Origin: Nereocystis luetkeana
Taxonomy: Eukaryota > Sar > Phaeophyceae > Laminariales > Laminariaceae
DNA length: 64,000 bases
Assembly (NCBI GenBank): GCA_031213475.1
Contig: JARUPZ010000007.1
Span: forward strand, 2,563,457 to 2,627,456
Reading direction: 5' to 3'
The translations under genes and the position numbers were made by a program. Under the pieces are notes generated by a model. The model was not told the DNA's origin. It saw nothing but the letters and a program-made list of their open reading frames with translations, and searched no databases. This document shows, one piece after another, positions 1 through 64,000 of the stretch (position 1 is the first letter of the stretch; each line of letters opens with the position of its first letter).

Positions 1-32
<32 letters not shown>

Positions 33-35
33 AAG
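1..35. repeat. (AGT)n microsatellite
   Basis: Perfect trinucleotide run at the window edge, so its true left end is not visible. Confidence 0.95.
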
Positions 36-616
36 AGTAGGTAGAGTAGTAACAATTATCCCGACTATCGAAGTCGAATCGTCGTGGTGGCAGGGTGATG
101 CAAGCCGAGACGCGATGGCATACGCAAGCTCTGGGGAACCAGATACTCTTTGTGTAGTTTCGTTCGTTGTACTATACTACCAAGGGTGTTACTTATCATA
201 GAAGTGCGATGTAACATCAGCCGCTGATGTACAGTCAATAACACTCACTGGAGTTTTTTTTTTTCTGCCGCTAGCCCGTACTAAAAAAGCGCAAGAGTAT
301 CCCGCCTACATACATACAGCAAAAGCATCTCCACGGGAATTTATCGATTGTCAACAGGAGAATCTAGGGATTGGTGTGCAAGAACCCCTCCACCCAGCGT
401 GCTAAAGTTTCATTCCTCTCATGGCGGGGATAAATGACGAAGCACGCATATCTATGCAATGCCCATCTTTACTCACCTTGACTGTATGTAACTAAAGAGT
501 CCGCAGGGTTTACTGTCTCACTGTTTCGTTCAACAAGCAGGACGTCATCCGTCGACGTACGATCAGCCAGCTGAAGACCTAACGATCGTTCGCCTGCAAG
601 AAAAAGCACCGTCGTC
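36..616. other. No gene recognised
   Basis: Unique-looking sequence. An upstream exon of the GST gene is expected somewhere here or before the window, but no stretch has both a convincing reading frame and splice borders. Confidence 0.5.
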
Positions 617-905
617 TTTCTTTTCTTTTTGCCTTCCGCTTCGTTTTCATGCTCATTTTCATGGTTTTGTTATTTTTTTTCTCTTGTTTTCTTCGCACTT
701 GTTTTCGTTTTTCGCGGTCGTTTTCGATCCTATTTTCGTTTTTCCCTTGTGTCGTATGCATCTTCGTTTTCGCATGTGTTTTGGTTTCCCTTTTCGTTTT
801 CGTCTATGCCTTCGTGTTCACTTTGGTTTTCGTTTTCATGTTCGTTTTCAGTTTCGCTCGCGCTGATGTTCTCGTTTTCGATTTTGTCTTAACGTTTGCG
901 TTCGC
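617..905. repeat. Imperfect CGTTTTC-type T-rich repeat
   Basis: About 290 bp of irregular TTTTCG/GTTTTC words on the + strand. The open frames in it (Phe/Ser-rich on +, Lys/Thr-rich on -) come from the repeat. It directly precedes the first visible GST exon and may act as a long pyrimidine tract. Confidence 0.7.
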
Positions 906-950
906 GATTTCGGTTGGTTTACTTTCCTTGCGCCGCCGGCGGAAGCGCAG

Positions 951-3621
951 AGGCTGGAGGCGCTTCTCGAAGAGCGTCAAACGCCGGAGGAGAAGGAGGC
1001 CGGCGCCCTCAGGGACCGAGGCTACGGACCCACCAGCTCCCTCGCTACGCTCCGGCTCTTCGATGCCCCCGAAGGAACAGGTAGACAAGGTCGCCCCCGC
1101 TGCTGCCGCCGCCGCTGAACGCCTTGTATTTTTTTCTTCGAGTGTATTATTTCTGCTGTACACTTATTATATACCAGGTATATATATTATATCAGGTACA
1201 TATATCGCCCCGGTGGTTCAAGTGGTTAACCTCGAATTCTACTTGTGTTTGAGTCCTGGGTTCGAGCCCCAGGTGGGTCGGACATTTGACTTTATTTGCA
1301 AAAAATGAAAATGAAAAGGATTCAATTGTTGAGAGCGCCTTGCAGCGTGGGTAGGCACAATTCGATGCGAGTCGACGAGGGAAGAAAATGCTGAAATCTT
1401 CTCGCGATAAAAATGAAGGCACGTACCGTAGCGGGAAGGGGGGAAAAGAGCCTGCTATGTGACCCCGGATCTGAGTTACGAGTTGGAAGGGGAGAGAGAA
1501 GAAGATGTGCGAAGATAATAAATGGGATGAGCAAAAACAATATATATATATATATTTATATATATAATTCGGAGTATATATACCTAACGCTTCGAGGGAT
1601 TTTCCCGTCGTAGGCATGGCGAGAAAGAGGTGCGCGAGTGATAGTTTGGTCTCTTTTTGAAAGTGACAGTTACGTACCGGTTCGGGCTGTTGGCCTATTG
1701 TGGGTGTTATGGCTCTTGACTTCTGAGGTGACGCACATGTTGACTTCGTGCGCCCCTCTACGTGCTGGCAGACCAATAGCACGCGACTTGAATTATCATC
1801 TCATCGACTGCCTGGGTGTCTTGACTACTTTGCCTGGGGCTATCGAGCAGCGAGTGGGGGAAGGGAGGAGCACGAGGGGGGAAAGTGGCTCCAGTGTGTG
1901 TGTTTGTTGTATTTTTCTTCGTCGAGTCTGTTGTTTTGTTTTGTTTTTCTTGCAGGTACAGCGGGAGTGCCAACACCGTGGAGGCGGGCGGGGGGGAGGG
2001 GGGGGGGGGGGGGGGCATGGGAGAAGGGGGGCCTGCTGCTCACGAATCCTGCCGTGTGTCGCGCTGAAGTCGCACTCTACCCTCGACAACCGCACCCACC
2101 CGTCGCTAGGGAACAAACTGCCTGGAATCAGAGTTGTATGGTGGTGTTTTGCGGTGTTAGCGTTAGGAAAATGGCCAGGCTGCTTTCGTGTCTTTCATCG
2201 GGGGACGTGTACGCTTCGGAAACGCTACAGCAGCCCCAAAGCACTTCGGTCGTAGTCATCACATTGAAAAAAAATGTACGTTCATACACGTACCTACACA
2301 TCGAGCGGCGTTAATCATTAAGGATGTATTGACTTATGTACTCACTTCGAAGCATACATATGGTCACACATGTGCTTGCAGTGCCAGGGGCATGTTGTAT
2401 GCTGCGGGTTCTTCGCGTCTGAGAAGGTGCTTTCAATTGGAAGCTCGCGAGAGGGACGTGAAACAACTCTTGAGTGTCATCGGCCACTTGGGTCAAGAAA
2501 CTCACGGCTTGCCTGTTTTTATTGTTGTAGAAAAATTAGGAGACGTCTCTCCTTGGGCTTTCAAGCTCATACGGGTCGTCCTCAGCCGACCCCGTGACAC
2601 ATCTCCGCCAGTCCGTAGCTACAAACGCGTTTTTGTGGTGACGCACATGCCCCTAAAGGTTCGGTCTCGACAGAAATGCGTGACCAATGGTAAAGTGACA
2701 AACGTAAGGCAAGCAGCAAATGAGTACCCCCGCCCCTCCTCCCCTCCCTCCCTCCCTATGGTCATACTGAAGTACGACTACGGCCATGCATGAGATCGAG
2801 TACATCTCTCCTATCGAGTACACCCCCTCCCTCCCTCTCGCTTCACCCACGCCCCTCGACCCCCCAGCCCTGATCCCCCCCCCCCCCCCCCCCCCCCCTT
2901 TCCCCCCTCCCCTCGCTCCCCACCCCCCCCCCCCGCTATCCCCCCGCCTCTTTTTGTGCGGGGGCAGAACCTCGCGTAACGCTGTACCGAGACCATGCGG
3001 CATGGTGCCCGTACTGCGAGAAAGTGTGGCTCCAGCTGGAGGAGAAGCGGATACCCTACCGCGTCGAAAAGGTGGGCAGTGCTGACGCCCCTCTCCCCCT
3101 CTCACTCCCACCACCACATCCGTTACCCCCAGTTGGTGCGAGAAACAGCAGTCAGTGCGAGCAGCGCACGCCGGACACATCGCGTCGAGGAGAAGGGGGG
3201 GGCGGGGGGGGGGGGGGGGGGGGGGGGGGGGCGGCGTCGGTTGAGTTGTGATGATCGTCGTTTGTCTGGAGTGTTTCGCGCGCCCGTCAGCGGCGGTTAT
3301 CCCGCTCAGGGAAGGTTTTCCGATATCGCCCCGCCCACACGCGTGCCCGCCGCGTTGCCCTCCTTCCTCTCCTCCCTCTCTCTCCCCCCCCCCCCCCCCC
3401 CGCATGCATTGTGTCGAAGAAGGGGAGGCAGGGAATCGGTTAGCTTCTGAGGGTCACCGTCTGTCAGGAACATTGTGCGCGTTCGGTTGTGGCGGCCTTC
3501 ACGCCCAGCCCAGATTTATCGTCCACACACGTGCGCGCAAAGCTTTCTGCCCTTCCTCCGTCGTCTCCCCCCCACCTCCCCCACCTGCCCCCCCGCCCCT
3601 CCATCTCAACCCCCTCGCCCG

Positions 3622-3656
<35 letters not shown>

Positions 3657-6400
3657 TTCCCCCCCGCCCGCCCCTCCTCTCTCCTCCGCCTACTCCTCCT
3701 CCCTCCCCCTTCTTGCCCGCCTCACTACCCCCCCCCCCCCCCCCCCCCCCCGGTCTATGGTCATACGACTACGGCCATGAATGAGATGGAGTACATCTCT
3801 CCTATCGAGTACCCCCCCCCCGCCCCCCCCACCCCTCCCTCCCTTCCCCTCCCTTCCCTGCTCTTCCTTCTTCCGATCTTGGATGACGGTGCAGGTTCCG
3901 ATGAGGTGCTATGGAGACAAGCCTTCCTGGTTCCGACAGGTATCCCCCTCCGGAGCGGTGCCCGTGGCTAACATTGACGGCCGCGTTATTTCGGAATCGA
4001 ACGTCATCATGCAGGTGCGGTGCGGTGCGGTGCGGTGCGATCTACTCTCGGCATTGCGGGACAAAGCGGTGTAGTGCGATGCGGCGTTGTATGATGCGGT
4101 GCAATGCGGTGCAAAGCGACGTGGCGCGGTGTGGTGCGGGGCGGTGAAATGCGGCGCAACGCGGTCCGATGGTTTGCGGCGCAGTGCGGTGCAGCGCGAT
4201 GCGGGGAGATCCCGTTGCAATGCGTTGCGATGCGTCTCTCCCCGCGCGCGACCCAACCTCGACACGGTGTTTTCTAGCCGGCGTGCCTGCTTGCTTTTTC
4301 TCGGTGGTGATTGTGGTAGCCGCAGGGGAAACAGCAGTCCATCCCCCGCCCCCCTAAACGCCACACCACCGGGACGGGGCAGACACAGCAATCGGATATT
4401 CACCGGTCCTTTTTGCGGGTCCCTTCATTCACGAGTCTTTTCCTCCCTCCCTCCCTCCCTCCTCCCTCCCTCCCTCCCTCCCTCCCTCCCTCCCTCCCTC
4501 CCTCCCTCCCTCCGTCCCTCCCTCCCTCCCTCTCTCCTCCCTCTCTCCCTCCCTCCCTCCCTACCTCCCTCCCTCCCTCCCTCCCTCCCTCTCCTCCCTC
4601 CCTCTCTCCCTCCCTCCCTCCCTCCCTCCCTCCCTCCCTCTCGCCCTCCCTCCCTCCCTCCTTCCTTCCCTCCCCTCCCTCCCTCTCGCCCTCCCTCCCT
4701 CCCTCCTCCCTCCTCCCCCCCCCTCGCCCCACCACCTCCGTCTCTGCGTGTGATGGGTTGCGTAACGGGTCTGGCGTTGCGTAACGGGTCTGGCCTGCGT
4801 GCAGGTGTTGGAGGCGACGTTTCCGAGAACAATCCTCTCCTTCCGCCGCCCGACTCGCCCTGTCGGCGCGCGTCGACCCTCTACTCAGGCTGGAGAGGGA
4901 GATTTTTTCAGGATGGTGAGATAAAACACCGCGAGAAACACTATTACTAGCACAGCAGAAACGTTCACAAAGGTGCGCAAGTCCCTTTTTCCGCTGCAAA
5001 GATGATTCCGCTTTAATTTCAAGTAGTTCNNNNNNNNNNNNNNNNNNNNNNNNNNNNNNNNNNNNNNNNNNNNNNNNNNNNNNNNNNNNNNNNNNNNNNN
5101 NNNNNNNNNNNNNNNNNNNNNNNNNNNNNCCCTTCCCATCACTTTTTGGGGTGCTTTCGGGATCCCCTCGGACGTCTCCGCCCTATCGGGGTTGTCGTTG
5201 CTAGCCCTAGGGTGGTGGTGCAGCCGCCACAAGCGGGGGGGGGGGGGGCGCGTCCTTCAAAAGCTGATCGGAAGATGCCCCCCCCCCCCCCCCCCGCACC
5301 CATGCCCGCCGTGGTCGTCGGCGTGGGGTGACCGCCGTCCCTCCGCCCGTCTTCGCTGAGACCTAGTTTTTTTTTTTTTTTTTTCGGGTGCTGGGCGCGC
5401 ATCGATCGCCCAATGTTGGAATACTGCAGGAATACTGCCGCCTCCGCCTCCAGCTGCATACGCCGATGCGCCTGTTTCGCGCCATGGCTCTATCGCGAAG
5501 CTCTTCCACGCCACGCCAAGCAGGCTATTGAAACGTACTTACCCGCCATGAGTGTTCTCAACCATGTAGGCCCGCATTGGTCACGGGTCAGGAGGTGGGA
5601 GATAGGGGGGGGGGGGGGGATTGGGGTTCTCTTCTGGTGCTTCTGGTGCCCCGGATTGGCGTCGCGTTCTTGCTGCCCCCCATCCCCGCCTCCAAGTGCA
5701 AACCTCCGTGGGCATGCTTTTGCGTACCGGACCTGTTGTATTTTATCCGGCATCTGTTCGGTATCCGGTAGTGATTTCGCTGTCTTGCGGACGAGCGGGT
5801 GAAAGCCCTTCGGTCAGTTGTCGCATCGGGGGAGACCGAGTTACTTGTTTACTATTACGGGGGACCATAGTAAGTAGGACGAAATATTGTTGGTAAAAAT
5901 AGCGAAATATACAGGTTTCTGTGTGTACGGTAGGTCCTATTCAATGTGGTCCCCCGTAATATTAGATTGGGTGGTACCAGGTATAATACTGCTGTCGTGA
6001 TCGCCTTCCACCGCCTCCAACTTTCTGCAAACCCACCCCGCGGGCTCGTGTTGTCGTAGCTGCCCTTGTCGCATAAATCCACATTGTGCGTGTTTTTTTT
6101 TTCGTAACGGGTGTTTTATGGATTCCCTCGTAAGCAAACTTTCTATGAATGACAGCGCTGTTGTTTGGGTAAACCCCTCGTGTGCATTTTTTTTTCGTCA
6201 ACAGCTATCAATAGAGTGTATAAAGCCCCCATGGCGCCATGCTTTTTGTAACAGTCCCACGAGCACGTTTCATCGTACCGGCTCTACTTTTTTTTTTCTC
6301 ACAGCCCTCACGCGCATGGCTATTTTGAAAGGTCTGTCCTTTGTATGGTATGGAAATTTCGATGTCGCTACTTCTTATAACGGCTCTTTTTGTGGGAAAC

Positions 6401-6432
<32 letters not shown>

Positions 6433-9400
6433 CCCCCCTCCCATGTGCATATGGTTTTGGTAACGGCTCTTTTTTTTGTAGAAGCCCCCTCATGTAGACG
6501 TGGTTTCCGACAGCTCTTCGTGTGGACTCAACCCCTGTGTGTGTGTGTGTTTCTCTAACGGCTCTATTCGTATTCTCTCTATGAAACGACTAAATCGACT
6601 ACCTGTCGTATGTACTAAAAAAAACAGGTTCTTGGCACCTGCCCCTCTCACCCGTGGGAGGCCTCGAGCCGGTGGGTTCAGAGTTCTTCCCCGACGACCT
6701 AGCCAGGCGCCTGGCCGCCGCCAAGCTCGTCGGAAACCGCAAGGCCATCGTGCCGTTCGCGCTAAGGGGGGTTGGTATGCCCGGCGTCCCCGGGGTGGCG
6801 GCGGAATTGGCCGACCCTAACGCAAAGCCTAACAAGGATTTTGCGGCACCCGTTCGATGCTGCGTTGAGGTGGGACCCGGGATGGTATTGGGGGGGGGAG
6901 GGCAGGGGAGGGAAGGCGAGGGGGGGAGGGGGGGGAGGGGGGGGGGGCGGGGGGGGCAGGAGATGGGAGGTTACGGGGCACAGGGAGCGGGGCTGGGGGG
7001 GAGACTGCCTGCTGAGCTGCGTTAGTTAGGCAATGGCGCGAAAGAGGGGGGAGGGGCGAGGGGGGGAGGGGGGGGGAGGTTGGCCGAGTATTGTCACCCT
7101 CAACAACAACAGGGGATTTGAAGCGCCCGTTGGTGCTGCGTTGAGGTGGGATTCGGCGGGGTGGGGGGGGGGGGGGGGGGAGGGGTGTATCAGGTGCGTA
7201 TTGATCCCCAACGGTTGAGCGTGGCGTGAAACAGCAGGGGGGGGGGAGAAGAAGGGATTTCAGGTATCATCTGGTGCGTTTTTTTTCTTGTCTGCTTGTC
7301 TTGTGTGTCTTGTGTGTCTTGTTTGTTTCGTAATGCCCTCGGTCGGTTAAATGTTCGCGCTCTTTTTCCTTTCCCCCTCCCGTCGGTTGTCCACCATCCC
7401 GACGGACAGGCACGTGGTGCACGCCCTCTTGGAGGGACACGAGGAGGCTACGGCGGCGGGACTGTCGAAAAAGAACCCCGTTGACCAGGTATAATACGAT
7501 GCGCACACAGCACGGTTGAAAGGACAGCAAAAACGGCAAGGCAGGCCGCCCCGCGCCGACTCGACCCCCTTGTCTATATGTATATATTGTATAACCAGTT
7601 GTCATAGAATTTTCCTCAACTCTGCAGACACTGTCCGGAAATGCACGGAACGTTTGAATATTCACGTTAGCCCCTTTAGAACCCGCAGTCCGGTTGGGGG
7701 ACGAACTACTGAAATCCTAAGTAATTTGTCCCCAAAGCGGTGACTGCGGTCCTAAAAGGGTTAATTGCCGGAAAGGTTGTCACATTTCCGGACAGAGTAT
7801 TGTAGTGCAAAGTTTGTTTGCTGTTGGCTCGTCACCGAATTTTCGCGGTTGCAGTCGGTCAACCAACCGTTCAAGTATCGGACGTTTTTCACTAAATCCG
7901 TTCGGTGCGATAATAAGTGCGGCTCAGGCATGCTGAAGGCAACCACCCCCCCGCGCCCTTGAAGAGTTTTTTTTTTTTTAACAACATATATTTTCCGGCT
8001 CCAATGCGCAACAAGCGCTTTACAATGTTTGTAGACCGCTTTCGTCGATAGTAGTTTTTTCAACACCCTCTTTTAACATGTCGGAGAGATCACAGAGATG
8101 ATCTATCGATAGTAATAGATGATCTAGATCATCTACGAAAAGAGGATCTACAAATATATCATCTAGACATCTGCAGATAGCTCATCTAGATCCTCTAGAT
8201 CCTAGCCCGCCGGTATGATATGTTGTTCAGGATTTGCCTTCTAGGGCAGATCCAACCCAGGAAACATGTCTTACTGTAGATCATACAGATTATGCGGCTT
8301 CCACCCGACACCATGAGTGAGCTGGATCATACTAATCATACCGATCATACAGATCGGGAACATTTTTGCCCCCAAAGGCCGACAACATGAGTGAGCTAGA
8401 TCATACCGGTATATATCATACAGATAATACAGATCAGGCATCTGTATGCCCTGGAAGGTCGAGATCAAGATCGATCCGATTTGTTGAGAATTTCTCTGGG
8501 GGGGGGGGGGGGGTTATACTCGATAGGAGAGATGTACTCGATCTCATGCATGGCCGTAGTCGTATGACCATAGACCCTCGCATCCCTACAATGCCGGGAC
8601 GGACCATGTCGGGTTTTCGCCGACCAGGCAGACATTGCTTGCACCAAGCGCGAAGCGAAACGTGAGGTGTCTGGCGAGTCGCATGAAGGGTGAGCTGCAT
8701 CCTACTAAGAACCGTTTTCGAGGCGGACTTGCATATGGACGACAGCTCCAATGAGTTGATTTAATTTCCGGTGTAGGCATTTCCAGAGACAGCAATGGGA
8801 GTACTATGTAACTGCCTCTTGGGCGCCTTACCTTGAACACTACGTGATACCAGAGTTATTGGAGCCTGTCCTGCGACCACGGACTGCATTGAATTGTGAG
8901 TTAATGTGAGAACAACAACAACAACGATCATTCCCAATTGTGCGGATTAAAGGTTCTTTACCTCGCACAAATGATCTAACTCGACAACCGGCTGTGGGCG
9001 ACCGCCAAAAAAAAAAAAACGGTACCCTGGTAGTCTAGCTCACGTAGTGAGCAGCATGTTTTACAGTGTCGTTGCCAACCGACGCCAACCCAACCTATAA
9101 AAATGGGGGGAGGTCTCTGGGGGGGGGGGGGGGGGGGGGCGTTTCGCCTCCGGGTATGCAGTTGTTCTTGTTTCCCCGGCTCGAAAGCAAGGACCCTATT
9201 GGTCTACCTCGTATCGCATACTGTGCTGTCTGTTCCGAACGATGACATAGTATGCCGTGCCAGGTGTGTTGTTTCGTATGTTGACGCCGAAGCATGATAG
9301 CAGCTGACCAGGTGTCTACAATATGGACTCGAAAATCGGTACAATAGTTGGCATCAGATTTGTGAGTGGTGCGCGGCGACCTAGCCGCGTACACGGACAC

Positions 9401-10747
9401 GCCTGCTGGATAGTAGAATACATCTGTCGACGACAGCTCTTCTTGACTTTCTTCCCCTTTGTTTTTCTTGCTCTTGCCTATTTTTTTGTTTTGTGTTCTG
9501 CTCTCTGCTCTTTTGGTGCTTGTGGTTTGCGTCTGTGCAGGTTCAGCTGTGCATGGAGTACCTGAGGGACAGGGTAGGCGTACCACGTGACCTCCCCTTC
9601 GCAGCAGCCAGACAGGTAAGGGGTTCATAGGAAAAAAGGACCCCCCTACCCCCCCCTGATGGTTTCGTAGAGAGAAGGAAGGACCCCCCCCCTGATAATT
9701 TGTAGAGAGAAGAACTCCCCCACTCCCCCCCCTAAGTTTTGTGTAGAGAGAATAACCCCCCCGCTCCCTCCCTGGGGATTTAGTAGAGACGACCCCCTCA
9801 CCCCTGAGGGTTTCGTAGAGAGAGGACCCCCCCCCCCCCGCCCCCCTGCCTATAGGTTTCGTAGAAAGAAGGATCCTCCTCTTGCCTTTCCCTCCCCTTG
9901 CCCCTCTCCTGAAATGCGACGGTGATATTTAGCCGACGCGGCACGGGACAAGGGAAGGGCAAGGGACGAGGCGTTTTTACACCGTCCCAGGCACATGGTA
10001 GCACTGCAGTGCATGCGTAATAGTACTACCGTAGTAAAGTGCTACAGTGTTGTTATATTCGCATATTCGTTATTCGACAAGGCTCAACATGTGCTTGGTC
10101 ACCAACCTCTCGATAAACAGCTACCGGTGCACATTATATGTAAAAAAAGAAAAAAAGGAAAAAAATCAGATAAAACCGAAAACATGGAAGCCAAGGGTTG
10201 TATCGAGCGTACCGACCAGCACACGCGTGTCCTCTGGAGCAAACAAGAAAAAGAGTATGCACCCGCTGAGCTACATGACGTATCACGCCCTACTTCAAGC
10301 AGACTCGCGGTGCGCTTCTTGCGTGGCAATCAATCATTCAGTACTCGCCGGCAGGAAAAAAAAAAGAACGCCAGATGCAAAGCCCCCCTGCTTTCCTTCC
10401 CCTTGGGGTGGGTTTTCGTTCCCCTCGTTGTTTTCCCCGAAACCGTTTTTTTTTTTTCTCGTTTTTTATTCCGCAACACTGACCCCACTCGAAACCCGAT
10501 AGTTTTTTTGTCCCGAAACGGTTTCATACTGGAGGGATTTATCTACCCTGATTCAAAGCAAGTTGCCCCCAAAACGCACAGGTGCAGTTCTACCGGGCTT
10601 GTTACAACGTTATAATCCACCTCCCCCCCTCCCCGCTGTCCCATCCCACCTGCCCCCCCCTGTGTGTCCGCCGCTCGTTGCGCCTCACCCCTCCAGCTCC
10701 GCGCACACCTCAACTGGTACTCGGGCGAGCTCCTAGAGCAGCGATGA
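951..10747 (+). CDS. Glutathione S-transferase family protein, multi-exon, 5' end not seen
   Basis: A thioredoxin-fold enzyme that would conjugate or reduce substrates with glutathione. Exons read from the sequence: 951-1080, 2968-3071, 3895-4014, 4805-4915, 6682-6869, about 7410-7488, 9541-9615 and 10697-10747 (stop TGA). The first two join in phase (G|AA gives Glu) to read [20 protein letters not shown] followed by [20 protein letters not shown], a GST N-terminal domain with a CPYC redox motif like DHAR and omega-type GSTs. Exon 3 contains [20 protein letters not shown], the cis-Pro and Glu-Ser glutathione-binding region. Later exons ([73 protein letters not shown]) fit the helical C-terminal domain. 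At least one exon is missing, probably in the 5030-5129 gap, and exon 4805-4915 needs two single-base corrections. The phases of 6682-6869 and 7410-7488 do not join directly. Family assignment is strong; subclass is not settled. Confidence 0.85.
1206..1545 (+). mobile_element. SINE-1 copy 1, tRNA-derived, in GST intron 1
   Basis: The head resembles a tRNA, with an A-box-like GTGGTTCAAGTGGTTAACC and a B box GGTTCGAGCCCC in a perfectly paired five-base T stem. The body (about 1290-1530) matches 33081-33420 in inverse orientation over its whole length and 44455-44571 in part. An A-rich end and an (AT)n run at 1541-1566 close it. It is tRNA-derived rather than a tRNA gene because the acceptor stem pairs only partly. 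Confidence 0.8.
2757..2826 (+). mobile_element. RC element, short copy (about 65 bp)
   Basis: Terminal module of the RC family, ending in TCTCCTATCGAGTACACC and oriented with its conserved end to the right. It is flanked on both sides by CCCTCCCT-type sequence, which looks like a duplicated target. It lies in GST intron 1. Confidence 0.75.
3072..3894. repeat. G/C homopolymer-rich GST intron 2
   Basis: Contains a poly-G run at about 3196-3230 and poly-C runs at about 3380-3401, 3616-3656 and 3729-3751. The proline-rich open frames are homopolymer artefacts. Run lengths in such tracts are likely to be inaccurate in the assembly. Confidence 0.8.
3752..3812 (+). mobile_element. RC element, short copy between C tracts
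   Basis: About 60 bp matching the conserved RC terminus, with a C run of more than 20 bases immediately to the left and another C run to the right. Confidence 0.75.
4015..4235. repeat. Pentameric minisatellite (GCGGT/GCGAT/GCAAT)n
   Basis: About 44 degenerate five-base units starting exactly at the GST exon 3 donor. It begins as near-perfect GTGCG repeats and diverges outward. Confidence 0.85.
4440..4732. repeat. (CCCT)n microsatellite
   Basis: About 290 bp of CCTC tetramers with scattered variants in GST intron 3. Ser/Pro and Gly/Arg/Glu open frames here are artefacts. Confidence 0.95.
5030..5129. other. Assembly gap, 100 N
   Basis: A run of exactly 100 N, the usual unknown-size scaffold gap. 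The GST exon encoding the start of the helical domain, expected after EREIFSGW, is not found on either side and is probably inside it. Confidence 0.98.
5853..5961. mobile_element. M1 MITE, copy a
   Basis: About 109 bp, with ends TATTACGGGGGACCATAGT and its inverse, and an AT-rich middle. Lies in the GST intron between 4916 and 6681. Confidence 0.85.
7080..7165 (+). repeat. Degenerate copy of the tail of GST exon 6682-6869
   Basis: The last ~60 bp of the exon and its donor (about 6806-6880, ending GCTGCGTTGAGGTGGGA) recur about 280 bp downstream as GGCCGAG...GCTGCGTTGAGGTGGGA. The copy carries an in-frame TGA, so it looks like a decayed partial exon duplication. Confidence 0.65.
7671..7760. 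mobile_element. M2 MITE (piggyBac-like ends), copy 1
   Basis: A 90-bp foldback with ends CCCCTTTAGAACC and GGTCCTAAAAGGG, followed by TTAA (7761-7764) and preceded by TTAG. Inner arms pair through GTCCCCAAA and TTGGGGGAC. Lies in a GST intron. Confidence 0.8.
8094..8460. repeat. GATC/CATAC-based degenerate tandem repeat
   Basis: First a stretch of GATCTAGATC-like words, then two units of about 85 bp sharing GACAACATGAGTGAGCT, GATCATAC and CATACAGATC. No coding frame. Lies in a GST intron. Confidence 0.7.
8514..9103 (-). mobile_element. RC element, full-length copy carrying a nested LINE fragment
   Basis: Matches the copies at 30830-31340, 52842-53356 and 54188-54711 end to end. TCTCTGGGGGGGGGG occurs just outside both ends (about 8493-8513 and 9114-9139), a probable target-site duplication that contains the G run. 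A LINE 3' fragment interrupts it at 8850-8925. Confidence 0.85.
8850..8925 (+). mobile_element. 5'-truncated LINE 3' end with (AAC)n tail
   Basis: About 75 bp matching the 3' terminus of the LINE at 35108-39430, ending in AACAACAACAACAAC. The RC copy at 30830-31340 shows the uninterrupted sequence at this point. Confidence 0.8.
9625..9880. repeat. Intronic minisatellite, about 45-50 bp units
   Basis: Five to six degenerate units built on TTTCGTAGAGAGAAGGA followed by a C-rich run and CCTGA, starting ten bases after the donor of GST exon 9541-9615. Confidence 0.85.
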
Positions 10748-12594
10748 TCGGGGGGACGAGGGGGCCGAGGGGGCTGGAGGGGGAGGGGTGCTCCTATACC
10801 TCCAGCCGGCAAGGCAACCGTTGCCCGCTTTCAACGGATCTGTGTCGGTCGCACAGCAGACGGATAAGGGGCGGACTGCACCAAACCCACCACAACAATT
10901 ATTAACTATGTATTACGGTAGCTCTGTCCGTGACCGTGAGCGGAGCACGCGGCGGCGGCGAGGGCAGCGTTGGCGGCCGTTGTGGGGGCCGGCTGGATTT
11001 TGACCCTGCGTCCCAGATGGCGTGTTTGCCGTAGTGGTGTAGGTTTCCAATGTTAAGGAGCTCGGGAGTAGAAGACGGGAGGGGGGGGGAGGGGGGGGGT
11101 ATTCGATAGGAGAGATGTACTCGATCTCATGCATGGCCGTAGTCGTATGACCGTAGAGGGGGGGGGGGGGGGGTGCTGGTTCGCAGAGCCACTGCCGTGC
11201 GTTGTGCGCTGTGTGTTCATGCACTCCTCTTTATTTTTATATTTTGTTCAGAGGGTATCGGCGCGTTTTGGTGTCGCTTCTTTTTGTCGGCACTTTTTTT
11301 TTTTTTTTTTGTGAACGTCCTCAGCGCGGTTCACCGAGTGATGGTAACAACAGACGCACAATCGATTCTGGAAAACGCGGGGACGTTGCCGAGGAGTCCC
11401 CCCTCCCCGCCTCCGCTTCCGCCCCCCCCCCGCCACCTCCGTCAGTCGTTAGCTATTCTGTCGTGATCTTGTGGAGAGGCTGCGATATTTTTGGACCTAC
11501 AGTAGATCTGTGATGATGCACGCGTGGGGGTGAAGGGGGGCGGGGGGACGGCGGGCGCTGGGTCGGCTGGCTTTTTTTGTCTTCGATATTTCGATTTTGT
11601 CTTGGGAAGGGGTGGGGGGGGGGGGGGGGGCACCCTGTACAAGGACGTTTGGTGTACTCGTCATGTATATCCTCTTTGAGCACGTGGTTTTTCCTGCGTC
11701 CATCACGTTCTCGTTTGAAAAATAAAACAATTTTGTTTTTATTTCCCCTTTTTTCAGTCCCACCTCTGCTTTTGTTTTCTTCGAATTTTCCCTTCTTGTT
11801 TGTCCAGCGCCACGTACCTGGTACCTGCCATCAATTGTTTGTTTCCCGTCCCGAGGTCGCACTGATTTGGCTTGGCTTCCTCTTTCCTCTTGAGCTACTG
11901 AACCCTGCTGCACCTACACCTGCTACACCTATACAGCACGCGCTGCACCTATTTCCCTGGGGGGCAACCTATCAAAAGGGGACTCTACGGCCGAAAATAT
12001 GTTCTTGTCCGGCTGACCCCTGCTCAACAGCTAAGGACCCACGTAGGCATTTTGTTCCCATGCCGTGCCTGACGATTGGCGCCCATACAGCAAGCGGCGG
12101 GAATCGACAACTGACGCACACGCAAAAAAAGAAGCGGCCCGTGCCAACACCCAGCTTCTCTGGCTCCCTTGTTCCTTGTGATACTTGACCCACCCGTACA
12201 CCCCATGCACAAGATTCACTCCTGCAGGAGGGGTTGCTACCCCTTGCCAAGCAATACGCCACCCCTTTTCCGTGTATCTCTAAATCCTGGACCAGACCAG
12301 GCTTTCGAGGGTAGTATCATAACATTAGCCCACCCTGAACAGCCGTGTAATAAGCAGAAACGCGGTTCCAATATTCGGGGAAACACCGGTTCCACGGACT
12401 CTTAATTGTAGAACATGAAGAGAAGATGCGGCTCTCCTCAAAACCCACTTGCACACCCCAGAGGCCTGTTCACGCCGCGGTGACATTTTTGGGCTCAGCT
12501 GTTTCTGACTGACGTCGTTCCTTAGCTGAGTTAGCTGAGAGAGTACCCAAATTTATTTCGCGGCCCGAGTTTTGTGTTCGTTGTGTACCTTTTC
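10748..12594. other. Intergenic, no gene recognised
   Basis: Apart from an RC fragment at 11100-11157, this holds G/C and T homopolymers and unique sequence. The 203-codon open frame at 11577-12188 has no protein-like composition or splice signals. Confidence 0.6.
11100..11157 (-). mobile_element. RC element, short copy between G tracts
   Basis: About 58 bp of the conserved RC terminus, with G-rich runs immediately on both sides. Confidence 0.75.
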
Positions 12595-12700
12595 TCGGGG
12601 GACCATAGTAAATAGGACCAAATGTCGTCAGTAGAAATAGGGAAATATATAGGTTTGTTGCGCGTACCGTAGGTCCTATTTACTATGGTCCCCCGTAATA
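12595..12700. mobile_element. M1 MITE, copy b
   Basis: About 106 bp. The left end has lost the outermost TATTA; the right end GGTCCCCCGTAATA is intact. Confidence 0.85.
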
Positions 12701-13619
12701 ACCGAGAGGCATGCCACGGCATGGGTATGGCCTATTTTTTCTGGAGCACCTCAACTTGAGCAGAGCTTTTTACTTACCCTCCCCCCAAGGAAAAAAAACT
12801 GACTTCTGCTGATGACTTATGAAAAGACAACTCGATGACCGATCCCCGTCAGGCTGCAGTAGGTACACAACCGAAAATGGCTGTAAACGAGACGGTGTTG
12901 AGCAGCTGCTCGTTGAGGAGCCCCCGTCAGCCAAGAACGTGTACCTTGGCCAAACCGTGCTGCCCTGACCCCGGTCCTAGAGCGCGTTCCGACACCTTCA
13001 GGGAGTATATACACCGTGCCTACAGCGATACGTAGCCTTCTATGGCAAACCTGGTGATTTTACCTGGTAGGTAGAGTGGATTCGTTGCGTACTGTTACTG
13101 TTATATGTTGTATGGTAGACCACTCTAAAAACCTGCACACGCCGTAGAACGCCCGGTCGGAGTATCACTACTACTATAGTATTAATAGTAGTACACCAAG
13201 CTTGCAATTGTGAGTTTCGAGACAAAATTGACATCTCATCACAACCGAGTTTTTTTTGTTTTTCGTTTCCCAAAATACGTAGTCGATTGGTTCGTATGTT
13301 TGTCGGATTGCGCGAGGATTTTTTCCTCCAGGGAAATATTGACACCCAAGGAGGTGGTTCTGAACTTGAGAACACAGGCTGGAACCGCACCTTAGATTAG
13401 ATTAATTATCAAACCGTAGGAAGAGAGAACACATGCGCCCATGCCCCCCGTGAACCTCGATAAATCACGACGGACGAGTGAAACACTTCAGACATTTTAA
13501 ACTACCGTAAGTCGCAGACGCGATCCCCGCCTGTGGCTGCTCCGGCGCCGGCGCCCATCGGTCACACATAGTATCGGGTGGTATCTCGCCAAGGAACACC
13601 GGTCTCCCATAGTCTCACA

Positions 13620-13981
13620 ATAAGAGAGCGTGGAGACGGAGCGGTTCGCGTCGGTTCGCGTCGCGCATGGGCGCAGTGCTGCAGGGGCGTCTGCGCGCCA
13701 GGGGGGAGCGCCCAGTTTTTTTAACATAGTAGTCACTGCATTGGATTCAGGCGACTCTTGCAGCAAGTATTTCACGGGAAAACCAATGGACAAGATCATG
13801 AAAACTGGTGACTGGAAGATGGAGGACACGGCCTGATACAACGTTGAATCTACCACTAGGATAGTGGGGACAAAACGGCAACTGCAGCAGACCTGACCAA
13901 CGCATCCGACCTACTGTTGCCACCGGTTTTGGCAGAAGACTTTGAATGTCTGCGCACGGAGATATTGCTACAAATAATTTA
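13620..13981 (+). pseudogene. Possible coding remnant, recombinase-like (weak)
   Basis: The + frame ending at 13836 contains KYFTGKPMDKIMKTGDWKME, followed by DTA, a TGA and YNVEST. The spacing recalls the end of tyrosine recombinases (a GDWK-type motif before a Tyr), but too little remains to prove it. A second segment, about 13859-13981, starts after an AG and reads DSGDKTATAADLTNASDLLL on to a stop. An antisense frame at 13497-13856 is also open. Nothing nearby supports a complete gene. Confidence 0.25.
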
Positions 13982-15433
13982 GGGTTGGGTGAGGGAGGAA
14001 GCAGGCGGGCCAGTGGTCAGTACGGGAATAAGATGTTTCGGTGGAACCACCGGCCGGCGCAGGAGGCCTCATCCAATCTAGTACTTACAATGAGTGATCC
14101 GAAACAGAGAGGAAGGATGCCACAGTGATTTATCGACCCAAGTACACAACCCATACCTGCCCATGTTTCATCCCACCCCACCGATACCCACCCACCCACC
14201 TACTAATACATTTGCGTTAATGCTCGGGTTGTCCATCTGCCACGTCAAGTACTTCTCGCTCGGGCGTGATACTAATCATCTCCTCCAACTAGTATGTTCT
14301 CTGTTTCCCCAAAGCATTCCCCAATCGAAAATTACTTCTCCAAGCATTCATCTTGACTCAACGCAAATCTACTCTCCTCCTCCATACCACACCTAAACCA
14401 GAATCACTCCGTGTACACGCAAACTTGCGTACATCGATGTGAATCGAGTTCGAGTTGACAACGGGATTTAGCGCGAGCTGCGCAGCGCAGCACGGCACGC
14501 TACGTGTCCTCAAACAAGTAGCACAGTCTGCGTCTCTTACTCCCGACGACATGAAACATCCCACCTGCTTAATAAGAAAAAATACCAACCCCTGGGCATG
14601 TCTTCCGCCTCCGCCATCTAAGCATATTCTTCTTCTGTAGTGGACACAACGAACAACCAGCCGAAGTTACAGAGTAGACGCGTCACAGCGTCCTGCAGAC
14701 CCGTGTCATCTATCTACCTGCAAATCTATCCAGTTCGTCCACCGAGGCCGGGGCGTAACGGCAGACACGCATCTCTTCATGTTTGAAGGCAAGGCAACAC
14801 AGTGGTAGCCTTCAAGCCCCCCCGCCGCAAAGTTGCAAGGCCCCCGCGTACTACTGTCCCCAAGCAACCAACAAACTCAATATTTTCTAGACGTCCCCAA
14901 CCCCCCCCCCGAACTCCCCCCCTCCCCATCGTTTCGGGGACGCCCTTCAGTTATGTTGTACCTAACTTGTACTCTGGTCAGATCCGACACACACCAACAA
15001 GCCCGTCGCCCTTTCCAGCTCCATAATATTCGCCAAACGAAGGTGGGTCTTCACAAGTACAATACGGGGGAATACGATAGTTAGTCTTCACGGTCCCCTT
15101 ATAATTATATAACCTCCCAACGCCCTCCCTTGCTGTTCCCTACCCCTAAGCCGTACACCAACCCCCTCACGTGTGCGACGCTGGCCAAACCCAAGCCGCA
15201 TATCAGCTAGAGAAGGTTCGTAACAGCAAACCTTGCGGGTGCAACTTCTTTGCTGAGATGCCGTTGCCCGCACTTCCTTCCACGTCGACGGCAACGCCCT
15301 CGTCTAGAGGGCCGAGGCCATTGGCACAGCTCCCTCTTGGCAACCGAGTCAAACCCCTTGGCTCAAAATCACGCGGGTGGGAGTGTTTTGTCAACGACTT
15401 GCCGCAGCTGATTGCCCACAATCAACGTGAGGG
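13982..15433. other. Intergenic, nothing recognised
   Basis: Unique sequence with short C-rich runs. Probably includes the 3' flank of the minus-strand gene that ends at 15434. Confidence 0.5.
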
Positions 15434-16429
15434 TCAGCACCACCCTGCCCAATGCGCTCGCGCTTCCCTTGAGAATTCGTTCGGCTCTAAGGCCTGCGTA
15501 CCAGCCACTTGACCCTCTGCACTCCAGTCCCATCCGGCCCCCTGGTACGGTCCTCCAGCCATACTCAGTGGCTGCGGCGGGGCCACAAATAGTTGTTCTG
15601 GGGGCCGCCTCTGTCTCTGTCGAGGGTCAGGTTGGTGCATCATGCCGAGTACCGTATCTGGATCGCCCACAGTGCCAGCATATCCAGCACATGGGAGCTC
15701 CCAGTACGGCCCTGGAGCCATACCCGGAGGCAGCTGCTGCTGCACCACAGGTGGCTGGTGGGCTGCCCCCTGTGGGGGCGACAACTGTCCCTGGCGAGGG
15801 TGAAATTGGTGCATCATACCGAATAGCGGAGCTGGGTCGCCCACAGCTCCAGCATATCCGGCATCTGGGGGATCCTGGTACGGTCCTCGAGGCATCATCA
15901 GTGGCTGCTGATGAACCATGTGTAGTTGTTGGACCATCCCCTGTAGGGGCGGAACCTGTCCCTGCCAAGGGTCAGGTTGGTGCATCATGCCGACCATCGA
16001 AGCTGAGTCGCCCACAGTCCCAGAAAATCCGGCCCCTGAGGAGGGCTGGTAAGGATCTGGAGCCATTATGAGTGGCGACTGCTGATGCGCTGCATATGGA
16101 GGCTGTTGGGTTGGCTTCCGTGGGGGGCGCACCTGTTGCTGGTCGGGAAAGGGTTGCTGCCACGTGCCGAGCACCGGAGCTGGCGTGCTCACAGTCCCAA
16201 CAAATGCGGGATCTTGGGGGCCCTGGTACGGCGCCCGAGCCATCGTCAGCGCCGACAGCGGATGCACTGCATGTAGGGGTTGTTGGCGCACCTGTTCCTG
16301 GATTGAGAAGGGTTGGTGCCACGTGCCGGACACCGGAGCTGGTCCCTCGAAAGTCCCAGGGCGTAGCGCATTCATGGGGGAGGGGCTGCTGGCGATTCCA
16401 CCGCGATCCGCATCATCACACTGGTACAC
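15434..16429 (-). repeat. Coding tandem repeats, about 57 residues per unit
   Basis: Five to six degenerate units with the core GYAGTVGDP, then VLGMMHQPDPRQGQ, then a Pro/Gln stretch and GPYQ. The period of about 171-177 bp stays in frame, which supports translation. Repeats of this kind are usually disordered scaffold or low-complexity regions. Confidence 0.75.
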
Positions 16430-19400
16430 AGCATCACAACGATGCAGAGGCTGGGGCTGGCGCCAGACTGGGGCTTAAGTCTCTGGCACAGCCTCCCTCC
16501 CGAACTCCGGTGCCTCCTTGTCGTGGGCTAAAGCCAGGGCTATCACGGCCTGTTGCAGGGTTTGCTTTGCGCTAAGGGCGCCGGAAGCAATCTGCCCGCG
16601 GATGTGCATGCCATCGATCCACAGGGTTGTGCCCACGATGCTTGATAGCTTTGCTAGCTCGGTCGGCCAGATAGTGACAAGGCCACCCTCTGACGCATTG
16701 TTACTCGAGCGACGCGCGTGAGGCAAGTGGTAGATGAGCTTCGGCACGGAAACGCCAACTTCGTGAGACCACCAGCTCGCCACCTCGTGGGAAAGTACCT
16801 TGCACTTGTGGGTGGCACGAAGCGCGAGATGGGCAGACCGAAATGGAGCGTGGGAGAAGGCTCAGCTCTATGCATATATAGTGCTCGCACGTGGTAGTGC
16901 AGCAGGTATCACAGGTAAGATAACAGCTTGCAGTCACAATCGCCGTCACGCCTCGTGTCTGCGAACTGACATGTGAGAGCATCGAAGATGCGAACGCCTA
17001 CGAGGGTGGTGTGGTACTATTAGTGTAACTGACCAGCGCTACGCCCTTAGCAAGTCAACTTCTCCTGCTGGCTCCTATGCCAGGAACGCTGACTTGTGGG
17101 ACTACAAAGCGTGCGTCGAGCCAACCGGAAACACAAAAAGCACCCGTGGAAGAAAAGCACAGGCCACAACGTGGTATCGAATCGATACTTACATCATGGC
17201 TCACGCATACCCGAGCAGTCACTATAGGCAATACAAAACCAGGAGCAGCCGAAGCCATTCACCGCCGTGCGCTCCAGCCTAAGGCGACGGTTTTGAGCAG
17301 AAATCGAGTCTTGTGCCAATGGAAATTTCATCGCGTACTGGTATCGTTTACATTAGCAACAACAGAACTGAGCAACGGACGGATTTGCTACGACAACTCT
17401 ACTCACCACCTTTCCAACGTCGTCAGTCCCGTTCGTGTCGGTGCTCCAGACCAATAGACGACAGGGACTCCACGACGCGACGACGCCCACTTCTCCAGTG
17501 ACCCCGGCCGCCGCCACCAACCGCTCAATAACATCCTTGGATGCAAGTATTCGCATCAAAATTGGCGAATAGACAGACACCTGCGATATATACAGCACAT
17601 ACACCGGAGCATCGGCGTATGTTTAGAAGGTGTTGGAGCCTCGGACGGTGGCCGGTCGAATCGATCGAGGATACGCATGCAGCTATGAATACGTTTATCT
17701 ACACACACGAGGCGCTTAGGCTTGTTCTCCGCAACTCCCAACAATCACGAGCGACACAAGGAACTTCCAGCCACCTAGAGTGTTCGGAAACGAACAGTAC
17801 GCGCAAAAATATTATTTCCTGCTCCTGCTACTACTTTGGCAGACCTCCTGCTACTGTGCATACTCTTTTCCGTCCTTGGGTACTCACCAGCCCGAAGAAC
17901 GAGATATTTGAGTTTAAACAGGACAGAAGCTCCTCGAAAGTGTTTTCGGTAGCTCCGGACCCCTCCACCCTCAGTTGGCCTCGGTCAAAATCGTACGTCA
18001 CCTTTAAATTCACCCCAATTGGAAGCCGAGTGAAGAACGCGCGTAGCACATCGACGTGAGATTGATGTATATATTCACGTCGCCGGACGGCATCCGGATG
18101 GACACGCAGAGAGAAAAACGGCGGGCGAAACACGAGGTTGTGAACCCTGCATGCACACGGTCGGATACAACACACAACGCGTAAGACCATGACAAAACGT
18201 TCTCCACCCTTTGCCATCGTACGATCCAGAGGCTCTCGTCGTCATTTATCCCTCGGCTGCAGGTAGGGGACAAGGCGGCACATTTTCTGGTCAACTATAG
18301 TCCTAGGGTGCATTCATGTCTCCTTCACGGGCAAGAGTAAGTAATTCGTGGCCCCCAGGTTTCTGCCTCTCTTCTTTGACTCTGCCGCCAGACCACGGGC
18401 GCGTAGAACAGCAGAACGCACCTATCGCAGCCCCACCCACAAAGCCACACATATTTTCACACGGCTAATTCTTGTCTGCTGCTTGGCACGCCAACGGACG
18501 AACTCACCGCGGGGAAGTGGATTCCTTGGCACTCGAAGGCGTAAGCCGTGAGACGTACCGCGTCCACATTGAGATCTATGGTACGCTTGATCCGTTGCAA
18601 AACTACGCCCTCGAGGTGGTCCCTGGCTGCAAGGACGCAATGGCGCAGCCCCCACAGCTGCACCACCCGCACCGTTGTGCGAGGCAGGAGGAGCCGAGGC
18701 GCGAACTGTCGGTCTGGCGGGGACCGTGCTGTTGGTGGCTGTCTCGAGGGTCCCGCCAGGGACAACACGCACTGGTCGACGTAGTGACCAACGCAACCAA
18801 ACTCTCCAACAACAGCCGTCAGAGAATGCACAAACTCGCCCCCCCTCAAATCCATGTCGTCGAGCCCCATGTCGCCGCTGTCTCTAGTCTTCACCAAATT
18901 GAACCGCAGCAGAAGGAAGTCCGACGGCTGGGCGAACGTCGACGATTGGGGGCGTGCATGCGCGTGGAGAGCCGAGGCGTTAAATAGGTTGTCAGGAGGG
19001 ATGATTCACGAGCTATTACAAAGAAGATGGGGCGCTTGAGCAAAGCCCGCCTTCTCACCTTGTGTCCACCTTCGCGGCAAACCCACAACGCGTGGTCCAA
19101 GCATGCACGGGCGCTCTCGGGGGTGCGCCCGGAACCATGGCCGAACGATTGGACTATCGCCTCACTCTCATCGACGATTGACGATCCAGGAAGAGTGTCC
19201 TGGAAGAATTGGAGGAAGCCCCCCTCTCCCAAGAGCACGTCCTGCAGATCGAAAGAAACGAGGGCGCAATGGAAACGACCGTTTGGTTCTCAGGTCGTGG
19301 GTGGCACGGCTTGGCCAGAGATTAGGGTGTAGTGCACCCCGGGACGTTGTTGGCAAGCAACAAGTATGCCTCGTACGACTTGACGTCTCTTCCTCGACGG

Positions 19401-20954
19401 TAGGCCTGGAACTTCAAGGACCTCACCCGGTACGCTATCACCCTTTAGTACTACTGTATGATGCACCGCCATCGAGTTGTGCCTCAAAGGTCTTGCTCTA
19501 CTCGCCTGATCTGGGACCGAGAAGCGAATCCGATGAATGACTGGCACGATAGAGGGGCGGCTCTCCGCCTCTTCCGGTCTTGAGCTCTGAGTCTGAGAGG
19601 AGGGCTCAAAGGTCTTGCCTTGACCGCTTGGTACCGCGACGATAGGCTTTCGCCCCACCTGACTATTTTCCTCCATCTGAGGGGTTTCTACCACAGGCAT
19701 CAGGCGTAGTGCATCCACATCTTCCCCAGACTTTCCCTCGTCCTTCGCACTCTCCTTCGGGTCTTCCTCTTCCTGCATCACCACCTTCTCTTCCTCATCC
19801 TCCTTCTTCCCTCCCGCTTCCTCCACCTCCACCTCTTCCCGTTCCTGCTCCCCCTTCTCCTTCTGCCCCCCTCCCTCCTCCTGCACCTCCTCCTCCTCCC
19901 CCACCTTCTGCCCTGCCACGTCAAGTTCCTGCTCACACTCCTCCTCCACATACCTCCCCCGCCCCCCTTCCTTCTCTCCCGCCCCCTCGACCCATCGCCT
20001 CCGCTCCTCCTCCCCCTCCTCCTCTTCCTCCTCTTCACCTTCTTCCTGCTTCATGCCCTCTTCCTCCCCCTCCTTCGCCCCCACGTCCTCCTTTACCTCC
20101 TCCCTCTCCCTCTCCCCCGCCGCCCCCTCCTCCTCCTCCTTCTCCACCACCACCACCTCCTCCTCCGCCTCCCCCTCCCCCCCTCCCTCCTCGCCCCCCT
20201 CCCCCGCCCCCTTCTCCTTTGCCACCCCCCCCACGTATTCCACCTCCTCCCTCTCCCCCTCCACCTCCTCCTCATCCCCCTTCTCCTCCACCACCACCAC
20301 CACCATCTCCTCCTCCTCCACCTTCCCCCTCTTCCCACTGTCTCCCTCCCCCGCCCCCGCCCCGTCCTCCTCCACCCCCCCCACGTATCTCACCTCCGCC
20401 CTCTCCCCCGCCGCCTCCTCCTCCTCCTCCTGCTCTTTCTTCGCCACGATCAGCATCTTCTCCTCTTCCATCTCCCCCCCCCCCCCCCACTCCTCCTCCT
20501 CCTCCTTCACCACGGCCTCCCCTCGTTTCTCCCCTTCCACCTCCTCCTTCGCCTCCTCTCCCTTCTCCTTTCTCTCCCCCTCCCCCCCCTCCTCCCCTTC
20601 CTCCCCCTCCTCCTCCTCCTCCTTTTTCTCCTTCTTCTCCACCTCCCCTAGTTCCTCCCCCGCCACTTTACGCTCATTCTCCCGCTCCTCCTCCACGTAC
20701 CCCTCCCGGCCCCCCTCCTCCTCCCCCGCCTTCTCAACTTCTTGCCCCCGCTTCTCCTTCCCCTCCTCCTCCTCCTCTTTCCCTGTTTCCTCCTTCATGC
20801 CCCCCCCCCCTCCCCCCTTCTTCCCCCCCGCGTCCTCACTTCCCTCCTCCACCTTCTTCACTTCCTTCCTCTCCTTTGCCTCCTCCTCCTCCTTCACCTT
20901 TTCCCTCCCGCCCCCCTCCCCCTCTCCCTCCCCCTCATGCTTCTTTTCTTCCAC
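15434..20954 (-). CDS. Uncharacterised multi-exon protein, Glu-rich start and Pro/Gln repeats
   Basis: Transcribed right to left. Well-bordered exons: 19241-19059 (61 codons, DVLLGEGGFLQFFQDTLPGS), 18927-18508 (140 codons, PSDFLLLRFNLVKTRDSGDM), 18146-17888 (HPDAVRRREYIHQSHVDVLR) and 17580-17407 (58 codons, VSVYSPILMRILASKDVIER). The first two join in phase 0, and so do the last two; the 18508/18146 junction is out of phase, so a small exon may be missing. Upstream lies a Glu/Gly/Lys-rich frame (about 20954-19430). Downstream, 16783-16478 (GTTLWIDGMHIRGQIASGAL) runs in frame across one TAA (16475-16477) into the repeats at 16429-15434. I do not recognise a domain. The internal TAA means either an assembly error, an unseen intron or a decaying gene. 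Confidence 0.55.
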
Positions 20955-21150
20955 CTCTTTCCTTCAGTTCATTCTCCTCCCCCTCCTCCTTCACTATCCC
21001 CCCACGTTCCCCTCCTTCCACCTCCCCCCTCTCACCCTCCCCGCCCCCCCCCGCCCTTTCCCCTCGACCTCGTTCTCCTCCCCCTCCTCCTCCTTCTCCT
21101 CCTGCTCATCATCGCCCTCCTCATTTTTCGTCTCCTCTCTCCCATCGCCC
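19740..21150. repeat. Long CTC/CCT pyrimidine tract, Glu/Gly-rich on the minus strand
   Basis: About 1.4 kb of nearly pure pyrimidine on +. It is open for hundreds of codons on both strands (Pro/Ser on +, Glu/Gly/Lys on -), so openness alone does not prove coding. A recurring minus-strand motif EVEYVGGV/EVRYVGGV and a shared direction with the downstream exons favour the minus strand. Confidence 0.7.
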
Positions 21151-21177
21151 CTCTCTTCACCCTTGAGGTAGCGTCTT

Positions 21178-21285
21178 ATTACGGGGGACCATAGTTAACA
21201 GGACCTGTGGTATACATAAAAACCTATATGTTTAACCATTTTTACTAACAATATTTGGTCCTGTTAACTATGGCCCTCCGTAATA
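21178..21285. mobile_element. M1 MITE, copy c
   Basis: About 108 bp, TATTACGGGGGACCATAGTT at the left and a matching inverted end with one G/C variant at the right. Confidence 0.9.
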
Positions 21286-21429
21286 ATAATGTGCAGACCA
21301 AGCTCAGCCAAGCCCCGACCAAGACAATGAATACAACGATGACGCTCGCTTTGCAGACGACATCGAACCTTGTCGGAACGGACATCGTCAAGGCCAGCAC
21401 GGGGTTGGAGGGGGTTCGACGCACCGTGA

Positions 21430-22618
21430 TTAAGCTGTTTTTGGACTTCGCTTGGGGCGTAGGTGTCGCGGTGGAAAAAAAGGTGTTGCGGTCATCCTGG
21501 TACAAACAAACCCCGACACACGCATCATCGCCACGCTTTCACCGCACACACTTGCGCTGAGCTCGGAGCAGTCTCCCACATAGCTGGGAAAAGGGGGTGC
21601 TTTGACGCACGATCCTAGCTGCGTGTGCCCAAATCGTATTGAAATTGGAAGTCGTGCGCCAAGCATACCGGCAGACCACACGTGCTTGCTGGGTAGCCAA
21701 AATCAGTACTGCGAAGTTCCAGAAACGAGATACACTGACAGGCGTCTTACAAGCATTGCATGGGTTTGAGCAAGCCTGCCCTTATCAGTGAAAAGTTGGT
21801 ATACAGCAAGGCCAAAATCGCTTGCCGAGTCTTATAAACCCCAGGATGCACTCTTCTCACCTTGAAACTATCTCCGGCTCGTAGATATCCGGATGTTGCA
21901 CGTATAGCTCCGGGGGACCTACGACCTGAAAAAATAAGGGAAAGACACGCACACACCGGAAGGATCGCTCACGGGTGCACCGATTGATACATATCACAAG
22001 TTCTTTCCAAGTCGAAACATGTGGCGGAGTCCCAAGACACAAGGACCGTGGCAACGCAGTCAACGGCCGTAAGCAAGCTCAGGCTAAGAAAATGGTCGGA
22101 GTTAGACCAGCGATGTGCTGGGTGCGTGTTTTGGGAGGGGACTAGGACGATTTGCAGAATATGCACGATGTTTCCAACAAGCGAGGGTCTTCCTACATGT
22201 TGTACTGCAGTAGACGACCACACACCAGGTACACTGCAAGCAAGCCGTGTCAATATCTCACCTCCGATCCCGTCAGAGAAACCCAAGACCAATCAGTTTT
22301 GGGCCGTACGCCAGTCTTGACCGCCACCGGGTGCCGCAGTTCTTTAAATGACACGAAACCATACCAGGCGTTCGCCACCGGATCTGTGAGCACCTGAGTA
22401 GCATACAATTCAAGGGATATTTCTCGACGTAAACAAACCGCGTGTTTCGCCAACCAGTTGCGTGTAAAGCGCAAAATAACCCCACGAACACCAGTCCTCC
22501 ACAAGCGCAGTTGCGGTAGGCTAGCAGCTCGGAGGAAAAAGTGACGAAAATGTTGCATCTCCGTGCCCACGACCAGCCACGACGCGACGGGTGGCGGTTT
22601 TTTTGTCGACCGGCTCAC
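21430..22618 (-). CDS. Candidate minus-strand exons, function unknown
   Basis: The 22618-22262 segment reads MQHFRHFFLRAASLPQLRLW and ends WVSLTGSE before a consensus donor GTGAGATA. A segment ending at a GTGAGCG donor near 21970 and a short exon at about 21925-21861 (acceptor TTTTTTCAG, donor GTGAGA) follow. The short exon can be read as VVGPPELYVQHPDIYEPEIV or, shifted, as RRSPGAIRATSGYLRAGDSF, and phases do not settle which. Splice signals are good but no family is recognised. A hydrophobic stretch (VIVVFIVLVGAWLSLVCTLL) near 21300-21370 partly overlaps M1 copy c. Confidence 0.35.
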
Positions 22619-22619
22619 G

Positions 22620-23680
22620 TGCTCGCTTGTAGAGACGGCTTCAAGAAATTATCCTCACTACACGGTCGGCTCGGATTGTGACGTGATCATCCAACAAGCA
22701 TGCCCGAAACGCGACGGGTACGTACATGGTCGTGACGACGGGTAGTACGGAATGACCCTGGTATGAGATGGGTTCTATTGGTTCCTTATCGGTACTACAA
22801 CTGGCGGAATGGGCATGGGTCCGACGACATGGCGTGCACCGCCGCGCGATGTTGGCTGTATTTCATTTACCCCACTAACTGCTACCAGTACCAGGTATTA
22901 TTTTACGCTGCCGTCGATAATTCAATGTGAGTACGTATAGGGTTGTATGAGCCCCCCTGCCCCGAAGCAGGAGGGGGCTCGCCCGGGATCAACTCCGCGC
23001 TGAGTACGCTCTCAGCGCGAGGCCCATCCCTGGGATTGAAAAGACAGTACAGAAATCGACTACTAAACCTGTAGGGTGGGTGGGTGGGAAGGTCTGTATT
23101 ACCCCTTTGCCCATTACCCTGTGCTCCCAGGGCAGGTCGTAGGACTTGACGGAGTGATCCCGCCTTGTGCGTACCTTTTTAACTGCTACGAACACGGTTC
23201 TGATTATTCCGTTTGGTTCCACAACTCCGGGCATCTGATTGGGTAAGGTTTTACTTCAATCGCACACCGCCTACGGCGTGTACGAGGCAGGCTTGCCTCA
23301 TCAATCAACCTAGCACATTAGCATGCATAGTGTCTACATCTGTCTGATGTGGATTGTCTGTTGGGGTTTTGCATCATTAACTGAAAGAGCTGCACGTGAC
23401 CGATTTCCTCCAACGGTCGGGAGTAACGCGTGGGACTTGTTGTTTAGTCGCAGGCCGTCTCTGATTGGCCGCGGTCGCCGTCCTGCAGTGCTGTTTGCTG
23501 TGTGTTTTCAATTCGGCGGGATTTTGTTTTGCTTTCTATTTGTTTTGCCCTTCGAGCGCACCCGGTCTATTGCCAGTGCTGTTGTAGGCCTCCTTGCCTC
23601 ATTTTCCTCTCAACTACAGTAGTAGTGGCGGGGTGCGTATACGTAGAGGGTACCCATCTTCACTGTTAGTTTCTGCACAT
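22620..23680. other. No gene recognised
   Basis: Contains one TACCAGGTA word at 22889 and a short GC-rich hairpin near 22948-22985 (CCCCCTGC / GCAGGAGGGGG). No convincing exon. Confidence 0.5.
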
Positions 23681-23682
23681 AA

Positions 23683-23735
23683 TGCCTGTTTGCCTGTCTG
23701 TCTGTCTGCCTGTCTGCCTGTCTCTCTGTATGTCT
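23683..23735. repeat. (CTGT)n microsatellite
   Basis: TGCCTGTCTGTCTG-type run just 5' of the first duplicated module. A shorter CTGTCTGTCTG run precedes the second module at about 24129. Confidence 0.85.
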
Positions 23736-23744
23736 TCGTTTGCT

Positions 23745-24285
23745 TTGGACTGCATAAGTTTTTGCGAGACATCTACAGAGCCGATTTTTTTACCAATGCG
23801 GCATCTACAGAAGCGAAAGGTTTTGCGCTGTCCGATCAGGTATGTATTGTCGTAAGCTGTCTCAAACTGACCTCGGTGGTCGTGCTGCAAGGCGTTTGTG
23901 AGGCTCTCGCATCGCTGTCGCGTATGCGTTTCAAGTTCAGCTGTGTGTGTGGGTGTATGTTTTGTGTTTCTTATCACATTGCCTCATCACATACCATGTA
24001 CCTGGTAACGTACTTGGAACGCGCACGTCCTACGTACCGCGAGTATGGAGCACCCTTGCTCCAGTACCTCTTTGGTCGTAGTGGGGGGTGCGTGTTCGGA
24101 GTAATTATCCAAACAGTCTACAACATGCGTCTGTCTGTCTGCCGGCCGTATCGCGAGACCTGGATATTACCTATATCTCATCAACGCGGCTTCTACAGAA
24201 GCGGACGAGCTTGGCCTAGCGTGTGCAGCTTGTTTCATTACAACCCGTCTCGAGTTGCCAGCGCTGGCCGTGCTGCAGTACGTAT
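23745..24285 (+). CDS. Two duplicated coding modules, function unknown
   Basis: The frame at about 23768-23890 reads NAASTEAKGFALSDQ and ends VVVLQ. The frame at about 24150-24273 reads INAASTEADELGLACAACF and ends PALAVLQ. The shared NAASTEA and the terminal VLQ are separated by exactly 22 residues in both, about 380 bp apart, and both are preceded by CTGT microsatellite. Conserved spacing in one reading frame argues for duplicated exons of a real or recently decayed gene. The second ends at a possible donor (CTGCA|GTACGT), which the first lacks. No family recognised. Confidence 0.45.
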
Positions 24286-24289
24286 TGTT

Positions 24290-26138
24290 TTGTTTCGATT
24301 ATTCTCGTTCAGCCACTTTTTATTTCGTTTTACTTCTGACGACCTTAAGGGTCAGTTTCTAACGTAACACTTCGTATGGAATCGAACGCACACGGCCAAC
24401 TGCAAACCACGGCCCAACACTACTCCGGCAAGTGCTACCGCCGTGAACTACGTGTAGCTGTTAAAATCGTTGTTCTTGCCTTCTTGTATTGTGGCATCAG
24501 TACCTCTTGCGTCAAGGGCTGAACTCATTACTCCAATAGTAAAGCGATAATCGGGCCATAACCAACCGTGCTTAACCCCTTTAGTACCGCAGTCCCGATT
24601 TGGGGACAAACCTCAATAATTCCAAGTTATTTGTCCCCAAAACGGCACTGGGGTCCTAAAAGAGTGAAAAAGGGGGCTGAAGCGAGTCGACAGCACAGGC
24701 CGGCCCAAGCGCAACGCCACAAAATGCGTCAGCCACGAATGCCGCATGCAATAGCGCTAGTTGAACGTCACACAATCGGTATCATACTGACCGTAGTGAT
24801 CAGCGGAAAAGGTTTACACGGCCTGTTTTTTTTGTGTTGTTGTGAGGACCTAGGGCTGGCGCTAACGGCGAAGTTGCGTCCTGACCGACCGCAGGCCTCC
24901 AAAGAGGTCAACCATAGTCAGATGTTTCTGTAAGAAGAACCATTTTTTTTAAATTTTCTGAACGAATCCGTTCCAGGTACTCCAACGCATGTCTGTGAAA
25001 TTCTTCGCGCAAATATTCGAAGAACTCACTGCGTAGGACCAATACCAAGTTCCGGGAAATGTTTAGCGACAAAAAAGGATCATATACGTATTAAAACTAC
25101 AGTAGGCAACGCCGTACAATTCACACTTTTACCGCACAAGCTTTCGACGAGTGTAGTTTCCGCCAGGGCCTTGGGATCCCTTAAGGCTCGAATATCGGGT
25201 GAACAAAAAAACGACGTATTACGGGGCTAAAAAAACAAACAACAAGGAAAGCACCATTCGGGCCGTCAGAGGTTCACAAAAAACGCCCGCAAACTTTCAG
25301 GACATATTATCTCGAAAACACGTCGAGGACCTCCGACGCTTGAAAACATTATTGAGTTCAGCTTGAACCATGACGTTGCCAGCTCTGTGAATCGATTCGA
25401 CACAGCGATGGTCATGATCTAGCAAGAACGCCAACAACACGCGAATCTATGAAACCTTGCGTGCTGCAGCCCTGTATACCGACGCTGTACTGCATGCCGT
25501 ATGCTCTTTCTCACCTTTTTTTCCTCGGCCGCACCATCCCCTTCCCGTAATACGGTACCGCCGGATTCGACATTATCAGCGGCAGTCGTGCCCGGCAGCG
25601 AGGCTTTGTCGGCCTTCCTCGCCTATGGCGTTCTCTTTCGAACAAACCGGAAGGCTTCCTGTTGCGGATGAGCGCGTTGTTTTTTTTAATTGTTCGATTA
25701 TTTTCGTCTGACACACGGTGTGGGCCCCACGATTCGGCTCCGTCATGAGTGAACTAACATGAGGGGAGCCAAATCCGCAGGCTCACTCATCAGCGCGAGT
25801 ATATTATCTAAATACGTGGAGGCTGGGAAAGGGTGGAATGACTACGCATCGCTATATATGCTGCGCTCCACGACGTGACCAGCTACGGAGCGAGCCCTAC
25901 GAGCGCAGGATTTTTGGGAGCGTTCTCGTTGGCTTGCGCCTGGTAGGCACGCCCACGATAATGGGCTCAGTGCAAAACCCCATGTGATGCAGTCGCCCGA
26001 AATACAAAATGTCGTAGTTTGGCTAAGGCGGAGCAGGGTCTATGGATAGGAATGGCGCACAGCGTCGCTCGCACTCTTGCGCACAGCGCTTGGGGGAACA
26101 TTTTTGCGCGTATTATATGCTGTACAATACTCGTAGTG
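24290..26138. other. Intergenic, no gene recognised
   Basis: Holds the M2 MITE at 24576-24664 and otherwise unique sequence. Short open frames lack splice context. Confidence 0.6.
24576..24664. mobile_element. M2 MITE (piggyBac-like ends), copy 2
   Basis: 89-bp foldback directly after TTAA (24572-24575). Left arm CCCCTTTAGTACCGCAGTCC, right arm ending GGGGTCCTAAAAGAG. The right TTAA is mutated. Confidence 0.8.
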
Positions 26139-26313
26139 GTCTCTCTATAGGGCCGGTTGGGTAGTGCCGGCTGCCCGCTATAGTTCCGGGGGAATCGCTT
26201 GGCACAGATGGGATCAACCAGTTTGGCAGTAGTGTGCGGAGTAGTTAGTGCCGGTTGGCGCTATATACAGTGCAGGTAGTGGTGGCTGGCGCATATATAC
26301 CGGCACTATAGAA
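26139..26313. mobile_element. M3 foldback element, copy 1
   Basis: Ends TCTCTCTATAGGGCCGG and CCGGCACTATAGAAAGA are inverted repeats about 170 bp apart. Inside are further GTGCCGG and GCGCTATATA words. A second copy, interrupted by M1, is at 41198-41593. Confidence 0.55.
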
Positions 26314-26739
26314 AGACAAATACAGCAACGGTCGTCAGAGTCCGGGTCCGAGTCGTCAGGACTCAGTCGTTGACTCGCGAGTCCGAGTCAATTGGAAGTA
26401 CCGAGCCCCTACGGCACTCAAAGTCGACATTATTACTGAGTCCTCGCGAAGTCTCTGGCGTACCGAAAACTGGAATGGCTCGGTCCTCGCGATTCCCGTC
26501 TAGGGTACCCGATGCTGAAACGACTGGTACCCGAAGGTGTTGCGGTACTCTGACGACCTTCGAACTACTGTGCGAACCATTATTCACACAGCGGAAACGT
26601 CATACCGGTGTGTTGAACGCTGATGCCAAAACAAAATCTCGATAGGAACCTGTGAGACAAGACTGCTGCATATATATGCCGCGGTTCAGAAATTACAGCT
26701 TGAGCGCCAGCAGGTTGGACCGCAGGGGTGGACATGAAA

Positions 26740-27080
26740 TATGGACTACCAACTAAACTTTCCAGGGTACTCCGCGGGACGCCTTTTCGACTCCGGGATC
26801 ATACGTACGAGTAACCCGCGGGGACCAGCTACCCCGGGAGTTCACAGCACTATTTGTAAGGTATCTGGCCCTCGTGGGCCTCTCCGGGACGAGATTCAGC
26901 CACCACGGGACTCCACGGGAAATAGTTCGTACGATATCTAGCCGAGACGGGACTCGACGAGATTGTTTGTGCGGGATCCGGTCACCGTGGTACTCGCCGG
27001 GACGGGATCCAGCCACGAGGGGGCAAACACAGGATTGTTAGTGCGGGATCCGACTACCGTGATACCACACGGGATTTTTG
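26740..27080. repeat. Degenerate GGGATC-rich tandem repeat, block 1
   Basis: Units of roughly 70-90 bp share TGCGGGATCC, GCCGGGACGGGA and CCACGGGACTC. A related block lies at 27890-28065. Confidence 0.55.
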
Positions 27081-27889
27081 TGCGTACGGCATTCAAAGAG
27101 CAGGGTACTCAACGAAAATCGTTTATTATGCTGGACATTTATTTGATAATACCCGCGCGAAAAACACTCTTTTACGTCACTGGATATTCCATGACTTTTT
27201 TATACCATGTTCACTAGGACTGGGTATTGTGGTAGCTCTGACCAGGAGAAGGATCCCCGACTCCAACAACAGCCAGGAACCCGGATTCGACCAGGATTTT
27301 GGTGGGGGTGCGCCCGGAGGACCCCACTGGAGGCGGCCTGCCAGAGGCCCGCTTTCCACTCAAAAACACGTTGGTTTCGGGCCGTATCTCAAAGGCACTG
27401 ATTAGGTCAGCGGTGGTCGATTGCCTCGGGAAACAGTCGAAAGGGCGAACAAAATATACGGTGATTCGGAATGTTCCTGCGGTGTTTTATGTCTTCTTGT
27501 TTTCTCAAGCGCACGTTTCGATTGGTTTCCGTCGTATCATGAGGCGTTTAAGTGGGACGCGCGTAAACATCGTGGAATCTTAGCACCTCTCTCAACCAAG
27601 AGGAGAGATGCTGCCAGGACCGGTGTACGCCCAGTAGGCGCTGTCCCAGTGCCGAGCCCTAAGATGTGCAGAGCTATTACCATTAGACTCAAACTAAATA
27701 ATACAAGTTTTGTTTGGAAGAAAACATTCGATACCATAGTATATATATAAAAAAGAGGCACAAGACAATCGAACACGGAATTGGACGCTTGTACGTGCCC
27801 TGTGTTGGTGCCTCGTTCTCTGGCGGGCGATTATCATTTTACGTGTCAGCAAGATTCGACGTTATCGTTTTCACGGCATTCGAGATATT
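27081..27889. other. No gene recognised
   Basis: Unique sequence with short open frames on both strands. Nothing supported. Confidence 0.5.
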
Positions 27890-28065
27890 ATTATCAATAT
27901 TGCGGGACGCGTTTGTGCGGGAACGGGATCTGGGTATTTACGCGGGGGTCGTTTAGTGCGGGGGCGAGATAGTATACGTTTTTGCTCCTTGGCGCGGGAG
28001 CGGGATATAAATAGGTTTTCGCGGTGCTTTTTTTTTAATGCGGGAGCGGGATATATCCCATACAC
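27890..28065. repeat. Degenerate GCGGGAGCGGGAT repeat, block 2
   Basis: Four to five spaced occurrences of TGCGGGA(A/G)CGGGAT or GCGGGGGCGAGAT, related to block 1. Confidence 0.55.
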
Positions 28066-28099
28066 CACGAGACCTCGAGATAATTCCAAGCCCCGCGCA

Positions 28100-30273
28100 A
28101 TACCGCGGGAAAAATCTTGAGGAATGCCCTGATTATTGGTATTGTGCGAGTGGTGCAGAATAACGCCTTCGGTATACCGCTTGGAGCGTACAGGGAATAG
28201 GAGGTGTTTGTGCTTGACGACGCCACAGACGCAGGCCCCGCGATGGCGGGTAGGGTTGTGTCGTATACAGTCGTAGGACAAACGGAGTACCTCCACGCGG
28301 GAGTTTTGTAGGAGGCCCTTCTCCCTCTGGGGATTGGCCTCTGCCACCAGCTGCCGTAGGATACCTTGAAAAACTCTTACGGGGAACTATAGTTATCGGG
28401 ACCCACCATGTACACCAAAACTATATACTCCAGTATTTTAATGATAACTTTCGGTCCTGATGGCTATGTCCCACCGTACGACTACTGGACATATCAATGT
28501 TAGCGCTGTAGACGCATTTACTGCTTGCTGCGCACGGTATCCCGAAAAACAAAAAACAAAAAACACGTGTCCGTATCATTGAGGCGCACGGGGGAGGGAC
28601 AGGATACAACCTATTAGGCGATGACACCAAGCGTGAAGGGTGAGTTCATCGTCCATCCGAGAAACGGAGGGAATGTTAAGCTCGTCCTTCAAGAAGGGGT
28701 GGCAAGCAAGTCCTGCACAAGAAAAAAACAAACAAACTGCCGCGAACAAGCCGGAGGTTTTTGGCCCCCTTACCGAAACAATCTGTTTCGTGTTACGTGT
28801 ACCACGCAAGGATGTGGACCGGTCGCCGTTGTAGGGAAATCGTTCTCGCGCGGTAAGCACCCAGCACAATTTAATCAAGAAGCCCGAGGACGTGACCTCG
28901 AAGGTAATCGGGCTGTCCGTGCTCGGTGATGCCCCACAAGGAGGCAGCGCATCGCAAAACCCTGTCGCCGTCAAACCACATCGCGCGACATGCAGGGTTC
29001 TTACGGTCGGTACTTCGGAAGAGACCATGCCCAGCGTAACATAAAAACGACAGGGTGCGTCACCACGCTCGGAAGAGAAACATAGACGCAAGCACATACT
29101 GTGGTCGAGCAAAAAGCTAATACGATTCACCTACTGTGCTCACCAAGAACGGGTTGATTGGCGGGGCGAACACGCCGAACAGCGGACAGGATTTTCCTTC
29201 CGGCAGGCTTCTCGGGGGACAATCGCAATACGTGCATGAGCGGAGAGGAGGAAGGGGGCGGGGGGGCGGGGGGGGGGGGGTGTACTCGATAGGAGAGATG
29301 TACTCGATATCATGCATGGCCTAGGTCGTATGGCGGGGGGGGGGTGTACTCGATAGGAGATATGTACTCGATCTCATGCGTATGGCCGTAGTCGTATGAC
29401 CATGTACACTCGCAAGGGGGCGGGGTATTTGTTCGGGCATGAGTAGATATTTCCCTCTACCCCCCTGTTGTCTTGTCTTCCGTCTGGCATTTTGTGTCGT
29501 GTTTATGTTGGTCCATCAGCTGGACATACCATGGGACTGATCGTACCAATAAGCGTTTGTCCCGTCGGGGACTCGGCCTGCACCCTGAGTGCATGCTTCT
29601 TTTGTTTAAGTTGTCCCTGTGTAGTTTCTTTCCTTCCTTTCTTTTCCTTTCTGTTGTTGTTTTCGTCCTTCTTTCGTATTTATTTGTGTTTTTACGGATG
29701 AATGTATACATAGGTATACCATGGACAGATTTCTGGTAATATTTTGTTGGACGATATACAAGATGGTTTACCACAGCTCGTTTGGACCGTTCCCTTCCGC
29801 GGTGGTACAGCGGTGCACCTATTATTTTGCGCTTTTACTTGTTTGTTTTCTCCCACCGAGACGCTTTTTTTTCAGTCTACTCTGTCATTACTATGGATGG
29901 ACTAGATTTCAGGGAAATGACCAAATGTGAGAACAACATCCTCATCATCAATATTATCATCATCATCATCGTCATCAATATCATCGTCACCATCATCATC
30001 ATCAATATCATCATCATCCTCAATATCAATACCATCATCAATACCATCATCACATCATCACAATCACAGCCTCATCCCCATCATCGTCACCTTCATCAGT
30101 ACCATATATCATCACTGGTATCATCCCAGTCATAAATAGGGCAAACACACAGACTCTCACCAGCTCGCCGGGTGCTTCGGCAGGCCGTCCGGCCCCCGCT
30201 CACTGATGTTCTCGGCCTGCCAAATGTCCGCGCAACATTCGCTGCCTTCGGAGTCGGAACTCGACGAAGAGTC
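28100..30273 (-). CDS. Candidate minus-strand multi-exon locus, function unknown
   Basis: Exon-like pieces, right to left. 30273-30161: acceptor GGAGGCGCAG, reads DSSSSSDSEGSECCADIWQA, donor GTGAGAG. A segment ending at 29144 before GTGAGC (FGVFAPPINPFL in one frame). About 28990-28766: GFCDALPPCGASPSTDSPIT to TKQIVS, donor GTAAGG. About 28725-28576: after a strong TTTTTTCTTGTGCAG acceptor, reads LACHPFLKDELNIPSVSRMD. About 28362-28130: acceptor CCTACGGCAG, reads LVAEANPQREKGLLQNSRVE. Same strand and good borders suggest one gene, but phases between pieces are not resolved and no domain is recognised. M1 copy d, two RC fragments and an ATC microsatellite fall between the pieces, where introns would be. 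Confidence 0.35.
28377..28480. mobile_element. M1 MITE, diverged copy d
   Basis: About 104 bp, ends TTACGGGGAACTATAGTTAT and GGCTATGTCCCACCGTA. The most diverged copy in the window. Confidence 0.7.
29281..29332 (-). mobile_element. RC element, short copy (first of two in a row)
   Basis: TGTACTCGATAGGAGAGATG to GGTCGTATG between G runs. Confidence 0.75.
29345..29415 (-). mobile_element. RC element, short copy (second of two in a row)
   Basis: Same terminal module, 12 bp after the previous copy, slightly longer (continues through GACCATGTACACTCGCA), again preceded by a G run. Confidence 0.75.
29935..30115. repeat. (ATC/ATT)n microsatellite
   Basis: About 180 bp of imperfect CATCAT/AATATCATC repeats. 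Confidence 0.9.
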
Positions 30274-30829
30274 CTGCGCCTCCAACCGGGGGGCAAAAAA
30301 ACGGGGGTGTTCGTCGCTTATTCGGCAAGTAGCCTTCGTTGCTCGAACGCCATTCACGCCTGACTGCACCTTCAGCTGTGTTCGCTATATCTTGCGCCAC
30401 ATGCCATGCCACGGGTGAATAGTCCACAGCAATATATCCGAACATGCCTCAATCGTGTTCCGTAGTTCCGTAGACCAAAAAAAGTGATGTCACAGCAAGC
30501 GGCAGTGCCTGGTTCAGGCGCTTTTCTTGACAAGGCAAGGTTGGATGGAGCCGGCCCGGCGCCACTGCCCTTCCGCACAGGGTTTGTTTTCTCTATCGCA
30601 CCCGCATCTGCATCTGAACCATTCCATCGGCGCGGGATGGTTACTCCGAACGGCGCTTGGGCATGTGGGCTTACGCGCGCATTGTATACATTGTATCCAC
30701 GATTTGTGGCGGCACCCCCCCTTGTTATAGCCCCCCCCTCTGCTTCCCGGGTGGGTGTGCCAAGTGTACCAACTTGTACCCATCGTACTGCTATCACCCC
30801 CCCTCTCGTCGATATCCTCCCCCTATTGT

Positions 30830-31340
30830 ATATAGGTTGGGTTGGCGTCAGTTGGCAACGACACTGTAAAACATGCCGCTCACTACGTGAGCTAGACAAA
30901 CCAGGGTACCGTTTTGTTTTTTTTGGCGGTCGCTCACAGCTGGTGGTCGAGATAGATCATTTCTGCGAGGTAAAGAACCTTTACTCCGCACAAGGGAATT
31001 GATCGTATCACGTAGTGTTCAAGGTGGGGCACCCAAGAGGCAGTTACATAGTACTCCCATTGCTGTCCCTGGAAGTGCCTACACCGGAAATTAAATTTAC
31101 TCATTGAAGCTGTCACCCATATGCAAGTCCGCCTCACAAGCGGTTCTTAGTAGGTTGCATCTTACCCTTCATGCGACTCGCCGGACACCTCACGGCGCTT
31201 CGCGCTTGGTGCAAGCAATGTCTGCCTGGTCGGTGAAAACCCGACATGCTCCGTCCCGGCATTGTAGGGATGCGAGGGTCTATGGTCATACGACTACGGC
31301 CATGCATGAGATCGAGTACATCTCTCCTATCGAGTACACC
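30830..31340 (+). mobile_element. RC element, full-length copy with target-site duplication
   Basis: About 510 bp from TATATAGGTTGGGTTGGCG to TCTCCTATCGAGTACA. CCCCCCCTCTCGTCGATATC lies just before it (from 30797) and CCCCCCCTCGTCGATATC just after it (from 31338), a direct repeat expected from target-primed integration. This copy gives the uninterrupted reference for the LINE insertion at 8850. Confidence 0.85.
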
Positions 31341-31619
31341 CCCCCCTCGTCGATATCACCCCCCAACAGAAGCCACCCCCCGTTGAAAACAAAACAAGAC
31401 TTTAGTAAAACGTGTCTGCTATCACGGCGGGGGGCGAGGCGTTGGATACATTCCCCCCTACCACGGAAAACCACCACGGGCGATTGGCCGAAATAAATGA
31501 ACACGCAAAGTTATTACCACCCGAGGTGGTTTCTTACGTCGTACCTGGTATTCGGTAAGGTTTTGGAGGTTTAAGTTAACGTACACAAGTGTCGGGTAAA
31601 CGGGTACGTACCCGGGTGT

Positions 31620-32175
31620 GTTCGTTTTATAAAGGATAGACCACTGAGCTACTCAGTCAGCGCTGGCTAAGTAGCTCAGAGGTCTATCCTTTATAATCGA
31701 ACAAAAGAAGTCCGGGGTTGAGTAAAAGAACTCACGACTAGGGAGGGGGACAATATGAAGGAAAAACCAGGCGCTGATTAGGGGCTTGATCAACCCCGGA
31801 GGATGTTATCGGCGGGAGGCCGTATCGAGCCCAAAGGTGCTTATTTTGTTCGTTTTATAAAGGATAGACCACTGAGCTACTCAGTCAGGCTAGTCAGCGG
31901 CTGGTTTTTCCTTCATATTGTCCCCCTCCCTAGTCGTGAGTTATTTTACTCAAGTGGTTCACTCCACTTCCGACTTTCTGGTCGAGTGTTCGTTTATCGT
32001 GGTTCTCTCCACCTGATTCCCCTTTTTCTACCCACGGTAGAAAAAGCGGATATACGACGTCTGGCGGGACTCGAACCCCGGACTTCTTTTGTTCGTTTCT
32101 AAAGGATAGACCACTGAGCTACTCAGTCAGCAGCTGACTGAGTAGCTCAGTGGTCTATCCTTTATAAAACGAACA
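31620..32175. mobile_element. Palindromic element built from a tRNA-like module
   Basis: A module of about 42 bp, GACTGAGTAGCTCAGTGGTC followed by TATCCTTTATAAAACGAAC (or its inverse), occurs at 31620-31661, 31662-31702, 31848-31889, 32090-32131 and 32132-32175. The first and last copies are terminal inverted repeats. Adjacent pairs form near-perfect hairpins. The minus-strand reading 32131-32057 continues through GGGGTTCGAGTCCCGCC, a B box, so the source was tRNA-like. A second inverted pair joins 31721-31776 to 31902-31955 (GGGAGGGGGACAATATGAAG). No tRNA fold with intact stems is present. Confidence 0.8.
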
Positions 32176-32776
32176 GGGTGTGCCTCCAGTAACTACGGTA
32201 CAGTTACAGTAGTACTGTAAATACGTACCTTACCTAACACAGCCTTGTAAGTTTGAGTTTCACCCCCTTCCGTGGTGGAGTTTACACCTCACCTCCTCGG
32301 AGGCTCCCGGTCGCGATGGCGGCCCCGGCGTGCTCGCTTCGTTGGTATCAGCATTCCATGTTATGAATATTATGGGGACAAACGCAGCCATTATGGATAA
32401 GGCGGCATCCGCTCGAGGCGACGCCTACTGGCAACATAACGGTGGGCATAAGGAAGAGGAAGGGCAGGAGGACGTGCGAGAGGCACCAACGACGACAGCG
32501 GTACTCGAGCAAGCAAAGGTCTGAGGACGAAGCAAAATACTATCATCGTGTTGTGTCACTTTTTCAAAGGGGAGCGGAGGGGGAGGGGGGGGGGGGCTGC
32601 GGTACGATATCTTCTCGACACAGTAAACCGTGCACCAACCAAATAACCGTCGAATCTCGCTTGATCGGCTTCGCCGAAACCACTGCAGCATGCAATGTTT
32701 GAATGAACAAGCAGTTGTAGTAGAACCCGAGTATCATGGTAAGGAAATGGAATGCAGGAATACTATCTGCACTGGC
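32176..32776. other. No gene recognised
   Basis: Unique sequence with one short G run. The 86- to 99-codon open frames have no supporting signal. Confidence 0.5.
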
Positions 32777-32885
32777 TATTACGGGGGACCATAGTTCGTA
32801 GGAACCAATATTGTTAGTAAAAATGGATAAATATACAGGTTTTTATGTATACCATAGGTTACATCAACTATGGTCCCCCGTAATA
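32777..32885. mobile_element. M1 MITE, copy e
   Basis: 109 bp, intact TATTACGGGGGACCATAGTT ends flanked by TA. Only about 37 bp separates it from copy f. Confidence 0.9.
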
Positions 32886-32921
32886 GGAAGGCAGCAGCTT
32901 CTCTTGTTCAGGAGGCTTATG

Positions 32922-33033
32922 TTATTACGGGGGACCATAGTTAACAGGACCTATGGTATCCATAAAAAAAACTATATGCTTAAACATTTTTACTCACAAT
33001 ATTTGGTCCTGTTAACTATGGCCCCCCGTAATA
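32922..33033. mobile_element. M1 MITE, copy f
   Basis: About 112 bp, nearly identical to copy c, including GTTAACAGGACC subterminal arms. Confidence 0.9.
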
Positions 33034-33080
33034 GTGTTGTTTTCGTATTGTTCCTCTTCATGATGAGAGATGGAAGGGAG

Positions 33081-33420
33081 CTTTTTTTTTTTTTTTTTTC
33101 TCGTCCCATTTATTATCTTCGCACATCTTCTTCTCTCTCTCCTTCCAACTCGTAACTCAGATCCGGGGTCACATAGCAGGCTCTTCCCGCTCCCCTCCCG
33201 CTACGGCACGCGCCTTCATTTTTATCGCGAGAAGATTTCAGCATTTTCTTCCCTCGTCGACTCGCATCGAATTGTGCCTGCCCACGCTGCAAGGCGCTCT
33301 CAACAATTGAATCCTTTTTTTATTTTTGCAAATAACGTCAAAGTCCGACCCACCTGGGGCTCGAGCCCAGGACTCAAACAAGTAGAATTCGAGGTTAACC
33401 ACTTGAACCACCGGGGCGAC
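33081..33420 (-). mobile_element. SINE-1 copy 2, full length with poly(A) tail
   Basis: Reads on the minus strand from a tRNA-like head at 33420 (A box GTGGTTCAAGTGGTTAACC, B box TGGGCTCGAGCC) to a homopolymer A tail (T run at 33081-33099). Highly similar to 1206-1545. Confidence 0.85.
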
Positions 33421-33878
33421 CGGCTTTGAGAGTGGTCGGATACGGGTTTTGATTCAAGGCATCAAGCCCACTCTGCCCTCCTTCTATTGACCCGCCAGAC
33501 GGGTAAATACACTTGTCCGAGGAAATTCCTCGGGCGCTTGTCCGCTCTTCTCCTATCGGCTATCCTAACCATTGTACTGCAAGGGAGACTTTCAGAGCCC
33601 CTGCAATACTCTTGGGGTGTTACGGGGCTTTGATACTTCGGCTATCCCATGGCTATTCTATAATCCAATACTACTGCGTAACAGTACTACTCTGTACCAC
33701 TGCTGTACCAGGTGCCAGCATAAGTCAGGTCCTTTCCCTGGGGACGATAGGCTCGTGCGCAACAGCAGCTGCTGAGCAGCAGCAGTGTACGGCACCTACG
33801 GCGGGGCATACCTACCACCCTCGGCGGTAATACAAGCAACATTTATATATTATTATGAAAACCACGCGTTCCTTATAT
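33421..33878. other. No gene recognised
   Basis: Unique sequence. No coding or repeat structure beyond short CAG words near 33770. Confidence 0.5.
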
Positions 33879-34708
33879 TTACACCCGAAGTCGCACAGCA
33901 GTATCGTGTTCTCGCTCACGGTGACTTCGAGCGCACGGCGCCGAAACGTACGCCTTTTCTCGCAACTCTCTAGCATTCGAGATCCCCTTGTTCCCCGCAT
34001 CGCGAATTTCTTTGCTCGTTGCGTTCAACCTCGTTATCTCTACAGACTCGGCAGAGCGATACTGACCAGTACGCACGAAGTCCATCTCTTTAGAATCGTG
34101 TTTTCGCGAGCATGTTGTCGTACTTCGAAAAAAAACTCTCTACCAGTTGTTGGTGGATCGGCACAAAGAAAATTAGATGACACGCCCACTCGTACAGCAG
34201 TGGAAACTCCCAAATCTGAGGAAAGCTCGAGGCGGTAAATAAATGCTGGGTTATCTTCATCCCCCTCATCAGCAATCTCACTCTCCCCGAACGCGGATTC
34301 AGCGTACTGCTCTAGCTCGGCCCTAAAACTCTCATCTTGGTTCACCTTCGAATACAGGCCTAGAGTAATCCTATCTTTTTTTTCTGTTGTGGTTGCCTCA
34401 GCCTGCGTCAGGTCTCCCATGAGGATTATACGAAAGTCGTTTTCGAGCTCAGTCCGGGGCGACCACGCGTATCGTTCAGACCACAACACAACAACCAGAA
34501 AAGCCCGCGCAAACTCTTGGCCTACCGCATGCTCACAAGCATCACTCGCACCCGCCCACTTGCCCCGGTAAAACGAACTACATGCTATCCGAGCTATGCT
34601 CAGAGGGAGATGCTGATGCTGATTCGCCCATTTCTTCCATCGCTCCGCGGTCTTTCCGAAGAAGCTGCAGCTGTTGTCCTTGTCGAAACTCTTCATGAAA
34701 ATGTTGAG
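33879..34708 (-). pseudogene. hAT-like transposase, C-terminal part, frameshifted
   Basis: A likely acceptor (CCGCTGGCAG) precedes LNIFMKSFDKDNSCSFFGKT and ERWKKWANQHQHLPLS. At about 34205-34230 the reading moves to another frame with WEFPLLYEWACHLIFFVPIH and QQLVESFFSKYDNMLAKTR, which matches the hAT C-terminal dimerisation motif in position and character. A third frame continues with KEMDFVRTGQYRSAESVEIT. At least two frameshifts make it non-functional as assembled. It lies directly downstream, in transcriptional sense, of the LINE insertion and of the N-terminal part at 39655-40483. Confidence 0.5.
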
Positions 34709-35107
34709 CTGCCAGCGGCACGGAAACAAAAAGGAGAGAAGGGGTGCATGCGAGGCGACGATTCGGACGAAAAAAGGAGGCAACGGCGGTCGTGCGGTGG
34801 AGGTGGAGGGAATATAAGAAGTAGGATCACATACATCTGAAAAAACATCATTGTTGTTGTGCGTACTCACTTTGTATGATATAACGAAATGCTTCATTCA
34901 CGTCAAATATCTACCTCCGTAGGCACAAACGCAAGGAATGTTTCGTCATTAATATCAGTACCCGATTGACCCTTATATTCCCGTCCCAAGTGGTGTGTAC
35001 GAGTACAAACCAAATCTACGACTACGTACGAGTATTATCTTGAAGAAATAAATATCAACGAAGACCCAACATATACCAAATAGTCGGACACCAGAGCCGC
35101 ACCAGGT

Positions 35108-38100
35108 GTTGTTGTTGTTGTTGTTGTTCTCACATTAACTCACAATTCAATGCAGTCCGTGGTCGCAGGACAGGCTCCAATAACTCTGGAGTGGAAGAAA
35201 TACCTCGAGTAAAAACAGAGGCAAAAAACAAAAAACAAGCATACGCACTCCACCACTGCGGACACCAGGGAAGCAAAAAGGAGACTATTAATAGCAGACA
35301 AAAACCTAAAAAAAGAAGATGAAGCTAAGCAAAAGAAAAACAAAAACAAAACTAAAACAGACGCAGATAGCAAAACGCAAAAAAAAGGCAAAACGGACCA
35401 TACTAACAAAGACACAAAGAGGTACAAACGGGAATGAAAGAAAAATGAAAGGGACAAAAAAGCGATAATCACGGGCGGGGGGGAAAGAAAATACCAAAGG
35501 CAGGCACTGGAGCATACAGACACGCAAAGTTGCCCAGATGGCACCATGCTAGTTACTTGGGTCCCAAAGAAAGGAGTGCATCATGACGATGATGGCCATA
35601 ACCAGGCTTCAGTCTGTTGGGCAGACCGCCTCCCCTCCCCCCCCCCCGCCATTCCCCCTCGTCCCCCTTTCGCCCCCCCCCTCTTCCCTGCCATTCTGCA
35701 CACTCGCGTTGGCGTCAACGGCTGTGGTCGTGGTTGCAGCTATTCTATGCCGTTCTGCCGATGCCTCCTTCTCATCTGTATGCCATTTCCGCATGAAGGC
35801 CTCCGCCCCTTCCTCGACCCGTCGGAACTATCTGCCGGCTTTCTGTGCTGCCTCGCGCCACCCTTCGAGCTTGATGCCGAACTCCTTGAGGTCCTCCTCA
35901 AGGTACCTCATCCAGTCCCACTCCTGTCCTCCGGAGTAACCCTTACCCCCAACCATCTCCCCAAACATCACAATCTTCGGCAGACGCTCCTCTCCCATTC
36001 GTGTCACAAAGCCCGCAAACAAGAGCCTACGTCTGCGTACCGTCGTCTCAACGCTTTCAGATGTTGTCCTGAGAAGCGCGCTAGCATAGGATAGAATGTG
36101 GTCTTCGCGCTTTCGTTTTCGCCACCCGATGCATCGGAGGAGCATCTTGTGGTGGACCTCCCGTAGCCTACCGTAATCAGACTTGCTCGGGCTCCAAGTA
36201 ACGCAACCGTAGAGCAACGTTTCGATCACCTCGGCTCTCAGCATTCGCACCTTCAGGCGTAGGCGCACACCCGGGCGGTCATACATTTCCATCTTATACC
36301 GTCCGAAGCATGCCCATGCCCTCTGGAGTCGACGCGTTACCTCGACACTTCTGCCCGTCCAATCTGCGCTGATAGCCCCGCCCAGATACACAAACTCGGT
36401 CGTTTGTTAGTACACTTGGCCGGAGGCGGTGACGGTGAACGGCACGTTCCCCCCATCTTTCGTTTGCAGACACATTATCTCCGTCTTGGCCTCCGAGACC
36501 GTCAGGCCGAAAGCGGCACATGCAGACACGATCACCGTCATCATCCTCTCCAGGCCGTTGGGTGATCTCGATACTATGCCTGCATCGTCGGCATAGAGCA
36601 TAGCCCACAGTGTCTGGGCCTCTTTATCATTCCCCTGTCCGTCGGCGTGCCCGACCCGTGCCTTCCCCCTCTTCTTTTTCTTCTTCTTCTGCTTTTGTTG
36701 GAGTTGCACCAAGCTGTCCGTGATGGCTTTATCAGCAGCGAAACGTTTCTCCGCCACACGCAGCACCGCTGTAAAAAACATCTTGAACAACAATGGTGCG
36801 AGCACACACCCTTGCCGTAGGCCCTGTTTCACGTCGAACATATCTGAGCACTCGCCGTCATCCAGCCGCACGCATGCTCGCATGCCGTCGTGGAATTGGC
36901 GGATAACGGTGAGCATTCTAGGTGGCACCCCAAAGCGAGCCAAGACAGCCCACAGGAGGGTTCGGTCGACGGAGTCATAGGCTTTGGTGAGGTCGACAAA
37001 GCACATGAAGAGCGGAGTGTCCTTCTTCCTTGCCAATTCCTGCAAGCGTCGCACCACGAACATCATGTCGACCGTCGATCGTTCGGGCCTAAAGCCACAC
37101 TGCTCCTCCGGCAGGATGCCTTCCCGTTCGCAATAGTCGCTGAGTCGGCGCGCGATTACTTTGAGGAGCACTTTGCCGGCATGCGCGACTAGGGAAATGC
37201 CACGATAGTTACCACACTCCGTCCTGTCTTTCTTCTTGTGCAGCACCTTAATCGTTGCATCCTTCCATTGCTGCGGCACGACCCCTCCCCTCCACACAGC
37301 GACGATAATCTCGTAGAAGCTTCCCAAGGTGTCCGAGTCTCCCTCGTCGGCCAGGACCTTCAGAAGTTCAGCTGGGAGACCATCAGGCCCAACCGCCTTG
37401 CGGTTCGCCATCGCCCTGATCGCGTCTTCCACCTCGTATCTAGACGGGACGTCGTCCAGCGGACTGCACGAGGGCCAGACCTTGAGCTCATCGACGATAG
37501 TCGGGTCGAGGGTCGATGACCTTGTGTTTAGCAGCTTATGGAACCACCTTACCCATCGTTCCCGGATGAGGCCTATGTCTCGTAGTAATCTACCTTCCTC
37601 GTCCCTGATGTACTGCGAATGGAAAGTCCTCTTTCCTTCCACATTCATCCCCTTAAGGTGCTTGTAGAACCCAAACTGATCACCTTCTTGGATACGCCTT
37701 TCGAGTTGACGGACGTATTCCTCGAAGAACTTCTGCACTCCGTCCGTCCTCGCACGTTTGAGCTGTTTAGTGGCAATCTTTACAGCTTTTCGCAGATTTT
37801 TGTCTTCCGGGTTAGCACGTAGTTGCGTCCTCGCATTTTCCTTCTCCTGCCATCGTGAGTGCACCTCTGCTTTTACCTCTTCGGGCGTACACCAGCCCAG
37901 CGGCCCTTGTTTTCGACTGGTATGAGGTGCTAGTTTAGCAGCAGTCGACAGCACGGTCTGCACTAGAGCAGTTGCCTTATCATCGACACTCCCAATTGTA
38001 CCAGGCGGTGGGGGGGTAAGTTTGGTTATCTCCCTATTGAGGTCCGCTCGGAGACCGGGGTCTGCCATCAACCGTTGTAGATTAATAGCTCGTTTTACGC

Positions 38101-39430
38101 TGCCTGCTTTTACCCTCCGATTCGGCGCGAACCGACCCAAGAGGCGAATATTGCAGACCACGAGGTTGTGGTCAGATTCATGCCGATCCTCTGGGGGTTT
38201 CCGTACTGTCATGTTGCGGACCAGGCGTCGATCAACTTGCCGAGTAAGGATGTAGTCTAGCCTACACTGACCCTTCCCGGAGTTTGGAGATTGGAAAGTG
38301 TACGACACTCCGCGAGTAGGTGTGGCAAAGAACGTGTTGAGGAGCGCAAGCCTGTTGTCATCTGCGAGGAGGAGTAGTCGCTCTCCGTTGTTGTTCAATT
38401 CATCGCGCCCGTATTTACCCATCACCTTACTGCCGGCACATCCGCTCTCTCACTTGCCGGTGCGAGCATTTGCATCCAAGAGTACAAGTAGGTGATCCCC
38501 ACTTGGGACCCCCGAGACGACTTTGTTCAGTTCGTTCCAGAAGTGATCTTTCTCGCGAACGGGTGCATCCAGTATCGGCGCATAGCCGACAACAAAATAA
38601 ACAGCATTTGATTTGCCCTCAAGTTGAATGCGAACTTTCATCAGTCTGGCACTAACGCACTCCACCTCGAGACCATCCTTGCCCACACCTGCCACAATAG
38701 ACTCCCTGACAGCTAGTCCTACACCATGGGTGCCCTTCCTCTCGTATTTGCTGCCGTCTGCTCCAGAGCAAAAAATCGTGTATCCAGCTGCTGTGAACGT
38801 GCTATGCCCGTCTCGCCTAGTCTCTTGGAGACCTACGACATCGCATCCTAGTTCCTGGCATACCTTCATGATGACCTCGCTGTGGCCGATGCCATTTTTG
38901 CCGTTGAAGGCGAGTGTGCGAACATTGAACGTACCCACGACGAGTTCCCCAGCTCTGTACCTAGCCCTAGCATCTGAGCGTAACCTTCGAGCTTCTCTGC
39001 GACCTTTCCGACCTTGCCTCCTCTTCTTTCGTGCAGCGTGTTTTTTCTCCTCTACCCTCCGCTTTTCCCAGGCGGTGGGTTTCTTCCGTTCCGTGTTTTT
39101 TCGCCCGGCCCGGTTCGTGCCGAGGTTCCGACGTGCTGGGGGCAGCAATCCCAACGCGCCTCGACGCCCATCATCTCCTAGATGACGTCGAATGGGGTGC
39201 TTACTCACGTGGATCCTAGCCTCTCTTCTCCGTTCGCTACGAGTTCCACGCTTTCCGCGACGGTGATACGACACGGCTACCGCAGGCAATACTGCCGCGT
39301 GGAAAAAATCCGCGAGAAAATTTTCCGCCATATCGCTGGCCATCACCGCCGGCTCGACCATGCTCGAACGCTAGTTAGACGCGCAAGCAAGGTCAAGGCC
39401 GCGCTCCACTGGGAGCTCTAGCACGTGTTG
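35108..39430 (-). mobile_element. Non-LTR retrotransposon (LINE), apparently near full length
   Basis: One long ORF (APE endonuclease, then reverse transcriptase), a 3' UTR, and a (AAC)n tail (GTT run at 35108-35128 on +). The single-ORF layout, the C-terminal region with LLYGCVTWSPSKSDYGRL and a short tandem 3' tail resemble RTE-type or related elements. The 5' end is placed only approximately. Truncated relatives: 8850-8925, 41953-42147 and, more distantly, 50692-50840. Confidence 0.85.
35828..39361 (-). pseudogene. LINE polyprotein: APE endonuclease plus reverse transcriptase, two nonsense codons
   Basis: Three open segments share one frame and read as a single protein of 1177 codons from ATG at 39361. 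A basic N-terminus of about 135 residues is followed by an exonuclease-endonuclease-phosphatase domain (FNVRT at about 145, LQETR at 179, SDHN at 396). The reverse transcriptase follows, with QCGFRPERSTVDMM, FVDLTKAYDSVDRT, QGLRQGCVLAPLLF and catalytic YADD at about 923. A Lys-rich insert sits just before YADD. In-frame TGA at 38450-38452 interrupts TGK*ESGCAG and TAA at 36407-36409 interrupts GQVY*QTTEFVYLGG. It would copy its RNA by target-primed reverse transcription, but this copy should be inactive unless the stops are assembly errors or are read through. Confidence 0.9.
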
Positions 39431-39545
39431 GGGAAGCCGCAGGCCGGAGCTCCACCCCGGCCGGGGAGCAGCCGATGGTACTATGTATAGAAATACCCCA
39501 CTAACGCACACACGCAAAATTCAGACCGCCGATTGATGGTATTAT

Positions 39546-39654
39546 TATTACGGGGGGCCATAGTTAACAGGGCCAAATATTGTTGGTAAAAATGGTTAAA
39601 CATATAAGTTTTTATGTACACCATAGGTCCTGTTAACTATGGTCCCCCGTAATA
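39546..39654. mobile_element. M1 MITE, copy g, inside the hAT-like ORF
   Basis: 109 bp with GTTAACAGG arms. It follows the codons for LLFNSIV of the flanking ORF, which continues into MITE sequence as LLRGTIVNRTYG. Confidence 0.9.
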
Positions 39655-40483
39655 GTACGATACTATTGAATAGGAGCATCTCGCTGGTGGGCGCAAAACA
39701 AAAAATCGATGTACTCTGGGTCACCTCATCTTTGTGGAGGTGTTTCTTCGCGAAATCGAGCAGTTCCGGAAAATATTTCTCCGGCTTGCTTCCAAGCTCC
39801 TCGACACGCCGCAGAAACTCGAGAGAGAAATCAGGCGCCTCCGCCAAACGCATGCCGGGAGGAAGTCGCTCCACCTTGCCGTTGCGCTTCAAGAAGTAGC
39901 CACCCTTTCCCCGAATCCAGTTGTACGCCCGGTAGAGCACTTTCTCTCCGAGCGCGGTGGCAAACTTGGCGTGCACGCGCATCAACGGATTGTTGAGCAT
40001 CACATACGGTTTACTCCAATAGTTCATAAAAGGCGTCCCGAGAAGCTTGCTCGGTGCCCACTGCCAAAAAATCCACGTGACGTAATCCCAACGCCTGTCG
40101 AGGATAGTCGCTCCCTCCCACGTAACCATCCAGCGTGTTTCAGCAGGCCTGATAAACTTCTCGCTCCACGCCACCCCAAATTTTGCGAAGATCAAAGTCT
40201 TGAACTGCGACCATGTCGTGTTGGAAACATCCGACTTGCTCGTGTTGTACCAGACAGAACCGAGCAAAGAAACGAGGTGCTGTTTTGGCCATTCGTGCCA
40301 TGAACCGGTTCCGAGAGGGCCCATGAAACTATCGGTCTGCATCCCCGCGCTAATGGCGAGGTGGAGGACATGCAAGAGACATCCGATCCGAAACGCGTAG
40401 ATAATGGGAACATATGCGTCAGCAGTCGCCTGCGCAGCTTCGCCATCCTCCATCCTCTTTCGCCCCTCTCCTTCCCGCTCCAA
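39655..40483 (-). CDS. hAT-like transposase, N-terminal/middle part, disrupted
   Basis: About 275 codons in one clean frame. CLLHVLHLAI recalls the conserved His-containing segment of hAT transposases, and FIRPAETRWMVTWEGATILD matches the TRWxSxxxxL motif. Further downstream are WDYVTWIFWQWAPSKLLGTP and ELLDFAKKHLHKDEV. M1 copy g cuts the frame on its 3' side, and the LINE then separates it from the C-terminal part at 33879-34708. It may have started upstream of 40483, where an AG at the CTTTGGAG end could be an acceptor. The hAT assignment rests on two motifs and is moderate. Confidence 0.5.
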
Positions 40484-40878
40484 AGTATGTAGTTTCTATC
40501 ACCTCTCTCGCAGGTGGTACGCCGCAAGGCAACACTTTTTTTGTTGTTTCCGCTTTTCACCTCTCTCGCCGCAGGTCGCCAGGTATTTTCTTTGTGTTTT
40601 CGCGCTGGGGCTGTTGACATTTTGGCCGCTATATAATGGAATTTGTTGATGGCTGGTGTATTTTTGATGCGTCGTCATTGATTGGTGAAAAAAAAAACAT
40701 TTCATTTTTCTCGTAATAATAACGACCTTCGGACATGAATTTGGGTGAAATCGGCTATAAAACACCCCTAGTTTCTGGCCCTAACTGTAGACCAGCTTCC
40801 CTGTACCAGGTATGTATGTCATTGCTTGTCACTCCGGGCAAAAATAGGTGCAAAAAAGGAGCGTATAAAAATATATCT
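40484..40878. other. No gene recognised
   Basis: T-rich unique sequence. Contains TACCAGGTA at 40804. Confidence 0.5.
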
Positions 40879-40962
40879 TAGCACCGCAGTCCCATATGTG
40901 GGGGCGTTGCACTCAAATTGTAAGTAGTTTGTCCCCAAAACGGGACTGGGGTCCTAAAAGGG
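40879..40962. mobile_element. M2 MITE (piggyBac-like ends), copy 3
   Basis: About 84 bp. Left arm eroded (GCACCGCAGTCC), right arm ACTGGGGTCCTAAAAGGG intact and followed by TTAA (40963-40966). Confidence 0.75.
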
Positions 40963-41310
40963 TTAATACCAAGTTAAAAAGACCAAACGTATCCTACATT
41001 TCGATCTAAACAAGTGGTTTTAATAATGCAACTAACGTACGTGGCACTTGAGTCCTTTACCGCACGTATTATTACACGTACGTACTGTCTGTTGTAGCTT
41101 CGACCGCTCACCCCGCCGCATGTCGTGTGAGGGAAAAGTGTCATGTATCTTACCAGGTATTATATACGGTAACACAGCAGTAGTAGTAGTGTGGCGGTTC
41201 CTCTCGCATAGTGCCGGTGTGCCGGTGTGTGCGCCGGCCAACCATACCGACACTGCGAGTATACGTTGCGGGAACCGGCTCTACTCCGCACACTGTTGTA
41301 TGTACCACAC

Positions 41311-41499
41311 TATTTACGGGGGAACATAGTAAATAGGGCCTACGGTAGACACAACAACCTACTGCAGTAGTACATGTTTCCGTATTTTTACTCTTAAATA
41401 ATACCAGGTACCTGGTACCAGGTACCTGGTAAAAAAAATAACACAATAACAATATTTATTTGGTCCTATTTTACAATTATTGTGGTCCCCGGCAATAAT
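41311..41499. mobile_element. M1 MITE, copy h, enlarged by an internal insertion
   Basis: About 189 bp instead of about 110. The loop holds a perfect alternating array of TACCAGGTA/TACCTGGTA (41402-41431) followed by an A-rich stretch. Confidence 0.75.
41402..41431. repeat. Four overlapping TACCAGGTA/TACCTGGTA words
   Basis: Thirty-base perfect palindromic array of the word that is over-represented across the window. Confidence 0.95.
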
Positions 41500-41952
41500 A
41501 GTGAATCCGATCTGTACCAAGCGATTCCACAGGCATTGCATCGCATACATATAGCGGCCAGCCAGCACTCTACTCAGCCGGCACTATAGAGAGACCCCTG
41601 CTGCTGCTGTACATAGCCTCGCTTTGCTGAGATACGTACGAAAGTTAAGTTTCCCCTCCAATACAATGCAATATGTCTCTCGTCGCCTGGAGAGAGGCCC
41701 AAGTTTTTTCGAGCTGAGCGACCAAGTGGCGCCGTGTTGCCGGCCAGTATCTTCCCCTTCGACGTTATATACTGTAACTAACTGCTGTAACGGTACGTTC
41801 GATGTATTGTCATGTTTCCCGCATCTATCTGTGCATGCAGTAATAGGATTATTTAGAACGTGTCTTTATAGTTGGATATTACACCTTTCGCTTTGCCGTA
41901 CTATACAGTATAATATACGATCTACTGTGCAGTAACTAAGTTGTACATACCT

Positions 41953-42147
41953 GTTGTTGTTGTTCTCACATTAACTCACAATACAATGCAGTCCGTGGTC
42001 GCAGGACAGGCTCCAATAACTCTGGAGTGGAAGAAATACCTCAAGTAAAACAGAGGCAAAAACAAAAAACAAGCACACGCACTCCACCACTGCGGACACC
42101 AGGGAAGCAAAAAGGATAATAATAGCAGACAAAAACCTAAAAAAGAT
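41953..42147 (-). mobile_element. 5'-truncated LINE 3' fragment with (AAC)n tail
   Basis: About 195 bp, roughly 93% identical by eye to 35109-35320, starting with the tail (GTT run at 41953) and diverging abruptly at 42147. Typical of incomplete target-primed reverse transcription. Confidence 0.9.
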
Positions 42148-43030
42148 GTGTAATAGTATGACAGTGGCTGTACGCAGGCTATTAATATTCCAAGCAGCCT
42201 GAACAGACGCGAACGTACGCAGGAGTTGTATTCATCTACTGGAAGCAGATGGCATCTTACCCCAGACGGTAAAGAGTAAAATCCAAATATAAGATACGAT
42301 CTTACAACGCTAGAGAATCCTACGGTTTTATTTTTCTGTTTGCTGTGTGTATAACCGGCCCGCCTGTAATTTTCTCAGGCTAGGGAAAGGACGTCGCACG
42401 AAGACAACTCTTGCGCTATTATTGTAACTGCCACCGGTGCGGTACGAGCGGTTTGGGAGTGTGGTATGTTGCACGCGCTGTGTGTGGTGCTCTGTAACTT
42501 CTAGCCCCGCCGTGCCACCCTTTGTATGATCTCCCACTACGACCCTGCCGCCTGGAGTGCTCTATGTATGTGCGTTCTTCACATTAAACCGTTCTTGCTG
42601 CCCGTCGACATCCAGCACTTCGTATGTCCGTGCCGACTCTCCAAGAATTCTAGAGAGATACAACAAGCTATGTGGCCACGAAACTACAACAGCACAGAGA
42701 TTCTACATTGTTATGCAGTAAGCAGAGCAGACGATGCAACGCCACGTCATCGTCGTACCGTGTACCAGAGGGTAAAATATAATACCGCGAACGCCCGCTC
42801 GCGAAAGCATGTCAACCACCAACACTCGTGGTGCCCGCCCACCTTTTCACCCGAGAAAGTGTTTGCAGTGGTAGCTCCGTTATGTCTCGATCGCCTTCCG
42901 CCGGGGGGAGGGGGGCTGATTGTGTACGTACCACCTTTCCCGGATGACCCCAGGCTCGTGTTCATGCCGAGAGGGGGACCTGATGATCGTGTCCCACTTT
43001 TTTTGCCGGATGGCTCAGGTTCGTGCGCCT
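42148..43030. other. No gene recognised
   Basis: The 232-codon + frame at 42526-43224 and the antisense frame run through the simple repeat at 43036-43125 and lack splice or domain support. Confidence 0.5.
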
Positions 43031-43035
43031 CGCTC

Positions 43036-43125
43036 TCTGTCTCTGTCTCTGTATCTCTCTCTCTCTCTGTCTCTCCCTGCACCTGTTGTTGTTGTTGCTG
43101 TTGTTGCTGTTGTTGTTGTGCCTCT
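43036..43125. repeat. (CTCTGT)n then (TTG)n microsatellite
   Basis: TCTCTGTCTCTGTATCTCTC followed by GTTGTTGTTGCTGTTG. Confidence 0.9.
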
Positions 43126-43689
43126 CCGCTTCCTTCGACCCCGCTGTCTTCTGCGTTCTCGAAATGCAAGCCCGTGTTCGAATGTGACTGGTCAACATTG
43201 ACGGTTACATCCTTGTTATCTTGATGCATCGCCCTGGGCTTCGTACGAGTACTGCGCCTTACGAACGAACAACCTGTTTCAGGCGTTCGGGTTCGTAATT
43301 CGTAACTGCCAAAATCACACCCGATTATCGACGATCGAAGATGTCGGTTGACCATGTATTTGACCCGTCAACCTTAAGGCTTACAGAGGTGTATTATATT
43401 AGTTTTAGTGTGGGAAGTACCTCGACGGCTGTCCGTCAAGCCTGTCAAGCGGCACGAGCGCCACCAACCGGCATATTTTCTTGTGATCTTGTGGCGTGAT
43501 GGATGGCTCACGCATGAAAGCGGCATACGAGGGCGGTTCTGTACGAGGTATTGCATTGAGTTGGTGCTACCGGAGTGCACCAGGTTATATGACACCGGTA
43601 CAGCATCATACCACAGCAGCAACAGTCGTTGAGGCACAGTCCATCAGGTTGTATTGTCGCCATATAATAAGACATGTGCATTATTGTCC
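43126..43689. other. No gene recognised
   Basis: Unique sequence. The short open frames on both strands lack splice or domain support. Confidence 0.45.
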
Positions 43690-44035
43690 TTTTCCGCGAC
43701 AGGCCGTGGCATGCCGTGGCACCACCTGCGGCAAAACCTTCCACGGCATACCACGGAACCTTCCTCGGACCTCCTCGGCATACCCTGGAACCCTAACCCT
43801 ATGCCTAACCCTAACCCAACCCTAGGTGCCGTGGACATTGGGGTGCCGTGGGGGTTGCCGTGACATGCCGTGGGATCGCCATGGAGTGCCGTGGCGGTTG
43901 CCGCGGTGGTTGCCATGGTACCACCCATGCCATGCCACGGCACCCACCATGGCGCCATGGAATCCTATGCCACGCCATGGGATGCCGTGAGGATGCCAGT
44001 ATGCCATGGGTGGTACCATGGTCATGCCACGAAAA
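43690..44035. repeat. Degenerate CCATGG/GCCGTGG repeat
   Basis: More than twenty occurrences of TGCCGTGG, CCACGGCA or CCATGG in both orientations with irregular spacing of about 10-25 bp. Confidence 0.8.
43789..43825. repeat. Telomere-like (CCCTAA)n tract
   Basis: AACCCTAACCCTATGCCTAA then CCCTAACCCAACCCTA, embedded in the CCATGG repeat. Confidence 0.7.
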
Positions 44036-44454
44036 AGTAAAAATAGTGTACGTAGTACCCTGTCGAATCGTCGGAGCTACGAGTACCAATAACCTTGCGT
44101 AGCTACTGGTACGTTCGTATGAAGAAACTCTGCCAGTGGGTAAGAGCTACGTACGTACCAGTTTTAGGGAGGACATATTACATACATGCTGTTTGCCTTT
44201 CGCGGCGTCGTGATGTGGCCTGCTGTGACTGTTGTTTGGCTTTTTTTGCTTTGGTGGACCTCTCTGCGAAGATCAAGTTTCATACCAGTACATACGCATA
44301 CACATCCACGTACCGTACCTACCTGGTGGTATCGGCGAGGTTTCAAAAAGCCACCTTATTATGTATCATTTCATGTGTGCAATATGCCATGTACTCCCCC
44401 TTGCTTTTTTCGCCCATCCCATATACCTGGTATATATTATCTTCCTTTTTACAG
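44036..44454. other. No gene recognised
   Basis: The + frame 44186-44608 is open but partly overlaps the SINE fragment and has no start or splice support. Contains TACCTGGTA at 44424. Confidence 0.45.
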
Positions 44455-44571
44455 TAGCCGTAACTCAGATCCGGGGTCACACCCGCCCCGTCATCCCCAC
44501 CGCGGTTCGTGCCCTGCACTTCTTCGCGAGAAGATTTCATCCAGCCCTTCCCTCGTCGGTTGGCGTCGTTT
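44455..44571 (-). mobile_element. SINE-1 copy 3, internal fragment
   Basis: GTAACTCAGATCCGGGGTCA through TCGCGAGAAGATTTCA and CCCTCGTCG, matching the middle of copies 1 and 2. The tRNA-like head is missing. Confidence 0.75.
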
Positions 44572-44876
44572 TTTGTTGAACAGCGGCTGGAAAATTCGTC
44601 CCAACTAGGGGGTGCGTTGTACCATGCGTGTTACGCGGTACCGTAGTTATTCGGTGTCTCAGGCACTTGGAGAAAAATGTTGTTTATTCGCTTCCCGGAC
44701 CACTCGGGCATCCCACTCAACCCCACTCATCGACAAAATCCGGACCAAAAATGTGGGGTGGGACACTCCAAACTGGAGATCATCTTATCGGGAGAAAAGC
44801 CCACAATTCAAGACCCGACACGCGTGTTCGCGTTTTGGTGGGAAGGCGGGGACGTGCTACTGTAGCACTCATTCCT

Positions 44877-44953
44877 TGCTCGCCTCAGTCATTTGATCAT
44901 TGACCACGCACCCCTTTCGAGACGGAGCACCGCTCCTACGCCTAATAGAGACA
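44877..44953 (+). repeat. Dispersed repeat, copy 1
   Basis: TGCTCGCCTCAGTCATTTGA to GAGACGGAGCACCGCTCCTA. Matches 54074-54148 at about 80%. Confidence 0.7.
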
Positions 44954-45029
44954 CCTCCTGCAACAGTTGGGCGCTCCGCTCATTACGTTGTTTCCATATA
45001 TTACACTCTGCGTGGGGGTGGGGGTGGGG

Positions 45030-45053
45030 GCGGGGCGGGGGGGGGGGGGGGGG
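45030..45053. repeat. G-rich homopolymer tract
   Basis: GGGTGGGGGCGGGGCGGGG followed by a G run of about 18. Confidence 0.9.
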
Positions 45054-45496
45054 TAGCGAGAACTCCCCACATATGGGACACACCCTGCCTCACAAAACTC
45101 CCCAACTTACAGGGGTCCTCTATGGCGGAAAGCAGAAATACGAATAAGAAGCCCACCAGAGAACAGCACGGCAACGCATATCGTCGCCGCTGCGGTCACA
45201 TTTAATACTAGTCGCACACGAATAAAACATGATTCAAGACAAAACTGACTTGATGTCAAATAATATATAGAGATATAGAGATATCAAACCATAGGTACTC
45301 CAGCGCCGATCACGCAGCGCAGGCTTTGCGCAAACTCCACGTTTCCAATGGAGAATACAAAAACTGCCGCGCCTCCCTCCCTGCTTGAAAAGAAATGTTC
45401 TCCACCACATCGCTTATAGCAGTGGTAGTAGGGCTTGTACTTTCTACTGAGCACCAGGTATGCGTGCCGGGGTGAGCAGCTGCCGGGAGAGGTTAA
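45054..45496. other. No gene recognised
   Basis: Unique sequence between the G tract and the M2 copy at 45497. No exon-like segment. Confidence 0.45.
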
Positions 45497-45585
45497 CCCT
45501 TTTAGGACCGCAGTCCCGTTTTGGGGGCAAACTACTTGACACTTGCCTGGTTTGTCCCCGAAACGGGACTGCGGTTCTAAAAGGG
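45497..45585. mobile_element. M2 MITE (piggyBac-like ends), copy 4
   Basis: Best-preserved copy, 89 bp after TTAA (45493-45496). Left arm CCCTTTTAGGACCGCAGTCC, right arm GGACTGCGGTTCTAAAAGGG. The right TTAA is changed to TTCC. Confidence 0.85.
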
Positions 45586-46830
45586 TTCCTGCTTGTGTAA
45601 GTTACGGCGCGTCTTCCCACCGGGCGAACGCTAGACACCTAAAACAAAATACGCACACAAACAAAACAAAACACAGCAACGTCACGTCGACAACAGCACC
45701 GCATGCACGTACAACATACCTGGTATACGGGAATGTCCAAATAGACTCCGAGGGGAGGGAACAACAGCCTTGAGATTCCTAATCGTGCCCACTCTCCCCC
45801 ACCCCCCCCCCCCTCCCACGGCCAAAAATCAAAACAACAGGGGGAAAAAAAATCGAGGAGGTGTGTATGCCGTCGTCGTCTGCTGACGGCACTTGCCGAG
45901 AGGAACACCCTACTTTGTTTTCGCACGTTTGCATCGCGGTGATGCTGACTGCAGGGCGCGTGCGTATGCATGTACGCTGGGACGTTGTGAGTGTAATTTC
46001 GCCCCTGCCACAAAATTTACAAAAATTGAACCCACTGCACAAAAAAATCTCGCCAACCACGCAAAACCCTGAAAAGGCAAGCACGAGGTCCATACGGTGG
46101 TACCACGTATGCTGCGTCAGACACCCGGTTTATTTTAAGCCAGGCAATGCATAAAAACATGAAACATAATACGTAGCAAAAACAGGCAACACCAACAAAA
46201 ATAGTCAAAAGCAACAAGAACAACAGCAAACGTCTGGAGACGGCCGGAGGGGCAGGCGTGTCGTCACGCCGAGGCGGCCTAATGCCCATTGATCTGAAAG
46301 GGGAACCACTATCTCGGGGAGGCGATCAACTCCAGGTACCATCTACACCCCCCCCCCCCCTCCCCCCGAAACCAAACGCCTCAAAAACAATTATTACATG
46401 TGGTACATGTAACGGTCACAACAACAATCCAAAAACGTCCAGTGGATCAAATAAAAAAGAGCTCTTGTAGGAGCAAAATACGTTTTGAGGGCTCCGCCGC
46501 CACCCTCTGTGACGCGGGCGACAGCGGTGCCCCCTCCCCTCCCCTCTCCAACAGACACAACCGGGTAGCAGTAGCGACGGTTATTGCGGCCACCGGTTAC
46601 TCGCGTACTCCCTCCTCTACCCCCAACGGCGGGAGGTCTTGTGGACGTCAGATGCGCCCGCCCCCGCGGCGGCGCCAACTCCGTCCGCCCCGCGGCTCGC
46701 CCTTGACTCGCTCTTGCGCCTTCGAGGGGCTACCTGCGCCAAGGATATCTTCACCTGCGTAAAGGAAGATAATCGGAGAAAGGGGGAAAAACGTGTTTGA
46801 TAACAAAGGGGGAGAAAAGGAAGAAGAGGG
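45586..46830. other. No firm gene; one weak + strand ORF
   Basis: At 46471-46762, following an AG, a + frame reads KIRFEGSAATLCDAGDSGAP and ends ISSPA-stop. A segment ending CTCCAG|GTACCA at about 46336 (LMPIDLKGEPLSRGGDQLQ) could be an exon. Neither is recognised, and the antisense frame is equally open. Confidence 0.3.
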
Positions 46831-47070
46831 GGGCGGGAGGGAGGGAGGGAGGGAGGGAGGGAGGGAGGGAGGGAGGGAGGGAGGGAGGGAGGGAGGGAGG
46901 GAGGGAGGGAGGGAGGGAGGGAGGGAGGGAGGGAGGGAGGGAGGGAGGGAGGGAGGGAGGGAGGGAGGGAGGGAGGGAGGGAGGGAGGGAGGGAGGGAGG
47001 GAGGGAGGGAGGGAGGGAGGGAGGGAGGGAGGGAGGGAGGGAGGGAGGGAGGGAGGGAGGGACGGAGGGA
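46831..47070. repeat. (GGGA)n microsatellite
   Basis: About 240 bp of nearly perfect GGAG tetramers. It makes long Gly/Arg/Glu and Pro/Ser/Leu open frames that should not be annotated as genes. Confidence 0.97.
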
Positions 47071-47677
47071 GGGAGGGGGGCACAGAGGAAGTATGGCGTG
47101 CGTTGTCAGCAAGAGGCAAACGGCACACAACGCAGCGGTGGTGCAATTCCACACTTTTTTGCGCGTTCAAATTGCAGACGAGACGAGGCTGCACTCAGGG
47201 TCAGCGAGTAAGCAAGCAGGGCACGCTTGGTGCCTCTTGGCTGGCGCTACGGGGGGGGTACCGCGTCAGAGTCGGGAGGATCGAGACGGAGTGCATGGTG
47301 CTGGCAACTCGAAGAGCCTCTATCAATAGTAGGCGCAACCAACCTCACCAACAACCCTTCGTGTAAATCGCCATGGCCATCGCGGGGAGTTTACAGGTGC
47401 GGCTGGTCAGCATTTATGGGCGCAACGAACAATCACTCGACCCCACCCTCCATTTTCCGTTCTCTTCCAACCTCTATTTCGAGTGACGGGGGGGTCGCGG
47501 GGTGGGGCGTATTTCACAATGTGAGGTTCGACTACCGTCAAGTGTCACTGCGGGCATGTAGCGTAAACCGTACACCAGAAGGCCTTGAAGTATGGAGATA
47601 TGACGATGACGGGTACCGACCCCCCCCCCGCCGGTCTTTCCTCTCACCATCAGCTTTCCGCCGGTGTTGATGTCCAG
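47071..47677. other. No gene recognised
   Basis: Unique sequence 5' of the candidate exon at 47678. Could hold upstream exons but none can be defined. Confidence 0.4.
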
Positions 47678-47816
47678 CCACCATGAATTGGAGTCTGGGG
47701 TGGAGCCGCCGTCGCCCCGTGTCTCTGCGGCGCGTGCCTCTATCTCCGATATCGTCATACGGCGGGTCGACCCTACCAGGGTGCTGGCGAGGGTGCCGCT
47801 GTGCCACACCTACAAG
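47678..47816 (+). CDS. Isolated candidate exon, function unknown
   Basis: Bordered by TTGATGTCCAG and GTGAGG. After one base it reads HHELESGVEPPSPRVSAARA then SISDIVIRRVDPTRVLARVP and LCHTYK (46 codons) with no stop. No flanking exon could be joined to it. Confidence 0.4.
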
Positions 47817-47861
47817 GTGAGGAGACAGGCACCAATATATTTTATTTGACGTTTGGTACGG

Positions 47862-47935
47862 GTGGGCGAGTGGGTGGGTGGGTCGGTTGGTTGGCACGTG
47901 GGTGAGTGCCTGCCTGCCTGCCTGCCTGTGCGGGG
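47862..47935. repeat. (GGGT)n and (CCTG)n microsatellites
   Basis: GGGTGGGCGAGTGGGTGGGT then GCCTGCCTGCCTGCCTG. Confidence 0.85.
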
Positions 47936-50119
47936 TGGCCTTGTTGTTTGCTCTTAGTCTTGTCGATGGGTCGGTGGAACTAACGATCTACTGCGAAAAC
48001 ATACACACATACACGTGTAGAACACGCAAAGCTCACCGTAGAATATCGAGAGTTCTTTGGTAGAGATTTCAATGTTGGGCCAGGAAAAGCCGCAGCAGTC
48101 GGGGCCAGCGCAGCTAGTTGTTTGCTACTACTATTGTACGGGCGGTGTAACGTACCCAAGAGTGTCGACCGTAGCACTCTGGTGTGGTGGACGCATTGGA
48201 GGGTAACGAGGGTCGGCGGGAGAGCAGTACACGGCAGCAGACACGCTCACTCGCACGCATGCACGCATGCACGCACGCACGCACTGCACAAAAAAAAAAC
48301 GGGCTTGACTATAGTGAGTGTAAACGTATTGGCGTGTGCCCTCCGCGTCGAAAGAAACGACCATAACTAGAGCACGAAACCTACACGGCCTGGGCTAATT
48401 ATCGATATCGGAGATGGGATATCGAACGGGGTTCGAGTTACTGAAGATACGATAGCGACAACCAGACAAATAGAATCGCCACGATGTCGATAGTCGGTAC
48501 TATTCGTCGACACATTTCATGCAATACTAGCTTAAAAAAATAGGGATGTGAAGCGATGGAGGGCAGAACGCGTTTGATATGATATATTAAAAACGAAAAT
48601 TCGGTGCACAGTACTATTTCGGAACATGCGGAACCACAAAACTTTCGATACAACATCCCAACACCATGCTACATATCAATACAGCAGTCAGGAGGCCAGC
48701 CACGCTCCGATCACACACTGCGCTGTCTTCCCATACAAGGCACACTGCAACCGGCGCACCTCGAACACCAAGCAGAGCGCAGACGGATCGTCCTCCGGCA
48801 GGTCGACGGATAACTCTACCGTGCAGGCAACCCAGCACAAAAGCATGCAGACGGGGGGAGGGGGAGGGGGGGTGGGGGGGGGGGGGGGGGGGGCAGGTGG
48901 AGAATGAAGCGTTGCGTCGATAAAACGAGGATTTAGTCACATTCTGTAAAACTACTGCAGGACCGCCCCCGCCACCCTTCTTTCTGGCAAACCCTACTTG
49001 GAATTAGAGGAGGGGTACGTTAGTACATGTTTGCGGCAGCAAAAGGGGCAACTACAGCAGGTGTGGTCGACCTTGACCGTCTAGCTGATAGGCTGACAAC
49101 TATGGTGGCGCTCACTGCCCTATGCCCCTGCAGTCTAAACATCACCTCCGCTCGAACGTGCGCTCGTCGTCCCTCCCGCACGGCGATCGCTCTGGGCGCT
49201 GCTTGCTACCAGGGGCTAGGTAGATCACGCTTTTTTGAGCCCGTGTATACATATGCCATTTTTCTCCCCATATACCAACAAAACCCGGCCGGTGTATATC
49301 GTAAAATTCTGTAAGTTCTCGCTCTACAGCAGTAGTCACATCCTAGCATTTAGTAGCAATCATATCTGCTTCGATGTGAATAGTCCACCGTACGTCTCAG
49401 ATGTAACCGTCAAACACGAGGCGTCAGGGAAGAAGACACAACTAACCACATACTAGTTTGAACCGGAATATAGTAACCATTTGTGGTGTGATATATAAAT
49501 TAACCGGGGCTTATATTACCGGCCAGAGTGGTAAGTTTCTCTCTCGCTTCTGTTCTTGGTCTGGGCCCATTTACCGAATCGGGTGTGCAGCGATGCTGGC
49601 CGCAGACTCCTGCTGATCTCAGGAAGGTATGCTGATTTTTCACTGTAATATTTGTATCTACAATACTCGTAGAGTGCTTGCGAAACTGCTTTCTTGGTTA
49701 CTTTTCTTCCCCAAAATAAACACCGAAGGCAGGATTTGAGGTAAATTCTTGAAAAAAAAAGGGCAAATGTACTTTAGCGAAGTCAGGACTTTGACGAAAT
49801 GTACGGCACACTTTGGCTCTCCATATCATTGCCTAATAACCGCCGAGTACCTTCCACGCCCCCAAGCACAATGCTGCGTGCTGTACACAACACGACAGCC
49901 GCTGGGAGCACAGATGCTCGAGACGTGTAGATGGAGTATAACGCGGACGAGCGGTGTTGGATTGTGCCAGCGGGCTGCCGGCGGTCCGCTGCTACGGTAC
50001 GCTCTCGGCCGCTTGGTGTCGTGGAGGACGCGACGTCCCGAAAGGACTCGTACCCGTACTCGTGCTCGTACCGCCTTACTTGTAGAGTCCGACAGAATGG
50101 CAGCTCGTGTATCATTTCA
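47936..50119. other. No gene recognised
   Basis: Includes a GCAC/GCAT run at about 48245-48285 and a G run at about 48872-48893. The + frame 49027-49314 begins MFAAAKGATTAGVVDLDRLA after an ATG but has no further support. Confidence 0.4.
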
Positions 50120-50290
50120 ATTATATCATAAAGCGGTAGCAGCGGCGGCGACGGCGGCGGCGGAGCGGAGCTCGCCGCCGCTGTGGCGAGCGTAGGGCAA
50201 GCGCGCCAGCAGCAACAGCAGCAGCAGAACAGCAGCAGCAACAGCAATAGAAAGAAAAAAACGCTGGTGCTGGTGCTAGCGCTGATGCTG
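50120..50290. repeat. (CGG)n and (CAG)n trinucleotide repeats
   Basis: AGCGGCGGCGACGGCGGCGG then CAGCAGCAACAGCAGCAGCA. Confidence 0.85.
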
Positions 50291-50691
50291 TTCATCGATG
50301 TTGCTCAAGCTGATGCTGTCCCCAGCCGCGGCTAGCGCAAGCTAGCTGCCGCTTGCTGTGCTGCCGCTTGCGGTCGTGGGAGGGCAGTGACGGCACTGAG
50401 GTGAACTCTGCCGCCGACACCGTTGCTGGGCTGCCGTTGCTACTCGCACGCCGGTTTTGTTTTTTCGCTGTCTTTTAGGTGTGCCGCGTTCGTTGCCGTA
50501 CATCCCCACTTCCCTCCTCAATTTCGGAGGCGTCGCCTGCAAGATTTGATTTGCCTCGTCCGCCAACACACCAAAATCATGATGGGAACGAAATTCTTTT
50601 TTTTTTCAGCGGAAGGAAAGTAAATTTTATGAATACACTTTTTTTGCAAACACTCCAATGTGTACGCGTTATTTTTTTTGTTTTTTTCCTG

Positions 50692-50840
50692 AGGCGTTCT
50701 TCCACTCCGGTGTTATGGGAGCCTGCCCTGATGACCACGGACTCGATTTTGGCGACAAGTTCCCATGTGACAACAGCAGCAGCAACAAAAACAACAACAG
50801 CAACAACAACAAAACCAACCACACGAAAAAGCAAACAAAA
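50692..50840 (+). mobile_element. Diverged LINE 3' end with (CAG/AAC)n tail
   Basis: Shares CTTCCACTCC, GAGCCTGCCCTGATGACCAC and GGACT with the 3' end of the LINE at 35108-39430, then an AACAACAACA-type tail. An older copy or a sister family. Confidence 0.6.
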
Positions 50841-51245
50841 AGAACAACTCCTCAATTCCAACTACAACCATTTTAGCGCCACTTACTAATAATACCACCT
50901 CATAGGACCCCATACCACCACTCCATCGCCATTCACCACCAACCTATCGTCGCTTAGCCCCGCTTGTCACCATCTCTTCGCCACTGGGCAACTCGCTTCC
51001 TTCGCGACGACACTATAGATCGAGCCACGCCACACGCCCACACTCTTATGACTCGTCGCTTCGACGAACATGACAGCGGCGACAATTGTCAGGGGGAGAT
51101 ACGTGTGCATAAGCGAGTTCTGCGCATTTACCGGGGGATCCACACGCACGCAAACAGACCCTAGCGGGGGGAAGCAAAACGTCGGCTTCTCACACTCGAT
51201 GTTAGAGAGGTCTGTGGAGAGGAGGAGAGGGGGGGGGGGGGGGGG

Positions 51246-51443
51246 TGTACTCATGTCATGCATGGCCGTAGTCGTATGACCATAGACCCTCGCATCCCTA
51301 CAACACCGTCACGGGACACGTCGGGTTATCACCAACCAGGCAGACATTGCTTGCACCAAGCGCGAAGCGCCGTGGGGTGTTGGGCGAGTCACATGAAGGG
51401 TGAGCTGCATCCCACCAAAGAACCGCTCATGAGCCGGACTTTC
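51246..51443 (-). mobile_element. RC element, partial copy (about 200 bp)
   Basis: TGTACTCATGTCATGCATGG through GACTTTC, then a G run. Truncated relative to full copies and lacking part of the terminal direct repeat. Confidence 0.8.
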
Positions 51444-51855
51444 GGGGGGGGGGGGGGGGGGGGGTATACCGAACGTCATTCAAGGTCGGTGAAGGGGAGG
51501 GGTGGAGTCCCAAGGCTCACCATTATGGAGTTCCATCCAGCAAGGACTCCGCGTCGCGATGTCGTTAGCGTTGTCGCCAGTTGTCACGCAATGCCGGGCT
51601 TTGTTAGGATCGAACACGGCTGTGCTACGCTTGGCCAGCTGGGTGCCATCCGCTCGAAGCAGGCGCACCTGTGTGTAGCATGGGGGGAGGGGGGGAGGGG
51701 GGGAGGGGGGGGGGGGGGCGATTACCATCAGCATGGTGAAGTTTGATGATCATACAGGTGTATAAGTTTACAAGGGGGGAACATAATTACTTGTATTTTG
51801 TTTTCAGGAAAACATTGTGAGCAACGGCGACATATCTTTCCTGTTTTTCGTGTCT

Positions 51856-52129
51856 CTATGCGGTCGAGGCGAGACGAGCGCGAGCCCCCGGCCCCTTTGC
51901 CCGGGCATCCTTAAAAAACGCGCCGAAGATTTGCTCCTCCAGCAACCGCCGCAAGTCTTCCTTTCGATGGCGCAATGGCCAAAAGCAACGCTATTGCTAA
52001 ATATTTGAATCGAATCGCTTTTGCTGTAGTTAGACTTACCCGCCGTTGCCCCCCCACACCACTTGACCTTCGGGCACTGTCCGTGGATGCACCCTTGAGG
52101 CCTCCCATAAAACAGTCCGCACCGAACCA

Positions 52130-52160
<31 letters not shown>

Positions 52161-53969
52161 CCCTTTGGCCGTAGGACGACGGCCATGTATGTTATGATAA
52201 CATCCCAACCCTCTACTTCATTTCCCTCCTCTACCCCCCCCCCCTTTCCCTCCGCTTCCCTCTCCCCCCTCCGTACCCCCCCCTTCCCCCGGCCTATGGC
52301 CACAGCTATGCCTGACAGTGAACACCTCCCCCCCTGAACCCTCTCACTAACCTTAAGGTAGACCTCCATCTTCCCTTTTCCGACACCTTGAGCGACAGCC
52401 GCCGAGCACACCACCCTGCCCGGCTTCTGATGGCACCAGGCATCGAAACCGGCAGACGATGGAAGAAAAAGCAAGGCACGCGGCGGAGCGGCGGCGCGAC
52501 AAGGGAATACAAAAGGTATTCAGCAAGTGAGCCCAACGTTATGATACTGTTACGGGGGACCATATTAAATAGGACCTGCGGTAGGCACAACAACCAATAT
52601 ATTTACCTATTTTTACTAACAATACTCGGTCCTATTTACTACGGTCCCCCGCAATAGTAGGACATCACTTCTAAGTGCGTGACTCTGGAACGGGGTGGTG
52701 ACGCTGGATGGGGAGCAGACGGGGGTGGACGGGGTGTACTGGAGGGGGGGTGAATGGGGGAGGGTGACAAGCCGGGCGCGGTCGCAGCAAAATTGACACC
52801 CCATCGCAAAATTGACACGCAATAGGGATTCGCGATGGGGGTGTACTCGATAGGGGAGATGTACTCGATCTCATGCATGGCCGTAGTCGTATGATGATAG
52901 ACCCTACTATGCCGGGACGGAGCATGTCGGGTTTTAACCGACCAGGCAAACACTGCCTGCACCAAGCGCGAAGCGCCGTGAGGTGTCCGGCGAGTAGCAT
53001 GAAGGGTGAGCTGCATCCTACTAAGAACCGCTTTTGGGGCGGACTTGCATATGGACGACAGCTTCAATGAGTTAATTTAATTTCCGGTGTAGCCACTTCC
53101 AGAGACAGCAATGGGAGTACTATGTAACTGCCTCTTGGGTGCCTCACCATGAACACTACGTGATACCTGGTACAATCAATTCAAATGTGCGGAGTAAAGG
53201 TTGTTCACCTCGCACAAATGATCTCTGACTCGACAACCAACTGTGGGCGACCGCCAGAAAAAAAAATGGGGTACCATGGTTGTCTAGCTCACGTAGTGAG
53301 CGGCATGGTTTACAGTGTCGTTGATAACCGACGCCAACCTAACCTATATAAAATATAGGGGGGGGGGGGGTGTACTCGATCTCATGCATGGCCGTACTCG
53401 TGTGACCGTAGACCCTCGCTTCCCTACAGTACAATGCCGGGACGGAGCACGCCGGGTCTTCACCGACCAGGCAGACATAGCGAGCACCAAGCGCGAAGCG
53501 CCGTGAGGTGTTCGGCGAGTCGCATGAAGGGTGAGCTGCATCCTACTAAGAACCGTTTGTGACGCGGGCATGCACATGGATGAAAGCTTCAATGTGTTAA
53601 TTTATTTCCAGTGCGGCCATTTCAGAGACAGCAATGAGGGTGCCTTACCGTAAACATGATGCGATAATTTCCCTTGTGCGGAGTAGAGGGGGGGGGGGAC
53701 AGGAAGCGCAGGTGGATGCTTTCGTTTTCGAAACATTCCTGGTGGTTCAAACAAAGGGGATATGCGAATTTTTGGGTCAATGGTTAGTTCTGACTAGTAC
53801 AGCAGCATCCCCTCCCCGCCGCACTGGCCACAGCAGAGCAGCGCGCGTTACCTTCGACTCCTCGGTCGCGATGCCGCTCCACAGCTCCGCGATCACGTCA
53901 TTGATTGCCCCCGCTAAGTTCTCAATTTCCTCCAAAAATGCTTTTTCCACGGCTTCTCGCACGGCGTCT
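51856..53969 (-). CDS. Candidate small gene, last three exons
   Basis: Three minus-strand exons join in phase 0. 53969-53852 (acceptor TTTGCTTGCTTACAG, donor GTAACG) reads DAVREAVEKAFLEEIENLAG then AINDVIAELWSGIATEESK. 52426-52352 (acceptor GTGCCATCAG, donor GTTAGT) reads KPGRVVCSAAVAQGVGKGKM then EVYLK. 51960-51856 (acceptor ATCGAAAG) reads EDLRRLLEEQIFGAFFKDAR then AKGPGARARLASTA-stop. Consistent phase and amphipathic helix-like composition support it; the last acceptor has a poor pyrimidine tract. No family recognised and no 5' end found. The first intron holds two RC copies and an M1 MITE. Confidence 0.4.
52549..52656. mobile_element. M1 MITE, copy i
   Basis: About 108 bp, TGTTACGGGGGACCATATTA at the left, GGTCCCCCGCAATA at the right. 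Confidence 0.85.
52842..53356 (-). mobile_element. RC element, full-length copy with a TACCTGGTA gain
   Basis: About 515 bp. Where other copies read GTGATACGATCAATTC, this one reads GTGATACCTGGTACAATC, creating TACCTGGTA at 53164. Adjoins the next RC copy across a G run. Confidence 0.85.
53371..53687 (-). mobile_element. RC element, partial copy (about 315 bp)
   Basis: Begins TGTACTCGATCTCATGC directly after the G run at the end of the previous copy and stops at TGCGGAGTAGA before another G run. Confidence 0.85.
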
Positions 53970-54030
53970 CTGTAAGCAAGCAAACAAACACAAAAATAGG
54001 GGGGGAAATAAGGGGGGGGGGGGGGGGGGG

Positions 54031-54064
54031 TGTACTCGATATCATGCATGGCCGTAGTCGTATG
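54031..54064 (-). mobile_element. RC element, minimal copy
   Basis: 34 bp, TGTACTCGATATCATGCATG to GTCGTATG, after a G run of about 20. Confidence 0.65.
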
Positions 54065-54073
54065 GCTCATTTG

Positions 54074-54148
54074 TTGCTCGCCTTAGTCATTTGACCATTG
54101 ACCACGCATCCCTTCCGAGACGGGGCACCGTTCCTACTTCTACAGGAG
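54074..54148 (+). repeat. Dispersed repeat, copy 2
   Basis: Counterpart of 44877-44953, lying between two RC copies. Confidence 0.7.
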
Positions 54149-54187
54149 ACATTTCCAACATTTGGCAGGGGGAGAGGGGGGGGGGGG

Positions 54188-54711
54188 TGTACTCGGTAGG
54201 AGAGACGTACTCGATCTCATGCATGGCCGTAGTCGTATGACCATAGACCCTCGCATCCCTACAATGCTGGGGCGGAGCATGTCGGGTTTTCACCCACCAG
54301 GCAGGTATTGCTTACACCAAGCGCGAAGCGCCGTGAGGTGTCCGGCGAGTCGCATGAAGGGTGAGCTGCATCCTTGTACTAAGAACCGCTTGTGATACGG
54401 ACTTGTATATATGGACGACAGCTTTGGTGAGTAAATTTAATTGCCGGTGTCCAGAGACAGCAAAGGGAGTACTATGTAACTACCTCTTGGGCGCCTTGCC
54501 ATAAACTCTACGTGATACAAGAATTCCCCTTGTGCGGAGTAAAGGCATTTCACCTCGAACAAATGATCTACAACTCGATCACCAGCTGTAACCGACCGCC
54601 GAAAAAAACATTAAAACGGTACCCTGGTTGTCTACTGTAGCTCAAGTAGTGAGCGGCATGTTTTCCTGTGTCGTTGCCAACCGACGCCATCCCAACCTAT
54701 ACATATATAAT
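54188..54711 (-). mobile_element. RC element, full-length copy
   Basis: About 525 bp, from TGTACTCGGTAGG to CCCAACCTATACATATATAA. G-rich sequence (GGGAGAGGGGGG and GGGAGAGATGGAGGGGG) lies outside both ends. Confidence 0.85.
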
Positions 54712-55375
54712 AGGAGGGAGAGATGGAGGGGGGGGGGGGGGAAAGACGATTTCGGCCGATAACGGTGGACAACAAACCAATCCTTGAGTTCTGTGGATCC
54801 CGACTGCACGCGCGACGAGGTTTAACTTGAGCTTTAGTGTGACACTTATCGGCGAACAATGCAGTGGCGTTTTCTTTCCGGGGTTGTTGCTGCTTCGCTT
54901 CTGTCATCTCCAAAAAAACAAAGGGCGAAGAAGAGAAGGAGAGGGGGGGGGGGGCAGGCCAGGTCGGGTTTCTTCTGTCACTTTTTGTTTTTTCGTCCTG
55001 GTGCATCTAGAACCCCCCCTCACTCCTTCCCCCCCCCCCCCCCCCCCCGAGAAAACAACGGGTGAGCGGGTGAGACAGCTGGATCCTAACTGAATTTGAA
55101 CTTGAAACTCGACGACGAGCGGCGCTTTTTTTCCGCTGGGTGGTGCGTTTGCTTGGCTTGGCTTCCGTCAACTTGAAAATATACGAGAAGCCAACAGCGC
55201 GGGGGGGGGGCGAGGGGGGGTCAGGACGCCGGGTCGGGTGGCGTCTGCGATTTTTTGCGATCAAAATAATGCCCCCGCGAAACTTGGCGGCCACCAAACA
55301 GACACACCGACGCGCAGGCACCCAGACACCCAGACACCCAGATATACAGACGCCCAGACACCCAGACACCCAGAC
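54712..55375. other. No gene recognised
   Basis: G and C runs and unique sequence. Runs into short CCCAGACA units from about 55320 that lead into the GACA array. Confidence 0.5.
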
Positions 55376-55449
55376 ACCCAGAAACACAGACAGACAGACA
55401 GACAGACACAGACAGGCACAGACAGACATACATACATACAGACAGACAT

Positions 55450-55544
<95 letters not shown>

Positions 55545-55603
55545 GGCACCCAGAAACACAGACAGACAGACAAACAGTCAGACAGACCGACAGACAGACA
55601 GAC

Positions 55604-55696
<93 letters not shown>

Positions 55697-55706
55697 GGCA
55701 GACAGA
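55376..55706. repeat. (GACA)n microsatellite
   Basis: About 330 bp of GACA tetramers with a few CCCAGAAACA interruptions. Produces Arg/Gln/Thr/Asp and Cys/Leu/Ser/Val frames that are artefacts. Confidence 0.97.
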
Positions 55707-55963
55707 CAGGCACACAAACATACAAGACACCCACACACCCTCACTCCCACACACACCTACACATCCACACACACACCCACACAAGAGAAAAGTGACGACT
55801 CCGTCACCACGACGCAAAGGGTAGATCCGACATCGACGCTACGCTTCTACGCCGTGCGCCCGTCCTCCCTGTCCCACGACGCGCTCACCGGATGTTGTCG
55901 CCTAGGCCCTTGGCAAGAAAGTTGTAGATCCCATCGTGCTTGCTACCGCCCACCTCGATCCCG

Positions 55964-56163
55964 ATGGAACCCACCGTGCAGTGGCACTGCGTCACCTGCA
56001 CAAAGTCCAACGGGGGCCAACAACGGGAAGCGCAAGCCGCGTTCTTGAAAAACTTGAAAACAGACGCCTTTGATCAGCCGCGAAATCGAAAAAAAATCGC
56101 CGAAGCTCATCTCTGCAAAAGCTGCTTCGTGTGGTACTGCGACACGTACAGCGCGTGCTAATA
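55964..56163 (+). CDS. Short Cys-rich ORF ended by a MITE
   Basis: ATG at 55964 opens MEPTVQWHCVTCTKSNGGQQ and ends AHLCKSCFVWYCDTYSAC. Two CxxC pairs about 40 residues apart, the second as LCKSCFVWY, recall the second half of GATA-like zinc knuckles, though the spacing is longer than usual. The frame is open upstream to an AG at 55927. The stop codon TAA is the first triplet of M1 copy j, so the insertion probably truncated a longer frame. Could be an exon fragment; protein function unknown. Confidence 0.35.
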
Positions 56164-56282
56164 CGGGGGACCACAGTAAATAGGACCTACTATTGTTAGT
56201 AAAAATAGCGAAAACAGGTACCTGGTAGGTGTTTGTGTGCACCGTAGGTTCTACGGAGTATTTAATATGCCCCCCCGTAATA
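56159..56282. mobile_element. M1 MITE, copy j, with a TACCTGGTA gain
   Basis: About 124 bp. Where copy a reads ACAGGTTTCTGTGTG, this one reads ACAGGTACCTGGTAGGTGTT, an extra ten or so bases containing TACCTGGTA (56219). Confidence 0.8.
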
Positions 56283-57090
56283 AAACAGGTTTGTACTGTG
56301 GGTCGGTCACCACCCCCCTGGGTGATACCAGGAGTACTAGGGTCAGCCAGGACGAATTATACACTAAGACGATTTAAAAAAAAAACAAGACACGGGGAAA
56401 ACAAAACAAAAATACAAATAAAAAAACCCGGACAAAAATAAAAGAGTTGTGCCACTGTAGCTACCGTATCCGCGCATACCCTCTACTCCCTGCCCCCCCC
56501 CCCTTCCCCCCTCCTCTCTCTGAGACCCGTCTCGCCGACATCGTCACTCCGTCTGACGCAGGCTGCACCAGAGAGAAGGGCACTGCGCATCGGACCAAAA
56601 CAAACAAACACACACACATACCGAGGGGGCCGCCGATGCCCATTAATTTTACCTTGAGTTCGTCCTAAAACATAAGGATCATTTGTGTAGTGATTAGAAT
56701 ACCCGAGCGCCCCTTTTACCATTCCGGACAGCTTTTGGCGAAAAACAAAAACTACGTATATACCCACCCCTCGAAAGTAGAGGCCTGCTGGCCGCCACAC
56801 GAGAGAGGGGGGGGGGGGGGGGAGGGTTTCAACATCCTAAAGGCGGGAGAAAAGCGAGTGAGCGAAAAATTGGGTGCGCAGTGGCCCCACGATCGGCAGC
56901 GTCTTTTTCAGTCCTCGGGGATGAGAGATAAGAGTCGCCGCTGCTGCCGCCGCGCATGCATGTACCTGGACCGCGCCTTCGGGCGGGGAAAGGTCTCCGC
57001 TTCACCCTTAAGAGAAGGTCTCCATTGCACCCTTCGCGATCTACATACGAGCATGCATCTGGGGGCAGACGTATCTCTGATCAAGTAGGG
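56283..57090. other. No firm gene; one unassigned + ORF
   Basis: A + frame reaching a stop at 57088 includes RACMYLDRAFGRGKVSASPL and EGLHCTLRDLHTSMHLGADV. It has no clear splice borders and I cannot assign it. Confidence 0.25.
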
Positions 57091-57107
57091 ACAACAACAA
57101 CAACTTC

Positions 57108-57153
<46 letters not shown>
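57091..57153. repeat. (AAC)n microsatellite
   Basis: ACAACAACAACAACTTCAAC then a long CAA run. The preceding bases do not match the LINE 3' end, so it is not scored as a LINE tail. Confidence 0.85.
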
Positions 57154-57154
<1 letters not shown>

Positions 57155-57818
57155 ATACAGCCCGAGCCCCAAACATGCGCGCCGGGCAGCATCACAAACA
57201 TGCACACAAGAATTCAGGAAAATAGCCCACACAACTATTGAAAACTACGATATATCGCCACACTATATCAACATTCGGCAACTTGCAGTCAGCCAACTCA
57301 CAGCCAGCCCTACCTGGGTACTTGAAAACCGAAAGCGAAAAAGACACGACACGTTTGGATTGGAGTCCCAGATATTAGGGCGGGGTGGGGGGGAGGGGCA
57401 GAGGGGGCATACTAAAACCAAGCGAACATAACTCTCGAAATAAATCTAGTTTTGTTAATAATTCGTTCAAAACAATCTCTCCATTCTGACCTTGGGAAGT
57501 GATGTAACAATACGTCGTTTTTCTCCTTTTTTTCGGTGTACTCTCGCTCTGATTAAATACGAGTATACACAGTAGTACGTACGTATATTCTGCACCAAAG
57601 TACGCACATTTTCCGCCGGCTGGCATCTGTAGGACGCGGGGTCTTACGTACCCTGGTACACGTTTTTTTACGGCTCTGTTGCACAAGCATCTCACCAGCA
57701 GAAAGGCGTATCACAACTTCTCACGACGGCAAATCTATATCCCAACATATCGCACGCGGTAAACGTTCGCCACAACATCCCGAGAAGTGGCTTGACACAG
57801 GGTTTGGATGAACGATCT
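57154..57818. other. No gene recognised
   Basis: Unique sequence with no coding or repeat signal. Confidence 0.5.
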
Positions 57819-57931
57819 ATTATTGCGGGGGACCATAGTAAATAGGACCTATGGTATACATAAAAACCTATATATTTAACCATTTTTACTAACAATATCC
57901 GGTCCTATTAACTATGGTCCCCCCCGTAATA
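57819..57931. mobile_element. M1 MITE, copy k
   Basis: About 113 bp, TATTGCGGGGGACCATAGTA at the left, GGTCCCCCCCGTAATA at the right. Middle nearly identical to copy c. Confidence 0.9.
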
Positions 57932-58095
57932 GCTAGATGAATGATTCTTATGAATGATCGAGCTAGGTCAATGATCCAGATGACTGAGCTAGACTGCTAA
58001 GCTACATAAATGGATGGTTTAGATTACCTACCAGGTATCTATTAATAGTAATAGATAAATGTATATATCTGGTGTGTGGTACCGGTGTAGTATAC

Positions 58096-61000
58096 CTTCA
58101 GCAATCCTGGCGAGCCCGACCCGAGCGCACCGCTCGGCTTCCACCCTTCGTCTTCCTCTTCGCCCCGCCCCCCTTCCCCCTCTCCGCAGTCCTCCACCGT
58201 CGGCGGGGATGCAGCTCCCCTCTCCCTGCCCTTCAGGCCAGCCCGGGCATCGCCATCACCATCACCACCACCACGGAGCCCCGTCCCCGATCCAGACGTC
58301 GCCAAAACCTCTAACGGGTCGTTAAATGCGGCGGCGTCGCTGGGCGACGATGGAGGTCTGCTCGTGGGCGACGTGAGAAGCGCTTCTGCCGAGGAGCGGA
58401 CGGAGGAGTCCGCGGAAGCGAAAAACGAGGAGACCGGGTGGACGGACGTGGTGGCGGTGACCGCAGCCTTTGGCTGCCTCAAGCGGTTCTTGATCCTGCT
58501 CCTCCCCTTGGCCAGGGCCGCGGTTACCGAGCTCCTGAAAAAAAAACACACACACACATACGGGGGGGTTCATGGGTTACACAACCGAGCGGTAGCTGTG
58601 GTTGCGCAAGAATATATGCAGCGCATGCGAGAGAGAGAGAAAGAGGCCACGCGCACGCGTGGGGAGTAATTCGTCCCCCGGTACGCATACGACCCCCGCC
58701 CCTTCACAAAGTCCGTCTCACAAGCGGTTCTTAGTTGATAGGATGCAGCTCGCCCTTCACGCGACTCGCCGGACACCACACGGCGCTTCTTGGCGAAAGC
58801 AATCTCTGCCTGGTCGGTGAAAACCCGATGTGCTTCTTCCCGGCATTGTAGGGGTGCGAGGGTCCATAGCCACTACGGCCATGAATGGCACCAGTACACC
58901 CGCCCCCTCCCTCCCTCCCCTCCCTCCCTCCACCATATATGCCGGCTGACGCCCTCGCTCCCACCTCCGCCCTGGGCCCAACCTCTGGAACACCGCCCAC
59001 ACAACACCGTGACGCACGGCACGGCACGCCACGCCCCAGCGTTGTGGAGACGGGCTCCCGAAGACGCAAGGGACAACCATCCACGCCGCGAGATCAATAA
59101 CAACACCCAACGCTCACAAACAGCAGCAAACCAACAAACAGCAACAACACTCCAGCGCCAACAACAACAGCGGCAACAACACCACCACAACCTCCTCCAT
59201 CAATAAAACAACAGCAACAACGACAACGACGTGTGCAAACCACAGCACCCACATGGTCTGCCGCTTGGACAAACCGCCACCGCCAAAGCCACTAAAGCCG
59301 CCGCCGCCGCCGCCGCCACCGCCGCCGTCGTCAGGTCGTACCTCTTCCGCGACCGCCCCATCAGCCGCGCCGGAAAATCCGGCGCGCCGACCACTTCCGT
59401 CGCCGCCAGCAACGACAGCGACGGCTGTCACCGCAGCGACGGCAGCAGGACCCGCCGCGCGACCGGGGGCATGACCATGCAAAGCTTGGCGACCACCACC
59501 GTCGATAGGGCTACTACCCCCTCTGCCTCCAACAGCTCCCAGGTCATCACTTCCACCCCCCCACCCCGCCGCGTCGCCGCCGCCTCCGCCGCCGCCGCCG
59601 CCGCCGCCGCCGCCCCCCTCGAGGCCGCCGCGACGTCCTCGCCGCGCAGGCGTCGATGGCTCGAAGGCCTTAAGCTCGTCCTCCGACTTGTATCCGGGAG
59701 ATGAATGGGACTCTTTAACCGCCGGCGACCACGACCGTGACCGCGGGGGCGTGGGCGCCGGCCGCAGTGACGACATCGTGGCGGAAAATGGTGAGAGAGA
59801 GCTGGCCCCGGCGCCGGGGTCGAGGGAGACGGAAAGCGAGATGCCCTTCAGCGTAACCCTGTTCATGGAAAGCGTTTCGTGTCGGGGGTGTCAGGTGAGA
59901 AACAGGGCGACGGAGGAGAAGAAGGAGGACGAGAGGCGGGGGGGGGGGGGGGGGGGGCGAGGAGGAGAAGGAGAAGGAGGGGGGCAGGAGGGGGGGAGAA
60001 AACGGGGACGAGGCGCGGGGGGGGAGGGGGGAGGAGGGAGGAGGAGGGGAGAGAGGAGATGGAGAAGGAGGAGGAAGGGTTGGGGGTGGCGGGAGAGGAG
60101 GAACTTAGTGTCAGTAACAAAGCAACGGTGCGTGGGGCCCACCGGGCTTTCCCTCGAACTCACTCGGCGCAACACACGCCAGCCCCCGTGACACAGCGGC
60201 AAGGGTGCTCTGCGGTTGCGAATATTCCGTGCCAGGCAGAGGCCGATATCTTCGGCAGCATCCGAGGGAGAGCGGTCAGTGTGCCGCGCGCGGTTTCCGC
60301 CTCTTGGTGCAACGTACCACACCCCTTCAAACTGAAATTCAAACATCTTTTCCAACCGACCATTCCTTGCCCCTCTCTTCCAGATCTGCGAATATTTCAC
60401 GCTGCACCGCTGCTACAGCCGTAGCGACGCCAAAACAAATCGCCCCGGCTCCCGCATTCCAAAGGGCCGGTCGGACCCGGCGGCGAAGCGACCGTGGCAC
60501 CACGCCTCCGGGGGCGCTCGAATAGCCCACTACTACATATTCAAGTCGTCCCCCTTCCCCCGCTCTTCGCCACGCGTCCCGTCAACGGCAGCAACAATTT
60601 TGAGCAGGGGGGTGAGCTCCCAAGACCTGACCACAAAGAAGCCGCACCCACCTGACCGAGCCGGAGTCCTCAATTCTCAAGAACCTCTTGTGTTGCATTT
60701 GAACCGACCAACGAACGTCCGGGAGGAACCCGCTCACGCCTCCTACCGTGAAGGACAAAAACGGAGGTCTCTCTCTCCGCCTCTTCCCTCTCCCCCGTGC
60801 CCCCTCCCCCCGCCCCTCCTCGTTCTCGTCCTCGCCCTCGCCCTCCTCCTCCTCCTCGCTTTGCTCCTTTTCTCCGGGCTCACTCCCCTCTCGCTCTCCG
60901 TCGTCCGCCATGCCGCGCGAACCTCTCCGCCTCGATTTCCTATTCCTGCGAGCACCGCCTCCTCCCCCGTTCCCCCTGGCGGCTCGGGTCGCTGGTCTTC

Positions 61001-62681
61001 CGGCGCCCCCCTCCGTGTCCGACCCGCCGCCAACCGCGGCTACGGTGGCCGCGGCCTTTCTCCAAGCTTCTTTCCCGGAATCGAGGACGCGCGGCAGCAC
61101 ACCGGTGCCCTCACCCGAAAACAGCCCCTGCATGGTAGTAGCGCCGATGCTCTTGTCGTGGGACGTCCTCCTCCGACGCGTTGGCCCGGCCGCTCCTCCC
61201 GCTCCGACGCTGCAACCGACGCCCCCCTCGCCGTGGTCACGCGCTGCCGCTTCGTGGCCACCCGATTTCGGCCACGTATGTCCGGTGTCAGACACGACAT
61301 TCGCCAGGGTGGGAGAAAGAGGAGGAGCGGCGACGGCGGTCAAGGACGTCTTCCTGTAGCCCCCGCACGAAAAACAAGACAGAGACGATCAAGCGGGCCG
61401 CAAAAGTACCAAGGGTGGAGTGAGGGGGCAAAAGTCGTCGTTGGGAGGGAGGGGGGGGGGGGGGTGTACTCGATAGGAGAGATGTTCTCGATCTCATGCA
61501 TGGCCATAGTCGTATGAGGGGGGGGGGGGGGGTCGATTGCTCTTATAACGCAACCAGAGCGCCGCACACCGACAACAGCAATGCTACCCTCGTGGGAACC
61601 GTTCCTCGAACCGGCGCAGGCGCGCCGACACATACAGTCTTTTGCGCTTGGTAAAATCTCGTCGTGAAATCACGACGTCTAAGACCCTGCGTATGGTGCA
61701 AGCTCGCGGTAAACCTCAGACCTTGCGGTGCTCCCCAAGCTTTGGCGTCTCCCCGCAATATCTCCATCTCCACCCCCCACTGCGCTGCAAGGCGGTCGAA
61801 GCCCGGGGTCTGTGCCCCGGCGCTGCTTCTTCCCCTGCCCGAACTCCCGTGGGTCCAACGCGTTGGCTGTAGGAGGCGATTGCCAGACGCCTCCAGCCCG
61901 CCGCGCTGGGCTAAAGCCACGATTCGCGGCCCCCTTCACCCTGCCTGTTTCGTCCTTCGTTCTGCGCTCGGGCGTCGCGGGCGAGGCGTCGCTGTCGGGG
62001 GGGGTTTCGAAGTGTTTCTCGGCATGGCGGCTGTCGCTGTGTAGGCTCTTCCGGTCGACCACGCCACCACCGACGGCGACGTCCTGCGCTCCGGCAGCAC
62101 CTCTCATGGAGGTGGGTGCAAGCCTTGCTGCGCAGTTAGAACCACCGCCGTGAAGATGCTCTTCCTCTTCCTCGTCCTGCTCGTCCTCACCTCCGTCCTC
62201 CCGGCGCTCCTCGTCCTCCTCGCCCTCCTCCTCCTCCTCCCCCCCCTCCTCCTCCTCCTCGTCTTCGTCATCTTCCTCTTCATCACCACCCTTCTCAATA
62301 TCCCCCCTCGCCTCGTCTCCCTCTCCTGTCCCCCCTACGTCTCCACTTCGCGAGCGGCGAGAACGACGGCCTTCCTGCGGTCGCTGCCGCTGCTGGTGCT
62401 GCTGTCGGGCCTTTCCCGCCGCCGCCTGGAAATCCCTCCGCCCTTTCGCAAGAGAGGCCGCCAAGAGCGCCTTCGTCGCGGACAGCGGGCGCACGGGAGA
62501 GCGCAGCGAGTACTCAGCGCCGCCGCCGCCGCCGCCGCCGCCGTCGACGGGGCTGGAGGAGATCGGAGATGGGGTAGTCGGCGACATGTCCACGCTAACA
62601 GACGCGGGCCTGTTGGCGGTCCTGACGGCCCTCTCCTCGTCGGGATCGACCACAACCGCGTCCCCCGGCGGTATGAAAGCC
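58096..62681 (-). CDS. Candidate multi-exon gene for a disordered protein (minus-strand option)
   Basis: Segments with splice-like borders, right to left. From 62681 (acceptor ATATCGCCAG): AFIPPGDAVVVDPDEERAVR, SATKALLAASLAKGRRDFQA, then a long Glu/Asp-rich run and SPATPERRTKDETGRVKGAA. 61353-60627 (acceptor GGGCTACAG): TSLTAVAAPPLSPTLANVVS to RFLRIEDSGSVRWVRLLCGQ. 60385-60164 (74 codons, donor GTGAGTTCG): MFEFQFEGVWYVAPRGGNRA. 58533-58096 (strong TTTTTTTTTCAG acceptor): SSVTAALAKGRSRIKNRLRQ to GSGSPGLLK, donor GTATAC. The shared LAKGR(R/S) phrase and charge-rich style suggest one gene. Parts overlap the + strand candidate at 59475-60610, so not all of these can be exons. No domain recognised. 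Confidence 0.4.
58706..58899 (+). mobile_element. RC element, partial copy (about 195 bp)
   Basis: Matches the terminal 220 bp of full copies but lacks about 25 bp of the terminal direct-repeat module (ATGAATGGCACCAGTACACC). C-rich sequence on both sides. Confidence 0.75.
59475..60610 (+). CDS. Candidate exons on the plus strand, Pro-rich protein (conflicts with minus option)
   Basis: A Pro-rich frame from 59475 runs into GVDGSKALSSSSDLYPGDEW and MPFSVTLFMESVSCRGCQ, ending at a consensus donor (TGTCAG|GTGAGA) at 59899. After an excellent acceptor (CCCCTCTCTTCCAG), the frame from 60384 reads ICEYFTLHRCYSRSDAKTNR to TILSRG, with a second consensus donor GTGAGC at 60611. Splice signals are better than those on the other strand here, but upstream and downstream exons are not found and no domain is recognised. 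Confidence 0.4.
61465..61517 (-). mobile_element. RC element, short copy between G tracts
   Basis: TGTACTCGATAGGAGAGATG to AGTCGTATGA with G runs of about 14 on both sides. Confidence 0.75.
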
Positions 62682-63717
62682 CTGGCGATATTGGGGAGGT
62701 TCGACGGAAAAACGTCGGGGAGGCGTTATATGGAGTGGCGGTTCCGGTGAGCGGAAGAGAAGGGGGGGGGGGAGGGGGGGGGGGGTGGGGGAAGGGTGAG
62801 GAGTCCGTCTCGCTCGCTGTTTGTCTTACGCCCATGCAGCGCTGAGGACATGTGTTCGCGGGGCAACCCGCGGCGCGCGTCCCCCCTTCCCTCCCGAGCG
62901 CGGGTTTTCCTGCATTCTGTGGACTTTGCGTGATTGTTTATCTTTCAAAAGGTGCTTAGGCCTGTCGGTTCTTTTCCCCTAGGATCTGCGGACGTTGGGG
63001 GATGGTTTACGTTTCCAAAAGGTGCCTAGAAGCTACCTGGCATGTCTTTGGCCCACCTTCCAATAGGAACTCCAAATGGCGGTCCTGCCCACCCGGGGGG
63101 GGGGGGCAGGGGGGGACGGGCTACGAGTACGTGGCGAGGTAGTTCAGAGTTGAGCCATGCATCGTAACCCCGTCCTTCATTTCTGCCTGTCTCTATACGA
63201 TATTACTTCTGTCTACGTCCGCCGCTATCTCCGGCCACACGGGCAGCATGCGTACGTGCACACACCCGTACACCTCCCTGATCCCCTGTCCCTCTTGCCG
63301 AGCGTCTATCTCAAATTATCTTTTTGCGCCCTTCTTCCCTAAACCACTCCGCCCTTCACCTGGCGAACTTATGATGCCCAGAGAGCAAAGGCCAGGACAG
63401 AAGCTCGACACAGAGGGTGCGCGTTCTCTTCTTGTACCGCACCACTCTCCCGCGACCTGTCCAAGGGGTGTGCACCGGCATCGGCAAGGAAAACCGGCAA
63501 GTTTTTAGGGCGAGCAAGTCGTACCCTCGTGGGGCTGTGGGGGAGGCGGTAGTCTTGTGCGCTTGGCACTCTGCCAGATACCGGCGAGTTTTAGGCCGAG
63601 CAAGTCGTTTTCGCTCGATTTCACCGCCAACCAACTTGATTTTTAAAGTCATGCCACGGAACCCCCCACACACACAACAACAACGCCACTCGCTCCTCAC
63701 CCCAAACCAACCCACCC
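62682..63717. other. No gene recognised
   Basis: G runs at about 62761-62786 and 63099-63115. About 62980-63050 repeats a TTCCAAAAGGTGCCTAG-like phrase seen at about 62944. No supported exon, though the 5' part of the minus-strand candidate may lie here. Confidence 0.45.
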
Positions 63718-63870
63718 CGACTCAAGCCAAGCCGAGCCAGCAAAGCCAAGCCAAGCCAAGCCAAGCCATGCCATGCCAACCTAATCCAACCCAACTCAAC
63801 CCCTACCCAACCCAACCTAACCCAGCCCAGCCCAGCCCAACCTAACGCAACACAGCACAACGCAAGCCGA
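63718..63870. repeat. Pentameric minisatellite (CCAAG)n/(CCAAC)n
   Basis: About 30 five-base units shifting from AAGCC to AACCC and CAGCC variants. Confidence 0.85.
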
Positions 63871-64000
63871 CCCTAATGTCTTTTTTTTCTCCACCCTTTT
63901 TTTTCCATCTCAAGTCCCAGATTGGCAGAAACGGCCTTCGAAGAGAACCCGTGCCATCTATTTACATCGGCGTCGCTCTCACCGAAGCAGGTGTTCGTCT

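Follow-up and report, generated by a model that had tools for sequence, protein, structure and literature searches.

A SINE-like retroposon and a LINE with a homologous tail located in C/G homopolymer runs of a brown-algal genome

RC, a short repeat family in a 465 Mb brown-algal assembly, is very likely a SINE-like retroposon mobilised in trans by a LINE that the genome also carries, both elements entering C/G runs via target-primed reverse transcription. RC is non-autonomous and about 520 bp at full length, and its copies were studied in the window (the whole 64-kb stretch of DNA analysed here) and genome-wide. The C-run as the target for target-primed retroposition of RC is supported by the structure of the copies and their flanks. 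That the LINE copies RC in trans is probable, as judged from a common tail and a common target only.

RC copies in the window and in the genome

At least 14 copies with a common terminus had been claimed in the initial annotation between positions 8490 and 61517, and 14 were recovered by blastn and by an nhmmer profile built from the copies themselves, the latter giving a marginal extra match at 52163-52204 (E 0.005). With at most 3 mismatches allowed, the terminus pattern has 10 matches in the window against 0.04 expected by shuffling. The range holds most of the copies, but those at 2757 and 3752 fall outside it. The truncation lengths listed there, from near full length down to 34 bp, were correct: four copies are near full length (8514, 30818, 52839 and 54185), and the others measure approximately 317, 196, 190, 70, 66, 60, 58, 54, 53 and 34 bp. 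A C run had been seen after nearly every copy, and when the element ends are set just 5' of the terminal C's, a sense C-run (3-19 C) begins at the 3' junction in 14/14. A run of at least 7 C is no more than 25 nt away in 10/14 copies on the 5' side and in 11/14 on the 3' side (background 1.7% of positions per strand), and no sense-strand G-run of at least 7 was found on either side of the 14 copies. The window as a whole contains 62 C/G runs of at least 9, with about 0.8 expected from base composition.

The direct repeats noticed earlier around two long copies, at 30830-31340 and 8514-9103, are real. The first is a full-length copy (~520 bp; 30818-31340, plus strand) with the duplication C7T(CT)CGTCGATATC, and the second (8514-9110, minus strand) is also full length, has the duplication CnAGAGA and is interrupted at ~8851-8923 by a foreign sequence of about 75 bp. 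Two further full-length copies are on the minus strand, one at 54185-54725 with the duplication CnTC and one at 52839-53357, the 5' end of which adjoins the C-run after a 317-bp copy (53371-53689, minus strand; 5' C11, 3' C13) and which is read as nested. Three short copies do have homopolymer on both sides, as had been described: 3752-3816 (plus strand, 60 bp; C24 and C10), 11099-11157 (minus strand, 58 bp; C16 and C9TC9) and 61462-61517 (minus strand, 53 bp; C15 and C14). The 196-bp copy at 51244-51441 (minus strand), with a single tail unit, is flanked by C21 and C17. Nested insertions occur, and at 29278-29334 (minus strand) a copy of ~54 bp sits in the C-run of its ~70-bp host (29342-29414, minus strand). 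The copy of ~66 bp at 2757-2824 (plus strand) lies inside a CCCCTCCCTCCCTC duplication just 3' of a LINE fragment, and the ~190-bp copy at 58709-58900 (plus strand) has a weak duplication, CCCGCCCC(T). The shortest copy, 34 bp at 54031-54064 (minus strand), adjoins the LINE fragment 54066-54165 and is followed by C19 on its 3' side, with no C-run on its 5' side.

Genome-wide, the 19-nt RC 3' terminus has 4,804 exact occurrences and its reversed-pattern control none. At least 7 C directly follow 3,421 of these termini (71%, the CC of the pattern counted) and fewer than 7 follow the remaining 29%; this, together with the C-runs that flank most of the sampled copies on both sides, shows insertion into a simple repeat, as in microsatellite-specific non-LTR elements. 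The copies are scattered over many contigs. We sampled 40 copies by hand along the list from one contig, 39 of them usable, two of which (L091 and L092) have common flanks and are both counted. Full length was reached by 14/40, whereas the other 26 are 5'-truncated to 21-497 bp, and one of the 40 (L089) shows a 5' inversion. Runs of at least 5 C, no further than 30 nt from the copy, were present on the 5' side in 31/39 and on the 3' side in 37/39, and in truncated copies alone in 20/25 and 24/25, against a background of 5.4% (binomial P values assume independence between positions). These runs have C on the sense strand, in one orientation, and 8/39 copies have none on the 5' side. A further RC stretch lies beyond the central copy in 13/29 loci.

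Target duplications and the LINE with a common tail

The duplications start with the C-run and extend 5-13 nt past it in the clearest cases, for example CCCCCTACCTGGTACC (L070), C12GATTTATYAC (L033) and, in two truncated copies, C10TGACCCACTC (L073) and C6AGGGCTT (L081). In the window only, with C-run length collapsed, the test on 14 copies was not significant (P = 0.074), and the genome-wide sample settles the question left by it. In an anchored test of the 39 copies, the matches past the C-run sum to 68 against 28.0 +/- 6.6 in permutations, a value reached in 0/20,000, and the duplications that the initial annotation had proposed to look for genome-wide are present in this sample. An alignment test gave 0/5,000 permutations for the 39 sampled copies and likewise for 28 full-length copies, which were the best-scoring ones and are therefore biased to young copies; for truncated copies alone P = 0.0002. 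An anchored match of at least 3 nt was found in only 11/39 copies (3.3 expected), and where the flank is pure C a duplication is not measurable.

A LINE sharing the 3' end had also been suggested as something to search for, and one was found. It carries APE-type endonuclease and reverse transcriptase domains and is located in C-runs, and its tail is identical to that of RC in 48/61 aligned bases (alignment score 25, maximum 16.5 in 5,000 shuffles). RC resembles a SINE in being short and having a 3' tail common to a LINE. The stop codon of the LINE is 4-5 nt 5' of the C-run, and its 3' terminus followed by C6 occurs exactly 1,258 times genome-wide, an absolute count rather than a share of all termini. 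A protein search gave four loci (L101-L104), each terminating with GTACGC in a C-rich stretch. L101 has a 921-aa open frame with RVT_1 (99.5 bits), a reverse transcriptase of the non-LTR type, and the upstream part of the L102 copy (L106) has Exo_endo_phos at 44.3 bits (cut-off 24.5), which identifies the endonuclease; matches at L107 (16.5 and 15.2 bits) are below the cut-offs. No LINE copy examined has endonuclease and reverse transcriptase in one open frame. The closest solved sequences in PDB for the relative P0242 include R2 and L1 (ORF2p), and the LINE has relatives in Ectocarpus that are 64-66% identical at the protein level across 57-71% of the query.

Truncation is clear in 23 LINE 3' fragments, which range from 41 bp to at least 950 bp and mostly have C-runs on both sides. 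Runs of at least 5 C accompany 16/23 on the 5' side and 20/23 on the 3' side; most of these fragments were taken from loci selected for RC, a selection that itself favours C-runs, and for two fragments the displayed 5' flank still belongs to the element. The window holds three LINE 3' fragments: a decayed one of 61 bp at 2666-2726 (plus strand; coordinates taken from the flank of RC copy 2757), 79% identical to L023 and ending AAATGAGTA then CCCCCG, one at 44866-45005 (minus strand) without a C-run at its 3' end, and one at 54066-54165 (minus strand). The window's own LINE (~35.1-39.4 kb), to which the C-run LINE is ~24-26% identical, was considered as the partner of RC and rejected, as 25/25 copies have an (AAC)n tail; no C-run follows this tail in four copies inspected.

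In database searches RC had no match in Rfam or, by blastn, in phage and plasmid records, and exact-pattern scans for RC pieces in IMG/VR and GTDB contigs, which may leave out the genome itself, found none. Four IMG/VR matches to a 17-mer were rejected, having no resemblance to RC or the LINE, and an IMG/VR scan for relatives of the (AAC)n-tailed LINE confirmed none. ARAGORN with bacterial settings found no tRNA gene in RC, and the stability of the RC 3' end as RNA is unremarkable (z about 0).

Proposed insertion mechanism and its alternatives

We suggest that the LINE enzyme would nick the G-rich strand at some position within a G-run, and that the 3' end of the G-run would pair with the RNA at its C-rich 3' terminus and prime cDNA synthesis. 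The RNA ends presumed to pair would be ...GAGTACACCC for RC and ...GAGTACGCCC for the LINE. Such RNA-DNA pairing between C-run and G-run would replace the A/T pairing of L1-like elements. A second-strand cut past the run, by 5-13 nt in the clearest cases, would give a duplication made of the C-run and a short piece of unique sequence, and synthesis that stops early would leave 5'-truncated copies. Each insertion would turn one C-run into two and possibly create a new landing site, and as the run is doubled the elements would multiply their own target, which could act as a driver. Since an insertion duplicates its C-run, we tentatively consider that the LINE/SINE pair and the C-runs multiply each other, giving rise to the nested clusters and to much of the C/G homopolymer excess here, and perhaps in other brown algae.

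It is also conceivable, although in our view rather unlikely, that the endonuclease has little or no sequence specificity and that targeting results from the annealing of C-ending RNAs to G-runs exposed by nicks or breaks, for example G-quadruplex-associated ones. The C/G runs of the window are frequent enough that targets and fragile sites abound, and the 8/39 copies without a 5' C-run would fit such annealing. However, the duplications end some nucleotides beyond the run, which indicates staggered cleavage and not random breaks, and an APE-type endonuclease domain is present in the LINE. The initial annotation had left the homopolymer as either an unusual target or a poly(C) tail. The target has stood, given the 5' C-run in 20/25 truncated copies, where a tail cannot make one, and given unique bases past the C-run that are duplicated along with it. 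That the runs are mainly tails added upon insertion, with target preference secondary, is thus improbable, even though C-runs occur more regularly on the 3' side than on the 5' side (37 vs 31 of 39 copies) and copy 54031 has its C19 on the 3' side only. Because the 8/39 copies lack a 5' C-run and copy 54031 likewise has none there, some C-runs may still be tails, or duplications may have been lost, and poly(C) tailing may contribute to the C-runs.

Target-primed retroposition, as proposed initially, is supported by 5' truncation, duplications, one 5' inversion and the LINE with a homologous 3' end. A tandem satellite had been named as the alternative, and one local array does exist (contig C1, 10,522,957-10,524,041, ~360 bp spacing), while copies are otherwise dispersed over many contigs. 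Flanking tracts may be recombinogenic, but that RC is a satellite or other DNA segment and was spread through recombination or gene conversion among C tracts is very improbable in view of the dispersed copies with a fixed 3' end and variable 5' truncation, the duplications of unique sequence, the 5' inversion and the LINE with a common tail. Another short non-coding repeat of the window looks MITE-like; for RC, a cut-and-paste or rolling-circle DNA transposon has next to no probability, as no terminal inverted repeats were seen by eye in aligned copies and truncation is at the 5' end with the 3' end intact.

Relation to known elements

Microsatellite-targeting non-LTR elements are known, while a C/G homopolymer target is undescribed in the open-access literature searched, including that on brown-algal SINEs and RTE-X. 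RC and its LINE provide a concrete LINE/SINE pair with such a target in a lineage of mostly uncharacterised mobile elements, and a natural test case for homopolymer annealing versus endonuclease specificity in target choice. G-runs are hard templates and prone to quadruplexes, so that they would be unusual primers. If target duplication feeds insertion, retrotransposition would be linked to homopolymer expansion in a measurable feedback.

Human L1 and Alu are an APE-type LINE and its short partner, with 5' truncation and 5' inversion, and the L1 duplication starts with the priming homopolymer, an A-run. RC, with its probable APE-type LINE partner, similarly shows 5' truncation, a 5' inversion in one copy and a duplication starting at the presumed priming run. 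L1 relies on A/T and poly(A), whereas RC and its LINE have C/G and a specific common 3' tail, and unlike in the human system no Pol III promoter was recognised in RC, the A and B boxes being judged by eye only.

As portrayed in part of one account, RTEX-N1_Ec32 of Ectocarpus is a non-autonomous element of ~600 bp with more than 6,000 copies, a 3' end common with autonomous RTE-X LINEs and a 5' region of unknown origin (PMC12477816). The passages of that account on poly, homopolymer, microsatellite and RTE-X are silent on C-runs (PMC12477816). Compared by such description only, RC resembles it in being brown-algal, short and non-autonomous with a LINE-type 3' end. Dong, Kibi and Waldo are non-LTR retrotransposons specific to microsatellites. 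The same specificity is described, in the relevant part of the source, for Togen at (TG)n and for some HERO families (PMC4640811). As far as that description goes, RC and the LINE are similar in their non-LTR-type insertion into simple repeats, whereas they occupy mononucleotide C/G runs, which have no register, instead of the (TG)n of Togen and, unlike in Togen and HERO, a non-autonomous partner is here present in thousands of copies.

RC copies and their C-runs

All 14 copies of RC, a non-autonomous retroposon of about 520 bp, that the initial annotation had claimed in the window were confirmed with blastn and with an nhmmer profile built from the copies, and the RC 3'-terminal pattern had far more matches in the window than expected by chance. 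The aligned copies have a common 3' end, in which each carries one or two units of about 18 nt long (ATCGAGTACATCTCTCCT), and a varying 5' reach. If the terminal C's are not counted as part of the element, every copy has a sense C-run (3-19 C) beginning at its 3' junction, and on the 5' side a C-run of at least 7 lies within 25 nt in 10/14; no sense-strand G-run of at least 7 was found at either side of the 14 copies. The copies starting at 52839 and 29278 begin in the C-runs after copies 53371 and 29342, respectively, and are read as nested insertions. A marginal RC-like profile match at 52163-52204 (+ strand, E 0.005), located after C28 TCCCCC, is perhaps an old decayed copy.

The genome-wide set covered the assembly (465 Mb in 1,987 contigs), in which the window is C7:2,563,457-2,627,456. 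The exact 19-nt RC terminus occurs 4,804 times and is followed by at least 7 C in 3,421 cases (71%), while the reversed pattern, used as a control, occurs 0 times genome-wide. Searching with the complete RC sequence yielded 4,211 first-look candidates; 40 of these received scores, and 30 loci were extracted. The sample consisted of 40 copies chosen by hand among the first 100 positions in the list, all of which lie on contig C1; 39 of them were usable for 5' flanks. Fourteen of the 40 were full length and the remaining 26 were 21-497 bp. A C-run of at least 5 was present within 30 nt on the 5' side in 31/39 and on the 3' side in 37/39; the background rate, counted per strand in 30-nt windows clear of these elements, was 5.4%. 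Truncated copies, in which C's from the 5' end of the element itself have no influence, were tested separately (5' 20/25, 3' 24/25). Many full-length copies (L005-L034) open with a C stretch, for example CCCCCTATTTTATATAGG, and this stretch is present even in copies, such as L011, whose 5' flank is not a C-run. Contig C1 has a local tandem array containing RC at 10,522,957-10,524,041, with four RC termini at intervals of about 360 bp.

A probable partner LINE with a related tail

Another repeat, whose tail is related to that of RC, is frequent in the flanks of RC copies. In two loci (L023, L032) its upstream continuation is an interrupted reading frame for the C-terminal part of an RT; the L023 frame ends ...ASNK, followed by a TGA stop codon, and the distance from this stop to the C-run is 4-5 nt. 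The LINE sharing the RC 3' end, sought following the initial annotation, was found: 48 of 61 aligned tail bases are common between the single-unit form of RC and the LINE tail (score 25, maximum 16.5 in 5,000 shuffles). Searching the genome with protein record P0242 gave 15,212 first-look candidates, of which 68 were scored and four loci cut out (L101-L104), all with the 3' end GTACGC inside a C-rich run. In L101 an RT domain lies within a reading frame of 921 aa, and an RC piece begins in the C-run after this LINE. Upstream of L102, in L106, an APE-type endonuclease follows an N-terminal region (Exo_endo_phos 44.3 bits, cut-off 24.5), and a third upstream region (L107) has an endonuclease match below cut-offs; no LINE copy examined combines the endonuclease and the RT in a single open frame. 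The L102/L106 copy is about 4.1 kb, lies between C13 and C11 and ends before the upstream homology common to two other copies. In a set of 23 LINE 3' fragments, biased in that most were taken from loci selected for RC, C-runs (at least 5 C) lie 5' of 16 fragments and 3' of 20. Exact LINE termini followed by C6 number 1,258 genome-wide as an absolute count.

Protein searches placed relatives of the LINE in brown algae, with matches in Ectocarpus and Sphacelaria and a short one in a record labelled Undpi1, taken as Undaria. In two relatives (P0124, P0135) the protein continues beyond its normal end with a proline-rich stretch, which is what translation of a C-run would give. P0121, a partner-LINE protein with 80% identity, is filed under a bacterial MAG (Parasphingorhabdus sp.) and is probably from a contaminating algal contig.

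Target duplications and possible multiplication of targets

Both target duplications named in the initial annotation proved real on inspection of the flanks, and the formal test within the window did not reach significance (P = 0.074) because 14 copies are too few. With C-run length collapsed, the two flanks of a single copy were more similar to one another than flanks paired across copies, both in the 39 sampled copies (z 4.7) and in 28 full-length ones (z 6.1), and 0/5,000 permutations reached the observed value in either set. In the junction-anchored test, matched bases past the C-run summed to 68 in the 39 sampled copies against 28.0 +/- 6.6 (0/20,000), and to 47 against 21.4 +/- 5.7 in the truncated copies (P 0.0002). 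At the level of single copies, at least 3 matched bases past the C-run were present in 11/39 against 3.3 expected. Duplications are clear in L070 (C5TACCTGGTACC), L073 (C10TGACCCACTC) and L081 (C6AGGGCTT), and shorter ones exist too, such as CnTC at window copy 54185. A 5' inversion of the type attributed to twin priming is present in one copy, L089.

The target duplications of L1 start with the A-run. Those of RC start with the C-run, so that in both the duplication opens with the priming-type homopolymer, and this start would place the priming nick at or within the G-run opposite the C-run. In the best reading, RC is a SINE-like passenger carried by an APE-type LINE that targets C/G runs. 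Among the least certain steps are the target selector, either enzyme cleavage or RNA-DNA pairing, and the movement of RC in trans by the LINE. As each insertion would duplicate its own C-run, targets would multiply. Of 29 loci, 13 contain additional RC sequence beyond the central copy, and 19, as a raw count, match RC or the LINE when the threshold is loose. The window has 62 C/G runs of at least 9 (25 C, 37 G, versus 8 A and 11 T) against about 0.8 expected from base composition, with only 18 of the 62 near RC copies, and target multiplication may be a source of this excess.

Other repeats in the window and known systems

The window's other APE-type LINE (about 35116-39385, - strand) has an (AAC)n tail at the 3' end in 25/25 copies, and no C-run followed this tail in the four copies inspected. 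It looks very young, since identity over 1.3 kb is 99% for the 39 best-scored of its other copies, out of 2,410 candidates. Fragments of its 3' end occupy 41952-42144 and 50697-50793, and an RC copy carries a further fragment of this LINE, about 75 bp long, as an insert at about 8851-8923. Another repeat, about 105-125 bp long with CGGGGGACCATAGT at its start, occurs at 5849-5961, 12596-12700, 21176-21288, 32776-32885, 32922-33035, 39543-39657, 52550-52659, 56158-56283 and 57820-57932, and is perhaps a MITE with terminal inverted repeats because it partially matches itself on both strands.

Named relatives of both the partner LINE and the other LINE are from Ectocarpus and other brown algae. 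Non-LTR elements that target microsatellites are already known (PMC4640811), whereas no description of a C/G homopolymer target for such elements was found in the open-access literature searched. Compared by description, RC is very similar in kind to RTEX-N1_Ec32, a published element of Ectocarpus (PMC12477816).
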